64,000 nucleotides of DNA. It comes from a virus. The stretch spans positions 114,738 through 178,737 of the IMG/VR virus record IMGVR_UViG_3300024320_000003; one strand, 5' to 3'. Both the position numbers and the translations under genes were made by a program. Under the pieces are notes generated by a model that saw nothing but the letters and a program-made list of their open reading frames with translations, was not told the DNA's origin and made no database searches. Every line of letters starts with the position of its first letter. Positions within the stretch are counted from its first letter, which is position 1. Below are positions 1 to 64,000 of the stretch, one piece after another.

Positions 1-1
1 A

Positions 2-1645
2 GTTGCACAAAGATTAAGAAAGCCAGAATTAGCAAGTAAATTCTTTGATTATATGTGGAAAGGATGGTTAAATCTTGCAACTCCAGTTTTTTCAAACACG
101 GGTTCAGAAAGAGGTCTTCCAATTTCATGTTTCGGTATAGATGTAGCAGATTCAATTCACGATATAGGTTCAAAGAATTTAGAATTAATGTTACTTGCTA
201 AACATGGAGGCGGTGTTGGTATCGGAGTAAATCAGATAAGACCGGCAGGAGCAACCATTACAGGAAACGGAACTTCAGACGGAGTAGTTCCATTTATAAA
301 AATTTATGATTCTACTATTTTAGCAACTAATCAAGGTTCAGTAAGAAGAGGTGCAGCGTCAGTCAATATAGATATAGAACATGATGATTTTTGGGAATGG
401 TTAGAGGTTAGAGAACCTAAGGGTGATGTAAATAGACAATGTTTAAACGTACATCAATGTATCGTAGTATCTGACGGGTTTATGCAAAAGATCGAGGCTG
501 GAGATAAAGAAGCTCGTAAAAGATGGGCCGCTGTGATTAGAAAAAGAAGAGCAACAGGAGAACCTTATATAATGTTTAAGGGTAATATCAATAGAATGAA
601 TCCGGATGCGTATAAGCAAAATGGTTTAAAGGTTTATATGACTAACATCTGTTCTGAGATTACTTTACACACCGATGAAAATCATTCATTTGTATGTTGT
701 TTATCTTCTGTGAATCTTAAAAGATATGAAGAATGGAAAGATACTGATTTAATCTATACTGCAACTTACTTTTTAGATGGAGTTCTTCAGGAGTTTATTC
801 ATAGAGCGAAATATATGAGAGGCTTTGAAAATGCAGTAAGATCCGCTGAAAAAGGTAGAGCATTAGGTTTAGGAGTTCTCGGATGGCATACTTATTTACA
901 AGATAGAAATATTCCATTCGATTCTTTGACAGCTCAATTTGAAACTAGAAAGATATTTTCTCAAATCAAAGTAGAAAGTGAAAGAGCAAGTAGAGATTTA
1001 GCTACAGAATTTGGAGAACCTCTTTGGTGTGTAGGAACTGGAATGAGAAACACACACTTAAGAGCAATTGCTCCTACTGTTTCTAATTCTAAATTAGCAG
1101 GAAATGTTTCACCAGGCATTGAACCATGGGCAGCAAATGTATTTACTGAACAAACTGCAAAAGGAACTTTTATTAGAAAGAACCCTGCACTTGAAAATAT
1201 GTTAACTAAGATCAAGCAAAATAAGAAAACAGTATGGGACAAAATACTAGAAGACGGTGGTTCAGTTCAAGGCGTTGATGTATTAGGAGAATATTGGGTA
1301 AAGGAAGGAAGTAGTGATGCCCCGATTAAGCAAGCCACTTATGACAAATTAACAGATCACGAAAAGGATCTTTATATTTCTGTTAAAGATGTATTTAGAA
1401 CCTTTAAAGAAATTAATCAAATGGAATTAGTTAAACAAGCTGGTGTAAGACAACAATATATTGATCAAGCAGTTTCATTAAATTTAGCTTTTCCTACACA
1501 GGCTGAACCTAAATATATTAATCAAGTTCATTTAGAAGCTTATAAGCAGGGAATAAAAACTCTTTATTATATGAGAACAGAATCTGTATTAAGAGGAGAC
1601 ATCGCACAGCGAGCAATGGAAGATTGTTTAGCATGTGATGGATAA
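2..1645 (+). CDS. nrdA: Ribonucleoside-diphosphate reductase large (alpha) subunit, 5'-truncated by window
   Basis: The reading frame is open from base 2, so the true start lies before the window; 547 residues are visible. Class I RNR reduces ribonucleotides to deoxyribonucleotides for phage DNA synthesis. Visible family marks are the first redox cysteine in LPISCFGID, the catalytic N-x-C-x-E motif (NICSE, near base 644), its partner in CCLSSVNL, the radical-transfer tyrosine pair in KTLYYMRTES, and a C-terminal redox pair CLAC. All active-site residues needed by a class I alpha chain are therefore present. A strong terminator follows, separating it from the clamp operon. The beta subunit is not in the window. 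Confidence 0.95.
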   Translation, partial: VAQRLRKPELASKFFDYMWKGWLNLATPVFSNTGSERGLPISCFGIDVADSIHDIGSKNLELMLLAKHGGGVGIGVNQIRPAGATITGNGTSDGVVPFIKIYDSTILATNQGSVRRGAASVNIDIEHDDFWEWLEVREPKGDVNRQCLNVHQCIVVSDGFMQKIEAGDKEARKRWAAVIRKRRATGEPYIMFKGNINRMNPDAYKQNGLKVYMTNICSEITLHTDENHSFVCCLSSVNLKRYEEWKDTDLIYTATYFLDGVLQEFIHRAKYMRGFENAVRSAEKGRALGLGVLGWHTYLQDRNIPFDSLTAQFETRKIFSQIKVESERASRDLATEFGEPLWCVGTGMRNTHLRAIAPTVSNSKLAGNVSPGIEPWAANVFTEQTAKGTFIRKNPALENMLTKIKQNKKTVWDKILEDGGSVQGVDVLGEYWVKEGSSDAPIKQATYDKLTDHEKDLYISVKDVFRTFKEINQMELVKQAGVRQQYIDQAVSLNLAFPTQAEPKYINQVHLEAYKQGIKTLYYMRTESVLRGDIAQRAMEDCLACDG

Positions 1646-1676
1646 GATTAGTTGTGGTTAAGTCCACTTCTTAGGA

Positions 1677-1734
1677 CCGAGATAGTTCTCGGATCGAGGC
1701 CAGGAGTTCGCTACTTCCTGGCCTCACTTTTTTT
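1677..1734 (+). terminator. Tandem hairpins with rho-independent terminator after nrdA
   Basis: A 6-bp hairpin (1677-1682 with 1687-1692) is followed by a 10-bp perfect stem (1696-1705 with 1716-1725) and then a T tract. This is a typical intrinsic terminator ending the reductase transcript just before the next promoter. Confidence 0.9.
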
Positions 1735-1736
1735 AC

Positions 1737-1765
1737 TGAAACTATTTGTGATTTTTGTGTAGAAT
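1737..1765 (+). promoter_or_regulatory. Middle-type promoter (TGAAAC-N16-GTAGAAT) for the clamp operon
   Basis: TGAAAC at 1737-1742, a 16-base spacer, then GTAGAAT at 1759-1765, 27 bases before the clamp start. It belongs to a set of twelve sites with the same 16-base spacing in this window. The form resembles ECF-sigma promoters; use by the phage ECF sigma at 49276 is inferred. Confidence 0.6.
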
Positions 1766-1791
1766 AATAAACAAATAAAAATTATACATTC

Positions 1792-2547
1792 ATGAAAATT
1801 TCAATCAGTAAGGTCGATTCAAACAACTTCATCGGCTTCGTTAATAGACTTAAAGTAATTGATTCTTTTGTCTATTTTAAATTAAAAGATGGTGTCGTAC
1901 AGGCATCCGCTTATTTACCACAAAGAGATGCTGTTAAGCATCACAGAATGCCGATTTCTCAAGTTTTTCAAATCGAAGATGGTGAAATCTCTACAGACAA
2001 AGAATTAAAGATTGCATTCTTTGACGCTTCTAAAATAACAGATGCATTCAAACAATTTGACTATGATGCTATTTCAGCTGAAATCGAATTCGTTGAAAAC
2101 GAAGAAGATTGTGTTGCAACTACATTCAAAATATTTAATGATGAATTAGAAATTACACTTGCATGTTCAGAGCCATCTTTAGGTTATAAAGATCTAACTG
2201 ATGCACAGATTCAAGGTATCTTTAACACCGAAGCTTCTACTTTTAAATTCGATTTAGATTACACTTCACTTGCAAAGGTAAGAAACCTATTCTCTTTAGA
2301 TAAAGAAGAAACGTTCTCAATAAATGCAAACGGAAATGGTGTAAAGCTTTTAGGAAAAACCTACAACATGTTAGTAACACCAGATTATGACGGTGAATCA
2401 GGAACTAACGTTACATTATTCAAAAAATATCTTAACCTTTTAGATAAAGAAGATTACACTGCCCATGTATTAGACAATAGAGTAGTTCTTAGATCTAATG
2501 ATTCAGAAACTTTGCTAACGATTGCAACTTGCCAAACAGCAGAGTAA
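1792..2547 (+). CDS. 45: Sliding clamp, T4 gp45-like
   Basis: 251 residues, close to T4 gp45 (228). The start KISISKVDSNNFIGF and the beta-rich, acidic body fit the processivity clamp fold, but identity is weak by eye and the call leans on context: it directly precedes a family B polymerase part and shares a window with gp44, gp46/47, gp33-like and gp55-like genes. In T4 the trimeric clamp tethers polymerase and also activates late transcription through gp55 and gp33. It starts 27 bases after a middle-type promoter, and the polymerase part begins 3 bases after its stop. Confidence 0.8.
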   Translation: MKISISKVDSNNFIGFVNRLKVIDSFVYFKLKDGVVQASAYLPQRDAVKHHRMPISQVFQIEDGEISTDKELKIAFFDASKITDAFKQFDYDAISAEIEFVENEEDCVATTFKIFNDELEITLACSEPSLGYKDLTDAQIQGIFNTEASTFKFDLDYTSLAKVRNLFSLDKEETFSINANGNGVKLLGKTYNMLVTPDYDGESGTNVTLFKKYLNLLDKEDYTAHVLDNRVVLRSNDSETLLTIATCQTAE

Positions 2548-2550
2548 TTT

Positions 2551-3750
2551 ATGGATATAAACACACTAATTAACAAGCCCGAAGACGACCTTACACGGGA
2601 TGAAATGCAAACCTTGGCGGATCACTATCAAACAATGTCCGCCAAGTTTACTGCATACGAACAGGCCGTTAAAGTAACTCTTAACTCGATCTATGGTGCA
2701 TTTGGTAATAAGTGGTTTCACTTTTTTAATATAGACATTGCAGAATCTATTACACTACAAGGACAGAATGCAATTCTATATTCTGAAAAGATTCTTAATA
2801 AATATTTTCAAGAGTTTTGGCCTAAAGATACTGTGGTCCATGAACATTTCAATATTTCTATTAAGAATAAATTAGTAAGACCTTCCGTGGTTTATATTGA
2901 TACAGATTCATGTTACGTTCAGTTTGAAGAAATGTATGAATCTATTGAATGGCTAGGAGATAATAAACTACCAATTGATAAGTTTATTATGGAATTATAT
3001 ACGTTCAGAATCAAAGACTATATCACGAAATGTATGGCAAAGTATGCCGAAGTTACGAACACAGACAACTTTTTATATTTCGATTTAGAAACAATTGCAT
3101 ATTCAGGAATATGGTTAGCTAAAAAGAAATATTTACAAGACATTGCATGGGAAGATAAGCTCGAAGTAGACGATAGATACCCTTCTCTTAAGAAGATTAA
3201 GACGATTGGATTTGATACTATTCAATCTTCTACTCCTACATTAGCAAGAAAGCATTTGACTGAAGCTCTTAAATTGATTTTATCTGAAAAGCCAACTGCA
3301 GAGATGTTAAGTAGATTAGTTTCTTTTTTGAAAACGGCAAAGAAAGAGTTTAAGATGTCTAATGTTGATGAAATAGCTTTCAATAAAAGAACTAATAATA
3401 TTGAAAAATACATTGTAGATGATACGATAGAATTTCAATATGGTTTAAAATGTCCTCCGAACGTCAAGGCAGCAGGATTCTATAACTTCTTAATGAATCA
3501 GAATCCAAAATATAAAAACAAGTATAAAATGATTGGTAATGGCGAAAAGCTAAAATTATATCATTGTAAACATAATGTATGTGAAATGTATGCATATCAA
3601 CCAGGTGCCCATCCTTATGAAATTGCACCACAGGTAGATTATGAAACACAATTTGAAAAATCTGTAATAGATCCTATCAATAGAGTATTATCTTCAGTAG
3701 GTCTTCAGAGACTAAACAGAAATCTAATATATTCATCTTCATTATTCTAA
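2551..3750 (+). CDS. 43: Family B DNA polymerase, C-terminal part (split gp43)
   Basis: 399 residues that start just before polymerase motif B: KVTLNSIYGAFGN (residues about 41-53) matches the K-x3-N-S-x-Y-G signature. Motif C follows as YIDTDSCYV near residue 115, then the KKKYL motif near 190 and the thumb. The exonuclease domain and motif A (D-x2-SLYPS), together more than half of a T4-type enzyme, are absent, and the upstream gene is the unrelated clamp. It has its own ATG 3 bases after the clamp stop and no frame disruption, so it is a separate polypeptide rather than a broken gene. Split gp43A/gp43B genes are known from Aeromonas T4-like phages. It ends SSSLF, a possible clamp-binding tail. 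Confidence 0.92.
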   Translation: MDINTLINKPEDDLTRDEMQTLADHYQTMSAKFTAYEQAVKVTLNSIYGAFGNKWFHFFNIDIAESITLQGQNAILYSEKILNKYFQEFWPKDTVVHEHFNISIKNKLVRPSVVYIDTDSCYVQFEEMYESIEWLGDNKLPIDKFIMELYTFRIKDYITKCMAKYAEVTNTDNFLYFDLETIAYSGIWLAKKKYLQDIAWEDKLEVDDRYPSLKKIKTIGFDTIQSSTPTLARKHLTEALKLILSEKPTAEMLSRLVSFLKTAKKEFKMSNVDEIAFNKRTNNIEKYIVDDTIEFQYGLKCPPNVKAAGFYNFLMNQNPKYKNKYKMIGNGEKLKLYHCKHNVCEMYAYQPGAHPYEIAPQVDYETQFEKSVIDPINRVLSSVGLQRLNRNLIYSSSLF

Positions 3751-3761
3751 AAATAAACAAA

Positions 3762-3938
3762 ATGGATTTTAAAAGTAAAATAATAGAATTGGTTGAACAA
3801 ACCCCTAATAATTATGAATTAGGAGATAAGGTAAGAAAAATGATTTGGCCTTTAATTTTTAAAGAAAAAACAATTTCAAATGATCCTAAACAAATTAGTA
3901 TCTTTGACGAAATAGAAGAAAGAAAAAACAATGCTTGA
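3762..3938 (+). CDS. Small conserved-context protein, 58 aa
   Basis: ATG at 3762 after an A-rich leader (AAATAAACAAA), 58 codons, overlapping the next gene by 8 bases. The product starts MDFKSKIIELVEQ and ends EIEERKNNA. Its tight fit between the polymerase part and the coiled-coil protein, with an overlapping stop, supports it being real. The function is not recognised. Confidence 0.6.
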   Translation: MDFKSKIIELVEQTPNNYELGDKVRKMIWPLIFKEKTISNDPKQISIFDEIEERKNNA

Positions 3939-4119
3939 TCCAAATAATCTTACGGAAGAACAGAATGTATTTGTTGCAAAATACAAAACACTCTATAATA
4001 GGCTAGTTTCTCTTCAAGAAAAAATGGATTCTATGAAAAAGGAATCCGATGTTCTTATTAAAGAACTCGAAACACTAAGAAAACAAGAAAAAAACATATT
4101 TAAAAATGGCAAAAAATAA
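3931..4119 (+). CDS. Small coiled-coil protein, 62 aa
   Basis: 62 residues, almost entirely predicted helix with heptad-like spacing (LYNRLVSLQEKMDSMKKES). It overlaps the preceding small gene by 8 bases and the UvsX gene by 14, so the three are translationally linked. A recombination or replication accessory role is possible from position only; no family is recognised. Confidence 0.65.
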   Translation: MLDPNNLTEEQNVFVAKYKTLYNRLVSLQEKMDSMKKESDVLIKELETLRKQEKNIFKNGKK

Positions 4120-5215
4120 AGACTTTACATTCGACGATTTAAATAAGCAATTAGCTGATTTAAATCCATTAGGATCTATCATGGAAACTTCAAACTTTTC
4201 AAAGGTAACAGATTGGATTCACACAGGAAATTATCATTTGAACGCATGTGTATCAGGTTCATTATTTAAAGGATGGCCAAACAATAGATCATCATCTATC
4301 GCTGGTCCTTCAGGAACAGGTAAAACATTCTTAATGTTAAACACAGTTAGAGAAGCTATTGATAAAGGATATAGTGTAATTTATTATGATTCTGAAGCAG
4401 CCGTTGATAAGGAACAAATGGAAAAGTTTGGAATTGATACTTCCAAAGTAAATTACCAACCTACAAATACAGTTCAAGATTTTAGAACTTCTGTAACTAC
4501 AATTACTAAGAAAATGCAAGATGCTAAAAGAGCAGGTGGTGAAGTTCCTAAAGTAATGATTATTTTAGATTCAGCCGGTAACTTAGCGACTGCGAAAGAA
4601 ATAGCAGATGCAGCAAGTGGTTCTGACAAATCAGATATGACTAGATCTAAGGTTTTAAAATCTATCTTTAGAATTATAATGACTCCATTAGCAGATCTTA
4701 AAATACCTTTCTTATTTACAAACCATACATACCAATCTCAATCCTTTATTCCAATGCAAATCGCAGGTGGTGGAACAGGACCACAGTATGCAGCATCAAT
4801 TGTACTGATGTTAAACAAGGCTCAATTAAAGGACGGAGCTGAAAAAGTAGGTATTATAGTTACGGCTAAACCTGATAAAAATAGATTTGCAAAGCCACAT
4901 CCTATTAAGTTTCACTTAAACTTTACAGAAGGTATGAATCCTTATGTTGGATTAGAACAATATGCTACATGGGATATTTGTGGAATTACTAGAGGAAATA
5001 TTGTAAAAGGAGAAAAGATTCCAAAGGCAACAGCAAGAACATGGATATGTAAACACCTAGATCATACTGTTGCGAATAAAGATTTCTTTTCTGAAATGGT
5101 ATTTACACAAACCGTACTAGAGCAAATCGAATCGCACATTCAACCTTTGTTTAATTACAACACTGAAATTTCTGAAATTGACGTAGAAGAAATGTTAGAA
5201 GATAGTGAAGCATAA
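4106..5215 (+). CDS. uvsX: UvsX, RecA-like recombinase
   Basis: 369 residues (T4 UvsX is 391). The Walker A motif GPSGTGKT lies near residues 67-74 and the Walker B region VMIILDSAGNL near 150-160, followed by the RecA-type loop region before FLFTNHTYQSQ. It forms filaments on single-stranded DNA and drives strand exchange in recombination-dependent replication. The acidic C-terminus (EEMLEDSEA) is typical of RecA-like proteins. Its stop overlaps the next start (TAATG), placing it inside the replication operon driven from upstream of the clamp. Confidence 0.93.
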   Translation: MAKNKDFTFDDLNKQLADLNPLGSIMETSNFSKVTDWIHTGNYHLNACVSGSLFKGWPNNRSSSIAGPSGTGKTFLMLNTVREAIDKGYSVIYYDSEAAVDKEQMEKFGIDTSKVNYQPTNTVQDFRTSVTTITKKMQDAKRAGGEVPKVMIILDSAGNLATAKEIADAASGSDKSDMTRSKVLKSIFRIIMTPLADLKIPFLFTNHTYQSQSFIPMQIAGGGTGPQYAASIVLMLNKAQLKDGAEKVGIIVTAKPDKNRFAKPHPIKFHLNFTEGMNPYVGLEQYATWDICGITRGNIVKGEKIPKATARTWICKHLDHTVANKDFFSEMVFTQTVLEQIESHIQPLFNYNTEISEIDVEEMLEDSEA

Positions 5216-5526
5216 TGAAGTTGAACATAAACAAGATAAACGAAGATAAGCTTCCAATTAAATATATTCTGGGAATACAAGAAGAATTAGAATCTTTTCC
5301 CGATGCATTTGACATTATGCATATATTTATAACTAGAGCAGTGAGACAGCCTGACAGACAAAAGGCGTCTTTCACCAAACATGCTCTCAATAAATATTTC
5401 GCAAAGGGGAAAAATGAAAATGTAGAATCCGGATTAAATGAAGCAATTGGTATGGGACTAATAGAACAAACCAATTCGAACGAAGGTAAAGAAGCTTATA
5501 AAATATTAATTAACCCATTCCTATGA
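5215..5526 (+). CDS. Unknown protein, possible winged helix, 103 aa
   Basis: 103 residues; the ATG overlaps the uvsX stop. The second half (HALNKYF, then GLNEAIGMGLIEQT and a short strand) reads like a small winged-helix fold with helices followed by a beta wing. Position next to UvsX suggests a recombination or replication accessory, but no T4 counterpart such as UvsY is recognised. Confidence 0.65.
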   Translation: MKLNINKINEDKLPIKYILGIQEELESFPDAFDIMHIFITRAVRQPDRQKASFTKHALNKYFAKGKNENVESGLNEAIGMGLIEQTNSNEGKEAYKILINPFL

Positions 5527-6116
5527 TAACAATTAGAGACAACTTTATTAAAGATGAAAAACTCCTCAGAGATATTGCAAATGATAACACATTTTTTGCA
5601 GATCCAGGTGTTTATTACTGGTGGAAAGGATGGTTCAACGAAGAACCAGGCCATGAACCTACAGTAAAACAAAGGCTTATATCAGCTATTTGGGCAAATG
5701 ATTGCCCAATATCTGAAGTATGGGATATAGCAGGATTTGAATATTGGACAGGTATTCAGTCTGCTAATCCTACATTAGGACATAAGGACAATTTAGGATT
5801 TCATTTTGATAAAGATGAATCTTGGTTCAAGAAAACCAACGGAGAAGAAATAGTAAGACCTGTAATAGGCACTGTATATTATCCGCCACAGCCTGAGTTT
5901 GAAGGAGGAGAATTAATAGTTCATACTGCAGGAAAGGATAAAGCGCCTGATGTAATTCAAACCCGACCTAATAGATTAATTATATTTAGAGCAGGTGATG
6001 ATGTCCATGCAGTCGATACGGTTACTAAGGGAACTAGAAAGGCAATTGCAATTAATTTATGGTCAGATGTACCTTTTGCAAAAACAAATGGTGATTTAGT
6101 GGTAGAACAAGTATAA
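5523..6116 (+). CDS. 2-oxoglutarate/Fe(II)-dependent oxygenase (prolyl-hydroxylase fold)
   Basis: 197 residues with the Fe(II)-binding facial triad of this superfamily: H-x-D in FHFDKDE (near residue 98), the distal His in DDVHAVDTV (near 161), and the 2OG-binding Arg in TKGTRKAIAINLW. The strand motif FEGGELIVH is typical of the family. Such oxygenases are common in large T4-like marine phages; the substrate is unknown. It overlaps the upstream gene by 4 bases within the replication operon. A second family member lies at 57577. Confidence 0.88.
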   Translation: MITIRDNFIKDEKLLRDIANDNTFFADPGVYYWWKGWFNEEPGHEPTVKQRLISAIWANDCPISEVWDIAGFEYWTGIQSANPTLGHKDNLGFHFDKDESWFKKTNGEEIVRPVIGTVYYPPQPEFEGGELIVHTAGKDKAPDVIQTRPNRLIIFRAGDDVHAVDTVTKGTRKAIAINLWSDVPFAKTNGDLVVEQV

Positions 6117-6126
6117 AAACTATAAT

Positions 6127-7440
6127 ATGAAATTTGGACCTGATTTTGAAAAAATATTCTTTAAATTATCTTTACAGAAACCCAAGTATCTAGGAAATAT
6201 TAAACGAGGATTCTACACCTCAGAAGATATTGACTTAATACACTTCCTTGCTACTAAGTTCTATGATAAGTTTCATGAAACTCCTTCTAACGAGCAAATG
6301 AAACTGCTTATTAAGAATGATAAGATTTCAGGAAAGGTTGAAGAGTCTATTATAGATATTGTATATAATGTAGACCTTGACCAATATGACGAAGAATGGT
6401 TAACTTCTACAGCCGAAGCATGGATTAAATGGCGTAACTTTGATAATACTCTTATAGATACTATCGAGTATATTAAAACAACTGAAGTAACACCGGATAA
6501 TGCAGACTCGATCATCTCTAAGGTTAAAACTTTAATTAATGATAGAAACTCTATCGTATTTAACTCTGACCTAGGATTAGACTTCTTTAAACCAGAGGAT
6601 CACTCTTTCGAAGATGCCGTTAAAGTATCTACAGGATATAACTTTTTAGATCGAGCCTTAAATGGTGGTTATGATAAAGATGGTTCTTTAGTTGTTTATG
6701 TAGGTGAACAGAATATCGGTAAATCAATTTACCTTGCTAACGATGCCGCTAATTTTGTAAAGATGGGAACAAACACTGCGGTAATCACTGCAGAAATGTC
6801 AGCTATTAAATTTATGAAAAGAATCGGTTCTAATTTACTAAGCATAAATATTTCAGACTACGAAGAAAAATCTAAAAATTCTGATTTGATCAAAAGAAAA
6901 TTAGAAACAGTAGGAGACGGCTTTACTCCCCCTGGTCAATTATTTGTAAAACAATTTCCAACATCACAGGCGACTGTTCCAGATATTGAAGCATACTTAA
7001 AGCAAATTGAAGAAGAAAGAAAAATAAAACTAGGTGCAGTAGTTATTGACTATATTAATATTCTTTCTAATTTTAGAAATCCTAATTCTGAAAACACATA
7101 TCTTAAGATCAAGCAGATTGCAGAAGATCTTAGAGCAATGGGTGTAAGAAACGGATGGCTAATTGTAACAGCAACACAGATTACAAGAAACGGTTATAAT
7201 TCAAGCGATATCACAATGACAGATGTTGCAGAATCAGCAGGTCTATCACATACTGCAGATATTATGCTTGGTATTATACAAGACGATATGATGAGAGCTA
7301 GTTATGAATACTGGCTTAAAATATTGAAAATACGAGACGGTGAAGGTAGAGGATCTAAATGTAAATTAGGAATTAACTATAATTACATGAGACTTACAGA
7401 GACCGATGAAGTTACTAATTCTAACATACACAGCTTATAA
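6127..7440 (+). CDS. 41: Replicative DNA helicase, T4 gp41 / DnaB family
   Basis: 437 residues (T4 gp41 is 475). A RecA-type ATPase core has Walker A GEQNIGKS near residue 195 and Walker B VVIDYINIL near 312, preceded by an N-terminal helical domain. The later VTATQITR segment fits the DnaB H3 region. It unwinds the fork 5'-3' as a hexamer. It lies between the oxygenase and a gp33-like gene; the primase partner gp61 is not in the window. Confidence 0.9.
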   Translation: MKFGPDFEKIFFKLSLQKPKYLGNIKRGFYTSEDIDLIHFLATKFYDKFHETPSNEQMKLLIKNDKISGKVEESIIDIVYNVDLDQYDEEWLTSTAEAWIKWRNFDNTLIDTIEYIKTTEVTPDNADSIISKVKTLINDRNSIVFNSDLGLDFFKPEDHSFEDAVKVSTGYNFLDRALNGGYDKDGSLVVYVGEQNIGKSIYLANDAANFVKMGTNTAVITAEMSAIKFMKRIGSNLLSINISDYEEKSKNSDLIKRKLETVGDGFTPPGQLFVKQFPTSQATVPDIEAYLKQIEEERKIKLGAVVIDYINILSNFRNPNSENTYLKIKQIAEDLRAMGVRNGWLIVTATQITRNGYNSSDITMTDVAESAGLSHTADIMLGIIQDDMMRASYEYWLKILKIRDGEGRGSKCKLGINYNYMRLTETDEVTNSNIHSL

Positions 7441-7442
7441 TT

Positions 7443-7889
7443 ATGAGAACAAAAAGAGATAAAATATTTGACAACACTTTCGAAGACGGCGGAGACTTTG
7501 AACTAAATGGAACTATTTCATTTAACCTTAATCCACAATACACGGATAACAGAGACGAAGAAGATAAAATAGAAAGTGAACAAATCAGAAATAAGATTCA
7601 TGAATTAATAGAGGCTTCAAGATTTAAGAAGTTTAATGAGGTAGATGAATTTCAGCAGATAACTAAATTAAGAAAATTAGACATAAATGAAGTGTATGGG
7701 TTTATGTATGACGAACTAAGCACAAAGTTTTCTATAATAGATTTATTTTCAGAACTATGCGATTACTTTAATATCAATCCAACTAAATTTTATTCTTCAC
7801 TAAGTAACAAATATAAGGAAGCCCTTATTCAAGAACTTGACAAGAAAACAAACGTCTTAAAAAGAAAGAACATAAATAAACTTTTCTAA
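7443..7889 (+). CDS. gp33-like late transcription co-activator (tentative)
   Basis: 148 residues. The C-terminal half (SIIDLFSELCDYFNINPTKF onward) follows the helical pattern of T4 gp33, and the protein ends NINKLF, a short hydrophobic tail like the clamp-binding tails of gp33 and gp55. In T4, gp33 bridges the RNA polymerase flap to the clamp for late transcription. The first 50 residues are acidic and low complexity. The similarity is by eye and modest; a gp55-like gene elsewhere in the window makes the role plausible. It sits 2 bases after the helicase gene and 2 before gp47. Confidence 0.5.
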   Translation: MRTKRDKIFDNTFEDGGDFELNGTISFNLNPQYTDNRDEEDKIESEQIRNKIHELIEASRFKKFNEVDEFQQITKLRKLDINEVYGFMYDELSTKFSIIDLFSELCDYFNINPTKFYSSLSNKYKEALIQELDKKTNVLKRKNINKLF

Positions 7890-7891
7890 AA

Positions 7892-9007
7892 ATGATAGAG
7901 CCAAAGGTATTAGAGAAACCAGTAAATAGAATCTGGATTCTCGGAGATATGCACCTTGGAGTTCGTTCTAATTCTCTGGAATGGTTACAGACACAGAAAG
8001 ATTTTTACGAAAACCAATTTATTCCAACACTAAAAAGAGATGTCAAAGAAGGCGACATTTTAGTTCAGGTTGGAGACGCATTCGATAATAGACAAAGTAT
8101 AAACTTAAGAGTTCTGCACTATGCAGTAGATCTTTTTGAAAGATTAGGTGAAATTTTGCCAGTTCATGTTATATGCGGTAACCATGATATATGGGCTAAA
8201 AAATCCAATGATGTAAGTTCAATAGATTCTTTAAAGTGGATTCCTAACGTTGCAGTATATAAGGAACCTAGGGAATTTAAATGGGGAGGAAAGAAAGTTC
8301 TCTTAATGCCATGGAGAAGAGATTCCACACATGAAGCAGAAACACTTGCACAATTTCCAAATTCAGATATTGTATTTTGCCATTCTGAAGTTTCAGGAGT
8401 TTCTTTAAATTCTAAAGTTAAAAACCACCATGGAACAGATACTATTTCTTATAAAAACTATGATGCAGTTTATTCAGGACATATTCATTATAGACAAACT
8501 AAAGGAAAGTTAAGATTAGTAGGAACTCCTTACGAATTAACAAGATCTGATTCGGGTAACACTAAGGGCTTTGATATGGTTGATCTAGGAACCATGGAAG
8601 AAACCTTTTACGAAAATACTATATCACCTAAGTTCGTAAAGTTTTATCTTACAGGTCTTTACAATGTTTCTCTTGGTGAATTTAAAGATAAGATTAGAAA
8701 TAATTATGTAGATTTATATGTTCCTTCTAATATTGCAACAACAAGTGCACTGTCAAGATTAATAAACAAAATACAAAAAATAGGTAGAAGAATAGAACCA
8801 AACATATATGAATTAGATTCTTTCTTAGATAAGGACTTATATGATATGGATGAAATAGAAGATCTCTATAAGAACTATAACATTCTACACCTATGTAATA
8901 CGTTCGTTGATGGTCTTCCACATGATGACGAAACTAGAGAAAGAGTTAAGACTAGTTTAAAAAACTTGCATGATAAATGTGCATATAATTACGATAACGA
9001 AGCATGA
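7892..9007 (+). CDS. 47: Recombination endonuclease subunit gp47 (Mre11/SbcD-like)
   Basis: 371 residues with the calcineurin-type phosphoesterase motifs in order: GDMHLG (about residue 19), GDAFDNR (about 55), CGNHDIW (about 93), CHSEVSG and SGHIHYRQ. It forms the Mre11-type nuclease that, with gp46, processes DNA ends for recombination-dependent replication. Its last 4 bases overlap the gp46 start (ATGA), as in T4 where 47 and 46 are adjacent. Confidence 0.95.
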   Translation: MIEPKVLEKPVNRIWILGDMHLGVRSNSLEWLQTQKDFYENQFIPTLKRDVKEGDILVQVGDAFDNRQSINLRVLHYAVDLFERLGEILPVHVICGNHDIWAKKSNDVSSIDSLKWIPNVAVYKEPREFKWGGKKVLLMPWRRDSTHEAETLAQFPNSDIVFCHSEVSGVSLNSKVKNHHGTDTISYKNYDAVYSGHIHYRQTKGKLRLVGTPYELTRSDSGNTKGFDMVDLGTMEETFYENTISPKFVKFYLTGLYNVSLGEFKDKIRNNYVDLYVPSNIATTSALSRLINKIQKIGRRIEPNIYELDSFLDKDLYDMDEIEDLYKNYNILHLCNTFVDGLPHDDETRERVKTSLKNLHDKCAYNYDNEA

Positions 9008-10677
9008 AAATCAAATCAATAGAATTTAAAAACTTTGCATCATACGGAAATTCAATTCAAAGGATAGAATTCGAAGATGATAAAGCGGAGTTGTTATTAA
9101 CTCTTGGTAAAAATGGTCATGGTAAAACTACCATCGCCAATGCAATAGTATATGCGCTATACGGTAAAGTTGAAGGTGTTAAGATGGCGGACCTTCCTAA
9201 TAGAATTAATAAGGAATTATGGGTAAGAATAGAACTTCAATGTAAAGGAACTATAGTAGAAATCGAGAGAGGTTTGATGCCTAATAGATTTAAAGTTCTT
9301 TTAAATGGAATTGAATTTGATAAAGCAGGTAAGAAATCAGTTCAGGATTATTTAGAAGAAGAGATATTCGGAATCCCATATCATGTATTTAAAAACATTA
9401 TAATTTTATCTGTAAATGATTTTAAGTCGTTCTTAACAATGACAAATCATGATAAAAGACAAATCATCGATAAAATGTTTGGATTCTCCATCCTTAATGA
9501 TATGCAAAAGCAGATTAAAGATGAAAGAAGAGATCTTAAAATAGAATTAGATTCTTATGAAAAAGAATTAAGCCAGCTTAGTGAAAATATAGTTTCAGTT
9601 AATATGAAATTAAATCAATTACTAGCAGAAGCTGACACTAAAAACAAAGAAGAAATAGAATCTTTGAAAACTAGTCTTAAAAAATATGATTCTAATAGAA
9701 TTAAATTAGAAGAGGCAAGCACCAAAGTATCTAAAATGATTACTTCTAATTCTTCTGACTTACAGGAAAAACAATCTAAATATACTTCACTTAAATATGA
9801 GTTAGTAGAATTAAAGAAAAAGCTAGCGTTATATGAAACTGATAAATGTCCAACATGTGAAGGCGAACTAACCTCTTCTTTTCACCAAGAAAGAAAAAAA
9901 GAAATAGAGTCTAAGGCAGAATCTCTTCCTTCTGATATCTCAAAGGCAGAAACAAAGGTGAATGATATTAAATCTAATATTTCAGATTTAAGAATTAAGG
10001 ACAAGGCAATTAACGATAAAGTGTCTACTATTAATACTAACATTAGAAATTTAAAGAATGAATTAGTAAAGATAAAAGATTCTTTAAATTCTAATAATGA
10101 TTTTTCACACTTAAAGCAAATCATTGAAGAATTCGAAATACAAGAATCATCAAAGTCAAATTTAAAGGATGAAACTTCTGGTAACTATAATTTCTTAGAA
10201 ATAATAGAAGAGGTTCTAGGTGAAGATGGCGTTAAGAACCTTGCAATTCAAACTATTTTACCAGGTCTTAATGCTAATATTGCCGCAATGGGTCAGACAA
10301 TGCACTTACCTTTCCATATAAGATTCGATGAAAAGTTTAATTGTCTTATTAATCATTTAGGAGAAGAGATCAATCCACTTACATTATCTACAGGTGAAAG
10401 AAAGAAGGCAGACTTTATTATAATTATTGCTATCATTAAAATACTTAAGTTAAGATTTCCACAATTAAATCTTTTATTCTTAGACGAGTTATTATCTTCA
10501 GTAGATGCAGATGGAGTCCACAATATTCTTAAAATTCTATCACAGGTTATTAAAGATAGTAAGATTAATACTTTCGTAATTAATCACACTGTTCTTCCCC
10601 ATGAATTATTTGATAAAAAGATACAAATATATAGAGAAAATGGATTCTCTAAACTCGAGATAGAGGTTATAGAATAA
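9004..10677 (+). CDS. 46: Recombination endonuclease subunit gp46 (Rad50/SbcC-like)
   Basis: 557 residues (T4 gp46 is 560). Walker A GKNGHGKTT lies at residues 35-43; two long coiled-coil arms flank a zinc-hook CPTC near residue 282; the ABC signature LSTGERKKADF is near 461 and Walker B LLFLDELLSSVD near 491. It is the SMC-like ATPase partner of gp47. It is the last gene of the replication operon; a late-type box follows directly. Confidence 0.95.
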   Translation: MKIKSIEFKNFASYGNSIQRIEFEDDKAELLLTLGKNGHGKTTIANAIVYALYGKVEGVKMADLPNRINKELWVRIELQCKGTIVEIERGLMPNRFKVLLNGIEFDKAGKKSVQDYLEEEIFGIPYHVFKNIIILSVNDFKSFLTMTNHDKRQIIDKMFGFSILNDMQKQIKDERRDLKIELDSYEKELSQLSENIVSVNMKLNQLLAEADTKNKEEIESLKTSLKKYDSNRIKLEEASTKVSKMITSNSSDLQEKQSKYTSLKYELVELKKKLALYETDKCPTCEGELTSSFHQERKKEIESKAESLPSDISKAETKVNDIKSNISDLRIKDKAINDKVSTINTNIRNLKNELVKIKDSLNSNNDFSHLKQIIEEFEIQESSKSNLKDETSGNYNFLEIIEEVLGEDGVKNLAIQTILPGLNANIAAMGQTMHLPFHIRFDEKFNCLINHLGEEINPLTLSTGERKKADFIIIIAIIKILKLRFPQLNLLFLDELLSSVDADGVHNILKILSQVIKDSKINTFVINHTVLPHELFDKKIQIYRENGFSKLEIEVIE

Positions 10678-10678
10678 A

Positions 10679-10687
10679 GATATATAA
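10679..10687 (+). promoter_or_regulatory. Late promoter box GATATATAA
   Basis: GATATATAA starts 35 bases before the AAA+ gene start. The same box recurs at similar distances before most structural genes in the window, which suggests a gp55-dependent late promoter equivalent to T4 TATAAATA. Confidence 0.6.
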
Positions 10688-10713
10688 ATCAAATAAAAAG
10701 ATTTCACTTAAAC

Positions 10714-12051
10714 ATGAATAATAAAATCTTAAAATACGATCAGTATTTAAATGAAGCTATGAAAACGGGTTCAATAGAACTTGTAAATCCTTCTCTAAAT
10801 AAAGCAGCTACGATAATCGCAAGATTTGTAAATAAGAAAACAAAGAAGGACTTTAAAAAGTTTCCATTTGAAATGATAACTGATATGGGTTCTGGAGTAA
10901 TGTTTTACTCAAGTAAAGGTACAGAGGCATTTATGGTAACTCCCGCTGCTGCAAAAAACCCTGGTATTGTAGGTTCTATAATCTATTTCTCAGATGCAGC
11001 AGACGCTAAATCTGATTTTTCTATTTCATCTGAAACATTCCCAATTGTTAAATTAGTTGGAGAATTCGTTAGATTAATGGATAAAAAATACGTTGCATCT
11101 ATACAAGAGTCAATGTTATTAGAAAGAAGAACTAAAAGAGCATTCTCTAAAGAAGAAATTAAAATGATCGAGGCTAAATTAGCAGCTGGAATGGCCGTTA
11201 ATAAAATAGCAGACGAATTAGAAGTTCCTTATTCTTCAATCATGAATATTAAGAAAGGACAGCAGGTTGTAGTAAAACCTACCGCAGCTGAAACACAAAA
11301 TGATATGACACTTAATGATAAGGTTAAATATCTTGAAGAAACAATGGAAGATATTTACGAAATATCAAGAAGAGTCGCTGCAGGTGCATTTAACTCTTTA
11401 TTTATTTCAGGTAGAGCAGGTACTGGTAAAACATATAATGTAGAAAGAGCAATGAAAGATGAAGGTCTTGTTGACGAAGAAGATTACGTTATGGTTTCAG
11501 GTGCAGCATCTGTTATTATGATGTATAAGAAATTCTATCAATATAGAAATAAGACATTAATCTTTGATGACTGTGATGCAGTATTTAGAGATGAAAACGG
11601 TAGAAACTTAATGAAAGCGGCATTAGATACAAAGAAAGTAAGAAAAATCTCTTATTTAAAAAAGACTAAAGCAGTATATGATCCTAAAGATGTGAGTCCT
11701 GAAGAAGCATTCACATTAGAAGAAAATGGAATTGTTCCTAACTCATTTGAATTCGCAGGAAGAGTAATTTTTATTTCGAATTTAGCAAAAGAAAAGGCAG
11801 ATCCAGATGGAGCTATTAGATCTAGATCTATTTTAGTAGATGTAAATCCTGATGATGCAACCTTAATGGAAAGAATGGAAAGGTTATTACCCCATTTAGA
11901 ACCTACCGAGATGCCACTTAAAGAAAAGGAAGAAATCTACGAATTTATGAAAAACGCAAACGATATTTCTATGAGAACATTCGTTAAAGCAGCTGGTTTA
12001 AAAATGTCAGGTTTACCAAACTGGCAAAGAGCAGCGACAAGATACCTATAA
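10714..12051 (+). CDS. AAA+ ATPase with capsid-targeting-like N-terminus
   Basis: 445 residues. An N-terminal domain of about 140 residues precedes a helix-turn-helix-like segment (GMAVNKIADELEVPYSSI, near residues 165-182) and an AAA+ core with Walker A SGRAGTGKT (near 230) and Walker B LIFDDCDAVF (near 285). The first residues NKILKYDQYLNEA resemble the short capsid-targeting peptides of T4 internal head proteins, with a possible protease site after YLNE. A late box precedes it and the next gene is gp15-like, so it is late expressed. Its role is not established; a head-packaged or morphogenetic ATPase is an inference. Confidence 0.75.
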   Translation: MNNKILKYDQYLNEAMKTGSIELVNPSLNKAATIIARFVNKKTKKDFKKFPFEMITDMGSGVMFYSSKGTEAFMVTPAAAKNPGIVGSIIYFSDAADAKSDFSISSETFPIVKLVGEFVRLMDKKYVASIQESMLLERRTKRAFSKEEIKMIEAKLAAGMAVNKIADELEVPYSSIMNIKKGQQVVVKPTAAETQNDMTLNDKVKYLEETMEDIYEISRRVAAGAFNSLFISGRAGTGKTYNVERAMKDEGLVDEEDYVMVSGAASVIMMYKKFYQYRNKTLIFDDCDAVFRDENGRNLMKAALDTKKVRKISYLKKTKAVYDPKDVSPEEAFTLEENGIVPNSFEFAGRVIFISNLAKEKADPDGAIRSRSILVDVNPDDATLMERMERLLPHLEPTEMPLKEKEEIYEFMKNANDISMRTFVKAAGLKMSGLPNWQRAATRYL

Positions 12052-12054
12052 TAA

Positions 12055-12948
12055 ATGGCTACATATAATCTTAAATATAACACGGACGATTCTGTAATTA
12101 GGCATATAATTATCGGTCTATTGGCAGACTTAAATAATAAAGTTTGGTTTCAAAGACAAGTAAGCGCTAATGAGAGAAAGGATATAGACGTTCCTTTTTA
12201 TTATTCGATCACAGGAGACGATCAATTTTTAAGAGATAATTTTCTATTTACAACAGCAAGTGGCGATGACTGCTACCCTGATCCTGGGTTTGCAGATGGA
12301 AATTACGATGTAATTCCAAGAGGAGTCGCTAGAATTTCTTCAATATCTATAGAATCTTCTAAACTAGTCAATAAAAGAATAATGGGAAATTATTCTAGAC
12401 TTGATGAAGAAGGAGCTCTACAAGCATATTCTTCTGAATTTGAAATGATTCCAATTTTAATAAATTTTGACATAGAAGTTTTAGTATCTTCAATGTTAGA
12501 TTCTTTAAAGATTACTGAAATGATAGTAAAGAAATTATATAAATCTAATTACTTTAACATAGAAGTAGGACATCTAGAAGAAGGAACGTACAGATTACCT
12601 TCGTATTATTCTTTACCGGATGATTATACAGTGGAGGCTCCAATAGATTTTGGATTCGACGATAAAGACAAATATAAAATAACATTTCCAATAGAAGTAA
12701 ATTCATTTATACCTTCTTTCTCAAACACGCCAGACGGAAATCCAGGTTCTGGATCATCTGGAGAATCTGGAGAATCTAGAGCATATAGATATGGTTCAGG
12801 TGGATCTTCTGAATTTCACGCTGGAAATAGGATGTTTGAAATAAAACAAAAATCAATTACATCTAATAAAGGAGAGGCAAAGGATGAGCAATCACAGGCA
12901 CAACCTGACAATCCTAACATAATTGATGAAAACGATACAGATATATAG
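12055..12948 (+). CDS. 15: gp15-like tail completion / sheath terminator protein
   Basis: 297 residues (T4 gp15 is 272). The N-terminal pattern of an Arg/His helix followed by WFQRQ, then DIDVPFYYS, and the IPRGVARISSISIES strand fit gp15. The middle FEMIPILINFDIEVLV and the closing Gly/Ser-rich and acidic tail also match the family layout. gp15 forms the hexameric ring ending the contractile tail and joins it to the neck. It follows the AAA+ gene by 3 bases. The call rests on pattern similarity by eye. Confidence 0.7.
   Translation: MATYNLKYNTDDSVIRHIIIGLLADLNNKVWFQRQVSANERKDIDVPFYYSITGDDQFLRDNFLFTTASGDDCYPDPGFADGNYDVIPRGVARISSISIESSKLVNKRIMGNYSRLDEEGALQAYSSEFEMIPILINFDIEVLVSSMLDSLKITEMIVKKLYKSNYFNIEVGHLEEGTYRLPSYYSLPDDYTVEAPIDFGFDDKDKYKITFPIEVNSFIPSFSNTPDGNPGSGSSGESGESRAYRYGSGGSSEFHAGNRMFEIKQKSITSNKGEAKDEQSQAQPDNPNIIDENDTDI
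12940..12948 (+). promoter_or_regulatory. Late promoter box GATATATAG overlapping the gp15-like stop codon
   Basis: GATATATAG includes the last codons and TAG stop of the gp15-like gene and starts 38 bases before the next gene, within the spacing of the other late boxes. Confidence 0.55.
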
Positions 12949-12977
12949 TTAAACAATAAAATTAAACGAATAATAAA

Positions 12978-13730
12978 ATGACAAACATGTTAGCACCTTT
13001 CGTAAAAATTGAAGAAAACGTTCAATTCTATTTAAATAATAGAGCTTACGAAATAAAAGAAAACAACATTGAAATTATCGAAAGACCAACTAATAAAGAA
13101 TTTTTAAACGCAATTTCTGCTTTTGAAAACTTCGATATAGTAGGAAACGATATCAAATGGTATAACAAAGGTTCAAAATTTATTTACAACATTGAAGAAG
13201 GAAAGTTCTACAATGGAACATCTGAAATTACTGAATCATTCTCAACATACGTATTAGCCAGCGGACTAGTTAGATATGACAACAAAAATAAAGCTGAATT
13301 ATTTGAAAGCCTTTCTACTATTGTAGAAAATTTCATGTATTTAGACTTCGCTACCACGTATAAGAAGGGAGGTGTCACTGTTGATTTATTTAAATTAGAT
13401 GAAAATCTATTTATTTCAAGATTCAACAAAGACACCAAATTAAATAAATTCTTTTCAGCTACCGCTAACGAAGCAGTATCTTATATTAAAGCAGAAACTT
13501 CAGAAGACGCTTCAGCTGTAGTAATTGAAATGCTAGAAGGAGAAACTTTAGAACTTGCTAAGAAATCTGAAGAAATTTCAAAGTTTGAAGAAATGATTTC
13601 TTTCTTAAAAGATCAAAGAGGTTTATTAGCTGAAGCTGATAAATCAATTGAAGAAATTAAAGCTGCTGATGCTTTAATTAATTCAGAGATTAAAGTATGG
13701 GAAGATAAGATCGAAGCTTTAAACGCATAA
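12978..13730 (+). CDS. Unknown late protein with C-terminal coiled coil, 250 aa
   Basis: 250 residues, acidic. The first about 170 residues look globular (mixed strands and helices); the last 70 (EISKFEEMISFLKDQRGL onward) are a helical coiled coil. A late box precedes it and a terminator closes it, so it is a single-gene late unit between gp15-like and gp55, suggesting a virion or assembly protein. No family is recognised. Confidence 0.75.
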   Translation: MTNMLAPFVKIEENVQFYLNNRAYEIKENNIEIIERPTNKEFLNAISAFENFDIVGNDIKWYNKGSKFIYNIEEGKFYNGTSEITESFSTYVLASGLVRYDNKNKAELFESLSTIVENFMYLDFATTYKKGGVTVDLFKLDENLFISRFNKDTKLNKFFSATANEAVSYIKAETSEDASAVVIEMLEGETLELAKKSEEISKFEEMISFLKDQRGLLAEADKSIEEIKAADALINSEIKVWEDKIEALNA

Positions 13731-13752
13731 GACGTATCATCGTAAAATAGAG

Positions 13753-13776
13753 AAGGGACCATTGGTCCCTTTTTTA
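13753..13776 (+). terminator. Rho-independent terminator
   Basis: Stem AAGGGACC (13753-13760) with GGTCCCTT (13764-13771) around a 3-base loop, followed by a T run. It ends the upstream late unit. Confidence 0.9.
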
Positions 13777-13781
13777 GGTTA

Positions 13782-13810
13782 ATAAACTTTTTAACATTTT
13801 TGAGTATAAT
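13782..13810 (+). promoter_or_regulatory. Middle-type promoter (ATAAAC-N16-GTATAAT) for gp55
   Basis: ATAAAC at 13782-13787, exactly 16 bases, then GTATAAT at 13804-13810, 24 bases before the gp55 start. A T4-like TATAAATA also occurs at 13814-13821, which could add late expression. Confidence 0.6.
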
Positions 13811-13834
13811 CTCTATAAATAAACCAACAACATT

Positions 13835-14218
13835 GTGGCTAAAAGAAGAAAATCAAAAAACTATTTAAATAACAGAGACCTCTTTGATCAAATGGTCCTT
13901 TCAAAAGAACAGGATAAATTAACAAGAGATGCTGAAAAAATGCTAATTCTCTTGGCAGAAAAGGCGATCAATAGGATGAGGTATGTTAGTGAAGATGATA
14001 GGAACGATTGTCTACAATTCGCTATATTAGACCTTTTAAAATATTGGAGAAACTTCAATCCTAAATATCCAAATGCATTTGCTTATTTCACAGAGATAGC
14101 AAAGAGAGGATACGCCAAAGGATGGAATAAGATTCACCCTCAAAAATACAAAGGAACTCTATCTATAGACAAAGGATCAGGCAACTCTGAAAATCAAACA
14201 GGAATTTATAGCATCTAA
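13835..14218 (+). CDS. 55: Late-transcription sigma factor, T4 gp55-like
   Basis: 127 residues with a GTG start; no ATG lies nearby and the GTG follows an A-rich leader. The start KNYLNNRDLFDQM parallels the T4 gp55 start NYVNNKELLQAI, and the central FNPKYPNAFAYFTEIAKRGY parallels the gp55 region-2-like segment NFDETKYKNPHAYITQA. It directs RNA polymerase to late promoters. It is much shorter than T4 gp55 (185) and ends GIYSI, lacking the C-terminal clamp-binding tail (SLDFLYE in T4). It overlaps gp4 by one base and carries a middle-type promoter. Confidence 0.82.
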   Translation: MAKRRKSKNYLNNRDLFDQMVLSKEQDKLTRDAEKMLILLAEKAINRMRYVSEDDRNDCLQFAILDLLKYWRNFNPKYPNAFAYFTEIAKRGYAKGWNKIHPQKYKGTLSIDKGSGNSENQTGIYSI

Positions 14219-14706
14219 TGTCAATAAAGAATGTCAAACCAACTAAAAATTCAGGATTTAATCAAGGTTATTATAAACCTAATAATCCTTCTAAATATGC
14301 AGGACCTACTCCTATCATATATAGAAGTTCCTGGGAACGTAAGTTTATGATGTGGTGTGACAAAAATGAAAAGGTAAGTATGTGGTCAAGCGAACCAGTT
14401 GAAATACCATATTGGTCTAGACAAGATTCTACCAAAAGGAAATATTACCCTGATTTTTATTTTAAGGCAATTCAGCCCGATAAAACTACTAAAGAATATC
14501 TAGTAGAAATCAAACCAAAGCAACAGATAATAAAACCAGAGCCTCCTAGAGTAAATTCTAAGAAGGCTCTTAAGTCATATAAATTTTTAGCAGAGCAATA
14601 TGTTAAAAATATGGATAAATATAATGCAGCTAAAGAATTCTGCTCTCAAAGAAATTGGAACTTCATAGTTCTAACAGAAGAAACTATAATAAATGGGCTA
14701 CATTAA
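14218..14706 (+). CDS. 4: Head completion protein gp4 (TnsA-like nuclease fold)
   Basis: 162 residues. The motif order YRSSWERKFMMWCDKN, WSSEPVEIPYW, YYPDFYF and EYLVEIKPKQQ is that of T4 gp4, with E (SWER), D (PDF) and E-x-K (EIK) forming the PD-(D/E)xK-type site. It acts after packaging to make heads competent for tail joining. It lies between gp55 and an unknown virion-type gene, overlapping the latter by 14 bases. Confidence 0.85.
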   Translation: MSIKNVKPTKNSGFNQGYYKPNNPSKYAGPTPIIYRSSWERKFMMWCDKNEKVSMWSSEPVEIPYWSRQDSTKRKYYPDFYFKAIQPDKTTKEYLVEIKPKQQIIKPEPPRVNSKKALKSYKFLAEQYVKNMDKYNAAKEFCSQRNWNFIVLTEETIINGLH

Positions 14707-15289
14707 AGAGGAAATAAAAAAATTAATAAAGGGCAAGGGTAGGGCCAAGGCGGCCAACGAGGCTGAACAGTGGTTTCAAAAAAGTTTAAAGGATAAAAAG
14801 GAAAAGGCAGTGGGTTCTATTAGATCTAGATTTGTTCCAGGAAAAATGTATGTATTTGAATATACCCCAATAACAGAGGATATTAAATGGTATGATGATA
14901 ATCCTGTTGTTCTAGCCTTAGATCCTTATGAAGGAGACGACATAGGAATTAATATAACAATGCTTCCTCCTAAATTTAGAGAAGAATTCTTAGACGAGAT
15001 ATATGGTAGATACGAATCATCTATAAAATCCGCTTCTAAAAAGGAAGACGCTAAAAAACAAAAAGGTTTACCCAGATTTTCATATAAAGGTGCAAAAAGA
15101 TATCTTGAATCATTTGGATATGATTTTGCAATAAGAAGATATAAGCCTTCTAAAAAAACTAATCAAGCTGTAGTAGCTTATAAAGATTGGTGTAAGATGG
15201 CAATATGTGACTTCGATTCTCTTCAGGGAATTGATAAACAGCAGCTTATTAGATTATTTGAAGATCATCGTAGAAAAAAGAATATATAA
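14693..15289 (+). CDS. Putative virion protein with FVPGKMYxFxY motif, 198 aa
   Basis: 198 residues; a Lys-rich N-terminus is followed by RFVPGKMYVFEYTPITEDIK, WYDDNPVVLALD, IGINITMLPPKFREEFLDEI. This series (MY-F-Y ... YYD-PL ... G-N-HYLPP) recurs in a family of T4-like phage proteins, sometimes labelled DNA-end protector or structural protein; I cannot name it firmly. It overlaps gp4 by 14 bases and precedes the portal gene, consistent with a head or neck role. Confidence 0.6.
   Translation: MGYIKEEIKKLIKGKGRAKAANEAEQWFQKSLKDKKEKAVGSIRSRFVPGKMYVFEYTPITEDIKWYDDNPVVLALDPYEGDDIGINITMLPPKFREEFLDEIYGRYESSIKSASKKEDAKKQKGLPRFSYKGAKRYLESFGYDFAIRRYKPSKKTNQAVVAYKDWCKMAICDFDSLQGIDKQQLIRLFEDHRRKKNI
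15280..15289 (+). promoter_or_regulatory. Late promoter box GAATATATAA upstream of portal
   Basis: GAATATATAA overlaps the end of the preceding gene and starts 42 bases before the portal ATG, in line with other late boxes. Confidence 0.5.
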
Positions 15290-15321
15290 AGAGAAGTATA
15301 ATACAATTGTAATTTTAACAC

Positions 15322-16917
15322 ATGGCAGGATTTATAGAAAGAAACGGACCATTAAGTACTGGTAAAAGATCATTCACACTAAGTGATACATTAAAAAGAC
15401 TCTCGTCTTTCGGAATGTATTACGATGATTTAGTCTTAAGACAATCTCAGGCAATAGGCCCTGTAGAAGATGAATTTGGTTACGGCCAAATGAATCAGAT
15501 GGGTCTAGATGACGATAACATGTATGGGGCATTTGCTGCATTATCGATGGCAGATACCAATATGAGAAAAAATATTCCTTTCTTTGACCAAGGTTATGAA
15601 GGTAAAAGAGAAGAATTAAGAAGATTTTCTACACATGATGAAATAGAAGATATATTAGATATCTTATGTGATGAATCTATCGTGTATGACAATAAGAACT
15701 TTATTGGAAATCCAGAACTTATAGGAATGGATGTTTCAGAAGAAGTTACAAAGTACTTAAATAAATCATACAGAGATTTATATCAATATTTTGGATTTAA
15801 TTCAGATCAATCGGCATGGTACTTCTTTAGAAAATTCTTAATTGACGGATATCTTTCTTTTGAAATTATTTACAGCCCAGATCAAGATCAGATTATAGGA
15901 TTTAAGGAAATAGATCCTATTACACTAATGCCAGGTTATAATAAAGATGATGGTAAAAAAGTATGGGTTCAATTTAAGGACGATCCTGTTAAGGAGAGAG
16001 TCCTGTATGATTCACAGATTATCTATCTTTCTTATTCTTCAATAACCACTGCCTCGAGAGTAAGTTACTTAGAAAGACTTATAAGATCATTTAACCTGAT
16101 GAGAATAATGGAACATACTAGAGTTATCTGGGCGGTTACAAACTCATCATATAGAATGAAGTTTATTATTCCAGTTGGTGGTAAATCTAAAACAAGAGCT
16201 AAACAATCTCTTGCTCAATTAATGGGTAATTATAAAGAAGTTGTAGATTTTGATTGGGATTCAGCTACATTAGCAACTAATGGAAAACCAATGCTCCAAT
16301 TTAACAAAGAATATTGGTTACCATCTAAAGAAGGAGAATCTCCAGAGATTGAAACTTTAGGAGGAGACGGTCCCGAATTATCAGATACAGAAGCACTTAA
16401 ATATTTTAATGATAAATTAAAAATGGTTTCTAAAATACCATTCAATAGATTCATGTACGAAGACGGTGGAGGTGACTTTAACCTTGCAGCTGATGGTATG
16501 ATTAGAGATGAAATTAAGTTTTCTAAATTTATCAAAAGATTACGTTCTTCTTTCCAAGAAATTTTAGTAAAACCCCTATGGTTACAAATGTGTCTTAAAT
16601 TTCCTGAATTTAAAGATGATGCAGGTTTTAGAACTCAAATAGCTATTCAATTTAATGAAGAGAATATGTTTGCTGAATTAAAACAAATGGAAATCATGGA
16701 GAAACGATTAGACTTTATATCTACAATGCAAGATTCTCTAATGAAAACAGATCCAGTTACTATGGAAGAAATGCCTTACTTTGATATGGAATTCTTAGTA
16801 GACAGATATTTAAAATTATCCCCTGACGATAAAGCTGCAAACGAAGCTTATAAACAAAGACAAGCTTCTGAAGAAGCAGAAGAACCTGAGGTGGACCCTA
16901 TGGACATGGGATTCTAG
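15322..16917 (+). CDS. 20: Portal vertex protein gp20
   Basis: 531 residues (T4 gp20 is 524). Diagnostic stretches include the YLERLIRSFNLMRIMEHTRV helix, FNKEYWLPSKEGESPEIETL and VSKIPFNRFMYEDGG, all characteristic of T4-type portals. The dodecameric portal nucleates head assembly, docks terminase and passes DNA. It is followed by a core-protein gene and the protease-scaffold, matching the T4 order 20-67/68-21-22-23. Confidence 0.95.
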   Translation: MAGFIERNGPLSTGKRSFTLSDTLKRLSSFGMYYDDLVLRQSQAIGPVEDEFGYGQMNQMGLDDDNMYGAFAALSMADTNMRKNIPFFDQGYEGKREELRRFSTHDEIEDILDILCDESIVYDNKNFIGNPELIGMDVSEEVTKYLNKSYRDLYQYFGFNSDQSAWYFFRKFLIDGYLSFEIIYSPDQDQIIGFKEIDPITLMPGYNKDDGKKVWVQFKDDPVKERVLYDSQIIYLSYSSITTASRVSYLERLIRSFNLMRIMEHTRVIWAVTNSSYRMKFIIPVGGKSKTRAKQSLAQLMGNYKEVVDFDWDSATLATNGKPMLQFNKEYWLPSKEGESPEIETLGGDGPELSDTEALKYFNDKLKMVSKIPFNRFMYEDGGGDFNLAADGMIRDEIKFSKFIKRLRSSFQEILVKPLWLQMCLKFPEFKDDAGFRTQIAIQFNEENMFAELKQMEIMEKRLDFISTMQDSLMKTDPVTMEEMPYFDMEFLVDRYLKLSPDDKAANEAYKQRQASEEAEEPEVDPMDMGF

Positions 16918-16923
16918 AAAAAA

Positions 16924-16933
16924 GAATATATAA
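16924..16933 (+). promoter_or_regulatory. Late promoter box GAATATATAA (short spacing)
   Basis: The box begins only 16 bases before the next ATG, shorter than the usual 28-42, so its use for this gene is less certain; it may serve genes further down. Confidence 0.4.
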
Positions 16934-16939
16934 TTAGCA

Positions 16940-17308
16940 ATGAAACACTTAAAAACATTTAAAAACTACTCTAATTTAACAGAAGATGCACTAGAAGTCG
17001 GAGACGATTCAGATGTAATAGTAGATGATATTCTTTTAGATTCAGGTGAAAAGATTAAATCTGCTGAAATTATAGGAGTAATAAATACAAGTAAAACAGA
17101 GAAAGAATTCAAAGAATATTTTTATAAAGAATACGGTAATAACGCATTTACCGAAGAAGATATGCAAACTCTAGTCACTTATTATTTAGAAGTTGAAACA
17201 GAAGTAAAGGCTAAGGAAACTGAGGAGGAAGAAGCTGCTAAGAAGGAAGAAGGTGGCGAAGAAGGTGCTGGAGGCTTAGAAGATGAGCTAGGAGATTTAG
17301 AAATATAG
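16940..17308 (+). CDS. Prohead core protein, gp67/68-like
   Basis: 122 residues with a highly acidic C-terminal third (Glu, Asp and Gly runs ending LEDELGDLEI). The N-terminus KHLKTFKNYSNLTEDA resembles capsid-targeting peptides. In T4 the small acidic gp67 and gp68 lie in exactly this position between portal and protease and form part of the assembly core. Sequence identity cannot be shown; the call is from position, charge and N-terminus. Confidence 0.6.
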   Translation: MKHLKTFKNYSNLTEDALEVGDDSDVIVDDILLDSGEKIKSAEIIGVINTSKTEKEFKEYFYKEYGNNAFTEEDMQTLVTYYLEVETEVKAKETEEEEAAKKEEGGEEGAGGLEDELGDLEI

Positions 17309-17337
17309 AAAAAATGAAAAATCATTATTCTTCAAAA

Positions 17338-17347
17338 GATATATAAA
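17338..17347 (+). promoter_or_regulatory. Late promoter box GATATATAAA
   Basis: The box starts 33 bases before the protease-scaffold ATG, the commonest spacing in the set. Confidence 0.6.
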
Positions 17348-17370
17348 CAACAAACATAGTATTAAAATAT

Positions 17371-19431
17371 ATGAATACAAAAAACAATCTATTAATCCTA
17401 GAAAGATCTTCTAGTGAATTAGAATTCAAACAAGATGGTGATGGGGCTTATGTCCTTGAAGGTATATTTGGAGAAATTGACAAAAAGAATAGAAATAATA
17501 GAATCTATACTGAGTCAGAATATGTTCCACAAATTGAAGCTCTTCAATCTAAAATAGGTTCTTCTAAACTTTTAGGAGAATTAGATCACCCACAAACATT
17601 TGATGTATCTTTAAAAAACGTATCTCACGTTATTGAAGAATTATCCTATGATAGCGAAACAAAACAAGTAAAAGGTAAAATCAGATTACTTGATACTGAA
17701 GCTGGTCGTCAGGCTAAAGCTTTGGTTGATGCTGGTGTTCCTTTACAAATTTCATCTAGAGCAGCTGGTACAGTTGAATCTAACGGGACTGTTAAAATTA
17801 AGCAATTATTCACTTATGATTTAGTTGCAGATCCTGGCTTTGAAAATGCTGAATTAAAAAGAGTTAACGAATCTTTCGGATTTGATAACGATTCTAGCAT
17901 TCAAATTTATGAAATTGGAAATACAAAAGAACTTTTAACAACCGAAAATAAAACTGAAAACAAAATGGCTGAATCAAAATTCGTAAGTACTGATGATTTT
18001 AATAAATATTCACAGTATTTATCAAGCGAAATAAAAACTATTAAAGAGGGAATGGAATCTTTAAATAGTGATGAATCTGTAAAGTCTGAAGTTGAAAGCG
18101 TTAAAGAATATTCAAACTATCTTGCTGAGAAATTAGAAAAGACTATCGAGTATTCTGCATACCTTGCTGAAAACTTAGATAATACAATAACTACAAATAA
18201 CGAAATATCTGAGAAATTAGATAATAGCGTTGCATATACTGAGCATGTTGCTGAAGGTGTTGAATCAATTAAAGACTATACTAATTATTTAGCAGAATCT
18301 TATAATGAAGGTGCAACAACTCATGAAGGCTTATTAAAGTATATTGAATACTTAAAAGAAAATTTAGAAAAAGTTACTGAATACGCAGAATACGTTGCAG
18401 AAACAGTTAATTCTAACTTATTACTAGAAGATGAAGCTGGTAAAGAAGTTGAAGAAATTGAAGCAGAAGACGATTCTACGGATGTTACTGAACCTACAGT
18501 TGATGCTGAAGATAATGAATTAGATCATGGTGCAGAAGTTGAAGACAAATCTGACGAGTTAGAAGACGAATTAGAAGACACAGTTGACGATGCAGGTGAC
18601 GAAGAAATTTCTGAAGAAGAAGACGTTGAAGCAGTTGAAGAAACTGAAGAAGAAGACGTTGAAGAAGGAAATGCATTTGGTGCTGCAAGAGCAAAAGCAA
18701 TCGCAGACGGAGAAAAAGAATTTACAGTAGACGGAGAAACTTATAAAGTTGAAGACGTTGATGCTGAAGATAAAGAAAATGCAGAAGAATTCGTAGAAGA
18801 AACTGAAGCAGTAGAAGAAACTGAAGAAGAAGAAACTGAAGCAGTAGAAGAAACTGAAGAAGAAGAAACTGAAGCAGTAGAAGAAACTGAAACAGTAGAT
18901 ACATTAGATGCTTACAAATCTGAAATTAGTTCTAAATTATCTGCTTTAATCGAAAAAGCAACTGTTAAAGAAAATACTAACCCTCATTTCTTTAGATTTA
19001 TTTCTGAAGCTAAGAAAGCAGAATATAACGAATTAAATACTGAAGATCAATCTAAAGTATTAAAATCAATCGAAGGAAAAGGATTCTTAACTGAAGGACA
19101 AATTCTTACATTATGGAACTCTTCATTAATAAATAGCGTTAAAACTAACGAACCTAATGTTATTGAAATGATGCCAGAAGAATATAAAGAAGCATGGTCT
19201 AACATGTCAGATAACAAGAAAACAGCTCTTATAGCTCAATCTAAATACCATAAACTAGAAACTGCTTACCAAGTAAGAAACTTCTGGCAAACTAGAGATC
19301 TTAGAGATGTCAAAGTTGTTATGGAAAAAGTAGAATCAGTAAATGAAGCTGCTCCTGTTATTGAAGACAAAAAACCTTTATATGATTTAACTAATGTTAA
19401 GAAGTCTATTAACAAGAGATTCAACAAGTAA
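17371..19431 (+). CDS. 21: Prohead protease (gp21) fused to scaffold/core protein (gp22-like)
   Basis: 686 residues, about three times the length of T4 gp21 (212). Residues 1-170 carry the gp21 serine-protease domain: YVLEGIFGEID, RNNRIYT, LGELDHP with His73, QISSRAAGT with Ser128/129, and DLVADPGFENAEL. From about 199 the protein is helical and very acidic, with repeated YLAE/YVAE heptads (to about 350), Glu-rich repeats (about 350-510) and a C-terminal globular domain (about 515-686), like a scaffold. An in-frame ATG at 17965 (Met199), preceded by AAAACTGAAAACAAA, could give separate scaffold, as lambda C/Nu3 does. Possible cleavage sites include RVNE-S and SVNE-A. Confidence 0.88.
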   Translation: MNTKNNLLILERSSSELEFKQDGDGAYVLEGIFGEIDKKNRNNRIYTESEYVPQIEALQSKIGSSKLLGELDHPQTFDVSLKNVSHVIEELSYDSETKQVKGKIRLLDTEAGRQAKALVDAGVPLQISSRAAGTVESNGTVKIKQLFTYDLVADPGFENAELKRVNESFGFDNDSSIQIYEIGNTKELLTTENKTENKMAESKFVSTDDFNKYSQYLSSEIKTIKEGMESLNSDESVKSEVESVKEYSNYLAEKLEKTIEYSAYLAENLDNTITTNNEISEKLDNSVAYTEHVAEGVESIKDYTNYLAESYNEGATTHEGLLKYIEYLKENLEKVTEYAEYVAETVNSNLLLEDEAGKEVEEIEAEDDSTDVTEPTVDAEDNELDHGAEVEDKSDELEDELEDTVDDAGDEEISEEEDVEAVEETEEEDVEEGNAFGAARAKAIADGEKEFTVDGETYKVEDVDAEDKENAEEFVEETEAVEETEEEETEAVEETEEEETEAVEETETVDTLDAYKSEISSKLSALIEKATVKENTNPHFFRFISEAKKAEYNELNTEDQSKVLKSIEGKGFLTEGQILTLWNSSLINSVKTNEPNVIEMMPEEYKEAWSNMSDNKKTALIAQSKYHKLETAYQVRNFWQTRDLRDVKVVMEKVESVNEAAPVIEDKKPLYDLTNVKKSINKRFNK
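18802..18892 (+). repeat. 33-bp tandem repeat in the acidic scaffold segment
   Basis: A 33-base unit starting ACTGAAGCAGTAGAAGAAAC occurs at 18802-18834 and 18835-18867, with a partial third copy to about 18892. It encodes an 11-residue Glu-rich repeat (TEAVEETEEEE) and is likely prone to length variation. Confidence 0.9.
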
Positions 19432-19477
19432 TATCTTAATATTTTAGGAAAAACGTAAAAAACGTAAATATAATAAC

Positions 19478-19586
19478 AATATATAGTATATCGATAATCA
19501 GATAAGAAGAAAAAATCTGACAAACATCGAGAAGATCGTTCAATCGATCAAATTTAAACAACCATTAAAAAAAAACAAATAATAAA
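19478..19586 (+). promoter_or_regulatory. Structured 5' leader of the major capsid gene
   Basis: A late-like AATATATAG (19478-19486) starts 109 bases before the capsid ATG. The leader contains two hairpins: TCAGAT (19498-19503) with ATCTGA (19515-19520), and GATCG (19534-19538) with CGATC (19545-19549), followed by an A-rich start region. This is longer than other late leaders here and could stabilise the most abundant late mRNA. Confidence 0.5.
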
Positions 19587-21026
19587 ATGGCAAATTTAAT
19601 TAACTCTGCAGAAGTTAGAGAAACTTGGGCTCCGATCATCGAATCAGCTACAGGTATCAACGAAGCAGAAAAACTAGCGTGGATGTCAGAATACTGTCAT
19701 AACCACAAACTTTACGAAGATGCACACATCATGTCTTTAGGGACTGCTGGTAACATCTACGGTATGGGTAATGTATCTTTACCTTCTGCAACTGCAGACG
19801 GTTCAGGTGATAAAGCTCCTACATTATTACCATTAGCAATGCAAGTTGCTGCACAAACTATAGGTTTAGACTTAGTACCAGTTGTACCAATGGCTGGACC
19901 AATGGGTCTTTTATCTTACTTAGACTTCGTTTACGAAGGTGGTAAATTAGCTGGAGATGTTGCTCCAACTTACATCAAAACTGACGCTGCTAAAGCTGAG
20001 GTAGATGGTAACGAATCAGGTGGATTTACTTTCACTTGGATCGGTTCTTCTAGAATTGACAACATGGATATCTATAAAGTTGCTGAAGCAGCTTCTACTT
20101 CAGGTTCTGTTGCTGATGCAATCAACGCATTAGATACTGAAGTTGATGCAGATGATGCTACTATCGCTATTGTTAAATCAGTAGAATTAGTAAAAGGTTT
20201 AGAAGATCATATTAAAGGATTCGCTGCTGCTGACGAAGATGGTAACCCATTCTCAAGAGGTGCAGGTGAACAAACTCCTGACAAAGTTATGGGTCTTTCT
20301 TTATTCTCAAAAAGTGTTGCTGCTGAAACTTTCCAAGTTGCTGCTGCAGTTACTAGAGAACAAGTACAAGATCTTAAACAATTCGGTGTAGATGCTGTTG
20401 CTCAAGTTGAGTCAGTATTAACTAACGAATTAACTCAGTCAATCAACAACTTAATCTTAGCTAAACTTAATTCTTTAGGTAAAGATAACGTTACAGCTGC
20501 TGGTGTAAATTTAGACTGTAATTTAGCATTAAATGCTGATTTCGGTGGTGAGACTATCGCTTCTAACCATAGAAGAATCTTAACTTCAATCCTTGCTGCT
20601 GCGAACTTTATCGCAAACAGAGGTAGAAGAGGTGCTGGTAACTTTTGTGTTGTAGGTCCTAAAGTGGCTACAGCTTTACAATCAGTTGCTGGTTTCGTTG
20701 CTAACCCAATGGCTAACACATTATCACAAGCAGCAGGTGCAATCTACCCAGTAGGTTCTGTAGCTGGTGTAAATGTATACACTGACCCAAGACAAGCATG
20801 GGGAGCTAATGATTCTAATTACGAAGTAGTAGTTGGTAGAAAAGGTGACGGTAATGGTCCTGGATTAGTATTCATGCCTTACTTAATGGCTGAATCAGTA
20901 CAAACAATCGCTGAAGGAACTATGGCTCCTAAAGTAGCTGTTAAATCTAGATTCGCATTAGTTGAAGCAGGTTTCCACCCAGAAACTCAATATGTTACAT
21001 ACGAAGTTAAAGGATTAGCTCTTTAA
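19587..21026 (+). CDS. 23: Major capsid protein gp23
   Basis: 479 residues (T4 gp23 is 521). Typical stretches are VPMAGPMGLLSYLDFVYEG, the AVTREQVQDLKQFG segment and NFCVVGPKVATALQSVAGF. It forms the hexameric shell (HK97 fold). A likely protease site is GINE-A near residue 26, fitting the (L/V/I)NE-(A/S) pattern seen in other head proteins here. It directly follows the protease-scaffold gene and is closed by a strong terminator, as expected for a highly expressed gene. Confidence 0.95.
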   Translation: MANLINSAEVRETWAPIIESATGINEAEKLAWMSEYCHNHKLYEDAHIMSLGTAGNIYGMGNVSLPSATADGSGDKAPTLLPLAMQVAAQTIGLDLVPVVPMAGPMGLLSYLDFVYEGGKLAGDVAPTYIKTDAAKAEVDGNESGGFTFTWIGSSRIDNMDIYKVAEAASTSGSVADAINALDTEVDADDATIAIVKSVELVKGLEDHIKGFAAADEDGNPFSRGAGEQTPDKVMGLSLFSKSVAAETFQVAAAVTREQVQDLKQFGVDAVAQVESVLTNELTQSINNLILAKLNSLGKDNVTAAGVNLDCNLALNADFGGETIASNHRRILTSILAAANFIANRGRRGAGNFCVVGPKVATALQSVAGFVANPMANTLSQAAGAIYPVGSVAGVNVYTDPRQAWGANDSNYEVVVGRKGDGNGPGLVFMPYLMAESVQTIAEGTMAPKVAVKSRFALVEAGFHPETQYVTYEVKGLAL

Positions 21027-21054
21027 TTAGAACTAACTTTTAGATTTTAATATT

Positions 21055-21085
21055 AAAGGTCCTCTATTTTAGAGGACCTTTTTTT
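21055..21085 (+). terminator. Rho-independent terminator after major capsid gene
   Basis: Stem AAAGGTCCTCT (21055-21065) with AGAGGACCTT (21071-21080) and a following T run. Confidence 0.93.
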
Positions 21086-21105
21086 GTTTCGTTGAAACTT
21101 AAACA

Positions 21106-21114
21106 GATATATAG
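21106..21114 (+). promoter_or_regulatory. Late promoter box GATATATAG
   Basis: The box starts 41 bases before the inner head protein gene. A TATAAATA at 21125-21132, identical to the T4 late consensus, lies just downstream. Confidence 0.5.
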
Positions 21115-21146
21115 ACTATAAGTTTATAAATAAATCAATATAAAAG

Positions 21147-22532
21147 ATGAAAACATTCGAACAATGGTATAATTCTACAAAAAAGGCTGATTCAATAGAT
21201 GAAGCTTCTGAAGATAATATACCTGTAGCTAAATCATCAACTTCAATAGAATCAGACACAACTACTGCCATAGCCTCTCCGGAAGCAACGGGAGAAGAGG
21301 GTTATTCTAAAATGATGCAAGATTGTGATGATATTATCAATTCTCTAAAAACACTTTCTGATCAACTTACGGAATCAGAAGATCAACCATTAAATGAAGC
21401 AAATCCTATGGGACAGGTGCTTATGGAAGATCCTATTATTATGGGAGCAGTTCTAGGATTAACGGCAGTTATTGGTGCAGTTGGTTTAGGTGCAAAGGCT
21501 ATAAAAGATGGTGCTAAAAATAAAAAGACCATTAAAGAAGCAGAAAAAGATTATTCTAAATTAAAGAAATTAAAAATGCAAACCGTTAAAATGGAAGTTG
21601 CAGTATTATCTTTAGAGGATAAAAGAAGAGAACTTTCAACTACTGAATCAATCGAAGAAGCTGGAGATGATGTAAAGGCGAAGGCAAGCGCAGCAAATAA
21701 GAAAAAAGCACTTCAAAAAATGAAAGCCAAGTTAGATAATCAAATAGAATCTATGAGGCAGAAAAAAGATGGAATTAATTCAGCTGCTACAGAATATGGA
21801 TCTTCATTAGAAGTTAAATACTCAAAGGTAAGTGGATTTGGATCTGGAAAAGTTAAAACGTTAATCGCTGATATGAGAGATCAAATCACGACAGAAGTTT
21901 CAGAATATAAGCTAGATGCATGGGGAGATAAGATGAGTGCCGAGACTAAGAAAGATTTAAAAGAAAGAATTACAAAATCTAAACAGGCTCAAAAGGAGAG
22001 AATGGATAAAATAACAGCTGAGCAAGAGAAAAATGCTAAGAAGTTAGATGATGCAGCTAAAAATGACGAAAAGGTTAAAGCTGAGCTAGAGCAAATAAAG
22101 GCTGAAAAAGAAAAAGGAAAAGAAAAAGAAGAAGCTCCAGAGGAAACTCCAGAAGAAACTCCAGAAGAAACTCCAACGGAGACTCCGGAAGAAACTCCAG
22201 AAAAAGAAGATGATTTCGATGCATTTGGAACGGATGGAGACGATGAAGAATCTCCTGAAGAAGAAACGGAAGAAGTCGATAAGACAGATAACTCAAAGGA
22301 AGGAATGACCAAAAGAGTTGATGCTGTTATTGCAAAGGCAGAAGAGAGTGGAGATGAAGCAAAGCTTAAAAAAGCAAAAGAACTTAAAGCTAAAATTCTT
22401 GCAAAAGAATCTTGGCAATTAAATAATACTAAATTAGGGTTAATATTTGAATCCGATCTTAGAAAAATGGAAATGGAATCTTTAATACAAGAGTCTATTT
22501 CAGTTAAAGATCGTTTCTCTAAACTAATCTAA
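21147..22532 (+). CDS. Probable internal head protein, Lys/Glu-rich, 461 aa
   Basis: 461 residues. The N-terminus KTFEQWYNSTKKADSIDEAS resembles T4 internal-protein targeting peptides, and PLNE-A near residue 88 fits the head protease site pattern. A hydrophobic glycine-rich segment (PIIMGAVLGLTAVIGAVGLG, about residues 95-115) precedes long charged helices and a tandem ETPEE repeat (about 330-355). Position after gp23, a late box and composition suggest a capsid core or DNA-associated protein. The order (targeting peptide, hydrophobic segment, coiled coil) is shared with the protein at 35839. Confidence 0.6.
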   Translation: MKTFEQWYNSTKKADSIDEASEDNIPVAKSSTSIESDTTTAIASPEATGEEGYSKMMQDCDDIINSLKTLSDQLTESEDQPLNEANPMGQVLMEDPIIMGAVLGLTAVIGAVGLGAKAIKDGAKNKKTIKEAEKDYSKLKKLKMQTVKMEVAVLSLEDKRRELSTTESIEEAGDDVKAKASAANKKKALQKMKAKLDNQIESMRQKKDGINSAATEYGSSLEVKYSKVSGFGSGKVKTLIADMRDQITTEVSEYKLDAWGDKMSAETKKDLKERITKSKQAQKERMDKITAEQEKNAKKLDDAAKNDEKVKAELEQIKAEKEKGKEKEEAPEETPEETPEETPTETPEETPEKEDDFDAFGTDGDDEESPEEETEEVDKTDNSKEGMTKRVDAVIAKAEESGDEAKLKKAKELKAKILAKESWQLNNTKLGLIFESDLRKMEMESLIQESISVKDRFSKLI

Positions 22533-23036
22533 ATTCTTTTTAGAATTTTTACGAGCTAAATTTAGAAACTCCTGTTGTTGATTCAATAGGAGTTTTTTTA
22601 TGTGCTTACGGAACTCTATCGATGACTTAAGTATTCTAGCATCTACCATAGGAGCCAGTAATGCATCATGATACTCTGGATGAACAAAGTTTTCCAAGCT
22701 AAAGTTATCAGTCTTAGATCTGATAGGTTTACCAGATAGTGCACAGACCCAATCTATTGTGTTATAGTTTTCTTTAAGATCTTCCATCTTCACAAACGAA
22801 TCAGTAGACCAATCATAATAATACTTATTTTTAGAGGAAGTATATCTATGTTGACATATATTGAATATGATATGAACGAACTGATCGCTTTCACACCTTT
22901 CACCTAAAATAGGATTTTCTATTAATAGTCTCTTCTGCTGTCTTGCAAGATTTGATAACTTAATTCCAAATCTATTAGAATAAGGAGAATGAGGGGAAAC
23001 CCTTTCCAATTTGGGATATTTTTTATTATATGCCAT
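22524..23036 (-). CDS. Unknown protein on the opposite strand, 170 aa
   Basis: 170 residues starting MAYNKKYPKLERVS. A Cys/His-containing region (CESDQFVHIIFNICQHR) precedes WVCALSGKPI and a basic helical C-terminus. No family is recognised. It converges on the head protein gene, overlapping it by 9 bases at the 3' ends, and is one of only two minus-strand genes in the window. Its divergent partner is gp44, so the gap at 23037-23095 must hold promoters for both. Confidence 0.7.
   Translation of the reverse strand: MAYNKKYPKLERVSPHSPYSNRFGIKLSNLARQQKRLLIENPILGERCESDQFVHIIFNICQHRYTSSKNKYYYDWSTDSFVKMEDLKENYNTIDWVCALSGKPIRSKTDNFSLENFVHPEYHDALLAPMVDARILKSSIEFRKHIKKLLLNQQQEFLNLARKNSKKNLD
22566..22599 (+). 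terminator. Plus-strand terminator embedded in the opposing gene
   Basis: Stem AAACTCCT (22566-22573) with AGGAGTTT (22588-22595), then a T run on the plus strand. It lies inside the coding 3' end of the minus-strand gene and would stop transcription from the head genes. Confidence 0.75.
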
Positions 23037-23050
23037 ATAGTATTTATTCG

Positions 23051-23079
23051 TGAAACAAAACAGCTATATTATGTATAAT
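23051..23079 (+). promoter_or_regulatory. Middle-type promoter (TGAAAC-N16-GTATAAT) for gp44
   Basis: Perfect match to the class: TGAAAC 23051-23056, 16-base spacer, GTATAAT 23073-23079, 17 bases before the clamp loader ATG. Confidence 0.65.
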
Positions 23080-23095
23080 TATTAAACAAATTTAC

Positions 23096-24046
23096 ATGGT
23101 TCACACACTGTTCACAGAAAAATATCGTCCAAATAACTTAGACGAGTTGATTTTACCAGAAAGAGTAATGTCAAAATTTAAAGATGGTCTAACTCAAAAT
23201 GTACTTTTGGCTGGAAGCCCTGGTACTGGTAAGACATCTACTGCGAAGGCGATTGTTAAGCAATTCGAACTTCCTTATATTTACATCAATGCATCAACTG
23301 ATACTTCAGTAGATGTTATTAGAACCAGGATTATGGATTTCTGTTCTACTATGTCTATCTTAGATGATCAAGGTAAGATGAAAATAGTTATCCTCGATGA
23401 GGTAGATGGTGTATCTGATCAATTCTTTAAAGCTCTTCGTGCTACTATGGAACAATTTGCATCTAATTCAAGGTTTATTGCAACCTGTAATTATGTAAAT
23501 AAAATTCCAGATCCAATTCTTTCAAGGTTCGAAGTAATTAATTTCGACTTTGATAAAGAAGAAGAGAGCGAATTGACAAAGAAATATATTAGACGAGTAT
23601 ATGATATATGTGGAAAAGAAGAAATGACAATAGAAAAACCAGCATTGGTTGAATTTGTCCGTAGAAACTTCCCAGATCTTCGCTCGACACTTAATAAATT
23701 ACAAGGATATAAGTCAGAAGGAACGAGTAAGATTACATTAAATGATGTTAAAAAGTTTAACTCAGTCTATAAAGATGTTTTTGAATTAATCTTTAATGAA
23801 ACAGACCCTGTTAAAAACTATAAGTATTTAGTAGGTGAATATTCAAATAGAACAGATGAAATACTTCAAACATTAGGAGAAGAGTTCATAGACTATATTC
23901 AATCAGAGAAAGGAAATAGCGCAAAGCATATTCCTCAAATTGCAGTAACTGTAGCAGAACATCAGGCACAAAGGGTTCACGTAATTGACCCAGCGATAAC
24001 CATGCTAAGTTGTATATATAAGCTACAAGAAATAATTAGAAATTAA
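23096..24046 (+). CDS. 44: Clamp loader large subunit gp44
   Basis: 316 residues (T4 gp44 is 319). AAA+ ATPase with Walker A GSPGTGKT (residues 40-47), Walker B VILDEVDG (about 100), and the arginine-finger SRF in PILSRFEVI. With gp62 it loads the gp45 clamp onto primer ends. It carries a perfect middle-type promoter and is followed by an early-type box and RNase H. A gp62 partner is not recognised. Confidence 0.95.
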   Translation: MVHTLFTEKYRPNNLDELILPERVMSKFKDGLTQNVLLAGSPGTGKTSTAKAIVKQFELPYIYINASTDTSVDVIRTRIMDFCSTMSILDDQGKMKIVILDEVDGVSDQFFKALRATMEQFASNSRFIATCNYVNKIPDPILSRFEVINFDFDKEEESELTKKYIRRVYDICGKEEMTIEKPALVEFVRRNFPDLRSTLNKLQGYKSEGTSKITLNDVKKFNSVYKDVFELIFNETDPVKNYKYLVGEYSNRTDEILQTLGEEFIDYIQSEKGNSAKHIPQIAVTVAEHQAQRVHVIDPAITMLSCIYKLQEIIRN

Positions 24047-24057
24047 TTGCTGAAATA

Positions 24058-24092
24058 TTTTTTTATCTCAGAAATTTTGCTTATATTAGTAA
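24058..24092 (+). promoter_or_regulatory. Early-type repeated promoter box, copy 1
   Basis: TTTTTTTATCTCAG followed by AAATTTTGCTTATATTAGTA, 16 bases before the RNase H start. It is one of seven near-identical copies. TATATTAG matches the Bacteroidota -7 element TAnnTTTG at all but one position. Confidence 0.65.
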
Positions 24093-24107
24093 TATAAAAC
24101 AAAACAC

Positions 24108-25334
24108 ATGAAACTAGGAAAACATACATTGTTAATTGACGGTAACTATTTTTTACACAGTAGACTATTCGTTCTACCTAGGCCTAAAGGTAAACAATTA
24201 TTAGGCGATAAAGAATCACAATCTCAACTTATGAGAAAGCTATGTATTGACTTCGCCTCAGAAGTTCGTAAAATGGCTCCTTTTGTAGACCAGATTGTTG
24301 TTGCAGTTGATGCTAAATCATGGCGTAAAGATCTTTTTCCTGATGCACAATATAAAGGAACTAGAACACATGACGATTCTATTAATTGGAAAGCAGTCTT
24401 CGGTGTTTATGCTGAATGGCAAAAAATACTAGAACAAAAGGGTATTATTATCCACCAGGTTCAAGGTGCAGAAGCAGATGATGTAATGTACGGCTGGTCT
24501 ACTCAATTAAATAGCGAAGGTAAAAATTGCATTGCATGGACAGGTGATAGAGATTTAATTCAACTCGTAAACTACAATCAAGCGACAGATGCATATACAC
24601 TATGGTATTATAATTCTAAGAAAAAGCTTATTGCCTTTGAAGGTTTCGAAGATGTAATGGCATCTAGAAAAACATCTACAATGACCAATGACGAATTGTT
24701 ATTCAACATTGCCTCAGAAGAAGCAACGTACGACAAGCTAAAGGAAGACTTCCAGGCATGGATGGATAAGAACAGAGTAGAAGTTCAAGAAATTAACTGT
24801 GACGACTTTGTATTCGGTAAAATCCTACAAGGTGACAAATCAGATAATATTCCTTCAGTTATTACATGGACTAAAGCTGCATCTAATGGCAAGATCAGAA
24901 ACTATTCACTTACAGAAAAACATTGTGTAAAGATCTTAGAACAATATAAGAAAGAAGAAAGCGAATTTACAATAGAACACTTTTTCAATAGAGGTCAAGT
25001 AAATAAGCTAGTAGATATTATTTATAGAGTTGTTGGTAAATCTGATCCTAAGGAAATCAGAATTAGATTTAATCAAAACTTAGATCTAGTTCTTCTTCAC
25101 TATAATACTATTCCCCTTGCAATTCAAAAAGGTATTTATAATAATATTGAAGCAGATAGAAATGTTTTACCAGAGTTCTCTAATATCACTCAGATGGAAA
25201 AGATCTTAGAAGGAACAGATTGGATGGCAAAGAAATCACAGGGTGCTCCTAAAAAGTATGATGCCTTCGCAGGATTAAAAGAAGATAGTAGCAAGGAAAG
25301 ACCTTCTACTAAGAAATTGAACGAACTTTTTTAA
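24108..25334 (+). CDS. rnh: RNase H / 5'-3' flap exonuclease (T4 Rnh-like)
   Basis: 408 residues, longer than T4 RNase H (305). FEN-family metal-binding acids are visible: LLIDGNYFLHS near the N-terminus, VAVDAKSWRKD, EADDVMYGWS, WTGDRDLIQL and GDKSDNIPSV. It removes RNA primers and flaps on the lagging strand. The C-terminus KKLNELF looks like a clamp-binding tail shared in form with the polymerase part and gp33-like protein. An early-type box precedes it, unlike gp44 upstream. Confidence 0.92.
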   Translation: MKLGKHTLLIDGNYFLHSRLFVLPRPKGKQLLGDKESQSQLMRKLCIDFASEVRKMAPFVDQIVVAVDAKSWRKDLFPDAQYKGTRTHDDSINWKAVFGVYAEWQKILEQKGIIIHQVQGAEADDVMYGWSTQLNSEGKNCIAWTGDRDLIQLVNYNQATDAYTLWYYNSKKKLIAFEGFEDVMASRKTSTMTNDELLFNIASEEATYDKLKEDFQAWMDKNRVEVQEINCDDFVFGKILQGDKSDNIPSVITWTKAASNGKIRNYSLTEKHCVKILEQYKKEESEFTIEHFFNRGQVNKLVDIIYRVVGKSDPKEIRIRFNQNLDLVLLHYNTIPLAIQKGIYNNIEADRNVLPEFSNITQMEKILEGTDWMAKKSQGAPKKYDAFAGLKEDSSKERPSTKKLNELF

Positions 25335-25362
25335 TAAACTTATAGCAAGTTTACAGTATAAT
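25334..25362 (+). promoter_or_regulatory. Middle-type promoter (ATAAAC-N16-GTATAAT), near-leaderless
   Basis: ATAAAC 25334-25339, 16 bases, GTATAAT 25356-25362. The next ATG is only 4 bases after the -10-like element, so a transcript would begin at or very near the start codon. Confidence 0.5.
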
Positions 25363-25366
25363 TTAT

Positions 25367-25798
25367 ATGCTAGACGAAACAAAATTATTTGATTTTGTAA
25401 AGATCATGTTTACAAAACCTAATCAATACAAGAACGTAAAGAACTTTAATAAGAAGAGACACCACTTCATGATTAACAGATTTTTTGCTATTAAATATCC
25501 ATCAAATGCACAGTTATTTAATGTGAATGGAATTAATGGCAATGCAGTTATAGATAGTTGGCACATGGTATCTTCAAGATTTCGTTCAGTTCCAGGGTGG
25601 ATCTATACTAAAACTAAGAAGGCAGCTCCAAAACCTAAAAAATCAAAAAAAGAATATATACCTAAAGAAGAAACAATTAAATTCTTTTTACAAAGAAATG
25701 AAATTGGAATGAGAGAGTTCAATGATCTTAAGAAATTCAACCCGGTTGAATTAAATAATAATCTATTGGAATTAGAAAACACAATGCAGGTATATTAA
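25367..25798 (+). CDS. Unknown protein, 143 aa
   Basis: 143 residues with a basic middle (TKTKKAAPKPKKSKK) linking two helical parts; the first contains NVKNFNKKRHHFMINRFF and a DSWHMVSSRFR motif. It abuts the next gene (stop and ATG adjacent). Position between RNase H and a T4-type neck gene could fit the clamp loader small subunit gp62, but no convincing similarity is visible. An internal Met at codon 14 is an alternative start. Confidence 0.6.
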   Translation: MLDETKLFDFVKIMFTKPNQYKNVKNFNKKRHHFMINRFFAIKYPSNAQLFNVNGINGNAVIDSWHMVSSRFRSVPGWIYTKTKKAAPKPKKSKKEYIPKEETIKFFLQRNEIGMREFNDLKKFNPVELNNNLLELENTMQVY

Positions 25799-26452
25799 AT
25801 GATTAGTTACTACGACTTTAATGATGTGGCTACGGTTGTTGACGCCACCCTATTCAAATATAATTACATCGACAATAAGATTCTTACACTAGTAAAGAAT
25901 CAATTAGACTATAGGGTCGTTAATGATGGATCTCTTCTAGTAAGTAAAGAGCAATTATCTTTGTTTTTAAAAGAAAACTTTCAATCCGATATTAATAGAA
26001 TTAATGCAACTGGTTTTGAACAATTTCATAAAGAAGCAACTACTATCTATTTTCTACATAAGATTTTAAATGATTTTACAAATCTAGAATATGTTAAACT
26101 GACTATCAATAAGAATAAATCTTATAGTAGATTATCTGACATAGATGGAATTAAGACTCTTAGATTTAATTTTAAAGTATTGGCAGGAACATTAAGGCTA
26201 TATGATATATTTCAACAAGAAAAAGATTTACAAGAAATAAACTCTATTTTAATTTCACTAGGTCTTATGAAAAAGAATGTTCCTTACGCAAGGCACAATG
26301 CTTCTCATATATTTAATGCCTTAGATTCTTTTGTAAGATCGAGAGAAGGTTCAGATGGAAAAGAATTTGATACTGCATTAGATCTAATGGACTGCATAGA
26401 AGCTAAGATCCAAGATGATAATCCCAAAATAATGTTAATCACTGATTACTAG
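25799..26452 (+). CDS. Unknown protein, 217 aa
   Basis: 217 residues, mostly helical, beginning MISYYDFNDVATVVDATLF directly after the previous stop. No catalytic motif or membrane segment is seen. It ends the small unit that starts at 25367 and is followed by a late box. Confidence 0.65.
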   Translation: MISYYDFNDVATVVDATLFKYNYIDNKILTLVKNQLDYRVVNDGSLLVSKEQLSLFLKENFQSDINRINATGFEQFHKEATTIYFLHKILNDFTNLEYVKLTINKNKSYSRLSDIDGIKTLRFNFKVLAGTLRLYDIFQQEKDLQEINSILISLGLMKKNVPYARHNASHIFNALDSFVRSREGSDGKEFDTALDLMDCIEAKIQDDNPKIMLITDY

Positions 26453-26463
26453 CTTTCTTTAAC

Positions 26464-26473
26464 GAATATATAG
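26464..26473 (+). promoter_or_regulatory. Late promoter box GAATATATAG
   Basis: Starts 30 bases before the neck gene ATG; same form and spacing as other late boxes. Confidence 0.55.
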
Positions 26474-26493
26474 ACAAAAGAACTAGATATTAA

Positions 26494-28443
26494 ATGGTAA
26501 CAGGATATACTGCAAACGCAAACGGAGATCAACTCATAGCATCCCTACAAGATCCTTTTCAGAACGTAATAAAGATTACGGATTGGGAAATTATAGCAGG
26601 TTTAACAACACCACAGACAAAGGGTGTAGTTATATTGAATGCAGGATCTCCAACAGTAATAGGAATGGGAACAGATTTTACATTTCTAGCCAATGGTGAT
26701 GAAATTGTATTAGGAAATAAGATATTTCAAATTAGTTCCGTACCAGACGCATACACCCTGGAATTAACAACGTCACCCCAGTTTTCAACACAACCATCTG
26801 GAATAGAATTTTTCTTAGTTCCTAATGAATTAAATAAATTTGATTATGAATTTAGATGGTCACAGACTGGTGGATCTTTTTCAGAATTTTCAGAATTAAA
26901 TAAAACTTCAAACATCGGAGATTTATTCAGTTTAGATTTTAATAATACACTTCCACTTTACATTGACCTAAAAGCAGAAGTATCTTCATTATCCGGAGGT
27001 AACTCTTTATCTCTTATTTCAATCACATATACTACACAGACTGAAGACGGTATTGTTGAAGCATGTCCTAACTTTTGTGTTGAGTGTTTAGATCCCTTTT
27101 CAATGGACGGATGTGCAAACATTATCGTAGAAGAATGTAATGATAATTTATTTAATCCATATAATTTAAGTAAATCTACTAAATTTGTAAAACAAATCAC
27201 AGGATTAGTAAGCAATATATTTGGCCATGAAGTAAACTATTTTAGAACTGAACCAGATATGAGAACAGAAGATGTTACTCTTATGGAATATAGTTTACAT
27301 GATGTAGTAGATAATAAAAACATAAAGATATTAGTCCCGGGAAATGAATTTCCTGAAGAAAGTATAACTTTCGATATATTCGGAATGGATTTTGCAGACT
27401 TTGAAATTCACATTACTCAAGAAGAATTTGATAGAGCGTTTGGTGAAAGAGATTCTCAAGGAAATTTAATAAAAAGCAGATATCCTAGATCTAAGGATTA
27501 CATGTATATTCCTATTATTAATAGAATGTATGAAGTTCATACCATAGCTTTAGCTGACGAGTTTAATAAGACCAATTCATACTGGAGAGTAATGCTGAAG
27601 AAATATCAAGAAAGAACTTCAGTTAATAAAAATACATTCAACGCCGCAACTGACACGTTAACCACTGGAATCGAAGAAGTTTTTGGAGAAAGACAAAGGG
27701 AAGAGCAGGAAAAGGTTTCGAATCCGCAGCAATTTCAAACAGTTATTTCTACACACAAGGATGGTATTAGAAATTTCTATAATAAAGATTTACAAATAAT
27801 AGATTTTGAATTAAAAAACAGATGGACAATTGTTAGTAAAAATTATTATGACTTATCTGGAGTAGCGGAAGGAGATTTATGTATCGAATATGATGCACCA
27901 TCTAGTCTAGAAACAGGCAAAAACATGGCAATTTCCGGATGGTTTAATCCACAGTTTGAAATTGGAAGTGGAGATCATTTCATAATAGGAGATCCAACCG
28001 CGCTTACAGGATTTAAAACTTATTTAAACGATTCAGAATTTAAAATAATGGTTAATGGAAATACAGTTACATTTAACCACGGCCTTTCTTTAGAAAAAAG
28101 ATGGTATGGATTTACTTTAAATATAAGTAATGAATTTTCCACAACTAGTTTAAGTATTTATAACTTAAATGAATCTGGATTACCTCAAAGCGCAACCTCT
28201 CAATTAACTGAAGTGTTTAATGAAGTTAAACCTTCGGGCTTAGTTTGGAACTCTAATTCTAATTTCCAAATAAGAGGAAATAGTATGTATATGACCAACA
28301 TTAGAGTATTCGATCAAATGATAGAAGAAGAACAAAGATCTAATATATTAAATCAATATATAGTTAGAGATAATCAACTTGCTAAATTAATAGACAATGC
28401 AATACCTAGTATTGGGTTTCAGAAATTTAGACACACTAGGTAA
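26494..28443 (+). CDS. Neck protein, gp14-like core with extra N- and C-terminal domains
   Basis: 649 residues. Residues about 215-380 (NYFRTEPDMRTEDVTLMEY, then DKNIKILVPG, MYIPIINRMYEVHTI, NSYWRVMLKKYQ) follow the pattern of T4 gp14, which is only 256 residues. The N-terminal about 190 residues are beta-rich; the C-terminal about 190 (ISGWFNPQFEIGSGDHFIIG and following strands) look like a concanavalin/LamG-type jelly roll. It lies just before the small terminase, where T4 has 13-14-15-16-17. A collar protein with an added glycan-binding module is the best reading. Confidence 0.6.
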   Translation: MVTGYTANANGDQLIASLQDPFQNVIKITDWEIIAGLTTPQTKGVVILNAGSPTVIGMGTDFTFLANGDEIVLGNKIFQISSVPDAYTLELTTSPQFSTQPSGIEFFLVPNELNKFDYEFRWSQTGGSFSEFSELNKTSNIGDLFSLDFNNTLPLYIDLKAEVSSLSGGNSLSLISITYTTQTEDGIVEACPNFCVECLDPFSMDGCANIIVEECNDNLFNPYNLSKSTKFVKQITGLVSNIFGHEVNYFRTEPDMRTEDVTLMEYSLHDVVDNKNIKILVPGNEFPEESITFDIFGMDFADFEIHITQEEFDRAFGERDSQGNLIKSRYPRSKDYMYIPIINRMYEVHTIALADEFNKTNSYWRVMLKKYQERTSVNKNTFNAATDTLTTGIEEVFGERQREEQEKVSNPQQFQTVISTHKDGIRNFYNKDLQIIDFELKNRWTIVSKNYYDLSGVAEGDLCIEYDAPSSLETGKNMAISGWFNPQFEIGSGDHFIIGDPTALTGFKTYLNDSEFKIMVNGNTVTFNHGLSLEKRWYGFTLNISNEFSTTSLSIYNLNESGLPQSATSQLTEVFNEVKPSGLVWNSNSNFQIRGNSMYMTNIRVFDQMIEEEQRSNILNQYIVRDNQLAKLIDNAIPSIGFQKFRHTR

Positions 28444-28447
28444 TTAG

Positions 28448-28456
28448 GATATATAA
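28448..28456 (+). promoter_or_regulatory. Late promoter box GATATATAA
   Basis: Starts 28 bases before the small terminase ATG; GGATATATAATCC around it is an imperfect palindrome. Confidence 0.55.
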
Positions 28457-28475
28457 TCCTATAAAACAATAACTT

Positions 28476-29126
28476 ATGTCAGAAGAAAAGAAGTCAATAA
28501 AAGACCAAGCAGAAGATATTAGAAAAGAGCTTGATGAACTTATTGGTGAAAGTGTAGATATAACAGAGGCTACGGATACTGATCCAGCGTTTCTTCCACT
28601 TCAACCAAAGGAAGTTCTTCCATCATTTGGAGAACTTAAAACAAGATCTACTAAAACAGCTAAGAAAACTATAACAGCCCTTATGAAATTTTATCTTGCA
28701 GAAGATATAATTGAAAAGGATGAATATATCGCTGCTAAGAAAAAGATGGATGAGATGACAATGTCTTCTTTAGTTTATCAATTACAAGCAGGTGAAAGAG
28801 CTCTTACAACACTATTAGAAACTATCGAAGATGGCGAATTAGCTCCAAGAATGTTTGAAGTTCTTGCAACTTTACAGAAATCAATGCTAGATATTATTAA
28901 ATCCCAAACAATGTATTTAATGGCAACTGAAGAAAGTGCTAAACGAATTTCTAGAGATATAGAAATTTACAAGAAAAGAGATGATGTTAGGGAAATAGAA
29001 GAATCAGGAGGTTCCACTGGTGATTCTGCGGTTCAAAGAGGAACTAAAGATCTTATGAGAATGATTCGTTCTGGAATCGATTCAGAAACTCAAGATATCG
29101 AAGATGTAGAACCTAACGAAGAATAA
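28476..29126 (+). CDS. 16: Small terminase subunit gp16
   Basis: 216 residues (T4 gp16 is 164). A charged N-terminal helix is followed by a long central coiled coil (about residues 65-170, including SLVYQLQAGERALTTLLE) and a flexible acidic C-terminus, the layout of T4-type small terminases. It recognises or regulates DNA for packaging by gp17. It ends 2 bases before the gp17 ATG. Confidence 0.82.
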   Translation: MSEEKKSIKDQAEDIRKELDELIGESVDITEATDTDPAFLPLQPKEVLPSFGELKTRSTKTAKKTITALMKFYLAEDIIEKDEYIAAKKKMDEMTMSSLVYQLQAGERALTTLLETIEDGELAPRMFEVLATLQKSMLDIIKSQTMYLMATEESAKRISRDIEIYKKRDDVREIEESGGSTGDSAVQRGTKDLMRMIRSGIDSETQDIEDVEPNEE

Positions 29127-29128
29127 CA

Positions 29129-30955
29129 ATGAGCGATTACGTAGGAGATAATATGTGGATTCCGAAAGGAGACAAAAGCGATCCTGGTCAAAAGCTGGTA
29201 TGGTCGACTAAGAATGTTGATGATCTTTTAGTAGCACTAGATAAAGGATATCGCCCACAAGTTTCTATGCCCTTTTATGAGGGTAAGCAGTTTTTACGTA
29301 AGGGTAATATTGTATTTGAATATACTGAAGAGGAAATTGCAGAGCTGGCTAAATGCGCAAATGATATTGTTTATTTTGCAGAAAAGTATGCAGTAGTAAT
29401 GACAGATGAAGGTATTCAACAGGTGAAACTTAGAGAATATCAAAAAGAATTATTACATAACTTTCAAAACGAAAGATTTAATATTGTATTAGCGGCCAGA
29501 CAAATGGGTAAAACTGTAACGGCTTCTATTTTTAATGCATGGTATGTTACATTTAACTATGATAAAACTACTCTTCTTTTAGCTAATAAATCAGATTCAA
29601 CAAAAGAAATTATAGATAAAGCAAAGGTAGTTATTGAAAACCTTCCTTTCTTTATGAAACCAGGTATTATTAAGTATGACGTTATGAATGTACGTTCAGA
29701 TAATGGATGTAGATTAGTAGGTCAATCAACTACCGCAAAATCAGGTATTGGTTTTACTATTCATAACTTATATCTTGATGAGTTCGCACACATTCATCCA
29801 ACTATAGTTGATTCATTCTATGAAAATGTATATCCTACATTATCAGCTTCTAAGGTATCTAGAATTAATATTACTTCAACACCGAATGGATTTAATAAAT
29901 TCTATGAAATTTATGCAGGTGCTGAAAAAGGAGAAAATGAATATACACCAACGAGAGTTGATTGGTGGCAGCATCCGGATAGAGATGATGCATGGTATGA
30001 AAGAGAACTTGGAAACTTAGGTTCTGAAGAAGCCTTTAATAGACAATATGGAAATGAATTCGTAAGTTCTTCTAATCTATTATTAAGCCCAATGGTTATG
30101 AAAACCATGAGAAAGAATTCACATGAATTTATATGGCATGATTTAGAAGATTTCGAAAATATACAAATAGATACAAAGGGAGTTTTAGGATTTCATAAAG
30201 ACTTCGATCCTGAAGGAGCAAAAGAATCTAATAGATTTTATTTGTTTTCAGTAGACATCGCAGAAGGCAACGGAGGTGATTACTCTGTAATTAATGTTTT
30301 CGAAGTAGAACCAATGGAAGATAAGGACATTATTGATGCAGTGACACCCGGTGCAATGTATGACTTTTTTAGATTGAATCAAGTGGCAGTCTTTAGATCT
30401 AATGAACATGTTATTGAAGATTTTGCAAAGGTTCTATATACATTAGCTGTTGAGATATTTAATCCTGAAAATGTTAAGATGATTATAGAATTCAATACAT
30501 ACGGTTCTATCTTATTGAAATATTTACAAACAGTTTATCCTTCAAGAAATGAATTTGAAGACGAGATGGTATTAAGGTTTAAACATAGACATGATTCAAG
30601 AGCCTTAAAACCAGGTATAAAATTAAAAGCAGATAACAAATCAGTGTTTTGCCAAAATTTTAAAAAATTAATTGAAAATAATAGAATAAAAATAAATGAC
30701 ACAGAAACTGTAAATGAAGCAAGTCTTTTCGGTAGTCTTAAAAATGGAAGCTATGGTGCTCAAATGGGTAATGATGATATCATTATGACAGGAATCACTG
30801 CCACTGAATTTTTTAACACTACAGATTATGCAGATTACATCGAAGAATTGCTAGATTTTATAGATCCTGAAAAGTATAAATTAATGGAAACTACTCTATA
30901 TCAACAAAACGATTCAGCCGGAGATATGCAGTATGATATTTATGATCTTATATAG
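29129..30955 (+). CDS. 17: Large terminase subunit gp17
   Basis: 608 residues (T4 gp17 is 610). Packaging ATPase with Walker A LAARQMGKT (about residue 122), Walker B LYLDEFA (about 214) and coupling motif ITSTPNG; the nuclease domain begins FSVDIAEGNGGDYS (about 373) with its catalytic Asp. It pumps DNA into the prohead and cuts concatemers. It is cotranscribed with gp16, and a late box follows for the sheath. Confidence 0.96.
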   Translation: MSDYVGDNMWIPKGDKSDPGQKLVWSTKNVDDLLVALDKGYRPQVSMPFYEGKQFLRKGNIVFEYTEEEIAELAKCANDIVYFAEKYAVVMTDEGIQQVKLREYQKELLHNFQNERFNIVLAARQMGKTVTASIFNAWYVTFNYDKTTLLLANKSDSTKEIIDKAKVVIENLPFFMKPGIIKYDVMNVRSDNGCRLVGQSTTAKSGIGFTIHNLYLDEFAHIHPTIVDSFYENVYPTLSASKVSRINITSTPNGFNKFYEIYAGAEKGENEYTPTRVDWWQHPDRDDAWYERELGNLGSEEAFNRQYGNEFVSSSNLLLSPMVMKTMRKNSHEFIWHDLEDFENIQIDTKGVLGFHKDFDPEGAKESNRFYLFSVDIAEGNGGDYSVINVFEVEPMEDKDIIDAVTPGAMYDFFRLNQVAVFRSNEHVIEDFAKVLYTLAVEIFNPENVKMIIEFNTYGSILLKYLQTVYPSRNEFEDEMVLRFKHRHDSRALKPGIKLKADNKSVFCQNFKKLIENNRIKINDTETVNEASLFGSLKNGSYGAQMGNDDIIMTGITATEFFNTTDYADYIEELLDFIDPEKYKLMETTLYQQNDSAGDMQYDIYDLI

Positions 30956-30976
30956 ACTAAACTCCAGATTTACACG

Positions 30977-30985
30977 GATATATAG
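30977..30985 (+). promoter_or_regulatory. Late promoter box GATATATAG
   Basis: Starts 41 bases before the sheath ATG. Confidence 0.55.
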
Positions 30986-31017
30986 ATTAACAAATAAAAA
31001 AATAAAATTAAATAACT

Positions 31018-33684
31018 ATGGCACTAAGTCCTCAATTATTACAATTCAAGAGTTCAGGCGTTTACAGATTGGAATTTGATAAATCTCAAACTGCTAATAT
31101 TGACGTTTCTACTCTTAGGCTGGTTGTTGGTCACTCAAGAAAGGGACCTTATAATACACCAGTATTAATCGAAAACGTTGAAGCATTCATTCAAGTATAT
31201 GGAAACATTGACAAATCGTTAGAGAAAAAAGGAATGTTCTTCCACAGATCAGCTAAAGCTGCTCTTTCAAGAGGACCTATCCTAGCTCTTAACCTTGCTC
31301 AATTTGGAGTAAATGATTTAGCTTCAGCTGCACAAATTTCAACAAACGGATCATATGAATCTGATCCAGTATCGAATAGATATTCAGCGCCGCTTCCAAC
31401 GGATGTAGCATTTGAAGTAGGTGATCCTATTCCAGATACAGGATCTGTTCCAGTTGCAACTGCTATTACAGACGCTGCAGCAGCTACACTTTCAGTAGAC
31501 GGTTTAACTTTAACACTAGCAGGTGTAGATTTAACATCTAGCCTAGCAGGTACTTTCTATTTACTTTCAGATGCAGGTAATGAACCTCATATTGCAGCAA
31601 CAGCTGCGTTTGATGGTACAGATACTGTAATTACAGCTTTAGCTGCTATCAATACAGCTCACGGTGGTGGTTCAACAAGTTTTGATATTTATGACAGTGC
31701 AGCGACTATTGCTCCCGATCAGTATACTCTAGCACAAGTTGAAGCTGATACGTTTTATACTTATCCTTCACTAGGTCATCAGACTGGAGACTATACTTAT
31801 TCAAGTTTCTTTGACACTGATAAATTTATGATTCCTTCTGATGAGAAATTATTACAAACATTAGGTGAAGATGCTAACCAAGTTTTAAACTTTGTTAATA
31901 TTAAACAAACACCAATCACAGTTTTCACAAGAAAAGCGCAAGATACGGCTGGATTTGATGTTACTGCAAGAGAATGGTATGGAGAAGGAAATGTTCCAGC
32001 ATATTTAAATGACAAAGATTTAATGTCAGATTATATGATTGATGTATTTGTATTCAAAGGTCAATTTGATGCTGCAGCAATGGACACCGATCCAGTTTAT
32101 GGATTTTACTTCGACAGTAAAGGTTTAAGAAAAGAGCTAATAGAACAATTTGCAAATTTAAGACAAGTTGAAATGATAGGTTCTTATTCTGGTTCAATGC
32201 TTCCAGGTTTTAAAGACTTAGAAGGAAGAAACGTATATATCGAAACAATGATTAACGCTGAAGCAAGAAGAACAGGTTTATTCTGTGCAATTGCTGAAGA
32301 TTTAGTAACTGATGAATCTGGAGATACTCCAATTGATTTAGTTGGTCACACATTTGACGAAGACGGATCAGATCAAGTAGTATTATCTTACGATGTTGAA
32401 ATGAGATCAATAGCATTACCTAACGCTGATGTATATGCCGCGGAAGGAGAAGATGCAAAATTTACTTTTAACGATCCTAATCATCCAAAGCCAGAAATTA
32501 CAAAAGGAAACTATATTAGAGTAGGTGAAAGATTAGCTTTAGTTAAACAAGTATCAGTTGAAAAAACAGATTTAGTAACTATATGGACTGTTAAATTATC
32601 AGAAGCAGCTCCTTTAGTAGCTCCTTCAGTTTATGTTGAATCTTTAGAAGATGCAGCTGAGTCATATACTCCATTTGTATTAAATGGTGCTCAAATTGAA
32701 GCAGAAACTATTTTCTCATGTTTAGAAGCTATTAAAGTAGGAACAGGATTAGCAACTGGTTTAGTAGATAAAGATGCAATCGAATTTAGATATATTGTTG
32801 ATACATTTGGTTCTTTTGATAATCAATTAAGAGATAAAATCCAATTATCTCAATTAGCAAAAGAAAGACAAAATGCATCAGCTATATTAAATGCACCAAT
32901 GGTAAAAGATTTTAAAGCATCTACGGATCCTTCATTTATCAATGCATTTAGCCAGTCATTCCAAACTTCATACATTCCAGAAGGAGGTAACTTAGATTTA
33001 AATCCAACATCCTTATACACATTACCAAGTATCGCAGATGGTGCAAATTACGCATTCTACTACGGTCCTGGTCTTATTGTAAGAGAAAATGGAAAAGACA
33101 TCATGGTTCCACCAGCTGCGTATGTATCTAATAACTATATTGATAAATACACAGATGCTTTACCATGGTCAATTGTTGCTGGTCCTAGAAGAGGAGTTGT
33201 TGCTGGCCCTAATGTTGTAGGTGCTGAATACTCTTTTGACAAAGCAGACAGAGACATTTTAGAGCCATTTGGTTATAATCCAATTGTATTCCAAAGAGGA
33301 GTTGGTTTAACTATCTTAGGAAATAAAACTGCACAGCAGTCTATTAAATCATCACTATCTTCAGCTCACGTTAGAGAAGTGTTAATTTACATTCAAGATG
33401 CAATGGCAGATATCCTTAAAGATTACGTATTCGAATTTAACAATGCACAAACTAGATTAGAAATCAAAACTCTAGCAGATTCATTAATGGAATCAGTTAG
33501 ACAAGATGGTGGTGTATACGATTTCAAAAACGTAATGGATCAATCAAATAACACAGGTGAGGTAATTGACAACAACATAGGTATCATAGATACATTTGTT
33601 GAGCCAGTTAAAGGTTTAGAAATAGTTGTGCATAGAACAACAATTTTAAATACTGGTGAAATTTCAACCGGAAACTTTAGTTAA
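31018..33684 (+). CDS. 18: Contractile tail sheath protein gp18
   Basis: 888 residues, longer than T4 gp18 (659). The start SGVYRLEFDKSQTANIDVST and the C-terminal half (SIVAGPRRGVVAGPN, FQRGVGLTILGNKTAQ, HVREVLIYIQDAMADILKDY) match sheath proteins. An inserted region (about residues 120-260, rich in Ala/Asp/Thr) explains the extra length and probably forms a surface domain. It polymerises around the tube and contracts on infection. Confidence 0.95.
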   Translation: MALSPQLLQFKSSGVYRLEFDKSQTANIDVSTLRLVVGHSRKGPYNTPVLIENVEAFIQVYGNIDKSLEKKGMFFHRSAKAALSRGPILALNLAQFGVNDLASAAQISTNGSYESDPVSNRYSAPLPTDVAFEVGDPIPDTGSVPVATAITDAAAATLSVDGLTLTLAGVDLTSSLAGTFYLLSDAGNEPHIAATAAFDGTDTVITALAAINTAHGGGSTSFDIYDSAATIAPDQYTLAQVEADTFYTYPSLGHQTGDYTYSSFFDTDKFMIPSDEKLLQTLGEDANQVLNFVNIKQTPITVFTRKAQDTAGFDVTAREWYGEGNVPAYLNDKDLMSDYMIDVFVFKGQFDAAAMDTDPVYGFYFDSKGLRKELIEQFANLRQVEMIGSYSGSMLPGFKDLEGRNVYIETMINAEARRTGLFCAIAEDLVTDESGDTPIDLVGHTFDEDGSDQVVLSYDVEMRSIALPNADVYAAEGEDAKFTFNDPNHPKPEITKGNYIRVGERLALVKQVSVEKTDLVTIWTVKLSEAAPLVAPSVYVESLEDAAESYTPFVLNGAQIEAETIFSCLEAIKVGTGLATGLVDKDAIEFRYIVDTFGSFDNQLRDKIQLSQLAKERQNASAILNAPMVKDFKASTDPSFINAFSQSFQTSYIPEGGNLDLNPTSLYTLPSIADGANYAFYYGPGLIVRENGKDIMVPPAAYVSNNYIDKYTDALPWSIVAGPRRGVVAGPNVVGAEYSFDKADRDILEPFGYNPIVFQRGVGLTILGNKTAQQSIKSSLSSAHVREVLIYIQDAMADILKDYVFEFNNAQTRLEIKTLADSLMESVRQDGGVYDFKNVMDQSNNTGEVIDNNIGIIDTFVEPVKGLEIVVHRTTILNTGEISTGNFS

Positions 33685-33687
33685 GAA

Positions 33688-33696
33688 GATATATAA
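33688..33696 (+). promoter_or_regulatory. Late promoter box GATATATAA
   Basis: Starts 33 bases before the tail tube ATG, just after the sheath stop. Confidence 0.6.
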
Positions 33697-33720
33697 TAAA
33701 AAATAAAACAATAAAGACTT

Positions 33721-34275
33721 ATGGCTTTACCACACTATTCACAAGATCAAACTAGTAAGGCGGGTAGACAATTCGAACCAGTACAAGGAAACTTATTTGA
33801 GGTAACTATTTTACCTCCAGCTGGCGTTTCTGATGCTCCACTATTACTACAACACGTTAACACTATTGGCGGGTTGGAATTATACAAAGATGCAGGTACC
33901 GTCGAACAGAAATACAAGTTCTCAAAAAGATCTTATGCTGGTATGCCAGATGATACTTCACTTACAGTGGCTATCAATTTCTCTTTGAACTTAAACGACG
34001 CTAACCAAGCTTATTTATATAAAACAATGAGACAATGGTATAACTTAGCTTACAATCCACAAACTGGAGAAATGGGCTTAAAGAAAGACTATACTGGAAC
34101 AATAGTAATCGTTCAATTTAACAGAGCTGGAGATATTTTCAGAACTGTAACATTAGAAGATTGCTGGATTTCTTCTGGACTTCCATTCACTAACGACTTA
34201 AGTTATGAATCTCCAGAAGCTGCTGCTTTAGACGTATCATGGAGATGTGATACCTTTAAAGAAGTATTAGCTTAA
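33721..34275 (+). CDS. 19: Tail tube protein gp19
   Basis: 184 residues (T4 gp19 is 163). Family-like segments include FEVTILPPAG, the KYKFSKRSYAGMPDDTSLTV stretch and the ILEDCWISSGLPFTN-type pattern (VTLEDCWISSGLPF). It forms the inner tube through which DNA passes. It follows the sheath gene and is closed by a terminator. Confidence 0.92.
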   Translation: MALPHYSQDQTSKAGRQFEPVQGNLFEVTILPPAGVSDAPLLLQHVNTIGGLELYKDAGTVEQKYKFSKRSYAGMPDDTSLTVAINFSLNLNDANQAYLYKTMRQWYNLAYNPQTGEMGLKKDYTGTIVIVQFNRAGDIFRTVTLEDCWISSGLPFTNDLSYESPEAAALDVSWRCDTFKEVLA

Positions 34276-34286
34276 TTTATTAAAAG

Positions 34287-34319
34287 TAGGACGGCTTTAA
34301 TTAGTTCGTCCTATTTTTA
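34287..34319 (+). terminator. Rho-independent terminator after tail tube gene
   Basis: Stem TAGGACG (34287-34293) with CGTCCTA (34307-34313), then a T run. Confidence 0.8.
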
Positions 34320-34349
34320 TGAAACTAAAATATAATATAATGATATAAT
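34320..34349 (+). promoter_or_regulatory. Middle-type promoter, variant spacing
   Basis: TGAAAC 34320-34325 and ATATAAT 34343-34349, one base longer than the usual 16-base spacer. The following ATG is only 3 bases downstream, so a near-leaderless transcript is implied. Confidence 0.4.
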
Positions 34350-34352
34350 AAT

Positions 34353-34571
34353 ATGTCCAGTAAACTAACGAAGAAATTACAGGTATTACTCTCTGAAGAA
34401 GAAGTGTTTATCATAAACAGGATTATACTAAACGAGGCGATTGAAAATGGAGAGAGACCGGTTTCAGTTTCGGCGTTTATCAGAGACTTAATAAGACAAG
34501 AAATAGATAAAAAAAGCGATCTTCAAAAGAGTTGGGATCGAAATAGAATTAAACAACTCAAATCTAAATAA
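34353..34571 (+). CDS. Ribbon-helix-helix-like small protein, 72 aa
   Basis: 72 residues. KLQVLLSEEEVFIINRII then SVSAFIRDLIRQEIDKK follows the strand-helix-helix layout of ribbon-helix-helix DNA-binding proteins, with the typical VS-FIR-LI second helix. It could be a phage transcription regulator, placed between tail genes and with its own promoter; no target is known. Confidence 0.65.
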   Translation: MSSKLTKKLQVLLSEEEVFIINRIILNEAIENGERPVSVSAFIRDLIRQEIDKKSDLQKSWDRNRIKQLKSK

Positions 34572-34577
34572 TAAAAC

Positions 34578-35549
34578 ATGAGCAAAGACAAAAACAAAAA
34601 AGAAGAAGAAATCAATTTAGACGATCAATACAAAGCTATTGTTGAAGCTAATGAGAACGAATCTTCAGTAGAATCAGAAGAGCCTAAGAATTTAGGTAAA
34701 GTTGATATGTCTAGATTTCAACCAGCTGAAGCAAAGGAAGCTGATTTTCATTTAGGATATCATTCAGTTAAAATAGATTCACTACCGTCAGGTGGAATGT
34801 TCTATACTCCAGATACTGAAATTTCTATTAGATCTGCAAAGGTTGCAGAGATTAGACATTTCTCTACCATGGACGAAACCAACATTCTAGATGTAGATGA
34901 AAAATTAAATGCTATAGTAGAGTCATGTCTTAGAATAACTTCTAAGAAAAAAAGACTTTCATATAAGGATATTTTAGAAGAAGATAGATTTTGGTTAATT
35001 TTAGCAATCAGAGATTTAACTTTCCCTGAGCCTGAAAATGCATTAACTGTTAAGTATCAAGATAAGAGAGGTGTTTCTCACGATGCATCAATTGATAAGA
35101 AATATTTTCAATACTTTTCTATTCCAGAAGAATTAGATAAATATTACGATCAAGATAAAAGAACCTTTATTATTGAGACAAAATCATTTGGTAACATTGA
35201 AATGAGACCTCCTACAATTGGTCTAATGCAAAAGGTTACTAAGTATATTAAAGAAAAGCAAGAAAAGGGATTACAGGCTGATCAGTCTTTAATTCAATTA
35301 ATTCCATATCTATATACAGATTGGAGAGGCTTTGATGATAAATCAATCTTTAATTTTGAAGTAGAATTAAACGGATGGAACAATAGAAAATATGCTTTAG
35401 TATATAAACTCGCTGAAAAAATGAAAGTCGGAATTCAACCTGAGATGTTGGTAACGCATGAGGATGACGAGGTCCTCGTTCCGATTGGGTTTCGTGACGG
35501 AATCAAATCTATTTTCCTTGTTCAGGATATCGCTGGAGAACTTCTTTAA
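34578..35549 (+). CDS. 26: Baseplate hub assembly protein, gp26-like (T4_baseplate family)
   Basis: 323 residues, longer than T4 gp26 (208) owing to an acidic N-terminus. The motif series IDSLPSGGMFYTPDTEISIR, ILDVDEKLNAIVESCLRI and EDRFWLILAIRDLTF is that of the T4 baseplate/gp26 family. It follows the tail tube after a short regulator gene. The gene ends CTT CTT TAA inside a second open frame that continues as a tail-chaperone-like sequence, raising the possibility of a +1 frameshift product. Confidence 0.78.
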   Translation: MSKDKNKKEEEINLDDQYKAIVEANENESSVESEEPKNLGKVDMSRFQPAEAKEADFHLGYHSVKIDSLPSGGMFYTPDTEISIRSAKVAEIRHFSTMDETNILDVDEKLNAIVESCLRITSKKKRLSYKDILEEDRFWLILAIRDLTFPEPENALTVKYQDKRGVSHDASIDKKYFQYFSIPEELDKYYDQDKRTFIIETKSFGNIEMRPPTIGLMQKVTKYIKEKQEKGLQADQSLIQLIPYLYTDWRGFDDKSIFNFEVELNGWNNRKYALVYKLAEKMKVGIQPEMLVTHEDDEVLVPIGFRDGIKSIFLVQDIAGELL

Positions 35550-35766
35550 AACTAAGTTCTACCTTTATAAGCATCTTTCAATACAACCCTCTGAACTTGA
35601 AAACATGGAATATTATGAATTCCATTATATTGTCAAGGAGTTAATTGAAATGATTAAAGCTGAAAACGAAGCGAACAAAGGGCAAAATGATCAAACTAAC
35701 GAGATGATGGGAAGTATGAAAATGCCTTCTTTCAAAATGCCAAGTTTCAACATGCCTAAAATGTAA
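35458..35766 (+). CDS. Tail assembly chaperone-like frame (gp51-like), overlapping gp26
   Basis: 102 codons overlapping gp26 by 92 bases in the +1 frame. The first 30 residues are poorly protein-like, but ENFFKTKFYLYKHLSIQPSE and the following MEYYEFHYIVKEL helix read like a tape-measure chaperone; the tail ends in MPSFKMPSFNMPKM repeats. It may be expressed as a gp26 fusion by a +1 slip at CTT TAA (35544-35549), or start at 35458/35464, or at the internal ATG at 35605. It directly precedes the tape-measure region, as tail chaperones do. Confidence 0.6.
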   Translation: MRMTRSSFRLGFVTESNLFSLFRISLENFFKTKFYLYKHLSIQPSELENMEYYEFHYIVKELIEMIKAENEANKGQNDQTNEMMGSMKMPSFKMPSFNMPKM

Positions 35767-35770
35767 TAGA

Positions 35771-35804
35771 AAAAGGAGGTCCTAGATTGGACCTCCTTTT
35801 ATTT
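35771..35804 (+). terminator. Rho-independent terminator
   Basis: A 12-bp perfect stem (35771-35782 with 35789-35800) around a 6-base loop; its 3' arm ends in TTTT. Confidence 0.88.
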
Positions 35805-35805
35805 A

Positions 35806-35814
35806 GATATATAC
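35806..35814 (+). promoter_or_regulatory. Late promoter box GATATATAC
   Basis: Starts 33 bases before the next ATG, immediately after the terminator. Confidence 0.6.
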
Positions 35815-35838
35815 TAAAAGAAAATAACATATATTGCG

Positions 35839-36285
35839 ATGAAAAAAGTAAAATCATATAATAATTTCGTAAACGAATCTTTAATTACTGAAATTATAGA
35901 TCCTATCACCTTAACATTTGCTATAGCAGGAATAGGTATAGCGTTTGGACCTGAAATCATGAAAGCATATAGATCGAGAAAAATATCTAATGCAGATCTT
36001 AAAGATCTTACGAAGATGTTATCTAAGGCTAAAGCTAAGGCAAAGAAATATGAAAGACAAGGTCTAGATCATGATTCTGCAGAAGCACAGTCTGAAGTAG
36101 ATCATATTGAAGCAAGAATAGATGATCTTCGAGGTGAAATGAGTAACCATGATGAAATTATTAAAGATTTTGAAAAGGATAAAAAGACACATAAGGAACT
36201 AGAACAGGAACTTAAAGATGTTGATCCTGAAGTTTTAAGAAAGGCATTAAGAGATGCAAAGAAAGAAGCTTCTAAATTAAAATAA
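35839..36285 (+). CDS. Putative internal virion protein with targeting peptide, 148 aa
   Basis: 148 residues. The N-terminus KKVKSYNNFVNESLITEI resembles capsid-targeting peptides, with FVNE-S matching the head-protease site pattern. A hydrophobic segment (PITLTFAIAGIGIAFGPEIM, about 22-41) is followed by a long charged coiled coil. The same plan occurs in the larger protein at 21147. It is placed before the tape-measure candidate and driven by a late box; a head or tail-tip interior role is inferred. Confidence 0.6.
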   Translation: MKKVKSYNNFVNESLITEIIDPITLTFAIAGIGIAFGPEIMKAYRSRKISNADLKDLTKMLSKAKAKAKKYERQGLDHDSAEAQSEVDHIEARIDDLRGEMSNHDEIIKDFEKDKKTHKELEQELKDVDPEVLRKALRDAKKEASKLK

Positions 36286-36302
36286 AAGCCCGCAATACCT
36301 AA

Positions 36303-39300
36303 ATGGCAAACACCAACTCCGAAAAGGCGTTAATGGGATTCGCAATGAGTTCCAACTCGCTTCTGCAGAAAATAGAGGCTATAGAGAATCAAACCAGAGA
36401 TACTTTATTTAGAATAGAGAGTATCATGGTTACGAGTTTCTCTGTTACACAGGGTATTGCCGCAAGTCTTACTGAAAACAACAAAATACTTAAAGAAATA
36501 AAGGAAATCATTTCCAGAAAAAGCGAGGCTGAAAAGGCTCAATTTGGAGGTGGTGGAGGAATAAGTAAACTTCTAGGACTAGGAGGGTTTATCGCACTTA
36601 CAGGAATAGGAATGTTCGGTCTAGCGATGGCATTTCAAGAAGCAGGTAAGGTAAGTCCTACGGCTATAGTTTCGGGTGTTGCTTTATTCGCAGCAATGTT
36701 CCCTATTGCAAAAATCCTAGGAGCTATAATGGCAGATCCTAGTAGTGGTGGAGTTTTTGGTCAAATCAAGGTAATGAAAAAACTAGTTTTAACAATGGGT
36801 ATGTCTATGTTAATGTTAGTTGCTATGTCATTGGCATTAAACTCAATGGCACCTGTAAGTGGTGATAAATTAGTGGCCGCTCTGGCAATCGGTGCAGTTA
36901 TCTATATAATGGGTCAAACTTTCGTTCAATTAATTAAGGCATGGGAATTTTCAGGTATTATGAATTTTATGCTTAATAAGAATAACACCGATGATATTAT
37001 GAGGGCCATGTTCCTTATGACTATTCAAATGGTTGTTTTAGCAGCTGCAATGAATTTAATGCCATCTGTTAAAATGGATGATGCATTTAATTTTGTAATA
37101 ATATCAGCAGCAATGATACCTCTTGCAGTTGCCCTAGTTGCAATGAGATTTGCACTTCCAGCTATTGAAAAGATAAAGGTAGGCACTATTGCTAAAGCAG
37201 GTTTAGCGGTTGCAATGCTAGGATTAGCTCTAGTTCCTGTTGCGATGGCAGCGAGGCTAGTTGGTAAGGTAGGAATATCGGAACAGGAAATTTCTAGATT
37301 AGTAAGTATTACAATGGCACTTGCACCTTTAATAGCTGTAATAGGAGTTATCACTGCAATTATTAATTTTGCAAAAGAAGGTAGAGTTAATAAATCTGCA
37401 AGTGGAGGTAATTCTCTACTTAAACAAGATAATTCTAGAAAGAGAAATCAGAAAATGAATTTAAAAGGAATTGCAATATTTGGTCTACAAGCCGTTGTTA
37501 TTCTCGGAGTATTAGCCCTTACTGCAGTTGCCTTCAAATTTGGAGCGCCAATGATAGCAGCGGGTGCACAAGCCGCTAGGCAAATTGACATGATAGGTGT
37601 AATGAAATTAATGTTTACATTAGGAGGATTATTATTAATAGGAGGTCTTGTAATAGGGATGACAATTAAAATGATGAAGGGTAAGCAAAAATCACAAAAA
37701 ACTGGACTTATACCAGGAATGGGATCTAGTTCAGAAAAACCAGGAGCATTATCAAAGCAAGATTTAATAGCATCCATGGTAATATTACCAATTATAGTAT
37801 TATCAATGGCAGCAGCAGTTATGGCATTTAAATTAATGCCATCTATTCCTAAAATAGAAGATGGATTCTTATCGTTTGTATTTATTACAGGTATTGCAAT
37901 ATTTATATACGGATTTGCAATGGCAAAGGTGTTTAGCGCATTAGCAGGTAAGTCTAAAGGTCCAGGTGCAGGAATGTTTGGTTTTGGAGGTTCATCTAAA
38001 AGAGGAAAATTAGGTATTAAAGATATATTACTAGCGGCACTTATGGTTCCTATAGTAGCATTAGCTATTGTCGGAGCAGCTTATGTATTTCAAATGATGC
38101 CAGCTACTTCTGCGGAGATGGCACCTGATTTGATGTGGGCTTTAAAATCATCAATCGCATTAATGATATTTGGTGGAGCGATGATAATAATTGGAAAGCT
38201 TGCTAAGAATATGGATTTTAAAGCAGCAGCTAAAGCAATGTTAGTAGTTGCTCTTGCAGCACTAACTATATTATTGGTTGCATTTGCATTTAGTCTCGCT
38301 GGAGACATATCTTACGGAGAAGCGCCACCACTTCCATGGTCAGTTGGTGTAGGAATAGCTCTATTTATATTAGGTGGTGTAATTTTAGCCCTTGGTGCAA
38401 TTGCGACAGTAGTAACTCCTGTAGGGATATTATTAGGTGCTCTTACCGTATTAGTAGGTGCAGCTGTATTGTATGCTGTTGCATGGATATTTACACAAAT
38501 TGGTAAAATTGACGGTCTTAAAGAAGCTGCTCAAACAATAACCGATGTTTTATTTATGCCATTTAATGCAATGGTAGATTTATTTAAAAGATTTAAAGAT
38601 GAGATAGGAATAGAAAACATGGGAGGACTTGCAGCTGGTATAGGCCAAATAGCACTTGCATGGATAGGTCTTTCTATGGCACTTGCTGGTTCTGCAGCAT
38701 CTGGATTATTTTCTAAGCTAGCAGGAGTTGGAGGAGCAATATTAGATGGTATAACATCCTTTCTAGGAGGAGATGTAGAAATGACACCATCTCAATTATT
38801 AAAATATTTAGTTAGAAATGCTGAAAAATTAGTAGTTACTGGAAATGCAATACAAATGGTATCAAAGGCATACACTAATGTAGCGGGTATGAGTGAGGCA
38901 TTTATTGCTGGAATAGCTCCATTTGGAGAATTCGTAAACAGGTTGGGAAGTTATACCGGTACTCTTGCTAGCGAAAATATGAAAGGTCTTTCTAAAGCTT
39001 ATGGACAATATGCTAAAGCTAACAATTCCTTAGACGTAACTAAAGTTGAAGCAACTACAAAGATGTTTAACGCACTTGCAGATCTTGCTAAAAATAATGG
39101 TGAAAATGCAATGAAAGTTCTTGCTGATCAATTATTAAACGCAGTAGCACAATTATCGGATGCTGTTGCAGATCTAGATAGAGCAGTTGCTAAGCAAGGT
39201 AAATCTACTGGCGGATTTGGAGATGCAGTTTCTGGAGCTATTGATAAATTTAAAGAAGTAGTTACTGGAAATACCAAAAAGGTAGAAGCAATGACTCCAA

Positions 39301-39395
39301 AGGCCGGAAGCAATGCAGATATCATAGAAGCGATTCAAGATTTAGAAGATACATTAGTGGCTTCAGGAATCAAGATCAAGCAATCTGCATATTAA
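36303..39395 (+). CDS. Probable tail tape measure protein, multi-hydrophobic, 1030 aa
   Basis: 1030 residues. An N-terminal coiled coil (about 20-80) is followed by a Gly-rich hinge and at least twelve hydrophobic helices (for example ALMVPIVALAIVGAAYVFQM, about 575-595) to residue about 800, then an amphipathic helical C-terminus. Tape measures have this mix of helices and hydrophobic segments and lie just after tail chaperones, as here. T4 gp29 is 590 residues, so a longer tail is implied. No gp29 similarity is evident by eye, so the call is from position and composition. Confidence 0.65.
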   Translation: MANTNSEKALMGFAMSSNSLLQKIEAIENQTRDTLFRIESIMVTSFSVTQGIAASLTENNKILKEIKEIISRKSEAEKAQFGGGGGISKLLGLGGFIALTGIGMFGLAMAFQEAGKVSPTAIVSGVALFAAMFPIAKILGAIMADPSSGGVFGQIKVMKKLVLTMGMSMLMLVAMSLALNSMAPVSGDKLVAALAIGAVIYIMGQTFVQLIKAWEFSGIMNFMLNKNNTDDIMRAMFLMTIQMVVLAAAMNLMPSVKMDDAFNFVIISAAMIPLAVALVAMRFALPAIEKIKVGTIAKAGLAVAMLGLALVPVAMAARLVGKVGISEQEISRLVSITMALAPLIAVIGVITAIINFAKEGRVNKSASGGNSLLKQDNSRKRNQKMNLKGIAIFGLQAVVILGVLALTAVAFKFGAPMIAAGAQAARQIDMIGVMKLMFTLGGLLLIGGLVIGMTIKMMKGKQKSQKTGLIPGMGSSSEKPGALSKQDLIASMVILPIIVLSMAAAVMAFKLMPSIPKIEDGFLSFVFITGIAIFIYGFAMAKVFSALAGKSKGPGAGMFGFGGSSKRGKLGIKDILLAALMVPIVALAIVGAAYVFQMMPATSAEMAPDLMWALKSSIALMIFGGAMIIIGKLAKNMDFKAAAKAMLVVALAALTILLVAFAFSLAGDISYGEAPPLPWSVGVGIALFILGGVILALGAIATVVTPVGILLGALTVLVGAAVLYAVAWIFTQIGKIDGLKEAAQTITDVLFMPFNAMVDLFKRFKDEIGIENMGGLAAGIGQIALAWIGLSMALAGSAASGLFSKLAGVGGAILDGITSFLGGDVEMTPSQLLKYLVRNAEKLVVTGNAIQMVSKAYTNVAGMSEAFIAGIAPFGEFVNRLGSYTGTLASENMKGLSKAYGQYAKANNSLDVTKVEATTKMFNALADLAKNNGENAMKVLADQLLNAVAQLSDAVADLDRAVAKQGKSTGGFGDAVSGAIDKFKEVVTGNTKKVEAMTPKAGSNADIIEAIQDLEDTLVASGIKIKQSAY

Positions 39396-39396
39396 C

Positions 39397-39425
39397 TGAA
39401 ACAACCCCCTCTTATTTAGTATAAT
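39397..39425 (+). promoter_or_regulatory. Middle-type promoter (TGAAAC-N16-GTATAAT)
   Basis: Perfect match: TGAAAC 39397-39402, 16 bases, GTATAAT 39419-39425. It starts one base after the preceding stop and lies 43 bases before the next ATG; it also precedes the tRNA-Ser/tRNA-Asp pair. Confidence 0.65.
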
Positions 39426-39468
39426 TAATAGTTCTTTGACAGCTATACTTAAAAATAAACACAAGTAT

Positions 39469-39798
39469 ATGGAAACAACTATTATTACATTCGGTCTGGG
39501 TGTGGTGCTAACTCTAATTATTTTAGGCGCAGTGTCATTGTTCAGGTCAACTAAAAAAATCAGTGAATTAGATTCGTTGATTAATCACATCGAAAGCGAT
39601 ATTCAAAGTAGAATAGATTCAGTCGAAAACTATTTAGATAATTGCATAGATGATCTAGATAGAAGATTAGATTCTAGAGTAGATAGAGCAATTTCTCAAT
39701 TTGAGAAAGAAATAGAAGTAATGGATTTAAGATTAGATAAAATTATTGATAGTTTTAATCTTCAAAAATCCAAAGAAAAGGAAAACATTCCTAATTAA
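39469..39798 (+). CDS. Membrane-anchored coiled-coil protein, 109 aa
   Basis: 109 residues from the ATG at 39469, preferred over an in-frame TTG at 39436 because of its A-rich leader. One N-terminal membrane helix (TFGLGVVLTLIILGAVSLF) is followed by a long coiled coil with repeated D-RLDSRVDRA-type heptads. It could be an inner-membrane factor such as an exclusion or spanin-like component; no family is recognised. Confidence 0.65.
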   Translation: METTIITFGLGVVLTLIILGAVSLFRSTKKISELDSLINHIESDIQSRIDSVENYLDNCIDDLDRRLDSRVDRAISQFEKEIEVMDLRLDKIIDSFNLQKSKEKENIPN

Positions 39799-39838
39799 TT
39801 TAAATAAATAAACATTAACCCATAGTTGTTGAAGAATA

Positions 39839-39923
39839 GGAGAAGTGGCAGAGTGGTCGAATGCACTGGTCTTGAAAACCAGCGAACTTCACGGTTCCAG
39901 GGGTTCGAATCCCTTCTTCTCCG
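39839..39923 (+). tRNA. tRNA-Ser(UGA)
   Basis: Acceptor GGAGAAG (39839-39845) pairs with CTTCTCC (39916-39922); anticodon loop CTTGAAA gives UGA; a long variable arm is present, as in class II tRNAs; the T arm is GGGGTTCGAATCCC. CCA is not encoded (GCA follows). Confidence 0.95.
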
Positions 39924-39928
39924 CAATT

Positions 39929-40005
39929 GGTCTGGTAGTTCAGTTGGTTAGAATACATGCCTGTCACGCATGGGGTCGCGAGTTCGAGTCTCGTCCAGAC
40001 CGCCA
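39929..40005 (+). tRNA. tRNA-Asp(GUC)
   Basis: Acceptor GGTCTGG (39929-39935) pairs with CCAGACC (39995-40001); anticodon loop CTGTCAC gives GUC; T arm GCGAGTTCGAGTCTCG(T). The 3' CCA is encoded at 40003-40005. Confidence 0.96.
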
Positions 40006-40012
40006 CTTAGAG

Positions 40013-40037
40013 AAGCACATGAAACATTGTGCTTTTT
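40013..40037 (+). terminator. Short terminator after tRNA pair
   Basis: Stem AAGCACA (40013-40019) with TGTGCTT (40028-40034) followed by T residues. It overlaps the next promoter, so both signals share bases. Confidence 0.65.
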
Positions 40038-40048
40038 GGGGGTATAAC
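40020..40048 (+). promoter_or_regulatory. Middle-type promoter (TGAAAC-N16-GTATAAC)
   Basis: TGAAAC 40020-40025, 16 bases, GTATAAC 40042-40048. The -35-like element sits in the loop of the preceding terminator hairpin. Confidence 0.5.
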
Positions 40049-40069
40049 TAATATAGAAAACAATTTAAA

Positions 40070-40306
40070 ATGAGAAAAGTACACAGAGGTAGTCGAGGAA
40101 TGGTTGCTGGAGTATGTGATGGTTTAGGATATTATTTTGGAATTGATCCATTAATATTTAGACTTTTATTCACATTAGCATTCTTTACACCTACAATTCC
40201 AGCAATATTAATATACATTATATTTTGGATAGTAATACCAGCAAATAAAAAAACAAAAACAAATGACAAGAGCGCAAATAGTTCAAAAGCTACTAGACGA
40301 AAATAA
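40070..40306 (+). CDS. PspC-domain membrane protein, 78 aa
   Basis: 78 residues. The start KVHRGSRGMVAGVCDGLGYYFGIDPLI is a classic PspC signature (G-V-GGLA-YFGIDP), followed by a hydrophobic helix (FFTPTIPAILIYIIFWIVIP) and a basic tail. In bacteria PspC domains sense or respond to envelope stress; in a phage it may protect or modify the host membrane. It overlaps the next small gene by 44 bases. Confidence 0.85.
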   Translation: MRKVHRGSRGMVAGVCDGLGYYFGIDPLIFRLLFTLAFFTPTIPAILIYIIFWIVIPANKKTKTNDKSANSSKATRRK

Positions 40307-40442
40307 GATAACAACAGCAGAAGCTGTAGTTCTTCTTACACCAGAGGATTCATACACTCGTCCTACAACTTATTTACCTTACCAACCACAACGAGGAACA
40401 GATCCTTATTGGTTTACAACATCGACACATGATAACGCCTAA
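40263..40442 (+). CDS. Small protein, 59 aa, SHOCT-like start
   Basis: 59 codons from the ATG at 40263. AQIVQKLLDENKITTAEAVV resembles the short SHOCT-type helix pair, followed by a Pro/Tyr-rich tail. It overlaps the PspC gene by 44 bases and the nuclease gene by 14, suggesting translational coupling. Function unknown. Confidence 0.55.
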   Translation: MTRAQIVQKLLDENKITTAEAVVLLTPEDSYTRPTTYLPYQPQRGTDPYWFTTSTHDNA

Positions 40443-40827
40443 CTACACCTTTAACGCAAAATTAATTAGAGTAGTAGACGGAGATACTGTATGGGCACAT
40501 GTAGATTTAGGATTTGATATTTGGAAAAAGGTAAACGTTAGACTACATGGAATCGATACTCCTGAAACTAGGACTAGAGATCTAGTAGAAAAAAGAGCAG
40601 GTCTTAAATCTAAAGAAAGACTAGTGCAATTACTAGAACAAGGAAACAATGAATTCGTATTGGTTTCTAAAGAAGTGGATAAATATGGAAGAGCGCTAGG
40701 AGAACTATATAATGGTTATCATGAAGTTCATGTCCATGAAGGTGAAACTAGACCTATATCAATTAGTATAAATCAAGTATTATTAAACGAAGGTTTAGCA
40801 AAACCTTATAATGGAGGAAAAAGATAA
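40429..40827 (+). CDS. Thermonuclease (staphylococcal nuclease-like)
   Basis: 132 residues. The SNase motifs VVDGDTVWAHVDLGF, VRLHGIDTPETR and KEVDKYGRALGELY contain the calcium ligands (D in DGDT, D and T in DTPE) and the catalytic Arg/Glu (R-x-GID, E of PET and R of YGRALG). No signal peptide is seen, so it would act inside the cell, perhaps on host nucleic acid. It is part of a compact accessory operon with RmlC. Confidence 0.9.
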   Translation: MITPNYTFNAKLIRVVDGDTVWAHVDLGFDIWKKVNVRLHGIDTPETRTRDLVEKRAGLKSKERLVQLLEQGNNEFVLVSKEVDKYGRALGELYNGYHEVHVHEGETRPISISINQVLLNEGLAKPYNGGKR

Positions 40828-40830
40828 AAT

Positions 40831-41409
40831 ATGAAATCAAGAAAATTTAGCATTTCAGGATTATTAGAATTAAGACCTGGAAAATTTGAAGATGAAAGAG
40901 GAGAGTTTATAGAAACATTCAAATCTTCAAAACTTAAAGAACTTGGAATTACAGAAGAATTTCTACAAGATAATCAATCTGTTTCTAAGAAAGGAGTATT
41001 TAGAGGAATACATTTACAAACCGGAGATAGTGCTCAAGGAAAATTAGTAAGAGTTTCTAAAGGAGCTGTTGTAGATTTCGCAGTAGATCTTAGACCTGGT
41101 TCCCCATCCTATGGAGAATGGACTTATGTATTATTAAGTGCGCACGTAGGAAATCAATTTTGGATTCCGGCCGGATTTGGCCATGCGTTTCTTGCCCTTG
41201 AGGATGATACAATCTTTTCATATAAATGTACTAAAGAATATGATAAGAGTGCAGAGGAGTGTCTCCTATGGACCGACAAGGATATAGATCTGACTATAGA
41301 TAAGAGTATACTTACACAATTCAATATATCAGACATCTTAGTCTCCGAAAAGGATAAAGAAGGTATTACGCTAAAGGAATATACTAAAAAATATGGCGTA
41401 CTGGTTTAA
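40831..41409 (+). CDS. rmlC: dTDP-4-dehydrorhamnose 3,5-epimerase (RmlC-like)
   Basis: 192 residues. RmlC features: FEDERGEFIETF, QDNQSVSKKGVFRGIHLQ with the catalytic His, VVDFAVDLRPGSPSYGEW, and IPAGFGHAFLALEDD. It isomerises a dTDP- or CDP-linked keto sugar in deoxysugar synthesis. An RmlD-like reductase is at 61000 and an SDR epimerase at 46253, so the phage may contribute to glycosylation of its host surface or DNA. It overlaps the next gene by 17 bases. Confidence 0.9.
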   Translation: MKSRKFSISGLLELRPGKFEDERGEFIETFKSSKLKELGITEEFLQDNQSVSKKGVFRGIHLQTGDSAQGKLVRVSKGAVVDFAVDLRPGSPSYGEWTYVLLSAHVGNQFWIPAGFGHAFLALEDDTIFSYKCTKEYDKSAEECLLWTDKDIDLTIDKSILTQFNISDILVSEKDKEGITLKEYTKKYGVLV

Positions 41410-41878
41410 AAGAAAATACAGACAAATTAAAAGAGTCTTAGATTACTTGCCAATTATTTGGAAAGGTTATGATTTTGATTATAGATACGCAATTGATTTA
41501 TTTAAACATCAATTAATACGTACTTCTAATTTTATGGAATCAGATAGAGCGTATGCCATCGATTCCGATATGAGAGCTAAGAGAATTAAAACCGCTATCG
41601 AACTTCTTGATAAAGTTTACGATGAAGAATATGGAATGGAATACCAAGATCAGATGAAAAAGATTTATGGCGATAACGTATTAGATTGGAACTTTGAAGA
41701 TACTGGAAGGGGAGATGGAACTTCATATATTAATTATGAATACGAGAAGTGGGAAAACAAAGATAAAGTTAAAGAAACCTTTGATAAACTATTTAAACAG
41801 TCTAAAGAAAAGCAAATTAAAGCAGAGAAATTAGTATGGAAATTTATATCCCATAACATCCGAGGATGGTGGGATTAA
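41393..41878 (+). CDS. Unknown conserved-type phage protein, 161 aa
   Basis: 161 residues, basic and helical at the start (AYWFKRKYRQIKRVLDYLP), rich in Tyr/Trp/Asp, ending ISHNIRGWWD. The FEDTGRGDGTSYINYEYEKW stretch and Trp-rich end look conserved in style but match no family I can name. It overlaps rmlC and is the last gene before an early-type box. Confidence 0.6.
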   Translation: MAYWFKRKYRQIKRVLDYLPIIWKGYDFDYRYAIDLFKHQLIRTSNFMESDRAYAIDSDMRAKRIKTAIELLDKVYDEEYGMEYQDQMKKIYGDNVLDWNFEDTGRGDGTSYINYEYEKWENKDKVKETFDKLFKQSKEKQIKAEKLVWKFISHNIRGWWD

Positions 41879-41905
41879 AATAATTTGAAAATAATTGCCT
41901 AAATA

Positions 41906-41946
41906 TTTTTTTATCTCAGATATTTTGCTTATATTAGTATAGTAAT
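41906..41946 (+). promoter_or_regulatory. Early-type repeated promoter box, copy 2
   Basis: TTTTTTTATCTCAG then ATATTTTGCTTATATTAGTA then TAGTAAT, 20 bases before the next ATG. Confidence 0.7.
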
Positions 41947-41965
41947 AATCAATAAAGCAAAAGAT

Positions 41966-42193
41966 ATGTCACTTAATTTAAACTTAGAAAAAGCTTGGGT
42001 AACCTTCTTAAATGATGGTTGGGAAAGCGTTTGGCATCCAGTAACAGACGTTCTTGGAAACCATTTAGACTGGTCAGACGAAATCATGGACCATTGTAGA
42101 AAACAATTTAATGACTCTGACAATTGGGTTAGTTTTGGAATCGCTCCTACTTCTCAAATGTTAATTAAAAACTCAGTAAGAGATAACCTTTAA
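41966..42193 (+). CDS. Unknown small protein, 75 aa
   Basis: 75 residues, acidic and Trp-rich (AWVTFLNDGWESVWHPV). It is the first gene after an early-type box and is followed by the HAD phosphatase gene. Likely an early host-takeover protein by position; no family is recognised. Confidence 0.6.
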   Translation: MSLNLNLEKAWVTFLNDGWESVWHPVTDVLGNHLDWSDEIMDHCRKQFNDSDNWVSFGIAPTSQMLIKNSVRDNL

Positions 42194-42203
42194 AAATATA
42201 AAA

Positions 42204-42662
42204 ATGAAAACAGTAATTTTCGATTTAGATGGAACTCTCGCTCTTATCGACGATAGGAGAGCTATTTCCACAAAAGATAATGGTAAAATGGATTGGGACA
42301 CTTTCTTCGATCCAGCAAACATTCAATTAGATAAACCGAATTGGCCAGTTATTCACATGGCACGACTTCTTAAAAAAGATGGACATCGTGTTGTAATTTT
42401 CAGTGGAAGATCTAAAGCTACTAAAGACGCAACGAAAGATTGGTTAAACGATCTTGATATTCCATTTGATGTTTTAAAGATGCGACCAACTGCTGGAGGT
42501 TTTAAGTTTATGAAAGATGATGTATTAAAGAAAAAGTGGCTTGATGATTTATTTCCAAACACTGACGATATTACATGTGTCTTTGACGATAGAGATAAAG
42601 TAGTTCAAATGTGGAGAGATAATGGTATCACTTGCTTTCAAGTAGCTGACGGTAATTTTTAA
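42204..42662 (+). CDS. HAD phosphatase, polynucleotide kinase 3'-phosphatase-like
   Basis: 152 residues. HAD motif I FDLDGTLALIDD, motif II FSGRSKATKD (Ser), Lys region DDVLKKKWL and motif IV VFDDRDKVVQMWRDNG match the C-terminal phosphatase domain of T4 PseT (Pnkp). The kinase domain is absent. It could repair 3' phosphates on tRNA or DNA ends; a nucleotide phosphatase role is also possible. Confidence 0.82.
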   Translation: MKTVIFDLDGTLALIDDRRAISTKDNGKMDWDTFFDPANIQLDKPNWPVIHMARLLKKDGHRVVIFSGRSKATKDATKDWLNDLDIPFDVLKMRPTAGGFKFMKDDVLKKKWLDDLFPNTDDITCVFDDRDKVVQMWRDNGITCFQVADGNF

Positions 42663-42672
42663 AATAAAAGAT

Positions 42673-42957
42673 ATGAAATTCAAAGATTTAACATTTAACA
42701 AACAAACACACGGTGGTGTAGGAGCTACTGCAAAATTCAAAGAAGTTACAGTGAGTATTCAGGCTGGTAAGTTTGTTTACAGTAATCCTCGAGAGGATGG
42801 CTTAGACTCTACACAATACTCTTCATTCGAAGTTGCTATATGGGAGAACTCCAAAGACGGAAGTTTTGTCACTTCTAAATTTATAGATACTGAAGACGAA
42901 GTTGCAGGATGGACTTCTAAAAAAGATATTGATAATCTTTTACAAAAATTGAAATAA
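42673..42957 (+). CDS. Unknown protein, 94 aa
   Basis: 94 residues with a mixed beta pattern (GVGATAKFKEVTVSIQAGKF, SSFEVAIWENSKDGSF). It lies in the early unit after the HAD phosphatase and its stop overlaps the next ATG. No family recognised. Confidence 0.6.
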   Translation: MKFKDLTFNKQTHGGVGATAKFKEVTVSIQAGKFVYSNPREDGLDSTQYSSFEVAIWENSKDGSFVTSKFIDTEDEVAGWTSKKDIDNLLQKLK

Positions 42958-43184
42958 TGGGAATAGAAGGATTATTTTTAACAATTTTTTTAGGAGCATT
43001 TGCATTCGTAATGGGATGGATGAAAGGATGTGAAGACGAGCAATCGAGAATTAGAGAAGCTTTCAGGTCAGAAGAATATGACTATGAAGGCTTCTTTAAC
43101 GTTCTTGAAAAATACGAAGAGGAGAAGGAAGCGGCTAAGCAATGGGCTAAGTTTAATAAAAAAAGAAAAAAAAATCAAAAATAA
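42957..43184 (+). CDS. Small membrane-anchored protein, 75 aa
   Basis: 75 residues. One N-terminal membrane helix (LFLTIFLGAFAFVMGWMKG) is followed by a charged Lys/Glu-rich cytoplasmic tail. Its end runs into the repeat that precedes the next early box (KKNQK stop). Function unknown. Confidence 0.6.
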   Translation: MGIEGLFLTIFLGAFAFVMGWMKGCEDEQSRIREAFRSEEYDYEGFFNVLEKYEEEKEAAKQWAKFNKKRKKNQK

Positions 43185-43195
43185 ACAGCCTAGAA

Positions 43196-43236
43196 TTTTT
43201 TTATCTCAGATTTTTTGCTTATATTAGTAGAGTAAT
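43196..43236 (+). promoter_or_regulatory. Early-type repeated promoter box, copy 3
   Basis: TTTTTTTATCTCAG then ATTTTTTGCTTATATTAGTA then GAGTAAT, 21 bases before the next ATG; preceded by AAATAAACAG as in four other copies. Confidence 0.7.
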
Positions 43237-43256
43237 AATTAATAAAAGAAACCATT

Positions 43257-43457
43257 ATGGCAGAATTAAAAAACAAACAATATATGTTCACCTTTGAAGG
43301 TGGCGGTTGGAACACAGTGTGGGCCAAAACTAAACGCGGTGCAATTAAAGCCGCTCTTAAAGAATACTCAGATTCAAATACTTTGAATCCACGTATTGAT
43401 TCTTTTCATAAAGCTACCGAAGAAGGTCTTCGAAATGCAATGTCTCTTTTCTACTAA
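43257..43457 (+). CDS. Unknown small protein, 66 aa
   Basis: 66 residues: KQYMFTFEGGGWNTVWAKTK and RGAIKAALKEY suggest a small beta-beta-alpha protein. First gene after an early-type box. No family recognised. Confidence 0.6.
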   Translation: MAELKNKQYMFTFEGGGWNTVWAKTKRGAIKAALKEYSDSNTLNPRIDSFHKATEEGLRNAMSLFY

Positions 43458-43467
43458 AAAAATAAAA

Positions 43468-43812
43468 ATGAATAAACTACAATCACTTAAATGCGTTGAA
43501 GTAACTTCACAGACGCAAGCCGACAATGGAACTATTTGTTACCATGACCCTATCACGAATACTGACTATCTTTCTTATGAAAGTGGATATATTCGTAGAG
43601 CATATACCCGTAATTACGAAAATTACAAAGGATATGAATGGTCTCATCGAACGATCTATCAATTAAATCCTACTAAGAAATCAATGCATGAATGGAATGG
43701 AACCACATGGCCTTCAACTGAAAGGATTATGATCGAAGATCCAAGCGAGCGTTTAGACAGACTTGCAAAGGCTGTAGTTAATTATAGAAAAACTCTTAGT
43801 AAGAATGCGTAA
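43468..43812 (+). CDS. Unknown protein, 114 aa
   Basis: 114 residues from the ATG at 43468, chosen because it follows the previous stop with an A-rich leader (AAAAAAATAAAA), whereas an upstream in-frame ATG at 43396 would overlap the previous gene by 62 bases. Tyr-rich (YESGYIRRAYTRNYENYKG); a C-terminal helix DRLAKAVVNYRKTL. Function unknown. Confidence 0.6.
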   Translation: MNKLQSLKCVEVTSQTQADNGTICYHDPITNTDYLSYESGYIRRAYTRNYENYKGYEWSHRTIYQLNPTKKSMHEWNGTTWPSTERIMIEDPSERLDRLAKAVVNYRKTLSKNA

Positions 43813-43921
43813 ACTAAAACATACACTTAAGCAGATTGATAGCGTAGACATCGTCCTAATTACTGCATTTGGACTTTATATGATTCTACTTGTTTCTAAC
43901 CTTTTAAAAATGGTAAACTAA
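43805..43921 (+). CDS. Very small membrane protein, 38 aa
   Basis: 38 codons from the ATG at 43805; one membrane helix (VLITAFGLYMILLVSNLL). It overlaps the gene before by 8 bases and the ATG after by one base, a coupled arrangement that supports it being real. Confidence 0.5.
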   Translation: MRKLKHTLKQIDSVDIVLITAFGLYMILLVSNLLKMVN

Positions 43922-44154
43922 TGAGATATACAGTAACATTTGAAGTATACATTGATGCAGATAACGATAAACATGCTCTTTCAAAGGGTGAACTTATCGC
44001 TGACAATCAAGAAAATAAGTACGGCCAATCATGGGATGTAACTGAATTACACCAAACTCCTTTCGCTTCTTTTAATACAAAAAAAGTAGATATTCAAAAA
44101 CTTAGAACGGAGCAAATGATTAAATCAATAGAAGAAGATCCATTACCGTTTTAA
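43921..44154 (+). CDS. Unknown protein, 77 aa
   Basis: 77 residues beginning RYTVTFEVYIDADNDKHALS, a beta-strand start with an acidic loop, then helices ending EEDPLPF. Its ATG overlaps the stop of the tiny membrane protein. Function unknown. Confidence 0.6.
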   Translation: MRYTVTFEVYIDADNDKHALSKGELIADNQENKYGQSWDVTELHQTPFASFNTKKVDIQKLRTEQMIKSIEEDPLPF

Positions 44155-44155
44155 T

Positions 44156-44347
44156 ATGATAACTTATCTATTTATTGGGGTAATTTATTCTTTTATTATG
44201 CACCTTTCATGGGATCATCATAGAAGAAATGATAAAAACTTTGGATTAGAAAAGTGGACACTTAAAGAATCTTTGGTATTAACGGTAATTTGGCCACTAT
44301 ACCTTCTATATTTCATTTATTCTTTTTTTAAAGGATTAGGAGATTAA
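44156..44347 (+). CDS. Small two-helix membrane protein, 63 aa
   Basis: 63 residues with hydrophobic helices at each end (YLFIGVIYSFIMHLSW and VLTVIWPLYLLYFIYSFF). Begins one base after the previous stop. Function unknown; a membrane effector is possible. Confidence 0.6.
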   Translation: MITYLFIGVIYSFIMHLSWDHHRRNDKNFGLEKWTLKESLVLTVIWPLYLLYFIYSFFKGLGD

Positions 44348-44372
44348 ACTTTTTATAAAACTCATATATAAT
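44344..44372 (+). promoter_or_regulatory. Middle-type promoter (TTAAAC-N16-ATATAAT), near-leaderless
   Basis: TTAAAC 44344-44349, 16 bases, ATATAAT 44366-44372. As at 25367, the start codon begins 4 bases after the -10-like element. Both elements are variants, so this is a weaker member of the class. Confidence 0.45.
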
Positions 44373-44376
44373 CAAT

Positions 44377-45210
44377 ATGCCAGAATTAGCAGAATTAAAA
44401 TTTACAGCAGATTACGTTAACCAAATGTCGGAAGGCATGAAATATGTTAACGTAGTAAAAAACCCAGAACATAAGTGTGAAGATCTAAATATACCCTTTA
44501 AGTTTTTTAAAATTAAAGCAGAATCTAGGGGTAAGGAAATGGTTCTTCTTATTTTAGATAATGATTCTGATAAAATTATTCCAATTCGAATGACAATGGG
44601 AATGAGCGGGTATTTTAAATTGACTAATACTGGCGACGAAGCAAAACATTCACACCTTAAATTTCATCGCAAAGACGGAACAACCCTTTCATTTGTAGAT
44701 ATGCGTAGATTTGGCAAGTGGAAGCAGGGTTTATGGTGGAATGATACACGAGGGGAGGATCCAACGACCTCCTTTGATTCTTTTTGGAAAGATATAATGA
44801 CTAATCTAACGTCACGCGCTTTCAGGAAACCACTCTATGAAGTCCTGATGAACCAAAAATATTTTAATGGAATAGGAAATTACCTAAGAGCGGAGATTAT
44901 TTATAGAGCCAAAGATGTAGATCCGTTTCTTCCAGCTGGAATGCAACTAGCAAAATACCCTAAAATACTAGAACTATGTAAAGATATTCCAATGCTAGCA
45001 TACGCAAAAGGAGGAGGAAGCATTAAAGATTGGGATAATCCATTCGGAACAGATGCTATTCAAGAAAAATTCATGCTATGTTATGGAAATCCTGTTATGT
45101 CGAAAAGAAAAGATTCGAATGGAAGAACATTTTGGTATGATTCTAAATGGGACAATGTTCCTACAAGTAGAGACGATTTAAAAGAATATTTCCATGGCGA
45201 TAGAAGCTAA
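44377..45210 (+). CDS. Fpg/Nei-family DNA glycosylase-AP lyase
   Basis: 277 residues. Pro2 and Glu3 (MPELAELK), the SRGKEMVLL lysine strand, VDMRRFGKW, and the helix-two-turn-helix LMNQKYFNGIGNYLRAEII are all Fpg/Nei hallmarks. It removes oxidised bases. The C-terminal zinc finger lacks the four cysteines: only one Cys is present (MLCYGNPVMSKRK then GRTFWYDSKWD), so it is a zinc-less type like eukaryotic NEIL1. It overlaps the next gene by 17 bases. Confidence 0.9.
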   Translation: MPELAELKFTADYVNQMSEGMKYVNVVKNPEHKCEDLNIPFKFFKIKAESRGKEMVLLILDNDSDKIIPIRMTMGMSGYFKLTNTGDEAKHSHLKFHRKDGTTLSFVDMRRFGKWKQGLWWNDTRGEDPTTSFDSFWKDIMTNLTSRAFRKPLYEVLMNQKYFNGIGNYLRAEIIYRAKDVDPFLPAGMQLAKYPKILELCKDIPMLAYAKGGGSIKDWDNPFGTDAIQEKFMLCYGNPVMSKRKDSNGRTFWYDSKWDNVPTSRDDLKEYFHGDRS

Positions 45211-45379
45211 GAAGTGGCTTAACGAAAACGAATGGCCAGATAATAATATAGACAGTGATGCATTTTCTCATTACACTAAAATGAGCAGTATCATGGAACA
45301 ATATGCCAGAGAATATCATGCTAAGAAATTAGAAGAAGCTCGAAAAAAAGAAGTAACACAATTTAAAAAGTTCTTATGA
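45194..45379 (+). CDS. Small helical protein, 61 aa
   Basis: 61 residues, charged and helical (MEQYAREYHAKKLEEARKKE). It overlaps the glycosylase by 17 bases and the flavodoxin-fold gene by 4. Function unknown. Confidence 0.55.
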   Translation: MAIEAKKWLNENEWPDNNIDSDAFSHYTKMSSIMEQYAREYHAKKLEEARKKEVTQFKKFL

Positions 45380-46008
45380 AGAAACTAGAACGCATGCAAA
45401 ACTTAATCGTAGTTGGACATCCTGATAAAAAATCATTTTGTTATAACGGAATTTTTAAAACAATCCAAGAATCTCTATTAGATAGTGATTACCTAAATGA
45501 AATACAGGTAATAGATTTATATAGAGATGATTTTTCTCAACCAAGAAAAGATCTTATTAAGGAATATCAAGATGCTGTAACATGGGCGGATAGAATTTAC
45601 TTCGTATCTCCTGTTTGGTGGTTTAGATTAACACCTAGAATGGAAATATTCTTTGACGAAGTATTTACCCCAGGTTTTGCGTATAAGTTTGTTCCCCTTT
45701 TCGGAGCATACGCGTATCCAAAGCCATTCTTAAGTGATAAAAAGGTAAGGACATATATAACCCATGGAGCTCCTTCATTACCCGTAAGAACTCTATATTT
45801 AAACTCAGTTAAATTACGTTTAGTGATGGGAGTATTTACATTTGTATTTGGATGGAATATTTCAAGATGGTTAAAGACAAAACAATTTTGGTCAGTTCCC
45901 TTCGTGAGCGATGCAAAAAGAAAGAAATATTTAGACAGAGTTAAAAAAGATATTAAGAGAGATCTTAAAAAACATCAAACATTACCTATGCAACATGAAA
46001 GTATATAG
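45376..46008 (+). CDS. NAD(P)H:quinone reductase-like, flavodoxin fold
   Basis: 210 residues. LIVVGHPDKKSFCYNGIF (FMN/FAD phosphate loop region), the ADRIYFVSPVWWFRLTPRM strand-helix and TPGFAYKF match the NQO/KefF flavodoxin-like family. It would reduce quinones or similar acceptors with NAD(P)H. A shorter, diverged relative lies at 58722. A redox gene of this type is unusual for a phage. Confidence 0.85.
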   Translation: MKKLERMQNLIVVGHPDKKSFCYNGIFKTIQESLLDSDYLNEIQVIDLYRDDFSQPRKDLIKEYQDAVTWADRIYFVSPVWWFRLTPRMEIFFDEVFTPGFAYKFVPLFGAYAYPKPFLSDKKVRTYITHGAPSLPVRTLYLNSVKLRLVMGVFTFVFGWNISRWLKTKQFWSVPFVSDAKRKKYLDRVKKDIKRDLKKHQTLPMQHESI

Positions 46009-46246
46009 ACCCACAAAAGAAATGAGAATTAATCCACTTTCCTTACAGGAGGGAGGATCTACAGTAACGGTGATTTACGATAATTACGCCGTTGAATTTA
46101 CAAACATTAAATCTCCTTATTCGTATATTTCTTCTATTCGCTTTGCTAAACGCAATGATATTTCTCTTAGAGGTTTTTTAATAAACGGTGAAGTATATGA
46201 CATGTGTAGTGGTAATAAAGAAACAAAAATAAATAAATCAGTATAA
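45995..46246 (+). CDS. Unknown protein, 83 aa
   Basis: 83 residues, beta-rich (STVTVIYDNYAVEFTNI), with SLRGFLINGEVYDMCSG near the end. It overlaps the previous gene by 14 bases and lies 6 bases before the epimerase. Function unknown. Confidence 0.55.
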   Translation: MKVYRPTKEMRINPLSLQEGGSTVTVIYDNYAVEFTNIKSPYSYISSIRFAKRNDISLRGFLINGEVYDMCSGNKETKINKSV

Positions 46247-46252
46247 TATTAT

Positions 46253-47146
46253 ATGAAAAACGTATTAGTCACAGGTGGTGCAGGATTTGTCGGAAGCAAC
46301 CTCATTAAACACCTACAGGAAACCTACCCAAAAATTAAAATAACTTCATTAGATAATTACTTCACGGGAAAAGAAGAAAATCATGTTCCTGGCGTAACCT
46401 ATTATAGAGGACATACTTGGGAAGCAGATACTATTTTTGAAAAATTAACAGAAGAAAATTACTTTGACACTGTATTTCACTTTGGAGAATATAGTAGAAT
46501 TGTTCAATCGTTTGAAGATATTGATTTTGTTCATAGGTCTATTCTATCTGGAACACCTGTTATATTAGAACTATGTAGAAAATGGAATTCAAAGTTAATT
46601 TATTCTGCATCTAGTTCTAAATTCGGTAACAACGGTGAAGATGAGAATCTTTCTCCTTATGCTTGGATGAAATCTAAGATGGTAGAATTAATCAAAAACT
46701 ATAATACATGGTATGATCTTCAATATGAGATCTGTTATTTCTTTAATGTATATGGACCTGGCCAAATTACATCAGGTGATTATGCAACAGTTGTCGGTAT
46801 TTTTGAAAGACAATTTAAAGCAGGTGAAAAGTGTTCAGTAGTTTCTCCTGGAAATCAAAGCAGAGACTTCACACACGTTGAAGACGTAGTTACAGCTCTT
46901 GGATTAGCAGCACAGAGAAAAGACAATCACGAATGGCACCTGAGAAGCGGAGTTAATACTACAATGATAGAATTAGCAGAAATGTATGGTGATTGGGTAA
47001 TGATTCCTGAAAGAAGAGGCGAAAGGTTTACAAGCGAAGACTTCCCATCAGACACTGAAGAAAAATTAGGCTGGAAACCAACTTGGAAATTACAAGATTG
47101 GGTAAATTTAGTAACATCATCAAAACAAGAAAAAATTAATGCATAA
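46253..47146 (+). CDS. NAD-dependent sugar epimerase/dehydratase (extended SDR)
   Basis: 297 residues. Rossmann motif VTGGAGFVGSN at the start, a SASSSKFG serine motif and the catalytic YAWMK (Y-x3-K), then the NVYGPGQ substrate motif. Family members act on nucleotide sugars, such as UDP-glucose 4-epimerase or dTDP-glucose dehydratase; the exact substrate cannot be read. It overlaps the guanylate kinase gene by 8 bases and could work with the RmlC- and RmlD-like genes. Confidence 0.9.
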   Translation: MKNVLVTGGAGFVGSNLIKHLQETYPKIKITSLDNYFTGKEENHVPGVTYYRGHTWEADTIFEKLTEENYFDTVFHFGEYSRIVQSFEDIDFVHRSILSGTPVILELCRKWNSKLIYSASSSKFGNNGEDENLSPYAWMKSKMVELIKNYNTWYDLQYEICYFFNVYGPGQITSGDYATVVGIFERQFKAGEKCSVVSPGNQSRDFTHVEDVVTALGLAAQRKDNHEWHLRSGVNTTMIELAEMYGDWVMIPERRGERFTSEDFPSDTEEKLGWKPTWKLQDWVNLVTSSKQEKINA

Positions 47147-47630
47147 AAAAGGTAAAATAGTATTAGTAGGAAAGGCAGCCGCTGGAAAAGATTATTTAAG
47201 AACTAGATATGAAAATAGAGGTTTCGTTTTTGGAGTCTCTTATACTACTCGTCCTCCTCGTAAGAAGGCAAACGAACAAGAAGGAGTAGACTACTATTTT
47301 GTAAACGAAGATAGCTTTAAAAACATGATCGATAATGATGAATTCGTTGAGTATCAAAAATTTAACGGATGGTATTACGGAATCACAAAGGAAGAATTTG
47401 AAAGATGTGACGTAATGATTTTAAATGCGGAAGCAGTCGATTTATTAAATGAAGAATATCGAAGCAGATGCTTTGTAACTTATATAGATATACCAATTGA
47501 CGTAAGAAGATCAAGGATCATAGAAAGAAACGACCCAGATGACAATTTTGAAAGAAGAATTCAGGCTGATGAAGATCAATTTAGAAACTTTTTCAATTAT
47601 GATTGTAGAATAACTAACCACAACTTTTAA
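47139..47630 (+). CDS. gmk: Guanylate kinase-like nucleotide kinase
   Basis: 163 residues. P-loop VGKAAAGKD, then the GMK signature SYTTRPPRKKANEQEGVDYY and the TYIDIPIDVRRSRIIERN lid region. It phosphorylates (d)GMP to (d)GDP, feeding RNR and DNA synthesis. It is shorter than bacterial Gmk (about 205), lacking part of the C-terminal helix. It overlaps the epimerase by 8 bases. Confidence 0.88.
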   Translation: MHKKGKIVLVGKAAAGKDYLRTRYENRGFVFGVSYTTRPPRKKANEQEGVDYYFVNEDSFKNMIDNDEFVEYQKFNGWYYGITKEEFERCDVMILNAEAVDLLNEEYRSRCFVTYIDIPIDVRRSRIIERNDPDDNFERRIQADEDQFRNFFNYDCRITNHNF

Positions 47631-47652
47631 AACAACAATAAATAATAATAAG

Positions 47653-48165
47653 ATGGCAGATTTAAAGATGAACTTATCACAACTAGAAACAAAGAGAGAC
47701 GAACTTATCAAAGAAATTGATGCGACTTCAAAGGATATGACTAATAAAACCTATGATGTTGATTTCGTAAGTAACGCTAATATTAACAAAACATTATCTC
47801 ATCTAGATAAAAATTACAAATGGACAGTTAAGAATGCTGCTCTTTTAATTAATCTTCACGAAGCTCTAAAGGCTGAAAAAACTAGAATTTCAAAAGAAGG
47901 TGGCGATGCAATAGTAGCCCTAAAAACAGTTCCACTTAATACACTATACAGTGCTCTGACAACACTTGAAGGAACAGGCGTATCTCAGGCAAAAGCATTT
48001 ACAACTCTTCTTACACAGGTAGGTTTCAATATTAGTGAAGCCATGAAAACTATGCAGGAATCAAATAAAGAAATACAAACTCTTCATGTTTCTTTAGCTG
48101 AAGTTGAAAAAGAAATAGAAGAGAATAACGTAGAAACAGTAACACCGGATGAAGTTAGCAAGTAA
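47653..48165 (+). CDS. Unknown helical protein, 170 aa
   Basis: 170 residues, nearly all helix, with N- and C-terminal coiled coils (LSQLETKRDELIKEIDA; VSLAEVEKEIEENN). It overlaps the next gene by 17 bases. No family recognised. Confidence 0.6.
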   Translation: MADLKMNLSQLETKRDELIKEIDATSKDMTNKTYDVDFVSNANINKTLSHLDKNYKWTVKNAALLINLHEALKAEKTRISKEGGDAIVALKTVPLNTLYSALTTLEGTGVSQAKAFTTLLTQVGFNISEAMKTMQESNKEIQTLHVSLAEVEKEIEENNVETVTPDEVSK

Positions 48166-48664
48166 ATCTAAAAACAGATTAGAACTCTTAGACGTAATTC
48201 AAGAAGGAATTACGGTCGAAGATACGACTCTATCTGTTGAAAAGATTAAGCAATTAGCCTATCCTAGCCTTTTAGAAAAGGTAAGTGGATGGGTTACTGA
48301 AAAGAAAGGTTTTAGCGGAGGTCTTGCAAAAGAGAAAGCTAAAACAATGATTAAATTTGATAGTAGTAAAACAACGGGTGCAAGAAGCATGCATTTTATG
48401 GGAACTACTAACAAGCCCACTCTCACCGTAGAGAGTGCTGGAATTAAGGTTGCTATAGAATTTATTAAAGGAGATAGAGGCTCAGATTTAAGAGAAGCCA
48501 TCGGACAATCGATGATATACTCAACAGCGTATGATTTTGTAATGTGTGTATTTTTAGATTCAACTGATGATAAAAGAATTAAAGGAGGATCTTCTTCAAT
48601 CACAGAACATTATTTTTTAAACAACCTTTGGGATAATTTTAACGTAAAGTTTACATTAGTATAA
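48149..48664 (+). CDS. Unknown protein, possible nuclease fold, 171 aa
   Basis: 171 residues. The KVAIEFIKGDRGSDLREAIG segment followed by QSMIYSTAYDFVMCVFLD resembles the strand-helix-strand around a PD-(D/E)xK-like core, but the catalytic pattern is not complete. Function uncertain. Confidence 0.5.
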   Translation: MKLASKSKNRLELLDVIQEGITVEDTTLSVEKIKQLAYPSLLEKVSGWVTEKKGFSGGLAKEKAKTMIKFDSSKTTGARSMHFMGTTNKPTLTVESAGIKVAIEFIKGDRGSDLREAIGQSMIYSTAYDFVMCVFLDSTDDKRIKGGSSSITEHYFLNNLWDNFNVKFTLV

Positions 48665-48674
48665 CAAACCATAT

Positions 48675-49205
48675 ATGCAAATATTCGTAACATCAAACCA
48701 ACAGTTTGGGAGACCTGGGGCTATCAAGAAGTATGATAGGCCCTTTTCTTCGCTAGAAGAAATGAATGAAACATTAATAGAAAACTGGAACCTTACAGTT
48801 TCACCCGAAGATGTAGTATATGTTTTAGGTAATTTTGGATGGGATCCGACCACCGTAGAGAACTGTATTAATACATTAAATGGCCATATATATTTTATAG
48901 AAGGAGAATTTGATAAAGCGACTGTTGACGTTTCTATGCTTCCTAACGCAGATAAGAAGATGGAAGAAATAGGACAAATAGACTTTTTACCAGAAATGGA
49001 CGCATGTATGTCTTATTGGCCTCTTTCAATTTGGCCTGGTAAATACTTATTAAGCGGTCATCCTTCTAAGAAAATTAAAACAAGTCCTTCTAAAAAGATA
49101 ATTAACGTATCATGTGACCAATGGTCTTATAAACCAGTTAACATAAAATCACTGATAGGGTTGTTCGAGGAAAATAATTTGAAAAAAAGTGAAAATAAAC
49201 AGTAA
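48675..49205 (+). CDS. Metallophosphoesterase-fold protein with lost metal ligands
   Basis: 176 residues laid out like a calcineurin-type phosphoesterase (TSD-HFGH..., LGDF, GNHD, N-G-D-W-YKPV). Here the matching positions read TSNQQFGR, VLGNFG, IEGEFD, LSGHPSKK and NVSCDQWSYKPVNI: most metal ligands are replaced (D to N, H to Q, D to N, N to E, H to F). The fold seems kept but catalysis is unlikely. It may act as a binding or decoy protein. It ends KSENKQ within the repeat preceding the sigma promoter. Confidence 0.7.
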   Translation: MQIFVTSNQQFGRPGAIKKYDRPFSSLEEMNETLIENWNLTVSPEDVVYVLGNFGWDPTTVENCINTLNGHIYFIEGEFDKATVDVSMLPNADKKMEEIGQIDFLPEMDACMSYWPLSIWPGKYLLSGHPSKKIKTSPSKKIINVSCDQWSYKPVNIKSLIGLFEENNLKKSENKQ

Positions 49206-49209
49206 AAAG

Positions 49210-49250
49210 TTTTTTTATCTCAGATATTTTGCTTATATTAGTATAGTAAT
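49210..49250 (+). promoter_or_regulatory. Early-type repeated promoter box, copy 4 (ECF sigma gene)
   Basis: TTTTTTTATCTCAG then ATATTTTGCTTATATTAGTA then TAGTAAT, 26 bases before the sigma ATG; preceded by GAAAATAAACAGTAAAAAG. Confidence 0.72.
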
Positions 49251-49275
49251 TAATTAAAAACCAAAAATATAACGT

Positions 49276-49875
49276 ATGGCTACCTACAAACAACTAACTC
49301 AAAACTTTCTAGAAACAGGATCAGATCAAGACTTCGCAGCTCTTTACAACAAGATAAAGCCAGGTCTAACTTCGTACATTTACAAAATAGTTAAAGATCG
49401 TGAAATGGCAGAAGACATTGCAGTAAACACATTAACTAAGATGTGGACCAAAATAGAACAATATAACCCAAGTTACGGAATTACTACTTGGTTATATAGA
49501 ATCGCATTTAACGACTCTTTAGGTTATATTAAAAAAAGAAATCAAACTACGTCTTTGAGTAAATTATCAGAATATGGTGTAGAAGTAAGTGGCACTGGAT
49601 CAGTTTCAAATACTCTAAAAGATTTAGTCTTAGATCATGAAGAAAAAACTGAACAAGATTATCTAGAAGAAGATGACGCTCTTCAAGACAAATACATTAA
49701 AACTCTAGAAGCTATGCAAAATCTAAAAGAAATGTATAGAGATATTCTAGTAGACAGAATGGTAAATCATATGAAATATGACCAACTAGCAACTAAATAT
49801 AAACTTCCACTGCAGACTATTAAAAATAGAATTCGTAGAGGTAAAGCTTTAATCGTTGAAGCTGTAGAAAAATAA
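49276..49875 (+). CDS. ECF-type RNA polymerase sigma factor
   Basis: 199 residues. Region 2 is clear: KDREMAEDIAVNTLTKMWTK (about 38-57) and YGITTWLYRIAFNDSLGYIK (about 68-87); a linker precedes region 4 (about 150-199: YRDILVDRMVNHMKYDQLA, then KLPLQTIKNRIRRGKALI). There is no region 1 or 3, as in ECF sigmas. It would redirect host RNA polymerase. The gene has the early-type box, and the window holds twelve TGAAAC-N16-GTATAAT-like sites, a form typical of ECF promoters, so it likely drives middle genes including gp45, gp44 and gp55. Phage ECF sigmas are unusual. Confidence 0.9.
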   Translation: MATYKQLTQNFLETGSDQDFAALYNKIKPGLTSYIYKIVKDREMAEDIAVNTLTKMWTKIEQYNPSYGITTWLYRIAFNDSLGYIKKRNQTTSLSKLSEYGVEVSGTGSVSNTLKDLVLDHEEKTEQDYLEEDDALQDKYIKTLEAMQNLKEMYRDILVDRMVNHMKYDQLATKYKLPLQTIKNRIRRGKALIVEAVEK

Positions 49876-49894
49876 ATATGAAAGGAAGCACAAC

Positions 49895-50095
49895 ATGCAA
49901 GAAGGAAAGAAGAATGACCCAGAGTTTGTGTTCTGTTATTGGGACGAATTTAAACCTAACGTAGAAAAAGATGATAGTAGTAGTTTACAAGAAGAGCAAG
50001 ACGGCAAAGAAATTATACATGACGGTATTCGAAAACGAAGCAACACCGGACAGGATAATAAATGCGAAAGCAAGAAAGCCTCTGATTCCGAATGA
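49895..50095 (+). CDS. Uncertain small acidic protein, 66 aa
   Basis: 66 codons starting 19 bases after the sigma gene. The first 40 residues look protein-like (DPEFVFCYWDEFKPNVEKDD), but the rest overlaps another frame by 77 bases and is low complexity. It may be real, or only the following frame is used. Confidence 0.35.
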   Translation: MQEGKKNDPEFVFCYWDEFKPNVEKDDSSSLQEEQDGKEIIHDGIRKRSNTGQDNKCESKKASDSE

Positions 50096-50183
50096 ATATG
50101 AAATCGTAGAGTTAGGAATGGGATCAAGTTTTATTAAGTGGTATAAAGATAAGCATAAAATTAAAAAACATGAATTGGCGTAA
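50019..50183 (+). CDS. Small basic protein, 54 aa
   Basis: 54 residues from the ATG at 50019 (an upstream in-frame ATG at 49971 adds 16 less convincing residues). TVFENEATPDRIINAKARKP then NEYEIVELGMGSSF and a basic end. It overlaps the next small gene by 14 bases. Function unknown. Confidence 0.5.
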   Translation: MTVFENEATPDRIINAKARKPLIPNEYEIVELGMGSSFIKWYKDKHKIKKHELA

Positions 50184-50310
50184 TCAAATTGACGAATGGG
50201 ACGAAGAATTTTACGAAGATCGTCCTAGGAAGGGTAAATTGCCTAAAATGAAAGACGTTGAAAAATCGCTAGCAAGCAAAAAAAGAAAAGATATTGAAAA
50301 TAAACAGTAA
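50170..50310 (+). CDS. Small charged protein, 46 aa
   Basis: 46 codons from ATG 50170: NWRNQIDEWDEEFYEDRPRK, then a Lys-rich end. Its last codons (ENKQ stop) are encoded by the repeat before the next early box, the same ending as the protein finishing at 49205. Function unknown. Confidence 0.5.
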   Translation: MNWRNQIDEWDEEFYEDRPRKGKLPKMKDVEKSLASKKRKDIENKQ

Positions 50311-50314
50311 AAAG

Positions 50315-50355
50315 TTTTTTTATCTCAGAAATTTTGCTTATATTAGATAAGTAAT
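50315..50355 (+). promoter_or_regulatory. Early-type repeated promoter box, copy 5
   Basis: TTTTTTTATCTCAG then AAATTTTGCTTATATTAGAT then AAGTAAT, 15 bases before the next ATG; preceded by GAAAATAAACAGTAAAAAG. Confidence 0.7.
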
Positions 50356-50369
50356 TAATTAAACAAGTA

Positions 50370-50927
50370 ATGAATCATCAAGAAACATCAATAGAAAAAT
50401 TAGAATCAGCTCCTCAAAGTACAACTGAGAAAGCAATCGATACTCTATTTTCTGTACTATGTTCTTCTTCTAAAAAAAGCAAGAAGATAGTTTACGTGGA
50501 TATGGATGGCGTCTTAGTAGATTTACATGCAAAACTCAGAGAATATCCTGAAGACGTTGTAAAATCTCTAGGAAACGATATTGATAAATTACCTGCTCTT
50601 TTCCTCGATCCTCCTCCAATGGAAGGTGCGATTGAAGCCTTTAACATTCTTTGTTCTTTATTCGATGTGTATATTCTATCAACTGCACCTTGGGATAATC
50701 CTGAAGCTTTAATGCACAAAAGACTATGGGTTGAAAAGCATCTAGGAAAAAATGCATATAAAAGATTAATTCTTTCTCACAACAAACATTTAAATGTTGG
50801 AGACTTTTTAATCGATGATAGAACTGCAAACGGAGCTGGTCAATTTACAGGAGAACATATTCATTTTGGAACAGAAAAATGGCCAGATTGGAAGGCTACT
50901 TTAGACTATCTTATACCTCACGCTTAA
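50370..50927 (+). CDS. 5'(3')-deoxyribonucleotidase-like HAD phosphatase
   Basis: 185 residues. A 38-residue N-terminal extension precedes HAD motif I VDMDGVLVDLH, then PMEGAIEAF, motif II ILSTAPWDNPEAL, Lys in HKRLWVEKHLG and motif IV FLIDDRTANGAGQF. This is the NT5C family, which dephosphorylates (deoxy)nucleoside monophosphates. Its 3' end overlaps the minus-strand metalloprotease-like gene by 17 bases. Confidence 0.88.
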   Translation: MNHQETSIEKLESAPQSTTEKAIDTLFSVLCSSSKKSKKIVYVDMDGVLVDLHAKLREYPEDVVKSLGNDIDKLPALFLDPPPMEGAIEAFNILCSLFDVYILSTAPWDNPEALMHKRLWVEKHLGKNAYKRLILSHNKHLNVGDFLIDDRTANGAGQFTGEHIHFGTEKWPDWKATLDYLIPHA

Positions 50928-51288
50928 ATATAAGCTTAATCCAGTTATATCTTTTTCTGGATTCTAAGTATTTATAATTCTTTTCATTGGCATACGCTTC
51001 TCTTTCAAATGAGATGTTACGGTATGCTCCGGTTCCATAGATGAACAATTTTATAAACCATTCAGTAACATATAGAATATAGAAAGGAATCACTAAAAGT
51101 TCTTCCTGCTGCTTTATATGTATAGATTCATGATTAATAATCCTCTTCGCTCTTCCTCTCCACCATTTACCAGAATCATACTTTTCTCTTAGAACGATAA
51201 AGGGCCAAAGGGTAATTCCTCCAATTGACATAAACCAGCTTACTGCGTTTAAAAATCTGTCACTATATTTAATAATCGGTGTTTTCAT
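50911..51288 (-). CDS. HExxH membrane-associated zinc protein, 125 aa
   Basis: 125 residues on the minus strand from the ATG at 51288 (an in-frame ATG at 51321 is less likely). NHESIHIKQQEELL holds the zinc HExxH motif (HESIH), followed by a hydrophobic segment (VIPFYILYVTEWFIKLFIYG) and a candidate third ligand in FEREAYANE, the gluzincin-type pattern HExxH...ExxA. It is likely a small membrane metallopeptidase. It is transcribed away from the T9SS gene; a lysis or envelope role is possible but unproven. Confidence 0.7.
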   Translation of the reverse strand: MKTPIIKYSDRFLNAVSWFMSIGGITLWPFIVLREKYDSGKWWRGRAKRIINHESIHIKQQEELLVIPFYILYVTEWFIKLFIYGTGAYRNISFEREAYANEKNYKYLESRKRYNWIKLIFKREV

Positions 51289-51379
51289 ATAGTATATATC
51301 AGATATATAACCTAAGCCCACGTCAGAACGCTGACATTTAACTTCTTGGGCAGAAATCTATTAAACACTTTTTTTACAA
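51289..51379. promoter_or_regulatory. Divergent control region with opposed late boxes and a structured leader
   Basis: GATATATAC on the minus strand (51300-51292) and GATATATAA on the plus strand (51302-51310) form a near-palindrome. The plus-strand leader then folds as nested stems: GCCCA (51316-51320) with TGGGC (51347-51351) around GTCAG (51322-51326) with CTGAC (51331-51335). The minus box is only 12 bases from its gene start, so its use is uncertain. Confidence 0.45.
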
Positions 51380-52657
51380 ATGCTGAAATACTCAATGATA
51401 GCCTTTCTGGGGCTTTTCCTAGTTACTAGCGCCTATGCGCAAACCTGTGATTTAACACTCATAAGTCAAACACCACCTGCCACAACAGAAGATGACCATT
51501 CTTTTGTAATTGAATTTGTTAATGCAGAAAATTGTGGATGTAATGAATTTACTCAATACGATGGAAATACTTGCGATGGCAATGGGTCTAGTTCCGTAAA
51601 TAATAATGAAAATGTATCTCATCTTGTTTTTGGTATTCATTATGTAAATGAAATCACTGGAGAAGACTTAGGAGAAAACACAGATTGTACTTCTACAACA
51701 TTTCATCCAGGTTGGTCATATACTAATGTTACAAATTGGGGTGGTTGGGAAACTGGCGATGTTGTTACTATTAATATAAATCCACCATTTGCTTGGGAAT
51801 GTATTTTAGCCACACCTCTTGAGGGATATTGTTGGGAAGTAGTAATTTGGCAAATTAATTTATCACAAACGGCAGGTTATGATGATTTTCCAGATAATGG
51901 ATGGACTGTTGGCAATAGTTTTAATCAGACACAGACATATCCTGATATTAATATAGATGATAATAGAATAGCTGTTTGCTACGATCCTTGTGTACCTGAC
52001 ACTATAATCGAATACATTACTGATACGATTTACATAGAAACTATCGATACCCTTTATGTAACTAATACTATTATTGAATATGTAGACAATTTTATTACTG
52101 ATACTCTTTATGTAGAAACCATTGACACGGTATACGTTGATGTTGAAGTTTTCGTTGAGGTTTTTATCACCGATACTATTACTGAAATTGAGTACATTAC
52201 AGAATATGTTACTGACACTCTTTTTATTACAACTGTCGATACAGTTGAAGTTATTGTATATGAATTCTTAACAGATACGGTTTATGAGTATATTTCTATT
52301 GATTGTGAAACTGGATTAGAATGTATTGATGATCCTGGATTAACTTGCCCAGATTGGACTTCAGTTTATCTTCCAAATACATTTACACCAAATAATGATG
52401 GTTTAAATGATACATGGCAAATGGTTTATGATTTAGAATGTTGGGTCGATGTAGAATTTAAAATATTTAATAGATGGGGTGACATGATCTATTCAGGTAT
52501 GGGTGATTATTACGATTCATATCCTTATTGGGATGGAAGTGTAAATGGTGGTAATCACTATGCATCTGATGGCGTTTACACATATACGTTCTACGCAAGA
52601 AAATTAAACTCAACCGAAATCTTTCAAAGACACGGACATATAACAATATTTAGATAA
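51380..52657 (+). CDS. Exported protein with T9SS/gliding-motility C-terminal sorting domain
   Basis: 425 residues. A signal peptide (LKYSMIAFLGLFLVTSAYA, cut after residue 20) is followed by a Cys-containing beta domain (21-205), a run of DT-rich repeats of the type ITDTLYVETIDTVYV (about 208-310), and a C-terminal domain with VYLPNTFTPNNDGLNDTW, FKIFNRWGDMIYSG and YHASDGVYTYTF-like motifs. This is the CHU_C type B sorting domain used by type IX secretion in Bacteroidota. Such a protein would go to the host surface, perhaps for superinfection exclusion or adhesion. It is followed 1 base later by another exported protein. Confidence 0.9.
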   Translation: MLKYSMIAFLGLFLVTSAYAQTCDLTLISQTPPATTEDDHSFVIEFVNAENCGCNEFTQYDGNTCDGNGSSSVNNNENVSHLVFGIHYVNEITGEDLGENTDCTSTTFHPGWSYTNVTNWGGWETGDVVTININPPFAWECILATPLEGYCWEVVIWQINLSQTAGYDDFPDNGWTVGNSFNQTQTYPDINIDDNRIAVCYDPCVPDTIIEYITDTIYIETIDTLYVTNTIIEYVDNFITDTLYVETIDTVYVDVEVFVEVFITDTITEIEYITEYVTDTLFITTVDTVEVIVYEFLTDTVYEYISIDCETGLECIDDPGLTCPDWTSVYLPNTFTPNNDGLNDTWQMVYDLECWVDVEFKIFNRWGDMIYSGMGDYYDSYPYWDGSVNGGNHYASDGVYTYTFYARKLNSTEIFQRHGHITIFR

Positions 52658-52658
52658 C

Positions 52659-53024
52659 ATGAAATCATTACTTATTTCCTTATTATTTCTTTTACCATTT
52701 TACACAGTAGCACAATGCAATCAACATGTTTTTTCCTCAGTCGGAGCTGAGAAATGGACTAACTTCCAATATCAAGACTGTGATGGATGGAATCATTACT
52801 TTGGTCTTCCCGCTGGAGGATATACTATAATCTTTTGTGCAGATATTGGCACCGCTTTTGTTTTAAATGGGGATGGATTTGTATTTCCTTTGGCGAATGA
52901 ACACCCCAATTACGCTTCCTGTATTCAACCAGAAACTGAATGTGAAGGTGATTTTGATGGAGATGGAATAGTAGGAGCAGAGGATCTTCTTACCTTTTTA
53001 TCAAACTACGGTATGTGTGAATAA
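52659..53024 (+). CDS. Exported protein with dockerin-like EF-hand tail, 121 aa
   Basis: 121 residues. A signal peptide (KSLLISLLFLLPFYTVA, cut near residue 18), a Cys-containing domain with DCDGWNHYFGLPAGGYTI, and a C-terminal calcium-binding repeat GDFDGDGIVGAEDLLTFLSN, as in dockerin-like EF-hands of Bacteroidota surface proteins. It begins one base after the T9SS gene stop, so the two probably act together outside the cell. Mature cysteines may form disulfides. Function unknown. Confidence 0.8.
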   Translation: MKSLLISLLFLLPFYTVAQCNQHVFSSVGAEKWTNFQYQDCDGWNHYFGLPAGGYTIIFCADIGTAFVLNGDGFVFPLANEHPNYASCIQPETECEGDFDGDGIVGAEDLLTFLSNYGMCE

Positions 53025-53057
53025 ATTTCATTTTTTTTGAAAATAAACAGCTAAAAG

Positions 53058-53098
53058 TTTTTTTATCTCAGAATTTTTGCTTATATTAGTAGAGTAAT
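53058..53098 (+). promoter_or_regulatory. Early-type repeated promoter box, copy 6
   Basis: TTTTTTTATCTCAG then AATTTTTGCTTATATTAGTA then GAGTAAT, 21 bases before the next ATG; preceded by TTGAAAATAAACAGCTAAAAG. Confidence 0.7.
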
Positions 53099-53119
53099 AA
53101 TTAATAAAAGAAACAAACC

Positions 53120-53407
53120 ATGTACACAGAACTTTCAAACAGAAACAAAGAATTACTTTTAAACGGAGCAAAAACAATAGGATCCTTTACAGAAGGATAT
53201 TACTATATTGAAGAAAGCCTATATAGCGATGAAGCTAATGAGCTTTATTCTTTTTGTGAATGGATCGACAATATTATTGGAGGTGCAGGCCCTGCAAACA
53301 TTGAAACTCTATGGTTAGGATTTAAATATCCTGAAGTAGATGCATTTTCTGAATCTTGTGTCTATATAAAAAAGCAGATGGACAGAATTAAAGCATACTC
53401 TATATAA
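53120..53407 (+). CDS. Unknown protein, 95 aa
   Basis: 95 residues, acidic, helical (NRNKELLLNGAKTIGSFTEG, then SDEANELYSFCEWIDNIIGG). First gene after an early-type box; its stop overlaps the next ATG. No family recognised. Confidence 0.6.
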   Translation: MYTELSNRNKELLLNGAKTIGSFTEGYYYIEESLYSDEANELYSFCEWIDNIIGGAGPANIETLWLGFKYPEVDAFSESCVYIKKQMDRIKAYSI

Positions 53408-53766
53408 TGAAAACATATAAAATCCAAAGACAACCTCCATTCCGAGATTTTGCGATAGTTAAAACCTTAAGTGGAACTTATGTGTGCCCTGGATGGCATC
53501 CCGTTGAACCTGGAACTACACGAGAGCAGATAATCTTAGTAGAACCTGAAGACGCTCCAGTTATTAACAAACCTGTTAAAAAGTTAGTCACAAATCAAGT
53601 GAAACAAACTAAAACCTTTAAGGTATTATCTAGTAACGGTAAGTCATATTACAATGTTCAATTTAATGGTAAAGATTGGAGTTGTGATTGTCCCGCAAGT
53701 AATTTCTTTCGAGGTCCTTGTAAACACATTAAGGCAAAGAAAGAAGAATTAATAATTTCTAAATAA
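53407..53766 (+). CDS. SWIM zinc-finger protein, 119 aa
   Basis: 119 residues. The C-terminal segment WSCDCPASNFFRGPCKHI matches the SWIM zinc finger C-x-C-x(n)-C-x-H, preceded by the typical beta strands (KSYYNVQFNGKD). SWIM fingers bind DNA or proteins. The N-terminal 75 residues include a CPGWHPVEPG motif. It is part of an early unit; its target is unknown. Confidence 0.8.
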   Translation: MKTYKIQRQPPFRDFAIVKTLSGTYVCPGWHPVEPGTTREQIILVEPEDAPVINKPVKKLVTNQVKQTKTFKVLSSNGKSYYNVQFNGKDWSCDCPASNFFRGPCKHIKAKKEELIISK

Positions 53767-53771
53767 TTTAT

Positions 53772-53951
53772 ATGAAAAAAGTTTTAAGTATTTTAAAAAG
53801 CATTGTAAGAGGATTGTCAAACCAATATTTCAGATTAATGGGATTTTTATGGATTTTTGCATCTTTTGCCTATATTGGAGACCCTGAATTCTGGACAGTT
53901 TTAGGGTTTGGGACTGTATTTACAGGTATTCAAAGTATTATTGAAAAATAG
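53772..53951 (+). CDS. Small membrane protein, 59 aa
   Basis: 59 codons from ATG 53772 with a basic amphipathic N-terminus (KKVLSILKSIVRGLSNQYF) and two hydrophobic stretches (FLWIFASFAYIG; FWTVLGFGTVFTGIQSII). It lies 5 bases after the SWIM gene. Function unknown. Confidence 0.55.
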   Translation: MKKVLSILKSIVRGLSNQYFRLMGFLWIFASFAYIGDPEFWTVLGFGTVFTGIQSIIEK

Positions 53952-54038
53952 TAAGATAATAATCAATAAATGGTAATTATCCAAGAGTAAAACAGATAAA
54001 TACTCTATAACAATTTTAAAAAAATCATAATTTTTAAT

Positions 54039-54587
54039 ATGGCATTACAAATAGGTGGGCAAATTAGCCTTTCAAATATTACCGCAGAAATGGGACAAAT
54101 TAATTCAAACGTTAGTTTGGGTGGTTTATCAACTCATTCAACTCTAAATGATCAGAGTCCAAGTAAACCGAATGAATCACAGCCACATGCTATGTCTGAG
54201 TTCTTTGCTTATGACCATTCCTACTCAAGTCTTAAAAATCTTATGGGAAGTTCAGAAGTTTCCACACGTGTTAAATGGTTTGATGTATGTTTAGAAGATA
54301 TGAAATTCTTCTACTTCCATAATGGAACCGGTAAATTACCGTTAGTTGGAAATTATATTTACACAAATCAATCCGGCTCGTTGACCGGGACTGCTCACAT
54401 TAAAATACAAGGTGTTGAAGATTTCGATAAAGCAGAAATTGTTATAGCAACAGTTTCAGGTGGAAGAGTTACATCGATTAATTCATGTGAAGGTATTGGA
54501 GAAGGACCGAACGATCCAGGTTTGAATCCAGGACCAAGTGAACCAAGCGAACCAGGCTCAGGCGACGAAGATCCATTCAGAAGATAG
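54039..54587 (+). CDS. Putative virion/fibre-associated protein, 182 aa
   Basis: 182 residues. The N-terminus ALQIGGQISLSNITAEMGQ followed by SQPHAMSEFFAYDH is a pattern often found at the start of tail-associated proteins of large phages (IGG-ISFS-I--E-G ... SLSEYY). The C-terminus is Pro/Gly/Ser/Glu-rich (GPSEPSEPGSGDEDPF). A single gene closed by its own terminator. Placement in the particle is inferred. Confidence 0.6.
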   Translation: MALQIGGQISLSNITAEMGQINSNVSLGGLSTHSTLNDQSPSKPNESQPHAMSEFFAYDHSYSSLKNLMGSSEVSTRVKWFDVCLEDMKFFYFHNGTGKLPLVGNYIYTNQSGSLTGTAHIKIQGVEDFDKAEIVIATVSGGRVTSINSCEGIGEGPNDPGLNPGPSEPSEPGSGDEDPFRR

Positions 54588-54620
54588 GACAAATAATATA
54601 GCTATTATTTAACATTAAAG

Positions 54621-54650
54621 AAAGTGAGATTTATTCTCACTTTTTTTTTG
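54621..54650 (+). terminator. Rho-independent terminator
   Basis: Stem AAAGTGAGA (54621-54629) with TCTCACTTT (54635-54643) and a long T run. Confidence 0.9.
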
Positions 54651-54658
54651 CTAAACAG

Positions 54659-54687
54659 TGAAACAAACACACCCTCCCTGATATAAA
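54659..54687 (+). promoter_or_regulatory. Middle-type promoter (TGAAAC-N16-ATATAAA) for the tRNA cluster
   Basis: TGAAAC 54659-54664, 16 bases, ATATAAA 54681-54687. It follows a terminator and precedes a tiny gene and four tRNAs, so it probably starts the tRNA transcript. Confidence 0.55.
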
Positions 54688-54696
54688 TACAGTAAC

Positions 54697-54798
54697 ATGA
54701 ACAAATTGAAAATCAAATTGAAAATGTGGATTATAGAAAAAACTATTCCAATTTGGTTTAGAGGTTTAAAGAAGCCTCGTTTGTGGAACGTTCTTTGA
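54697..54798 (+). CDS. Very small basic protein, 33 aa (uncertain)
   Basis: 33 codons from ATG 54697: a basic amphipathic helix NKLKIKLKMWIIEKTIPIWF followed by RGLKKPRLWNVL. It sits between the tRNA promoter and tRNA-Leu. It may be a real tiny membrane-active peptide or a chance frame in the leader. Confidence 0.3.
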   Translation: MNKLKIKLKMWIIEKTIPIWFRGLKKPRLWNVL

Positions 54799-54821
54799 AT
54801 TATAGGTTGTAAGTACTAAAT

Positions 54822-54907
54822 GCTCGAGTGGTGGAATTGGTAGACACGATGGACTTAAAATCCATTGAGCAGTAATGTTCGTGCGGGTTCAAGTCCCGCC
54901 TCGAGTA
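54822..54907 (+). tRNA. tRNA-Leu(UAA)
   Basis: Acceptor GCTCGAG (54822-54828) pairs with CTCGAGT (54900-54906, one G-U); D arm GTGGAATTGGTAGACAC; anticodon loop CTTAAAA gives UAA; long variable arm; T arm GCGGGTTCAAGTCCCGC. Confidence 0.95.
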
Positions 54908-54914
54908 CAACATA

Positions 54915-55026
54915 GAAAAGCAAGAGATAAAGGTAAACTCCATATACACTATGGTCCGGCCGAAACAGCGTATCAAATTCTAACAAGGAGACTGACGAGT
55001 CTCGCGCTTAAGGGTAGCTTCTTTTC
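54915..55026 (+). ncRNA. Structured RNA candidate inside the tRNA cluster
   Basis: About 112 bases without an open frame. GAAAAG-C-AAG (54915-54924) pairs at long range with CTT-CTTTTC (55018-55026). Inside are CCATA (54940-54944) with TATGG (54950-54954), AGCG (54967-54970) with CGCT (55005-55008), and a 6-bp hairpin GAGACT (54988-54993) with AGTCTC (54998-55003). It is not a tRNA and I do not recognise the class. Co-transcription with the tRNAs is likely. Confidence 0.45.
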
Positions 55027-55061
55027 TTTATAATTCACAAATCAAATTAAACTTAACGAAT

Positions 55062-55135
55062 GGACTAGTAGCTCAGCTGGATAGAGCATCGCCCTTCTAA
55101 GGCGACGGTCGTAGGTTCGAATCCTACCTGGTTCA
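55062..55135 (+). tRNA. tRNA-Arg(UCU)
   Basis: Acceptor GGACTAG (55062-55068) pairs with CTGGTTC (55128-55134); D arm GCTCAGCTGGATAGAGC; anticodon loop CTTCTAA gives UCU, reading AGA, a very common codon here; T arm GTAGGTTCGAATCCTAC. Confidence 0.95.
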
Positions 55136-55139
55136 CAAT

Positions 55140-55212
55140 GATCTCTTAGCTCAGTTGGTAGAGCATCACACTTTTAATGTGAGGGTCCAGGGTTCGAGCC
55201 CCTGAGGGATCA
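55140..55212 (+). tRNA. tRNA-Lys(UUU)
   Basis: Acceptor GATCTCT (55140-55146) pairs with AGGGATC (55205-55211); anticodon loop CTTTTAA gives UUU; T arm CAGGGTTCGAGCCCCTG. Confidence 0.95.
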
Positions 55213-55221
55213 CGAATATAT

Positions 55222-55295
55222 ACTCTTGTAGCTCAATCGGTTAGAGCAGGATCCTTATACGGTCAAGGTTACGGGTTCAAGTCCCGTCGAGAGTA
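55222..55295 (+). tRNA. tRNA-Ile(UAU)
   Basis: Acceptor ACTCTTG (55222-55228) pairs with CGAGAGT (55288-55294); D arm GCTCAATCGGTTAGAGC; anticodon stem GGATC/GGTCA (outer pair G-A mismatched) with loop CTTATAC, anticodon UAU reading AUA directly. T arm ACGGGTTCAAGTCCCGT. Most bacteria read AUA with a lysidine-modified CAU tRNA instead, so a UAU tRNA is notable. Confidence 0.88.
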
Positions 55296-55304
55296 CCCTT
55301 TAAT

Positions 55305-55547
55305 ATGAAAGAATTTAATAAAGAAGAAATTAACAGAATAATAGAAATGGCATGGGAAGACAGAACTCCATTTAGCGCCATAGAATTTCAATTTGGTATT
55401 AAAGAAAATGATGTTAGAAAAATAATGAGATCTAACATGAAAGAATCTTCATTTAAGATGTGGAGAAAAAGAGTTAAGGGTAGAAAAACCAAACACAACT
55501 TCTCTCCTTCTGATTTTAGATTTAAATCAAGCAACCAAAAAAATTAA
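55305..55547 (+). CDS. TIGR03643 family protein (DUF2805), 80 aa
   Basis: 80 residues. IIEMAWEDRTPFSAIEFQFG, then a short helix and FKMWRKRVKGRKTKH are the signature of the TIGR03643 family, common in Bacteroidota and Proteobacteria. Its helix-turn-helix-like first half and basic second half suggest nucleic-acid binding; the function is not established. It directly follows the tRNA cluster and may share its transcript. Confidence 0.88.
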   Translation: MKEFNKEEINRIIEMAWEDRTPFSAIEFQFGIKENDVRKIMRSNMKESSFKMWRKRVKGRKTKHNFSPSDFRFKSSNQKN

Positions 55548-55555
55548 ATCTAAGA

Positions 55556-55888
55556 ATGTACAAGAAGGAAATAATAAAATTATGGAATCATTTTAAAAGG
55601 TGGTTTATTTCTAAAGTCTTAAAAAAGAAGATAACATTTACAAGTGACGATTGGACAGGAGAAGTAGAAGTGTACTATTATAAAGGTGAAACTAGAATGA
55701 CATGGTCTAGGGGAAATAACGCAATGCCAGATGGTGTTAGAAATAGAGCGTTTATCTTTTGCCATTCAGATACTGCACGTCATATACCTGAAGGATATTG
55801 CAAGTTCTTATACACTATAATAATACCAGAAGGATGGACAAACTCTGGAGAACAGTTTACGGTAACTAGGTATATTAAACATTCTTAA
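55556..55888 (+). CDS. Unknown protein, 110 aa
   Basis: 110 residues. A basic amphipathic N-terminus (IIKLWNHFKRWFISKVLKKK) is followed by a beta-rich domain with WTGEVEVYYYKGETRMTW and FIFCHSDTARHIPEGYC. No family recognised. It lies 8 bases after the TIGR03643 gene. Confidence 0.6.
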   Translation: MYKKEIIKLWNHFKRWFISKVLKKKITFTSDDWTGEVEVYYYKGETRMTWSRGNNAMPDGVRNRAFIFCHSDTARHIPEGYCKFLYTIIIPEGWTNSGEQFTVTRYIKHS

Positions 55889-55907
55889 AATTTGGAGTAT
55901 AAATACC

Positions 55908-56132
55908 ATGACAGGAACAGAATACATGGATTTATCCATAGAAAATACATTTAACGTACTAACAGGAGCTCAAACCTTCGAAGAGATATTACTCAACGCA
56001 ACAGAACCGCCTATATTCTTTATAGAACCTGGTGAAGGCCTAGATAACGATCAAATAGACGTAATGATAGAACATTATGAATATTTTGAACAGTATGAGA
56101 AGTGTGGTCTTCTACTTAAAATGAAATCTTAA
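55908..56132 (+). CDS. Small acidic protein, 74 aa
   Basis: 74 residues, acidic and helical (FNVLTGAQTFEEILLNATEP, then DQIDVMIEHYEYFEQYEKC). Function unknown. Confidence 0.6.
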   Translation: MTGTEYMDLSIENTFNVLTGAQTFEEILLNATEPPIFFIEPGEGLDNDQIDVMIEHYEYFEQYEKCGLLLKMKS

Positions 56133-56184
56133 TACTATATCATTCTACTCTTTTACGTAAAATGACTCTTATGGAGCTACTTAT

Positions 56185-56194
56185 GAATATATAA
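56185..56194 (+). promoter_or_regulatory. Late promoter box GAATATATAA before the holin-like gene
   Basis: Starts 56 bases before the ATG. A 7-bp hairpin (TGAATGC with GCGTTCA, one G-U pair, near 56200-56218) lies in the leader. Confidence 0.45.
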
Positions 56195-56240
56195 GTTATA
56201 TGAATGCACAACGCGTTCATTCTTAAAAATAGTGAAAGTC

Positions 56241-56519
56241 ATGAAAAAACTTATAAGTTGGATTAGCCAAATCTTACGAGACGAAAGAGGCAATCCATCA
56301 TCAAAAAGAGTTGTTGGCGTACTAGCTGGTCTTAGTTTATGTGTTACATTAATAATGAACCAATTTACTGATATAGCAATAGCGCCCTCAGACACACTAG
56401 TTAATGCAGTTGCTGCCCTTGCTTTCGGAGCCTTGGGTTTATCTTCAGCTGATAAGATTTGGGGTAAACTCCAAGGAAAAGAAGAAGCTAAAGAAGAAGC
56501 TAAAGAGGAAGAACTTTAA
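56241..56519 (+). CDS. Holin-like small membrane protein, 92 aa
   Basis: 92 residues from ATG 56241, preferred over an in-frame GTG at 56232. PSSKRVVGVLAGLSLCVTLI and LVNAVAALAFGALGLSSADK form two membrane helices, and the C-terminus is a charged KEEAKEEAKEEEL repeat, a layout shared by small phage holins. The late box and its own terminator fit a lysis gene, but no endolysin is adjacent. Confidence 0.55.
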   Translation: MKKLISWISQILRDERGNPSSKRVVGVLAGLSLCVTLIMNQFTDIAIAPSDTLVNAVAALAFGALGLSSADKIWGKLQGKEEAKEEAKEEEL

Positions 56520-56552
56520 GAAAGAAGCGTAAGCGATTAGCATAATCTAAAT

Positions 56553-56581
56553 AAAGGGACAGAGAAATCTGTCCCTTTTTA
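56553..56581 (+). terminator. Rho-independent terminator
   Basis: Stem AAAGGGACAGA (56553-56563) with TCTGTCCCTTT (56568-56578), loop GAAA, then T residues. Confidence 0.93.
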
Positions 56582-56614
56582 CATTATATTCATTAAGATA
56601 TAATTATTCGTATA

Positions 56615-56643
56615 TGAAACATTTATATTTAGATGAATATAAT
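56615..56643 (+). promoter_or_regulatory. Middle-type promoter (TGAAAC-N16-ATATAAT) for phosphomannomutase
   Basis: TGAAAC 56615-56620, 16 bases, ATATAAT 56637-56643. It overlaps a possible upstream start codon at 56633 and so favours translation from the ATG at 56663. Confidence 0.55.
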
Positions 56644-56662
56644 TAGTAACAAAACTAATAAG

Positions 56663-57454
56663 ATGATAGCACACGTATTCGACGTAGATGGGACACTAAC
56701 CCCAAGCAGGCTTTCAATGGATCCTAAATTTAAAAAATACTTTTTAAAATGGATGAAAGGTAAAACTGTAATATTCGTAACAGGATCAGATAAAGATAAA
56801 ACAATCGAACAAATAGGATTAGATGTATGGAATGAAGCAACTGCATGCATGCAGTCTTGTGGAAATCATATATTTGTTAAAGGAGAAGAGGTTTCTAGAA
56901 ATTCTTGGAAAGCCGATGAAGGATTGATTTCTTTACTTGAACAATTTTTGGTAATTTCTAAATATAGAAAAAGAACATCAAACCACATTGAACACAGAAT
57001 AGGACTTTGTAATTTTTCAGTAATTGGAAGAGATTGTTCTCAAAGAGAAAGAGAAGACTATGCAGAATGGGATGATTTCAATAAGGAACGATTAGATATG
57101 GCACAACTCATTAATGAAAACTTCCCTGAATTAGAGGCTTCGGTCGGTGGTCAAATCTCAATAGACATACACCCTAAAGGAGCAAACAAGAGTCAAGCTA
57201 AGAAATGGATCTTAGAAAATATAGGAGAAGATACGGTTATTAGATTCTATGGAGATAAAACTGAAAAAGGAGGAAATGACTATGACCTTGCTAATGTTTT
57301 AAAATTACCTCATGAAGTATTTCAGGTTAAAGATTGGGAACATACTTATAGAATATTAAAGGACAGTAAGAAAAGAGATAAATGGCTCGTAGACCAATAT
57401 AATAGAAATAGATCTTCAGCAGATCAGATTAATAACATTGATGACATAAAATAA
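56663..57454 (+). CDS. Eukaryotic-type phosphomannomutase-like HAD protein
   Basis: 263 residues from ATG 56663. HAD motif I FDVDGTLTPSRLSM, cap motif FSVIGRDCSQREREDYAEWD, then GGQISIDIHPKGANKSQ and FYGDKTEKGGNDYDLA match the PMM1/PMM2 family, not the bacterial phosphohexomutase type. It interconverts mannose-6-phosphate and mannose-1-phosphate, the precursor of GDP-mannose. It may serve sugar modification along with the RmlC/RmlD genes. Its stop overlaps the next small gene. Confidence 0.88.
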   Translation: MIAHVFDVDGTLTPSRLSMDPKFKKYFLKWMKGKTVIFVTGSDKDKTIEQIGLDVWNEATACMQSCGNHIFVKGEEVSRNSWKADEGLISLLEQFLVISKYRKRTSNHIEHRIGLCNFSVIGRDCSQREREDYAEWDDFNKERLDMAQLINENFPELEASVGGQISIDIHPKGANKSQAKKWILENIGEDTVIRFYGDKTEKGGNDYDLANVLKLPHEVFQVKDWEHTYRILKDSKKRDKWLVDQYNRNRSSADQINNIDDIK

Positions 57455-57573
57455 TGGTTATAAAAATAATATTAGGTGCATTTGTAATATCATGGGTTGG
57501 AATAATCTATTCAATGATAACCGCCCCTCTAGTTGATGAAAACGGCAATATCATTAAAGAAGAGGATAAATAG
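57454..57573 (+). CDS. Very small membrane protein, 39 aa
   Basis: 39 codons; the ATG overlaps the previous stop. One membrane helix (IKIILGAFVISWVGIIYSMI) is followed by a short acidic tail. Function unknown. Confidence 0.5.
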   Translation: MVIKIILGAFVISWVGIIYSMITAPLVDENGNIIKEEDK

Positions 57574-57576
57574 AAT

Positions 57577-58170
57577 ATGAAAGCACATACCTTTAAAACA
57601 CCTGAAAATCATGCAACTGATTTCTATTATTTTGATAATGGATTCGATTCAGCAGAATTAGAGAAAATATCTAAAATGGTAGGAGAACTCCCGTTTTATA
57701 ATGCAACTACAGCTGCTGGTGAAATAGACTCAAGAAAATCTAAATTAAAATGGATTCCACAAACTAAAGAGTGGGATTGGCTTTATGAAAAATTAATGAT
57801 GTTTGCAGAAACAGCAAATAATGAAATGTGGAATTTTGATTTAATATCTGCACCTGAAAATATACAATACACAGAATATCATGGAACTAATATGGGTGAA
57901 TATGGATGGCATCAAGATATTGGACCAAATGAATTATCTGTTAGAAAAGTTTCTATAACAGTTCAATTGTCAGACGATACTGAATATGAAGGAGGAGAAC
58001 TATTATTTTGGATGGGTGGAAACAGCCTTGAAAATAATAATTTAATAGCACCGAGAGGAAAAGGAACCGTTGTCCTATTTCCAAGCTATATGGTCCATGC
58101 AGTTAAGCCAGTAACTAAAGGAATAAGAAAGTCATTCGTCCTGTGGTTAGGAGGAGGACATTATAAATAA
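57577..58170 (+). CDS. 2-oxoglutarate/Fe(II) oxygenase, PKHD-type
   Basis: 197 residues. Fe(II) ligands H-x-D in GWHQDIGP (about residue 110) and His in YMVHAVKPV (about 172), with the 2OG Arg in TKGIRKSFVLW; EYEGGELLFWMG is the family strand. It resembles PiuC/Ogfod-like hydroxylases. It is the second such enzyme in the window but differs clearly from that at 5523. Substrate unknown. Confidence 0.88.
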   Translation: MKAHTFKTPENHATDFYYFDNGFDSAELEKISKMVGELPFYNATTAAGEIDSRKSKLKWIPQTKEWDWLYEKLMMFAETANNEMWNFDLISAPENIQYTEYHGTNMGEYGWHQDIGPNELSVRKVSITVQLSDDTEYEGGELLFWMGGNSLENNNLIAPRGKGTVVLFPSYMVHAVKPVTKGIRKSFVLWLGGGHYK

Positions 58171-58174
58171 ACAA

Positions 58175-58279
58175 ATGACAGATCCTGAAGACGAATACGA
58201 CGACATTGAAAATACCGAATATGATGGTATATCAATAAACAAACCCACTGAATATAACGATGACGATTATGACTACTGA
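58175..58279 (+). CDS. Very small acidic protein, 34 aa (uncertain)
   Basis: 34 codons from ATG 58175, Asp/Glu/Tyr-rich (TDPEDEYDDIENTEYDG). It overlaps the thioesterase start by 20 bases. It may be a real acidic peptide or a leader frame. Confidence 0.35.
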   Translation: MTDPEDEYDDIENTEYDGISINKPTEYNDDDYDY

Positions 58280-58679
58280 TATGGAATTAATATCAACACA
58301 TCCAGTAAAAAAATCAGACCTGGGTTTTCACGGAAATCTTTTTGGAGGTAAATTATTAGCATGGGTAGATGCAGCTGGAGCTTCTTATGCTTCACAAGTA
58401 TGTGATACTCCTCGAATGGTAACCGTTCTTATAGATGAATGTGTTTTTAAAAAACCAGCAAAGGAAGGACATCTACTAAAAATATATGGAGATGTAAAGA
58501 GCATAGGAAGAACGTCAGTCACTCTTTCTATTGAAGCAAGATCACATAATGTATATGACGGAAGACAAGCTATTATTCTAGCAACCAATATTAAATTTGT
58601 TAGAATAGATGAACAAGGAGAAGCTATTCCAGTAGGTCAAAAAGTTAAAGATAAATTTAAAAAATCAGAACAAAATTAA
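58260..58679 (+). CDS. Acyl-CoA thioesterase, hotdog fold (YciA-like)
   Basis: 139 residues. LGFHGNLFGGKLLAWVDAAG is the YciA/Acot signature with its active-site Asn/Asp region, followed by DECVFKKPAKEGHLLKIYGD and SIEARSHNVYDGR. It hydrolyses acyl-CoA. In a phage it is an unusual metabolic gene that could alter host fatty acid or CoA pools. Alternative starts lie at codons 4 and 8. Confidence 0.88.
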   Translation: MTIMTTDMELISTHPVKKSDLGFHGNLFGGKLLAWVDAAGASYASQVCDTPRMVTVLIDECVFKKPAKEGHLLKIYGDVKSIGRTSVTLSIEARSHNVYDGRQAIILATNIKFVRIDEQGEAIPVGQKVKDKFKKSEQN

Positions 58680-58688
58680 AGACACTCT

Positions 58689-58697
58689 GATATATAC
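58689..58697 (+). promoter_or_regulatory. Late promoter box GATATATAC
   Basis: Starts 33 bases before the next ATG, the same spacing as several structural genes, suggesting late expression of the following gene. Confidence 0.5.
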
Positions 58698-58721
58698 CCT
58701 AAACAAAATTATAACCAAAGA

Positions 58722-59210
58722 ATGAGAGCACTTATCGTAATTGCACAACCAAATATGAATAGTTTCGAACAGACTACAATGTTAAGAACTATTGCAAGAG
58801 TATTTGACGTATTAGAAATAAAACATGAAGTATTAGATCTTTATGTAAACGGAAAAGTAGGTCCTGAGGCTAAGCCAAAAAACTTTAATTTAAGAGTTAA
58901 AAATGCAACACATGTGTATATCATCGCAAATTCTGCATGGTTACCTTTAGTTGATTTATTCTTAGAACCATTTGATTTTGAAGGAAAGCATATTGAAGCT
59001 ATGATTTCTCATAACAGATCTAAAAGTATTTGGAGATGGTTAAGTGCAGAATCTAGATTAGCACAATCTGCGTTTGGTTCTTCTATTAAAAAATTATTTA
59101 AGATTAAGGCAAGTCACCTATGGGATGTAGATGAACTTACTAGACTTGAGAAGACAAATTATATTAAACAGATTAGAGAAGAAATCTTAAATGATTTCGA
59201 TGCAAAGTAA
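58722..59210 (+). CDS. Flavodoxin-fold quinone reductase relative, shortened
   Basis: 162 residues. The first strand-loop LIVIAQPNMNSFEQTTML and ATHVYIIANSAWLPLVD parallel the NQO-like protein at 45376, but it lacks that protein's WWF aromatic site and about 45 residues. Catalysis may be lost. It is preceded by a late box and followed by a terminator, an isolated late gene; a virion or regulatory use of the fold is possible. Confidence 0.6.
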   Translation: MRALIVIAQPNMNSFEQTTMLRTIARVFDVLEIKHEVLDLYVNGKVGPEAKPKNFNLRVKNATHVYIIANSAWLPLVDLFLEPFDFEGKHIEAMISHNRSKSIWRWLSAESRLAQSAFGSSIKKLFKIKASHLWDVDELTRLEKTNYIKQIREEILNDFDAK

Positions 59211-59230
59211 TCTATTTTATAGTATATCAG

Positions 59231-59257
59231 AAGGGAATAAAGCAATTTATTCCTTTT
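59231..59257 (+). terminator. Rho-independent terminator
   Basis: An 11-bp stem from AAGGGAATAAA (59231-59241) with TTTATTCCTTT (59246-59256), ending in T residues. Confidence 0.8.
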
Positions 59258-59300
59258 TGGGGACTAAATTGAAAATAAATTGAAAATAAACAGCTAAAAG

Positions 59301-59341
59301 TTTTTTTATCTCAGATTTTTTGCTTATATTAGTATAGTAAT
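59301..59341 (+). promoter_or_regulatory. Early-type repeated promoter box, copy 7
   Basis: TTTTTTTATCTCAG then ATTTTTTGCTTATATTAGTA then TAGTAAT, 17 bases before the next ATG; preceded by a doubled TTGAAAATAAA and CAGCTAAAAG. Confidence 0.72.
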
Positions 59342-59358
59342 AATCAAACAAACAAAAT

Positions 59359-59682
59359 ATGTCAAACATCCTAACATTCGTACTTAGAAACTCTATGGGA
59401 GATTCAACAAACAATGGTCTATCTTCAAGAGAAGACTCTATTATTCTGCACTATGGCCCTGATGCCGATTTAGCAGATTTAACCTTAATTCCAGATGATG
59501 AATTGGTTTTAGTAGAAAGACAGCTATTCGGAAAGGAAGCATGGTATGCAGTTCCTGCCGGATTATACAAGAACAATAAACACACAATGTTTGGCGGCAA
59601 TTTTATTCACACTTCAGACTCAAGATTTCCATCTTCTGCACCAATTGCAGTTCATGACAGAGTAGAATCTAATAACTATTAA
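59359..59682 (+). CDS. Unknown protein, 107 aa
   Basis: 107 residues, beta-rich, with the segments SREDSIILHYGPDADLADLT and FGGNFIHTSDSRFPSSAPIA. First gene after an early-type box and one base before the ligase gene. No family recognised. Confidence 0.6.
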   Translation: MSNILTFVLRNSMGDSTNNGLSSREDSIILHYGPDADLADLTLIPDDELVLVERQLFGKEAWYAVPAGLYKNNKHTMFGGNFIHTSDSRFPSSAPIAVHDRVESNNY

Positions 59683-59683
59683 T

Positions 59684-60976
59684 ATGAAAGAATTAAAACT
59701 TACACAAGAATTTGTAAACGAATCTAATTCAACAAATTCAAACACGGACAAGATTAACGTAATTAAGAAGTATTCTAATCAACCAGATGTTCTTAAAGTG
59801 CTGCAGTATACATACGACACGTTTAAACAGTATTATGTTACTTCAAAAAACTGTAAGAAGAGAAGTGATCTAGTGCTTCCTTTCGGATCTTATACTGATA
59901 TCTTCTCTTTGTTAGATGCATTGAGTTCTCGACAAATAACTGGTCATTCTGCGATTGAAGCGGTAAATACATTTGTAGAAGAGAATAAAGAATACTCTGA
60001 TCTTATTTGGAATATCATTGACGGAAACCTAAAAACTAGGTCAACTATTTCTATGATTAATAAAGTTGTACCGGGTTTAATTCCAACCTTTGACGTAGCA
60101 CTCGCTCAAGCGTATGACGAAAAGACTAAAAAGAAAGTAGATTGGAATGACGGATGGTATGTTAGTCGTAAACTAGATGGTGTTAGATGTCTAGCAATTA
60201 TTGATGATAAAGGAGATGTTAATTTCTATAGTAGAGCAGGAAAAGAATTTACAACACTAGATTCTTTGAAACCTTCTATCCAAAGATTAGGTCTTACGAA
60301 TATGGTGTTTGATGGTGAAGTTTGTATGGTAGATGAAAATGGAAATGAAGATTTCCAAGGTATCATTAAGCAAATTAAAAGAAAAGATCATACTATTACA
60401 AATCCATTTTATCATATCTTTGATTTATTGACCATTAAAGAATTTAACGATAAAGAATCTATTACCTCTTTTAGTGAAAGACAATCTAACCTTAGAGCGT
60501 ATGTTCTAGATGGCGATCAATTTATTAGCCACCTTGTTCAAATGTTAGGAGATGATCTTGTAATGGAAAGAATGATGGAACTATCGAAAGAAGGAGGATG
60601 GGAAGGACTAATGCTTCGTAAGAATACAACATACCAAGGAAAACGTTCTAGTGATGTTCTTAAGGTTAAGAAATTCTATGATGATGAATATTATGTAGTT
60701 GATTTAGAGAATGCTCTTAATAGAGTTATCGTTGACGGGAAAGAAGTTGAAGAAATGATGCTTAAGAATGTTGTAGTTGAACATAAAGGAAGTAGAGTTC
60801 AGGTTGGTTCTGGTTTTTCACATGAACAAAAAAGATTTTATTTTAAAAATCCTGATAAAATTCTAGGAAAGCAAATCACTGTTCAATATTTTGAAGAAAC
60901 TACAAATCAACATGGAGAACATTCACTTAGGTTCCCTGTGATCAAAGCGGTTTATGAAACAGAGCGTACCTTTTAA
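59684..60976 (+). CDS. 30: ATP-dependent DNA ligase
   Basis: 430 residues (T4 gp30 is 487). The adenylation motif I KLDGVR (SRKLDGVRCLA, about residue 160) is followed by motif III FYSRAGKEF, MVFDGEVCM (motif IIIa/IV region), GLMLRK (motif IV/V) and KVKKFYDDEYYVVD, then the OB domain. It seals nicks in replication and repair. The N-terminus KELKLTQEFVNES resembles the capsid-targeting-like starts of head proteins here, but T4 ligase also has an ILNE start, so this may be coincidence. Confidence 0.95.
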   Translation: MKELKLTQEFVNESNSTNSNTDKINVIKKYSNQPDVLKVLQYTYDTFKQYYVTSKNCKKRSDLVLPFGSYTDIFSLLDALSSRQITGHSAIEAVNTFVEENKEYSDLIWNIIDGNLKTRSTISMINKVVPGLIPTFDVALAQAYDEKTKKKVDWNDGWYVSRKLDGVRCLAIIDDKGDVNFYSRAGKEFTTLDSLKPSIQRLGLTNMVFDGEVCMVDENGNEDFQGIIKQIKRKDHTITNPFYHIFDLLTIKEFNDKESITSFSERQSNLRAYVLDGDQFISHLVQMLGDDLVMERMMELSKEGGWEGLMLRKNTTYQGKRSSDVLKVKKFYDDEYYVVDLENALNRVIVDGKEVEEMMLKNVVVEHKGSRVQVGSGFSHEQKRFYFKNPDKILGKQITVQYFEETTNQHGEHSLRFPVIKAVYETERTF

Positions 60977-60999
60977 ATATAATTAATTAAATCCCATAT

Positions 61000-61692
61000 A
61001 TGACAATAGTTTTAGGAGACGGTTTATTAGCATCAGAACTTATAGGACAAACAGGATGGTCTTATATTTCAAGAAAACAGGACTTTTTAAATTTTAATAG
61101 TCTTAGTAGTGTTATTAATTTAATTCCAAAGGACTGCACTACGATAGTCAATTGCATTGCATACACAGACACCTATTCTGATGATAAATCTAAAATGCTT
61201 CAAACTAATTATCATTCAGTTGCAAACTTGGCTGAATTCTGTAATCATAGAGGAATAAAACTAATTCACTATTCTACAGATTACGTATATGCTGGTTCAA
61301 ATCCAAATGCAAGCGAAGAAGATATTCCTATTCCTGATAAAACATGGTATGCATATTCTAAATTATTAGCAGACGAGCATATCATTAGACATTCAGATGA
61401 TTATCTAATCGTAAGAGGGAGTCACAGAATTAATCCATTTCCTTATGCAACTGCATGGAACGATCAGATAGGAAATTTCGATGATGTAGATGTATTAGTA
61501 AATCAGTGGATCAAGCTAATTAAAGCAGAGCAGAAAGGTGTATGGAATATAGGAACACCTTCGAAGAGCGTATATGAATATGCATCTAGAGAAAAAGATG
61601 TTGATTCAGCACCTGCCCCTGATCATTTCCCAAAGGATACGACAATGGATCTTACGAAACTTAATGTATTTTTAAAAAATTATGAAATATAA
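61000..61692 (+). CDS. dTDP-4-dehydrorhamnose reductase-like SDR (RmlD family)
   Basis: 230 residues, shorter than RmlD (about 290). A Rossmann start IVLGDGLLASELIG, the TTIVNCIAYTDTYSDD strand (NCAAYT-VD in RmlD), LIHYSTDYVYAG (STDYVF) and YAYSKLLAD (Y-x3-K) are RmlD hallmarks. It would reduce the 4-keto sugar after RmlC. The C-terminal substrate domain is shortened. Confidence 0.85.
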   Translation: MTIVLGDGLLASELIGQTGWSYISRKQDFLNFNSLSSVINLIPKDCTTIVNCIAYTDTYSDDKSKMLQTNYHSVANLAEFCNHRGIKLIHYSTDYVYAGSNPNASEEDIPIPDKTWYAYSKLLADEHIIRHSDDYLIVRGSHRINPFPYATAWNDQIGNFDDVDVLVNQWIKLIKAEQKGVWNIGTPSKSVYEYASREKDVDSAPAPDHFPKDTTMDLTKLNVFLKNYEI

Positions 61693-61828
61693 ATCAATAA
61701 CAGATCATATATGGCGATGTGGATGTGGCTCAATGAATTCTCCTTATTTAGAAAAATGTGGATTCTGCGGCACTGATAATAAAAATCACAATGCGTTTAT
61801 AGAAACAAATTCTCAAAAAGAAGTATAA
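61682..61828 (+). CDS. Small zinc-ribbon protein, 48 aa
   Basis: 48 codons from ATG 61682, overlapping the reductase end by 11 bases. WRCGCGSMN and EKCGFCGTDN place two cysteine pairs (C-x-C and C-x2-C) as in a zinc ribbon. Probably binds nucleic acid or protein; function unknown. Confidence 0.6.
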   Translation: MKYKSITDHIWRCGCGSMNSPYLEKCGFCGTDNKNHNAFIETNSQKEV

Positions 61829-61833
61829 ACTAC

Positions 61834-62118
61834 ATGGCAAGAGAAATAAAGTTAACAGTATGCTCGGGTTGTATCGAAGATTTTCCAGATGGAGATTTAT
61901 ATACAGTAACGAGATACATGAATAGATCACTACCCGATAAGACTAATATGTATTCTACGCCATATTGTGAAACTTGTATCAAAAAAGACAAAGACGGTTA
62001 TGTAGATATTAAACTTGAACCTAAAAACGTTTTAAAGGAAAGAGCAAAGAAAGAAAAAGAAGCACTTAAGGCAAAGGAAGCAAAAAAGAAAGCAGCACTC
62101 AAAAAGAAAAAGAAATGA
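61834..62118 (+). CDS. Cys-pair protein with Lys-rich tail, 94 aa
   Basis: 94 residues. VCSGCIEDFP and YCETCIKKDK provide two C-x2-C pairs for a zinc-binding site; the last 35 residues are nearly all Lys, Ala and Glu. Likely nucleic-acid associated. It overlaps the KTSC gene by 4 bases. Confidence 0.65.
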   Translation: MAREIKLTVCSGCIEDFPDGDLYTVTRYMNRSLPDKTNMYSTPYCETCIKKDKDGYVDIKLEPKNVLKERAKKEKEALKAKEAKKKAALKKKKK

Positions 62119-62348
62119 TAACAACACAAACTAACTTATACGACTCTTCGACTATTGTATCGTCTTCATATATTTATAAGACAAAGGAATTATATGTTGG
62201 ATTTAAACATGGAACTTATTTATATAAAGAAGTAGAAGAAAACGACTACCATGCCTTTAGAGATGCAACATCACAGGGAATTGCCCTTAATAATATAATT
62301 AAAGGTGTGTATAAATACGAGAAAATAGAAGAAGAACATGCAAAATAA
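62115..62348 (+). CDS. KTSC-domain protein, 77 aa
   Basis: 77 residues. SSSYIYKTKELYVGFKHGTY then KEVEENDYHAFRDATSQGIA and LNNIIKGVY follow the KTSC domain pattern, small proteins often linked to lysyl-tRNA synthetase or RNA functions. Role in the phage unknown. It overlaps the next gene by 11 bases. Confidence 0.8.
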   Translation: MITTQTNLYDSSTIVSSSYIYKTKELYVGFKHGTYLYKEVEENDYHAFRDATSQGIALNNIIKGVYKYEKIEEEHAK

Positions 62349-62805
62349 GAGAACCGGAATTACATGCTCTACATTTGATCTGTTTCATGCAGGTCATGTA
62401 AAGATGCTAGAGGAAGCTAAGAAAGAGTGCGATTATCTAATAGTTGCTTTACAAACAGATCCCTCAATTGATCGACCTGATTCCAAGAACCCTCCTATCC
62501 AGTCTTTAGTCGAAAGATACATTCAAGTTAAGGCTTGTAGATATGTAGATGAAATAGTCCCTTACCAAACTGAAAAGGATCTCGAAGATATTTTCGCAAG
62601 TTTCGATATTGATTGTAGAGTAATAGGTATCGAATATAAAGATAAGAATTTTACAGGAAAAGATACATGTGTAAAGAGAGGAATCGAGATCATATATAAT
62701 AAAAGAGATCATGGTTTTTCAAGCACAGAACTCAGAAATAGAGTATGGGAAGTAGAGCATGTAAAAAGTTTAGAATTAATTGAAAAAAAATTCAATAAAA
62801 GTTGA
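62338..62805 (+). CDS. Cytidylyltransferase-like nucleotidyltransferase (TagD/RfaE type)
   Basis: 155 residues. TCSTFDLFHAGHVKMLEEAK holds the HxGH motif (HAGH), and HGFSSTELRNRV the ISSTxLR motif of the family. It would activate a phosphorylated sugar or polyol with CTP or ATP, for example glycerol-3-phosphate or heptose-phosphate. It adds to the nucleotide-sugar genes (RmlC, RmlD-like, SDR, PMM). A middle-type promoter begins at its stop. Confidence 0.88.
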   Translation: MQNKRTGITCSTFDLFHAGHVKMLEEAKKECDYLIVALQTDPSIDRPDSKNPPIQSLVERYIQVKACRYVDEIVPYQTEKDLEDIFASFDIDCRVIGIEYKDKNFTGKDTCVKRGIEIIYNKRDHGFSSTELRNRVWEVEHVKSLELIEKKFNKS

Positions 62806-62831
62806 AACTAAATTAAAGATATTGGTATAAT
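62803..62831 (+). promoter_or_regulatory. Middle-type promoter (TGAAAC-N16-GTATAAT) for the histone-like gene
   Basis: Perfect match: TGAAAC 62803-62808 overlapping the preceding stop, 16 bases, GTATAAT 62825-62831, 36 bases before the ATG. Confidence 0.65.
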
Positions 62832-62867
62832 TACCGAATAACAATTAAATATTAAAAATTCAAAGAA

Positions 62868-63050
62868 ATGACAAATTTATTATCACAAATCCAAGAAACC
62901 CTGGATTCAATTCAGGACGACGCTACTAAGTTTAACGAAAAAGGAAACAAAGCAGCAGGAACAAGAGTAAGAAAAGGAATGCAAGCTATCAAAGCGTTAG
63001 CGCAAGATGTAAGAGTTGCAGTTTCTGAAGCAAATAAAGCAAAAGTCTAA
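62868..63050 (+). CDS. Histone H1/Hc1-like DNA-binding protein, 60 aa
   Basis: 60 residues. TKFNEKGNKAAGTRVRKGMQ followed by AIKALAQDVR is typical of the small H1-like proteins of Bacteroidota. It probably compacts DNA or binds RNA and may help take over the host nucleoid or protect phage DNA. It has a perfect middle-type promoter and is followed without a terminator by a structured RNA candidate, with which it may share a transcript. Confidence 0.85.
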   Translation: MTNLLSQIQETLDSIQDDATKFNEKGNKAAGTRVRKGMQAIKALAQDVRVAVSEANKAKV

Positions 63051-63545
63051 GGTTATATACTAACCAAGGAAAACGTTCTTTAACATATTGTAGAAGGCAC
63101 ATTACCAGATTGATCATCTAGAATGTGAGTGTATTGCCGAAAAAATCCTAATGGAAAGAGGGATTAAGGCACACTAAGACACCGAACAAGTTTCGGCTCG
63201 ATTGCAGAAGTGAGTAATTGAGACTCGACAGAGTAGATAGTGGTAGATCGGAAAAGATAAATCTAAACTGATTTTTCCGAGAGCATTGCAAGCAGCCGAA
63301 AGGAACCCTTGCCGTAAACTGACTGAATAATCCTATCTTATAGGGGATAAAGTACAACTAAAGCCATTGTGGCGCTATAACGAGATTAACCATCTTGAGT
63401 AGAACTTGAAATAATAGTAAAGTTAGTTGGTATGCAGTATATCATACAATAAGACGATCTTCTAAGGCTAGTATACCTTAGTACACGATCCTTCTATGTT
63501 ATAACCCAGAACCTAGTGAAAGCTAGGTTCTTAGGGGGTAAGTAA
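63051..63545 (+). ncRNA. Large structured RNA candidate (about 500 nt)
   Basis: No convincing gene is found, yet hairpins run end to end: GGTTA 63051 with 63061; GTGT/GCC (63129-63138) with GGC/ACAC (63168-63174) around AATCC-GGATT; CCGAA 63182 with 63192; CTCGATT 63197 with 63216; TCGGAAAA 63248 with 63273; GCAAG 63288 with 63308; CCTAT 63332 with 63340; GCCA 63363 with 63370; GTATG 63430 with 63443; CTAAGG 63462 with 63476; and a 9-bp stem AGAACCTAG 63508 with 63523, extended by ACCC/GGGT. Giant phage RNAs such as GOLLD and ROOL are of this size, but I cannot assign a class. More hairpins continue to 63699. Confidence 0.55.
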
Positions 63546-63565
63546 TGATAAAAACAGTTTAAATC

Positions 63566-63709
63566 ATGAACAGTGAACAGTCAAACAACGGAAACACTCA
63601 GATAAACCACGAAAGAGCAAGTCTGAATAGTAGAGTTTCTAGGTTTAGAATTCTTGGTCAAACCAAGAAAGTACAATGGGACGGTAGAAGAAGAAACCGA
63701 ACTATTTAA
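63566..63709 (+). CDS. Possible small basic protein, 47 aa (or part of the structured RNA)
   Basis: 47 codons from ATG 63566: NSEQSNNGNTQINHERASLN then a basic end (RFRILGQTKKVQWDGRRRN). The DNA also folds well (TTCTTGGT 63651 with ACCAAGAA 63662; CGGT 63682 with ACCG 63696; TCAGA 63598 with TCTGA 63622), so it may instead be the 3' part of the RNA. Unresolved. Confidence 0.3.
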   Translation: MNSEQSNNGNTQINHERASLNSRVSRFRILGQTKKVQWDGRRRNRTI

Positions 63710-63722
63710 ATATTATTAAAAG

Positions 63723-64000
63723 ATGGAACTAATCTTAAACGTTCTTACGGTTTTTTTAACCCTGTTTGCGGTTATCGATATGCCAGGTAATGTACCACTA
63801 ATCATCAAGCTTAGAAAGGAGAATGGTGAAATAGAATCGGCGAAGGCTACGTTAATCGCAATATGCATTATGATATCTTTCCTATTTGTAGGTAAAACCC
63901 TCTTCATGTTATTAGGTATTGAAACATTCCACTTTGCATTAGCAGGTGCAATGCTTCTTCTTTATTTTGGTGTAAAGATGGTTTTAGGAATCGAATCCAG
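63723..64000 (+). CDS. MarC-family integral membrane protein, 3'-truncated by window
   Basis: 92 residues visible from ATG 63723; the frame runs off the end. LTVFLTLFAVIDMPGNVPLI, ATLIAICIMISFLFVGKTLF and FALAGAMLLLYFGVKMVLGI give three membrane helices and the MarC/YchE-type P-G-N-P loop. MarC proteins have unclear function in bacteria (possible transporters). A bacterial membrane gene here is unusual for a phage. Confidence 0.75.
   Translation, partial: MELILNVLTVFLTLFAVIDMPGNVPLIIKLRKENGEIESAKATLIAICIMISFLFVGKTLFMLLGIETFHFALAGAMLLLYFGVKMVLGIES

Follow-up and report, generated by a model that had tools for sequence, protein, structure and literature searches.

T4-like phages are the textbook case of takeover by appropriating the host σ factor, and middle transcription in T4 retains host σ70, together with AsiA and MotA. 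In SPO1, gp28 is the middle σ factor and gp33/gp34 serve the late genes. A further arrangement is found in phiEco32, phage 7-11 and Kuravirus, in which the phage's own ECF-type σ factor directs the middle promoters and the gene encoding it is first transcribed from host promoters (PMC7881722, PMC4331800, PMC5333181).

The DNA analysed here, referred to as the window, is a stretch of 64,000 nucleotides from a viral record of 178.7 kb with an A+T content of 67%. Three promoter classes are present, each with genes assigned to it, and one of them, TGAAAC-N16-GTATAAT, very probably represents the middle promoters of a three-step σ cascade in large T4-like phages of Bacteroidota-type hosts. We infer which protein pairs with which class, the timing of the steps and the host phylum. 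In the proposed cascade, host-type promoters would first be used by the host RNA polymerase with its primary σ factor to transcribe the early genes, among them the ECF σ gene at 49276. The ECF σ factor would then take over the host core polymerase, with its σ4 helix reading the -35 TGAAAC and its σ2 the (G/A)TATAAT region, and would turn on the replication and repair genes, the nucleotide and sugar genes and the gp55-like late σ factor, which in turn would bring the core to the late promoters (GATATATA) that precede head and tail genes. As it acts at the middle step, the ECF σ factor would thus occupy the place that MotA/AsiA hold in T4. An ECF-driven middle regulon had been proposed in an earlier note on this DNA; it is supported by the early promoter of the σ gene, the kinds of genes behind the sites, the late class, the absence of detectable MotA and AsiA and the SigW-like -35-reading residues of the protein, which is predicted to recognise these promoters.

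The TGAAAC-N16-GTATAAT motif is real, directional and restricted to a single spacing. De novo expectation maximization (EM) ranked it first, and the whole-genome weight-matrix scan suggested in the earlier note returned 28 noncoding matches on the + strand of the parent record versus 1 on the - strand, where column-permuted matrices gave a mean of 0.25 and a maximum of 3. Within the window, 33 matches with up to 2 mismatches were found versus 10.9 expected (maximum of 19 in shuffles). When the distance k between TGAAAC and TATAAT was varied genome-wide, with up to 1 mismatch in each, the sole peak was at k=17, that is, N16-GTATAAT, with 18 intergenic matches on the + strand, whereas other spacings gave 0-9 and the - strand gave 2; a spacing of 18 to TATAAT is only a minor peak. 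The -35 consensus, earlier written as T(G/A)AAAC, is corrected to (T/A)(G/T)AAAC. About 30 sites of this type occur across the whole record; some weak matches within genes are surely due to chance.

The window sites of this class given below lie on the + strand. Three are perfect matches, as had been noted: those of the clamp loader gene 23096 (23051..23079; found in 27/39 orthologue upstreams and in none on the reverse strand), of gene 39469 (39397..39425; score 17.9) and of the Hc1 histone-like gene 62868 (62803..62831; score 17.9; PF07432 8.6e-23), the last being kept in the L214 orthologue. The gp55 site (13782..13810) recurs in 22/26 distinct orthologue upstreams (reverse strand 0) and that of gene 25367 (25334..25362) in 28/43 (reverse strand 1). 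The others precede the PspC-domain gene 40070 (40020..40048; score 17.7; PspC 6.6e-18), the Fpg/Nei gene 44377 (44344..44372; score 15.5; 11/26 orthologue upstreams), the tRNA cluster 54822-55298 (54659..54687; score 16.2), the phosphomannomutase (PMM) gene (56615..56643; score 17.4; 2/3 orthologue upstreams; PMM 4.1e-29) and gene 1792, of 251 aa (1737..1765; score 12.7; present in both orthologues found). The weight-matrix scan added four sites that the earlier note had missed, ahead of the sugar-epimerase-like gene 46253 (46219..46247; score 16.7; PHROG 540), gene 55908 (55875..55903; score 14.7), the RmlD/epimerase gene 61000 (60955..60983; score 17.4; PF04321 3.5e-20) and gene 61834 (61801..61829; score 15.4). 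Sites of this type are also found upstream of SSB and dTMP-pathway genes.

Of the twelve sites in the earlier note, all have the reported sequence at their coordinates and ten hold, its count of ten 16-base spacers being correct, but two do not. The 17-base-spacer site at 34320..34349 (+) is doubtful (0/6 orthologue upstreams), and the supposed hybrid at 21093 is rejected as a site of this class, since it contains a late-type GATATATA at 21106..21113 (+); the gene that follows, 21147, has an ECF-type site in 0/18 distinct relatives' upstreams and GATATAT in 10/18. Among the genes named there, gp55, the clamp loader, Fpg/Nei, PMM, the tRNA cluster and the Hc1 histone are upheld, but the clamp identity of gene 1792 was not confirmed by profile searches.

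GATATATA defines the third promoter class, found ahead of tail and head genes. Besides 21106, it occurs on the + strand before the tail sheath gene 31018 (30977..30984), the head maturation protease-like gene 17371 (17338..17345), gene 10714 (10679..10686) and gene 12978 (12940..12947). By analogy with the T4 motif TATAAATA, this class would be the natural target of the gp55-like late σ factor encoded at 13835..14218 (+), which matches PHROG 234 'late sigma transcription factor' at 9.3e-11.

The early class came to light because EM without masking, run on the clade, drifted from the ECF class to the early motif; block-masked EM separated both. The primary promoters of Bacteroidota carry the -7 element TAnnTTTG (PMC6847099), and a class of this type is present in the clade phages separately from the TGAAAC sites. 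The ECF σ gene has such a promoter at 49208..49247 (+; score 33.4), with the -7 element TATATTAG at 49234-49241; about 12 near-identical copies of it occur in the record, and a host-type early promoter precedes the σ gene in 47/47 distinct clade loci, although the loci used to train the early weight matrix are partly those later scored. Other early promoters, all on the + strand, precede the 5'-3' exonuclease gene 24108 (24056..24095; score 30.4; 40/47 orthologue upstreams), for which a gp62 identity was not confirmed by profile searches, and genes 41966 (41904..41943; score 34.2), 43257 (43194..43233; score 32.8), 50370 (50313..50352; score 26.6), 53120 (53056..53095; score 30.6) and 59359 (59299..59338; score 32.9).

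The proposed middle σ factor is a protein of 199 aa encoded at 49276..49875 (+). Its earlier annotation as an ECF is borne out by Pfam, which matches Sigma70_r2 (8.8e-11) and r4_2 (4.8e-6) only, and by TIGR02937 (sigma70-ECF; 62.0 bits versus a cut-off of 42.9); Sig70_bacteroi1 matches at 6.1e-21, yet under that profile's own cut-off. It consists of σ2 and σ4 alone, without σ1.1 or σ3, the architecture of ECFs (group 4); a cognate anti-σ factor is not a requirement for phage ECFs. The AF2 model shows helices at 17-99 and 126-198, with residues 101-122 of low confidence, and superimposes on region 4 of DNA-bound σE with an rmsd of 0.8 A. Nearly all of its 25 PDB matches at E<=0.001 are ECFs; SigW is the best sequence match, its structural match being about 18% identical. 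SigW contacts TGAAACxTTT through T168, K170, T171, R172 and R175 (PMC6713349), and the phage protein has T, K, N, R and R at these positions, differing in T171 only. This resemblance of the -35-reading residues suggests that the phage σ factor may recognise TGAAAC. The same five residues are found in the σ factor of LR756500; that of Lak-C1, which lacks the motif, has Y for R172 and K for R175, and that of G052, with merely 5 motif sites, has A for K170. Two Sigma70_r2 matches occur in the record, the ECF and the gp55-like protein, and no further full σ gene was found there, nor any bacterial relatives of the phage ECF among genome_contigs.

The motif recurs in phages with σ genes 44-100% identical. 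At loci with σ 49-58% identical there are 65 intergenic matches at the right gap versus a background of about 8, and 30 versus about 7 at loci with σ 60-66% identical; the motif is also kept in whole records of relatives, and LR756500, with a σ factor only 33% identical, has 13 intergenic sites versus 0 on the other strand. The gp55 and clamp loader upstreams that are of ECF type (22/26 and 27/39) stand against 0 of early type for both. At up to 1 mismatch the motif is absent from T4, Lak-C1, PTm1, MA9V-1 and MA9V-2, the last three of which infect Bacteroidota, and S-SSM7 has one match. No clade member without the σ factor is demonstrable among the records examined, as those lacking it may be fragments; motif and σ factor could therefore be co-inherited without functional linkage. 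MotA and AsiA gave no match over the cut-off in G000, G007, G044, G049, G050 and PAU, the positive control, T4, scoring 3.2e-63 and 2.3e-43, respectively. A second promoter class for the RpoS-like σ factor of MA9V-1 was looked for and not found, as the AACGTTC repeats of that phage look like hairpins.

In Sphingobacterium phage PAU, about 58 promoters are almost identical to these (TGAAAC-N16-GTAnnAT) and also have a 16-base spacer, and neither profile search nor the recognition-helix pattern reveals an ECF in it. The motif is thus not exclusive to ECFs and by itself does not prove their use. PAU encodes a different, RpoS-like σ factor, gp1, which is annotated as an internal capsid protein and is possibly carried in the virion, as well as the gp55-like gp112, and has the late motif TATACATA ahead of virion genes. 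It is unlikely that the TGAAAC promoters are read by a host σ factor, either a host ECF or the primary σ factor with a phage MotA-style activator on the TGAAAC box, while the phage ECF acts elsewhere. The occurrence of these promoters in PAU without an ECF would agree with it, and Bacteroidota hosts encode ECFs, a Bacteroides genome being among the Sigma70_r2-positive controls; however, the Bacteroidota primary -7 element forms a class of its own in the clade phages, MotA and AsiA are without a match over the cut-off, and the Bacteroidota phages MA9V-1, MA9V-2 and PTm1 lack the motif.

Reading of the sites by the gp55-like σ factor or another, unrecognised phage factor, which would leave the ECF a small or different regulon, is less probable still. 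Gp55-like proteins in both PAU and the clade do parallel the shared motif, but the virion genes lie behind a late class of their own, which is GATATATA in this phage and TATACATA in PAU, ECF-type sites stand ahead of gp55 itself, and MA9V-1 and MA9V-2 combine a weak gp55-type region-2 match with no motif. As for chance AT-rich matches devoid of promoter function, which a genome of this composition invites and to which the weak within-gene sites belong, their likelihood is negligible: the strand asymmetry (28 versus 1), the one spacing peak, the permuted mean of 0.25 and the retention at orthologues already refute this explanation for the strong intergenic sites.

If the phage ECF is the middle σ factor, a widespread aquatic (marine) clade seems to have put an ECF in place of the T4-type middle step. 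Its three-step promoter code could then be read from sequence alone and many genes assigned to an expression class. E. coli-type promoters do not work in Bacteroidota, for which the clade would offer an orthogonal σ/promoter pair. It is conceivable, though tentative, that the promoter code is more lasting than the factor that reads it, so that the same promoters would be read by an ECF in the clade and by the unrelated RpoS-like gp1 in PAU; phage lineages would then have swapped σ factors and either retained the promoter set or built it anew independently. Comparison with PAU allows a test of which lasts longer in a viral programme, the promoter sets or the σ factors.

Among known systems, PAU has nearly the same promoter and the same spacer, but differs in having gp1 instead of an ECF and in its late motif. 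Bacillus subtilis SigW, with the -35 consensus TGAAACxTTT, has most contact residues in common with the phage σ factor, apart from the T171 to N change; the phage promoters have a longer -10 (GTATAAT), and their AAC-to-GTA distance is shorter by one base than that of the SigW form quoted in the earlier note. With the MotA/AsiA system of T4 the clade shares the position in the programme and the kinds of genes served (clamp loader, SSB, nucleotide enzymes, gp55), although MotA and AsiA themselves are not detectable in it. The phiEco32 group has an extended -10 (TGATGT-type) with no recognisable -35 and a single σ factor for middle and late genes, whereas the clade has a strong, canonical SigW-like TGAAAC -35, fixed spacing and a separate late σ factor. 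As in SPO1, host σ would serve the early genes, followed by a phage middle and then a phage late σ factor (PMC9429907), and the σ gene lies behind a host-type early promoter (47/47) with middle sites ahead of the late σ gene (22/26); unlike in SPO1, the middle σ factor is an ECF, the late one is gp55-like and the phages are T4-like (gp44, gp55, tail sheath). Phage ECF regulons (phiEco32, phage 7-11) and σ cascades (SPO1) are known, and it is their combination in T4-like phages that appears undescribed in the literature searched.

The parent virus record (178,737 bases, of which the window represents 114738-178737) carries 196 of its 205 called genes on the + strand, and the phage is T4-like, as indicated by its gp44-type clamp loader, gp55-type late sigma factor and tail sheath. 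Occurrences of the motif TGAAAC-N16-GTATAAT are far above chance. The window holds 33 matches with up to two mismatches against 10.9 expected, the two boxes show a single favoured spacing in the intergenic + strand DNA of the whole record, and unsupervised EM ranked this motif first. A weight matrix derived from relatives, applied to the whole record, gave 28 noncoding matches on the + strand against 1 on the other, with at most 3 matches for each of 200 column-permuted matrices.

The twelve sequences that the earlier note had grouped into one promoter class are all present at their positions, and ten of them stand as members. The site at 21093, where a late element is found instead, was rejected, as was that at 34320, which is not conserved among relatives; the matrix scan added overlooked + strand sites at 46219, 55875, 60955 and 61801. 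In 6 of the 28 ECF-type sites of the record (including window 44344, 25334, 46219, 55875 and 61801) the -10 box ends just 4-5 bases short of the predicted ATG, as it does in 2 of 24 and 3 of 23 sites in two relatives, which points to mRNAs that are leaderless, to an unusual choice of start site or to start codons that are misplaced.

Promoters of the clade, the large T4-like phages carrying relatives of the ECF sigma gene at 49276, can be grouped into three classes. The early class has the Bacteroidota primary-sigma form, TTTTTTTATcTCAg ... TATATTAG or TATATTTAC, a near match to the published element TAnnTTTG (PMC6847099). In the record it is a near-identical unit of ~65 bases in about a dozen copies (record 34955, 40829, 41265, 108416, 138793, 156641, 157931, 163945, 165050, 167793 and 174036, with another on the - strand near 1547), which looks like a dispersed cassette; in the relative G049 (L207-L215, record 45458-143418) a fixed TTGTTCGTAACTTT box lies upstream of nine early-type units. 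The second class is TGAAAC-N16-(G/A)TATAAT. The third is GATATATA, similar to the T4 late box, TATAAATA; upstream regions in three genomes together contain 71 copies of it, where 7.4 would be expected. The presumed late box varies by lineage, being GATATATA in the G000 clade and TATACATA in the comparison phage PAU.

All 47 of the distinct clade loci have an early promoter ahead of the ECF sigma gene; an ECF-type site stands there in just 1 of the 52 loci scored. The early matrix was trained partly on the sigma loci that it then scored; as a control, it exceeds threshold on the reverse strand in only 2 of the 52, and the 35%-identity sigma group falls below threshold. Among distinct orthologous upstream regions, an ECF-type site is present in 22 out of 26 for gp55 and in 27 out of 39 for the clamp loader; most of these loci were not in the matrix training set, and neither gene shows a reverse-strand site or an early promoter. 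Other first genes behind ECF-type sites encode nucleotide and DNA functions (thymidylate synthase, dCMP deaminase, gp32-like SSB, endonuclease, DprA-like), sugar epimerases, Fpg/Nei, PMM, an Hc1 histone H1-like protein (window 62868-63050; PF07432, 8.6e-23) and the tRNA cluster. A PspC-domain protein (window 40070-40306) is encoded directly behind two tRNA genes and an ECF-type site, and an MGS-like (methylglyoxal synthase) domain protein lies behind another (stretch L014:6094-6486). GATATATA is found upstream of genes that encode the tail sheath, tail fibre and head protease. This functional split is strong, although not absolute, since two head-type families, head maturation protease and minor coat protein, lie behind ECF-type sites, the latter having a GATATATA site besides. 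With early promoters at the ECF sigma gene, ECF-type sites at gp55 and the clamp loader, and GATATATA at virion genes, the assignments match a cascade that we infer from sequence, in which the host sigma would transcribe the ECF sigma gene, the ECF sigma would turn on gp55 and gp55 would serve the GATATATA genes.

The phage sigma (199 aa) contains Sigma70 regions 2 and 4 and no others, passes the general ECF model and has a predicted two-domain fold, as in sigmaE and SigW. Region 2 matches in the record are confined to this gene and gp55, and a model search of five clade genomes returned no MotA or AsiA above cut-off, the same models finding those of T4. SigW reads T-G-A-A-A-C-x-T-T-T via T168, K170, T171, R172 and R175 (PMC6713349), where the phage sigmas carry T, K, N, R and R, respectively. 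The comparison phage LR756500, whose sigma is 33% identical, shares these five residues and shows a sharp GAAAC-N17-TATAAT peak (14 matches, 13 of them intergenic, vs 1). In Lak-C1 two of the five are changed and the motif is absent, and the relative G052, with K170 changed to A, has only 5 sites. This comparison, a small one, agrees with the ECF sigma reading the -35 box.

The main difficulty is PAU, a phage of a Sphingobacterium (PMC3738902), which has about 58 promoters of nearly identical form and in which a profile search detected no ECF sigma. Its sigmas are a gp55-like protein and the RpoS-like gp1 (L192:94-1182, NC_019521), whose annotation as an internal capsid (vertex) protein suggests delivery with the virion; an EM search of PAU found no host-type early class. 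MA9V-1 has a sigma related to gp1 and lacks the TGAAAC motif. Together, these two phages imply that gp1 came to read the same code, or that some shared factor does, and it is mainly PAU that keeps confidence in the clade's ECF sigma as the reader of these promoters from being higher.

No description of an ECF middle-promoter system in this T4-like clade was found in the open-access papers searched; a jumbo-phage review (PMC7824862) mentions sigma factors for T4-like group 2, with no mention of ECF by text search. Already known are phage-encoded ECF sigmas directing middle promoters, in phiEco32 and phage 7-11 (PMC7881722, PMC5333181, PMC4331800), and the succession of a phage middle sigma and then a late one, in SPO1 (PMC9429907). 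The phiEco32 and phage 7-11 promoters have an extended -10 and no -35, unlike those of the clade with their TGAAAC -35 box; the likeness to SPO1 lies in the middle-then-late order of phage sigmas proposed here.

Follow-up and report, generated by a model that had tools for sequence, protein, structure and literature searches.

A structured RNA of a T4-like phage as a predicted strand-swapped, doubled form of manA RNA

A conserved structured RNA in the phage contig

Analysis of the window, which forms the final 64 kb of a 178,737-base virus contig, revealed a structured RNA that we regard with little doubt as a doubled manA RNA. Taken as a whole, our explanation, in which a stand-alone non-coding RNA of a T4-like phage contains a duplicated manA, forms a pseudo-dimer and acts in trans, appears likely. 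The contig also encodes a terminase, a portal protein, a tail sheath protein, a DnaB-like helicase and a ribonucleotide reductase, which identify the virus as a T4-like myovirus; the phage host is probably a member of the Bacteroidota. The RNA, its pairing with the inter-copy helices P1 and P4L, the duplication in relatives, the leader sequence and the genomic contexts in relatives were all computed, and the features are listed in Table 1.

The gap at 63051-63565 had a folding energy of -133.2 kcal/mol, compared with -107.5 +/- 6.1 in dinucleotide shuffles (z -4.2; 0/100 shuffles were as good), and the antisense strand gave a weaker signal (z -2.4). Hc1-guided and pattern scans yielded nine relatives (L003, L004, L009, L033, L204, L205, L210, L245 and L287), which aligned with the window RNA across the full length of 63074-63503; the ten sequences correspond to fewer independent lineages, with the window, L003 and L287 close to one another. 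The structure drawn from this alignment contained 109 pairs, with 96.6% of cells paired and two-sided changes in 49 pairs across the ten sequences. Scored on the same alignment that was used to draw it, this structure showed a covariation of 0.345 versus 0.183 +/- 0.008 in shuffles, a value that 0/500 shuffles reached, and slid controls gave 0.05-0.09. RNAalifold, run separately on the alignment, returned 102 pairs, 52 of them covarying. A frame scan of the gap found no reading frame of at least 70 aa inside the RNA. The segment 63074-63503 is thus almost certainly a real structured RNA.

These results bear out the initial annotation, which had proposed a structured RNA without a convincing long gene and had named a lack of covariation, or a conserved reading frame in homologues, as grounds for giving the proposal up: the homologues showed covariation and no conserved frame. 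The at least eleven hairpins counted there were exceeded by 22 covariation-tested helices. The extent of roughly 500-670 nt was right in describing a long structured RNA, but its limits had to be moved to 63074-63503. Likewise, the 9-bp perfect stem (AGAACCUAG/CUAGGUUCU, ~63508-63531) exists but lies just outside the RNA core, while the 8-bp stem probably corresponds to 63248-63280, where UCGGAAAA can pair with UUUUCCGA.

A search at the DNA level through records of phages and plasmids found no homologue, and the doubled RNA was not found in 201 sampled Flavobacteriaceae genomes under stricter filters without a positive control.

Table 1. Predicted features of the doubled RNA and its surroundings (window positions).
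Feature	Position	Strand	Support
Promoter of the Hc1 gene, sigma-70-like, possibly also of the RNA	62802..62831	+	TTGAAA-18-TATAAT, consensus match only
Upstream neighbour, gene for the Hc1 histone H1-like protein	62868..63050	+	Pfam PF07432, E 8.6e-23
Doubled manA-type RNA, entire conserved RNA, ~420-430 nt	63074..63503	+	Full-length alignment with homologues
boxA-like element CGTTCTTTAACATATTG, core GTTCTTTAACA at 63075-63085	63074..63090	+	16S-leader profile, boxA consensus
Outer closing stem P0	63085-63097 with 63490-63502	+	Four pairs with two-sided changes, 91.5% of cells paired
Hairpin H0, counterpart of the manA 5' hairpin	63098-63103 / 63122-63127	+	Three pairs with two-sided changes
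manA copy 1 (P1 5' strand, P2a, P3a with three hairpins, P4 strands, P5a)	63129..63312	+	R2 matches in L210 and L204
manA copy 2 (P2b, P3b with three hairpins, P4 strands, P5b, P1 3' strand)	63313..63486	+	RF01745, R2
Inter-copy helix P1	GUGUA 63129-63133 with UACAC 63482-63486	+	49/50 cells paired
Inter-copy helix P4L	AGAUCG 63245-63250 with CGAUCU 63455-63460	+	60/60 cells paired, four pairs with two-sided changes
Inter-copy helix P4in, probable	GCAU 63283-63286 with AUGC 63432-63435	+	Complementary in ten of ten, invariant
Conserved hairpin 3' of the RNA, without a U tract	63505..63537	+	In L004, stem kept and sequence different
Conserved 47-aa basic protein gene, outside the RNA	63566..63709	+	Orthologous frames in L287 and L004

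Relationship to manA RNA

Rfam at the gathering level identified only tRNAs in the window, as did ARAGORN. At the relaxed level, the sole match was the manA RNA RF01745 at 63298-63489, with 27.4 bits (E 7.9e-5) against a gathering score of 55.2 bits; the scores in L033 (32.7), L009 (27.5) and L004 (24.9 bits) were likewise below this value. The initial annotation had recognised no class-specific motif; the manA motif is in fact present twice. The covariance search that it had suggested was negative for GOLLD, ROOL, HEARO, RNase P, tmRNA and group I introns, all of which, together with group II introns, were ruled out by the lack of an Rfam match, and positive for manA at the relaxed level only.

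The manA core pattern TGACYGAAN{10,26}GGGGATAARGT matched 92 viral stretches, mostly single manA RNAs, and matched twice in each of L204 and L210, with the two sites ~180 nt apart. We also used a covariance model, R2, that was derived from 32 single manA RNAs with the doubled RNAs excluded. The single-copy structure showed two-sided changes in 42/47 pairs on an alignment fitted to that structure, and R2 gave 75 matches over the 83 loci tested, its training members included. In the 178.7-kb contig, R2 found one match only, namely copy 2 of the window RNA (24.3 bits, E 6e-7; E 8.9e-5 across the whole contig). Both copies were detected side by side in L210, with 26.7 bits (E 6e-6) for copy 1 and 21.4 bits (E 2e-4) for copy 2, and in L204, with 24.6 bits (E 1.6e-5) for copy 1 and 21.0 bits (E 2e-4) for copy 2. 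Copy 1 of the window gave only a 1.8-bit fragment; as it lies beyond the reach of R2, it was assigned by full-length homology. Copy-1 matches of 11-12.6 bits in L004, L009 and L210 did not exceed false matches on tRNA genes (up to 13.8). The duplication rests on L204, L210 and the full-length homology.

Direct repeats were found at equivalent sites of both copies in these two relatives: an exact 17-nt repeat, TATGACCGAATAATCCC, 181 nt apart in L210, and a 14-nt repeat in L204 (0/200 shuffles in each case). In the window, the same comparison found no comparably long identity kept between the copies. The RNA most likely arose when a manA-type RNA was duplicated in tandem. The literature searched, whose coverage was incomplete, contained no mention of such a doubled manA.

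Several other homologue searches were set aside. A first model, R1, made from cyanophage sequences only, failed to detect the doubled RNAs at E 1, the patterns GACTYGACARAGTAGA and GTTAGTTRGTATGCAGTA matched mostly by chance, AGAGCATTGCAAGYA was too loose, and L060, which came from a pattern scan, appears to be a protein gene. Scanning genomes with GAGCATTGNAAGYANCCGA added only L287.

A further form was observed in four loci (L191:2911-3203 on the minus strand, L197, L207 and L269), where the manA RNA is ~293 nt long because of an internal addition of ~140 nt and, close to its 3' end, contains another motif resembling GUCUGAAUAAU. It is perhaps another enlarged or partly doubled form.

Genomic context

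The RNA has the same orientation as the upstream Hc1 gene, whose promoter candidate matches at 11/12 positions with an extended -10. No terminator was found between this gene and the RNA in the window, as the initial annotation had also stated. The same terminator-free arrangement, with the RNA directly 3' of Hc1, occurs in L003, L004, L009, L033, L245 and L287, and the two are probably co-transcribed in this clade. The histone neighbour itself, from whose transcript the initial annotation had suggested that the RNA may be processed, turned out to be incidental, as in L205, L204 and L210 the RNA is surrounded by tRNA genes or has a promoter of its own. In L205, the order is tRNA-Ala, 9 nt, the RNA, 2 nt and tRNA-Gly; in L033, it is Hc1, the RNA, a U-tract hairpin (terminator) and tRNA-Ala. 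Neighbouring tRNAs are also present in L009 and L204. A Bacteroidota-type promoter, TTTG-N20-TATATTTG, is located 35 nt upstream of the RNA in L204 and L210, where the pattern occurred at 3 sites versus 0.16 expected and at 1 site versus 0.06 expected, respectively. L204 has a separate promoter of this type for the gene after the RNA. In L005-L008, whose Hc1 is 88% identical, a tRNA occupies the place of the RNA and the doubled RNA is missing, which indicates that the position after Hc1 exchanges stable-RNA genes. The changing neighbours among the relatives show that the RNA moves as a unit and is not tied to one protein gene.

On the 3' side, the 47-codon frame suspected in the initial annotation of bounding the RNA proved to be a conserved small protein gene beyond its 3' limit, with 5/6 differences from L287 falling at third codon positions. 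A gene for a MarC family membrane protein follows in this phage at 63723-64000, truncated by the contig end.

We considered whether the RNA is a cis-regulatory leader, a riboswitch that would respond to a ligand and regulate what lies downstream, here the gene of the 47-aa protein and then MarC. Rfam labels manA as cis-regulatory, and manA RNAs have been described from phages, at sites that may be the 5' UTRs of metabolic genes (PMC2864571). Several cyanophages have a gene start 20-50 nt past manA, the 47-aa gene of the window starts 62 nt past the RNA, and a protein gene comes next also in L003, L287 and L004. A cis-regulatory 5'-UTR placement is accordingly possible in the window, but it does not apply to L033, L205 or L204. 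The downstream content differs wholly between relatives, being the 47-aa gene, an unrelated 110-aa gene (L009) or a terminator and a tRNA (L033), whereas L205 has a tRNA only 2 nt downstream and L204 a gene with its own promoter. Many single manA RNAs, moreover, lie between tRNAs (L212, L214, L232, L238 and L196). We therefore regard the leader reading as improbable. The tRNA-flanked, terminator-followed or own-promoter placement in the relatives makes a stand-alone phage RNA, similar in kind to rRNA and tRNA, probable, and we consider it likely that the RNA is stand-alone rather than a leader.

Single manA RNAs elsewhere were found at distances of 11-160 nt from tRNA genes, in many cases with a tRNA gene on either side (L212, L214, L232, L238, L196, L199, L249, L194 and L255), and these tRNA-adjacent RNAs sit badly with the cis-regulatory label of Rfam. 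Others directly follow phage tmRNA genes of the permuted type (L187:3113-3263 on the minus strand and L228:1832-1982 on the plus strand). A manA RNA near tRNA and tmRNA genes has also been described on the Bifidobacterium megaplasmid pMP7017 (PMC10832533). The cyanophage members lie between protein genes, and a leader role is possible for them.

Architecture of the two copies

All helices of the proposed fold are nested. The outer part consists of P0, H0, P1, which joins copy 1 to copy 2, P2a, and P3a with its three hairpins; in the inner part, P4L encloses P4a, P5a, P2b, P3b with its three hairpins and P4b, and is followed by P5b. The manA junction of P2, three-hairpin P3, P4 and P5 closed by P1 is present with covariation in the outer unit, while the inner unit lacks a P1 of its own. 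P4a was poorly aligned across the ten sequences.

An alternative would be two ordinary manA RNAs side by side, folding and acting independently like tandem riboswitch aptamers. Tandem aptamers are common, and P2, the three-hairpin P3 and P5 are indeed separate in each copy. The inner P1 strands, however, reach at best 2-4/5 pairs within either copy, whereas copy 1 pairs with copy 2 at 5/5 in nine of the ten sequences, which ruled out closure by two separate P1 helices. In L210, GUAUA/UAUAC replaces GUGUA/UACAC, and P1 contains only this one covarying pair. The copies are linked as well by P4L through its four covarying pairs; this helix was absent from the earlier drawn structure, was first found by unprompted RNAalifold, and pairs in 10/10 sequences. 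We consider the independent-copies reading quite improbable, slightly more so than a leader. The two copies are instead predicted to swap their P1 and P4 strands, and the product would be a covalent, strand-swapped pseudo-dimer that the outer stem closes. P4in, an invariant candidate helix, would probably complete a symmetric exchange of the P4 strands.

The boxA-like leader

Flavobacteriaceae 16S leaders contain AGTTCATTAACATATTG after the promoter. Upstream of 16S rRNA in L308-L337, we observed a strongly conserved AGTTCATTAACATATTG(AATTGACAGCG) element common to the leaders of this family, which is likely the Bacteroidota boxA. A profile of nine distinct Flavobacteriaceae 16S-leader sites placed its best site in the 64-kb window, both strands included, at 63074-63090 (18.5 bits, next 14.9), and the best site also coincided with the 5' end of the RNA in L204, L205, L210, L033 and L009. 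The core GTTCTTTAACA fits the boxA consensus GYTCTTTAANA (PMC5725501) exactly in the window, with one mismatch in L009, L205, L204 and L210. The rRNA antitermination complex of E. coli is recruited by boxA, which is both necessary and sufficient for this step, and pre-rRNA is enclosed by leader-trailer helices (PMC10250234). Judged from sequence, the putative boxA of the window RNA is fairly likely to be functional. No boxA was found near single manA RNAs in the loci examined.

A boxA-like AGTTCTTTGACTTA was also seen inside phage tRNA arrays, at ~2109 (+) in L210 and ~8280 (-) in L204, and it suggests antitermination of phage stable-RNA operons. Just 5' of the boxA in the window, a small hairpin, GGUUA-UAUAC-UAACC, occupies 63051-63065; in L004, L033, L245 and L009, this site has other sequences that still form a hairpin. 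This hairpin may reflect the boxB-like arrangement of rrn leaders, or may be left over from the end of the Hc1 mRNA.

The entire RNA could also belong to the 3' UTR of the Hc1 mRNA and serve to stabilise this message or regulate its gene, as would be allowed by its terminator-free position directly 3' of Hc1 in the window and six relatives. This is very improbable, given that L205, L204 and L210 have a tRNA or a dedicated promoter upstream and that L005-L008, with an 88% identical Hc1, carry a tRNA at that place and no doubled RNA.

Proposed function

For the stand-alone RNA, we infer a transcript, its processing, an action in trans and a target. The host rRNA antitermination complex (NusB/S10) would bind the boxA of the transcript, and boxA antitermination would allow the long untranslated transcript to be completed and protected from Rho. 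The RNA may then be cut out at the outer stem by nucleases of the tRNA/rRNA type. Once folded, it would act in trans during infection, as a pseudo-dimer whose two core sites are related, and the translation apparatus would be its most likely target or partner. This action on translation, to which the neighbouring tRNAs and tmRNA point, is put forward tentatively.

In a broader proposal, manA-class RNAs would not be riboswitches but trans-acting RNAs in phage takeover of translation that work as strand-exchanged homodimers, and the window RNA would be a natural fused dimer under host rRNA-type antitermination; we think this rather unlikely. The manA RNA motif, reportedly described by Weinberg et al. 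in 2010, has been a riboswitch candidate since that year without a ligand. The doubled, strand-swapped form, the rRNA-type leader and the tRNA flanks argue that at least this manA branch is a stand-alone RNA, and they make trans action of manA and dimerisation of the single form directly testable. The RNA would also show a phage non-coding RNA under an apparent host rRNA antitermination signal.

Comparison with known systems

The initial annotation had noted a likeness to GOLLD and ROOL. Like them, the window RNA is phage-borne and complex and lies near tRNAs in relatives (PMC12286853), but it is smaller (~420 nt), has a different fold and shows no sequence or model match, and since GOLLD, ROOL, HEARO and OLE gave no Rfam match even at E 5 and manA was matched instead, it is not a family member, and a cage-forming giant ornate RNA is extremely improbable. 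OLE RNA is a natural ornate RNA that works as a homodimer (PMC12286853); whereas that dimer consists of two molecules, the two copies here are covalently fused with exchanged strands, and there is no homology. Tandem riboswitches (glycine, glnA) are likewise built from a single RNA domain that occurs twice in succession, but the copies of the window RNA share helices and are not separate aptamers.

The rRNA leader with its boxA and leader-trailer helix resembles the window RNA in that a boxA or boxA-like element is followed by a long-range stem that closes around an untranslated RNA. In contrast, the phage RNA has no rRNA similarity, and its closing stem is 12-13 bp rather than over 30. The closest similarity is to manA RF01745, with which it shares the core ..GACUGAAUAA..GGGGAUAARGU.., a five-way junction P1-P5 with a three-hairpin P3, T4-like phage hosts and, in many manA members, a tRNA neighbourhood. 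Unlike manA, a single domain of ~190 nt, the window RNA consists of two fused, cross-paired copies of ~420 nt in all and has a boxA-like leader, and several of its relatives are not in a leader position.
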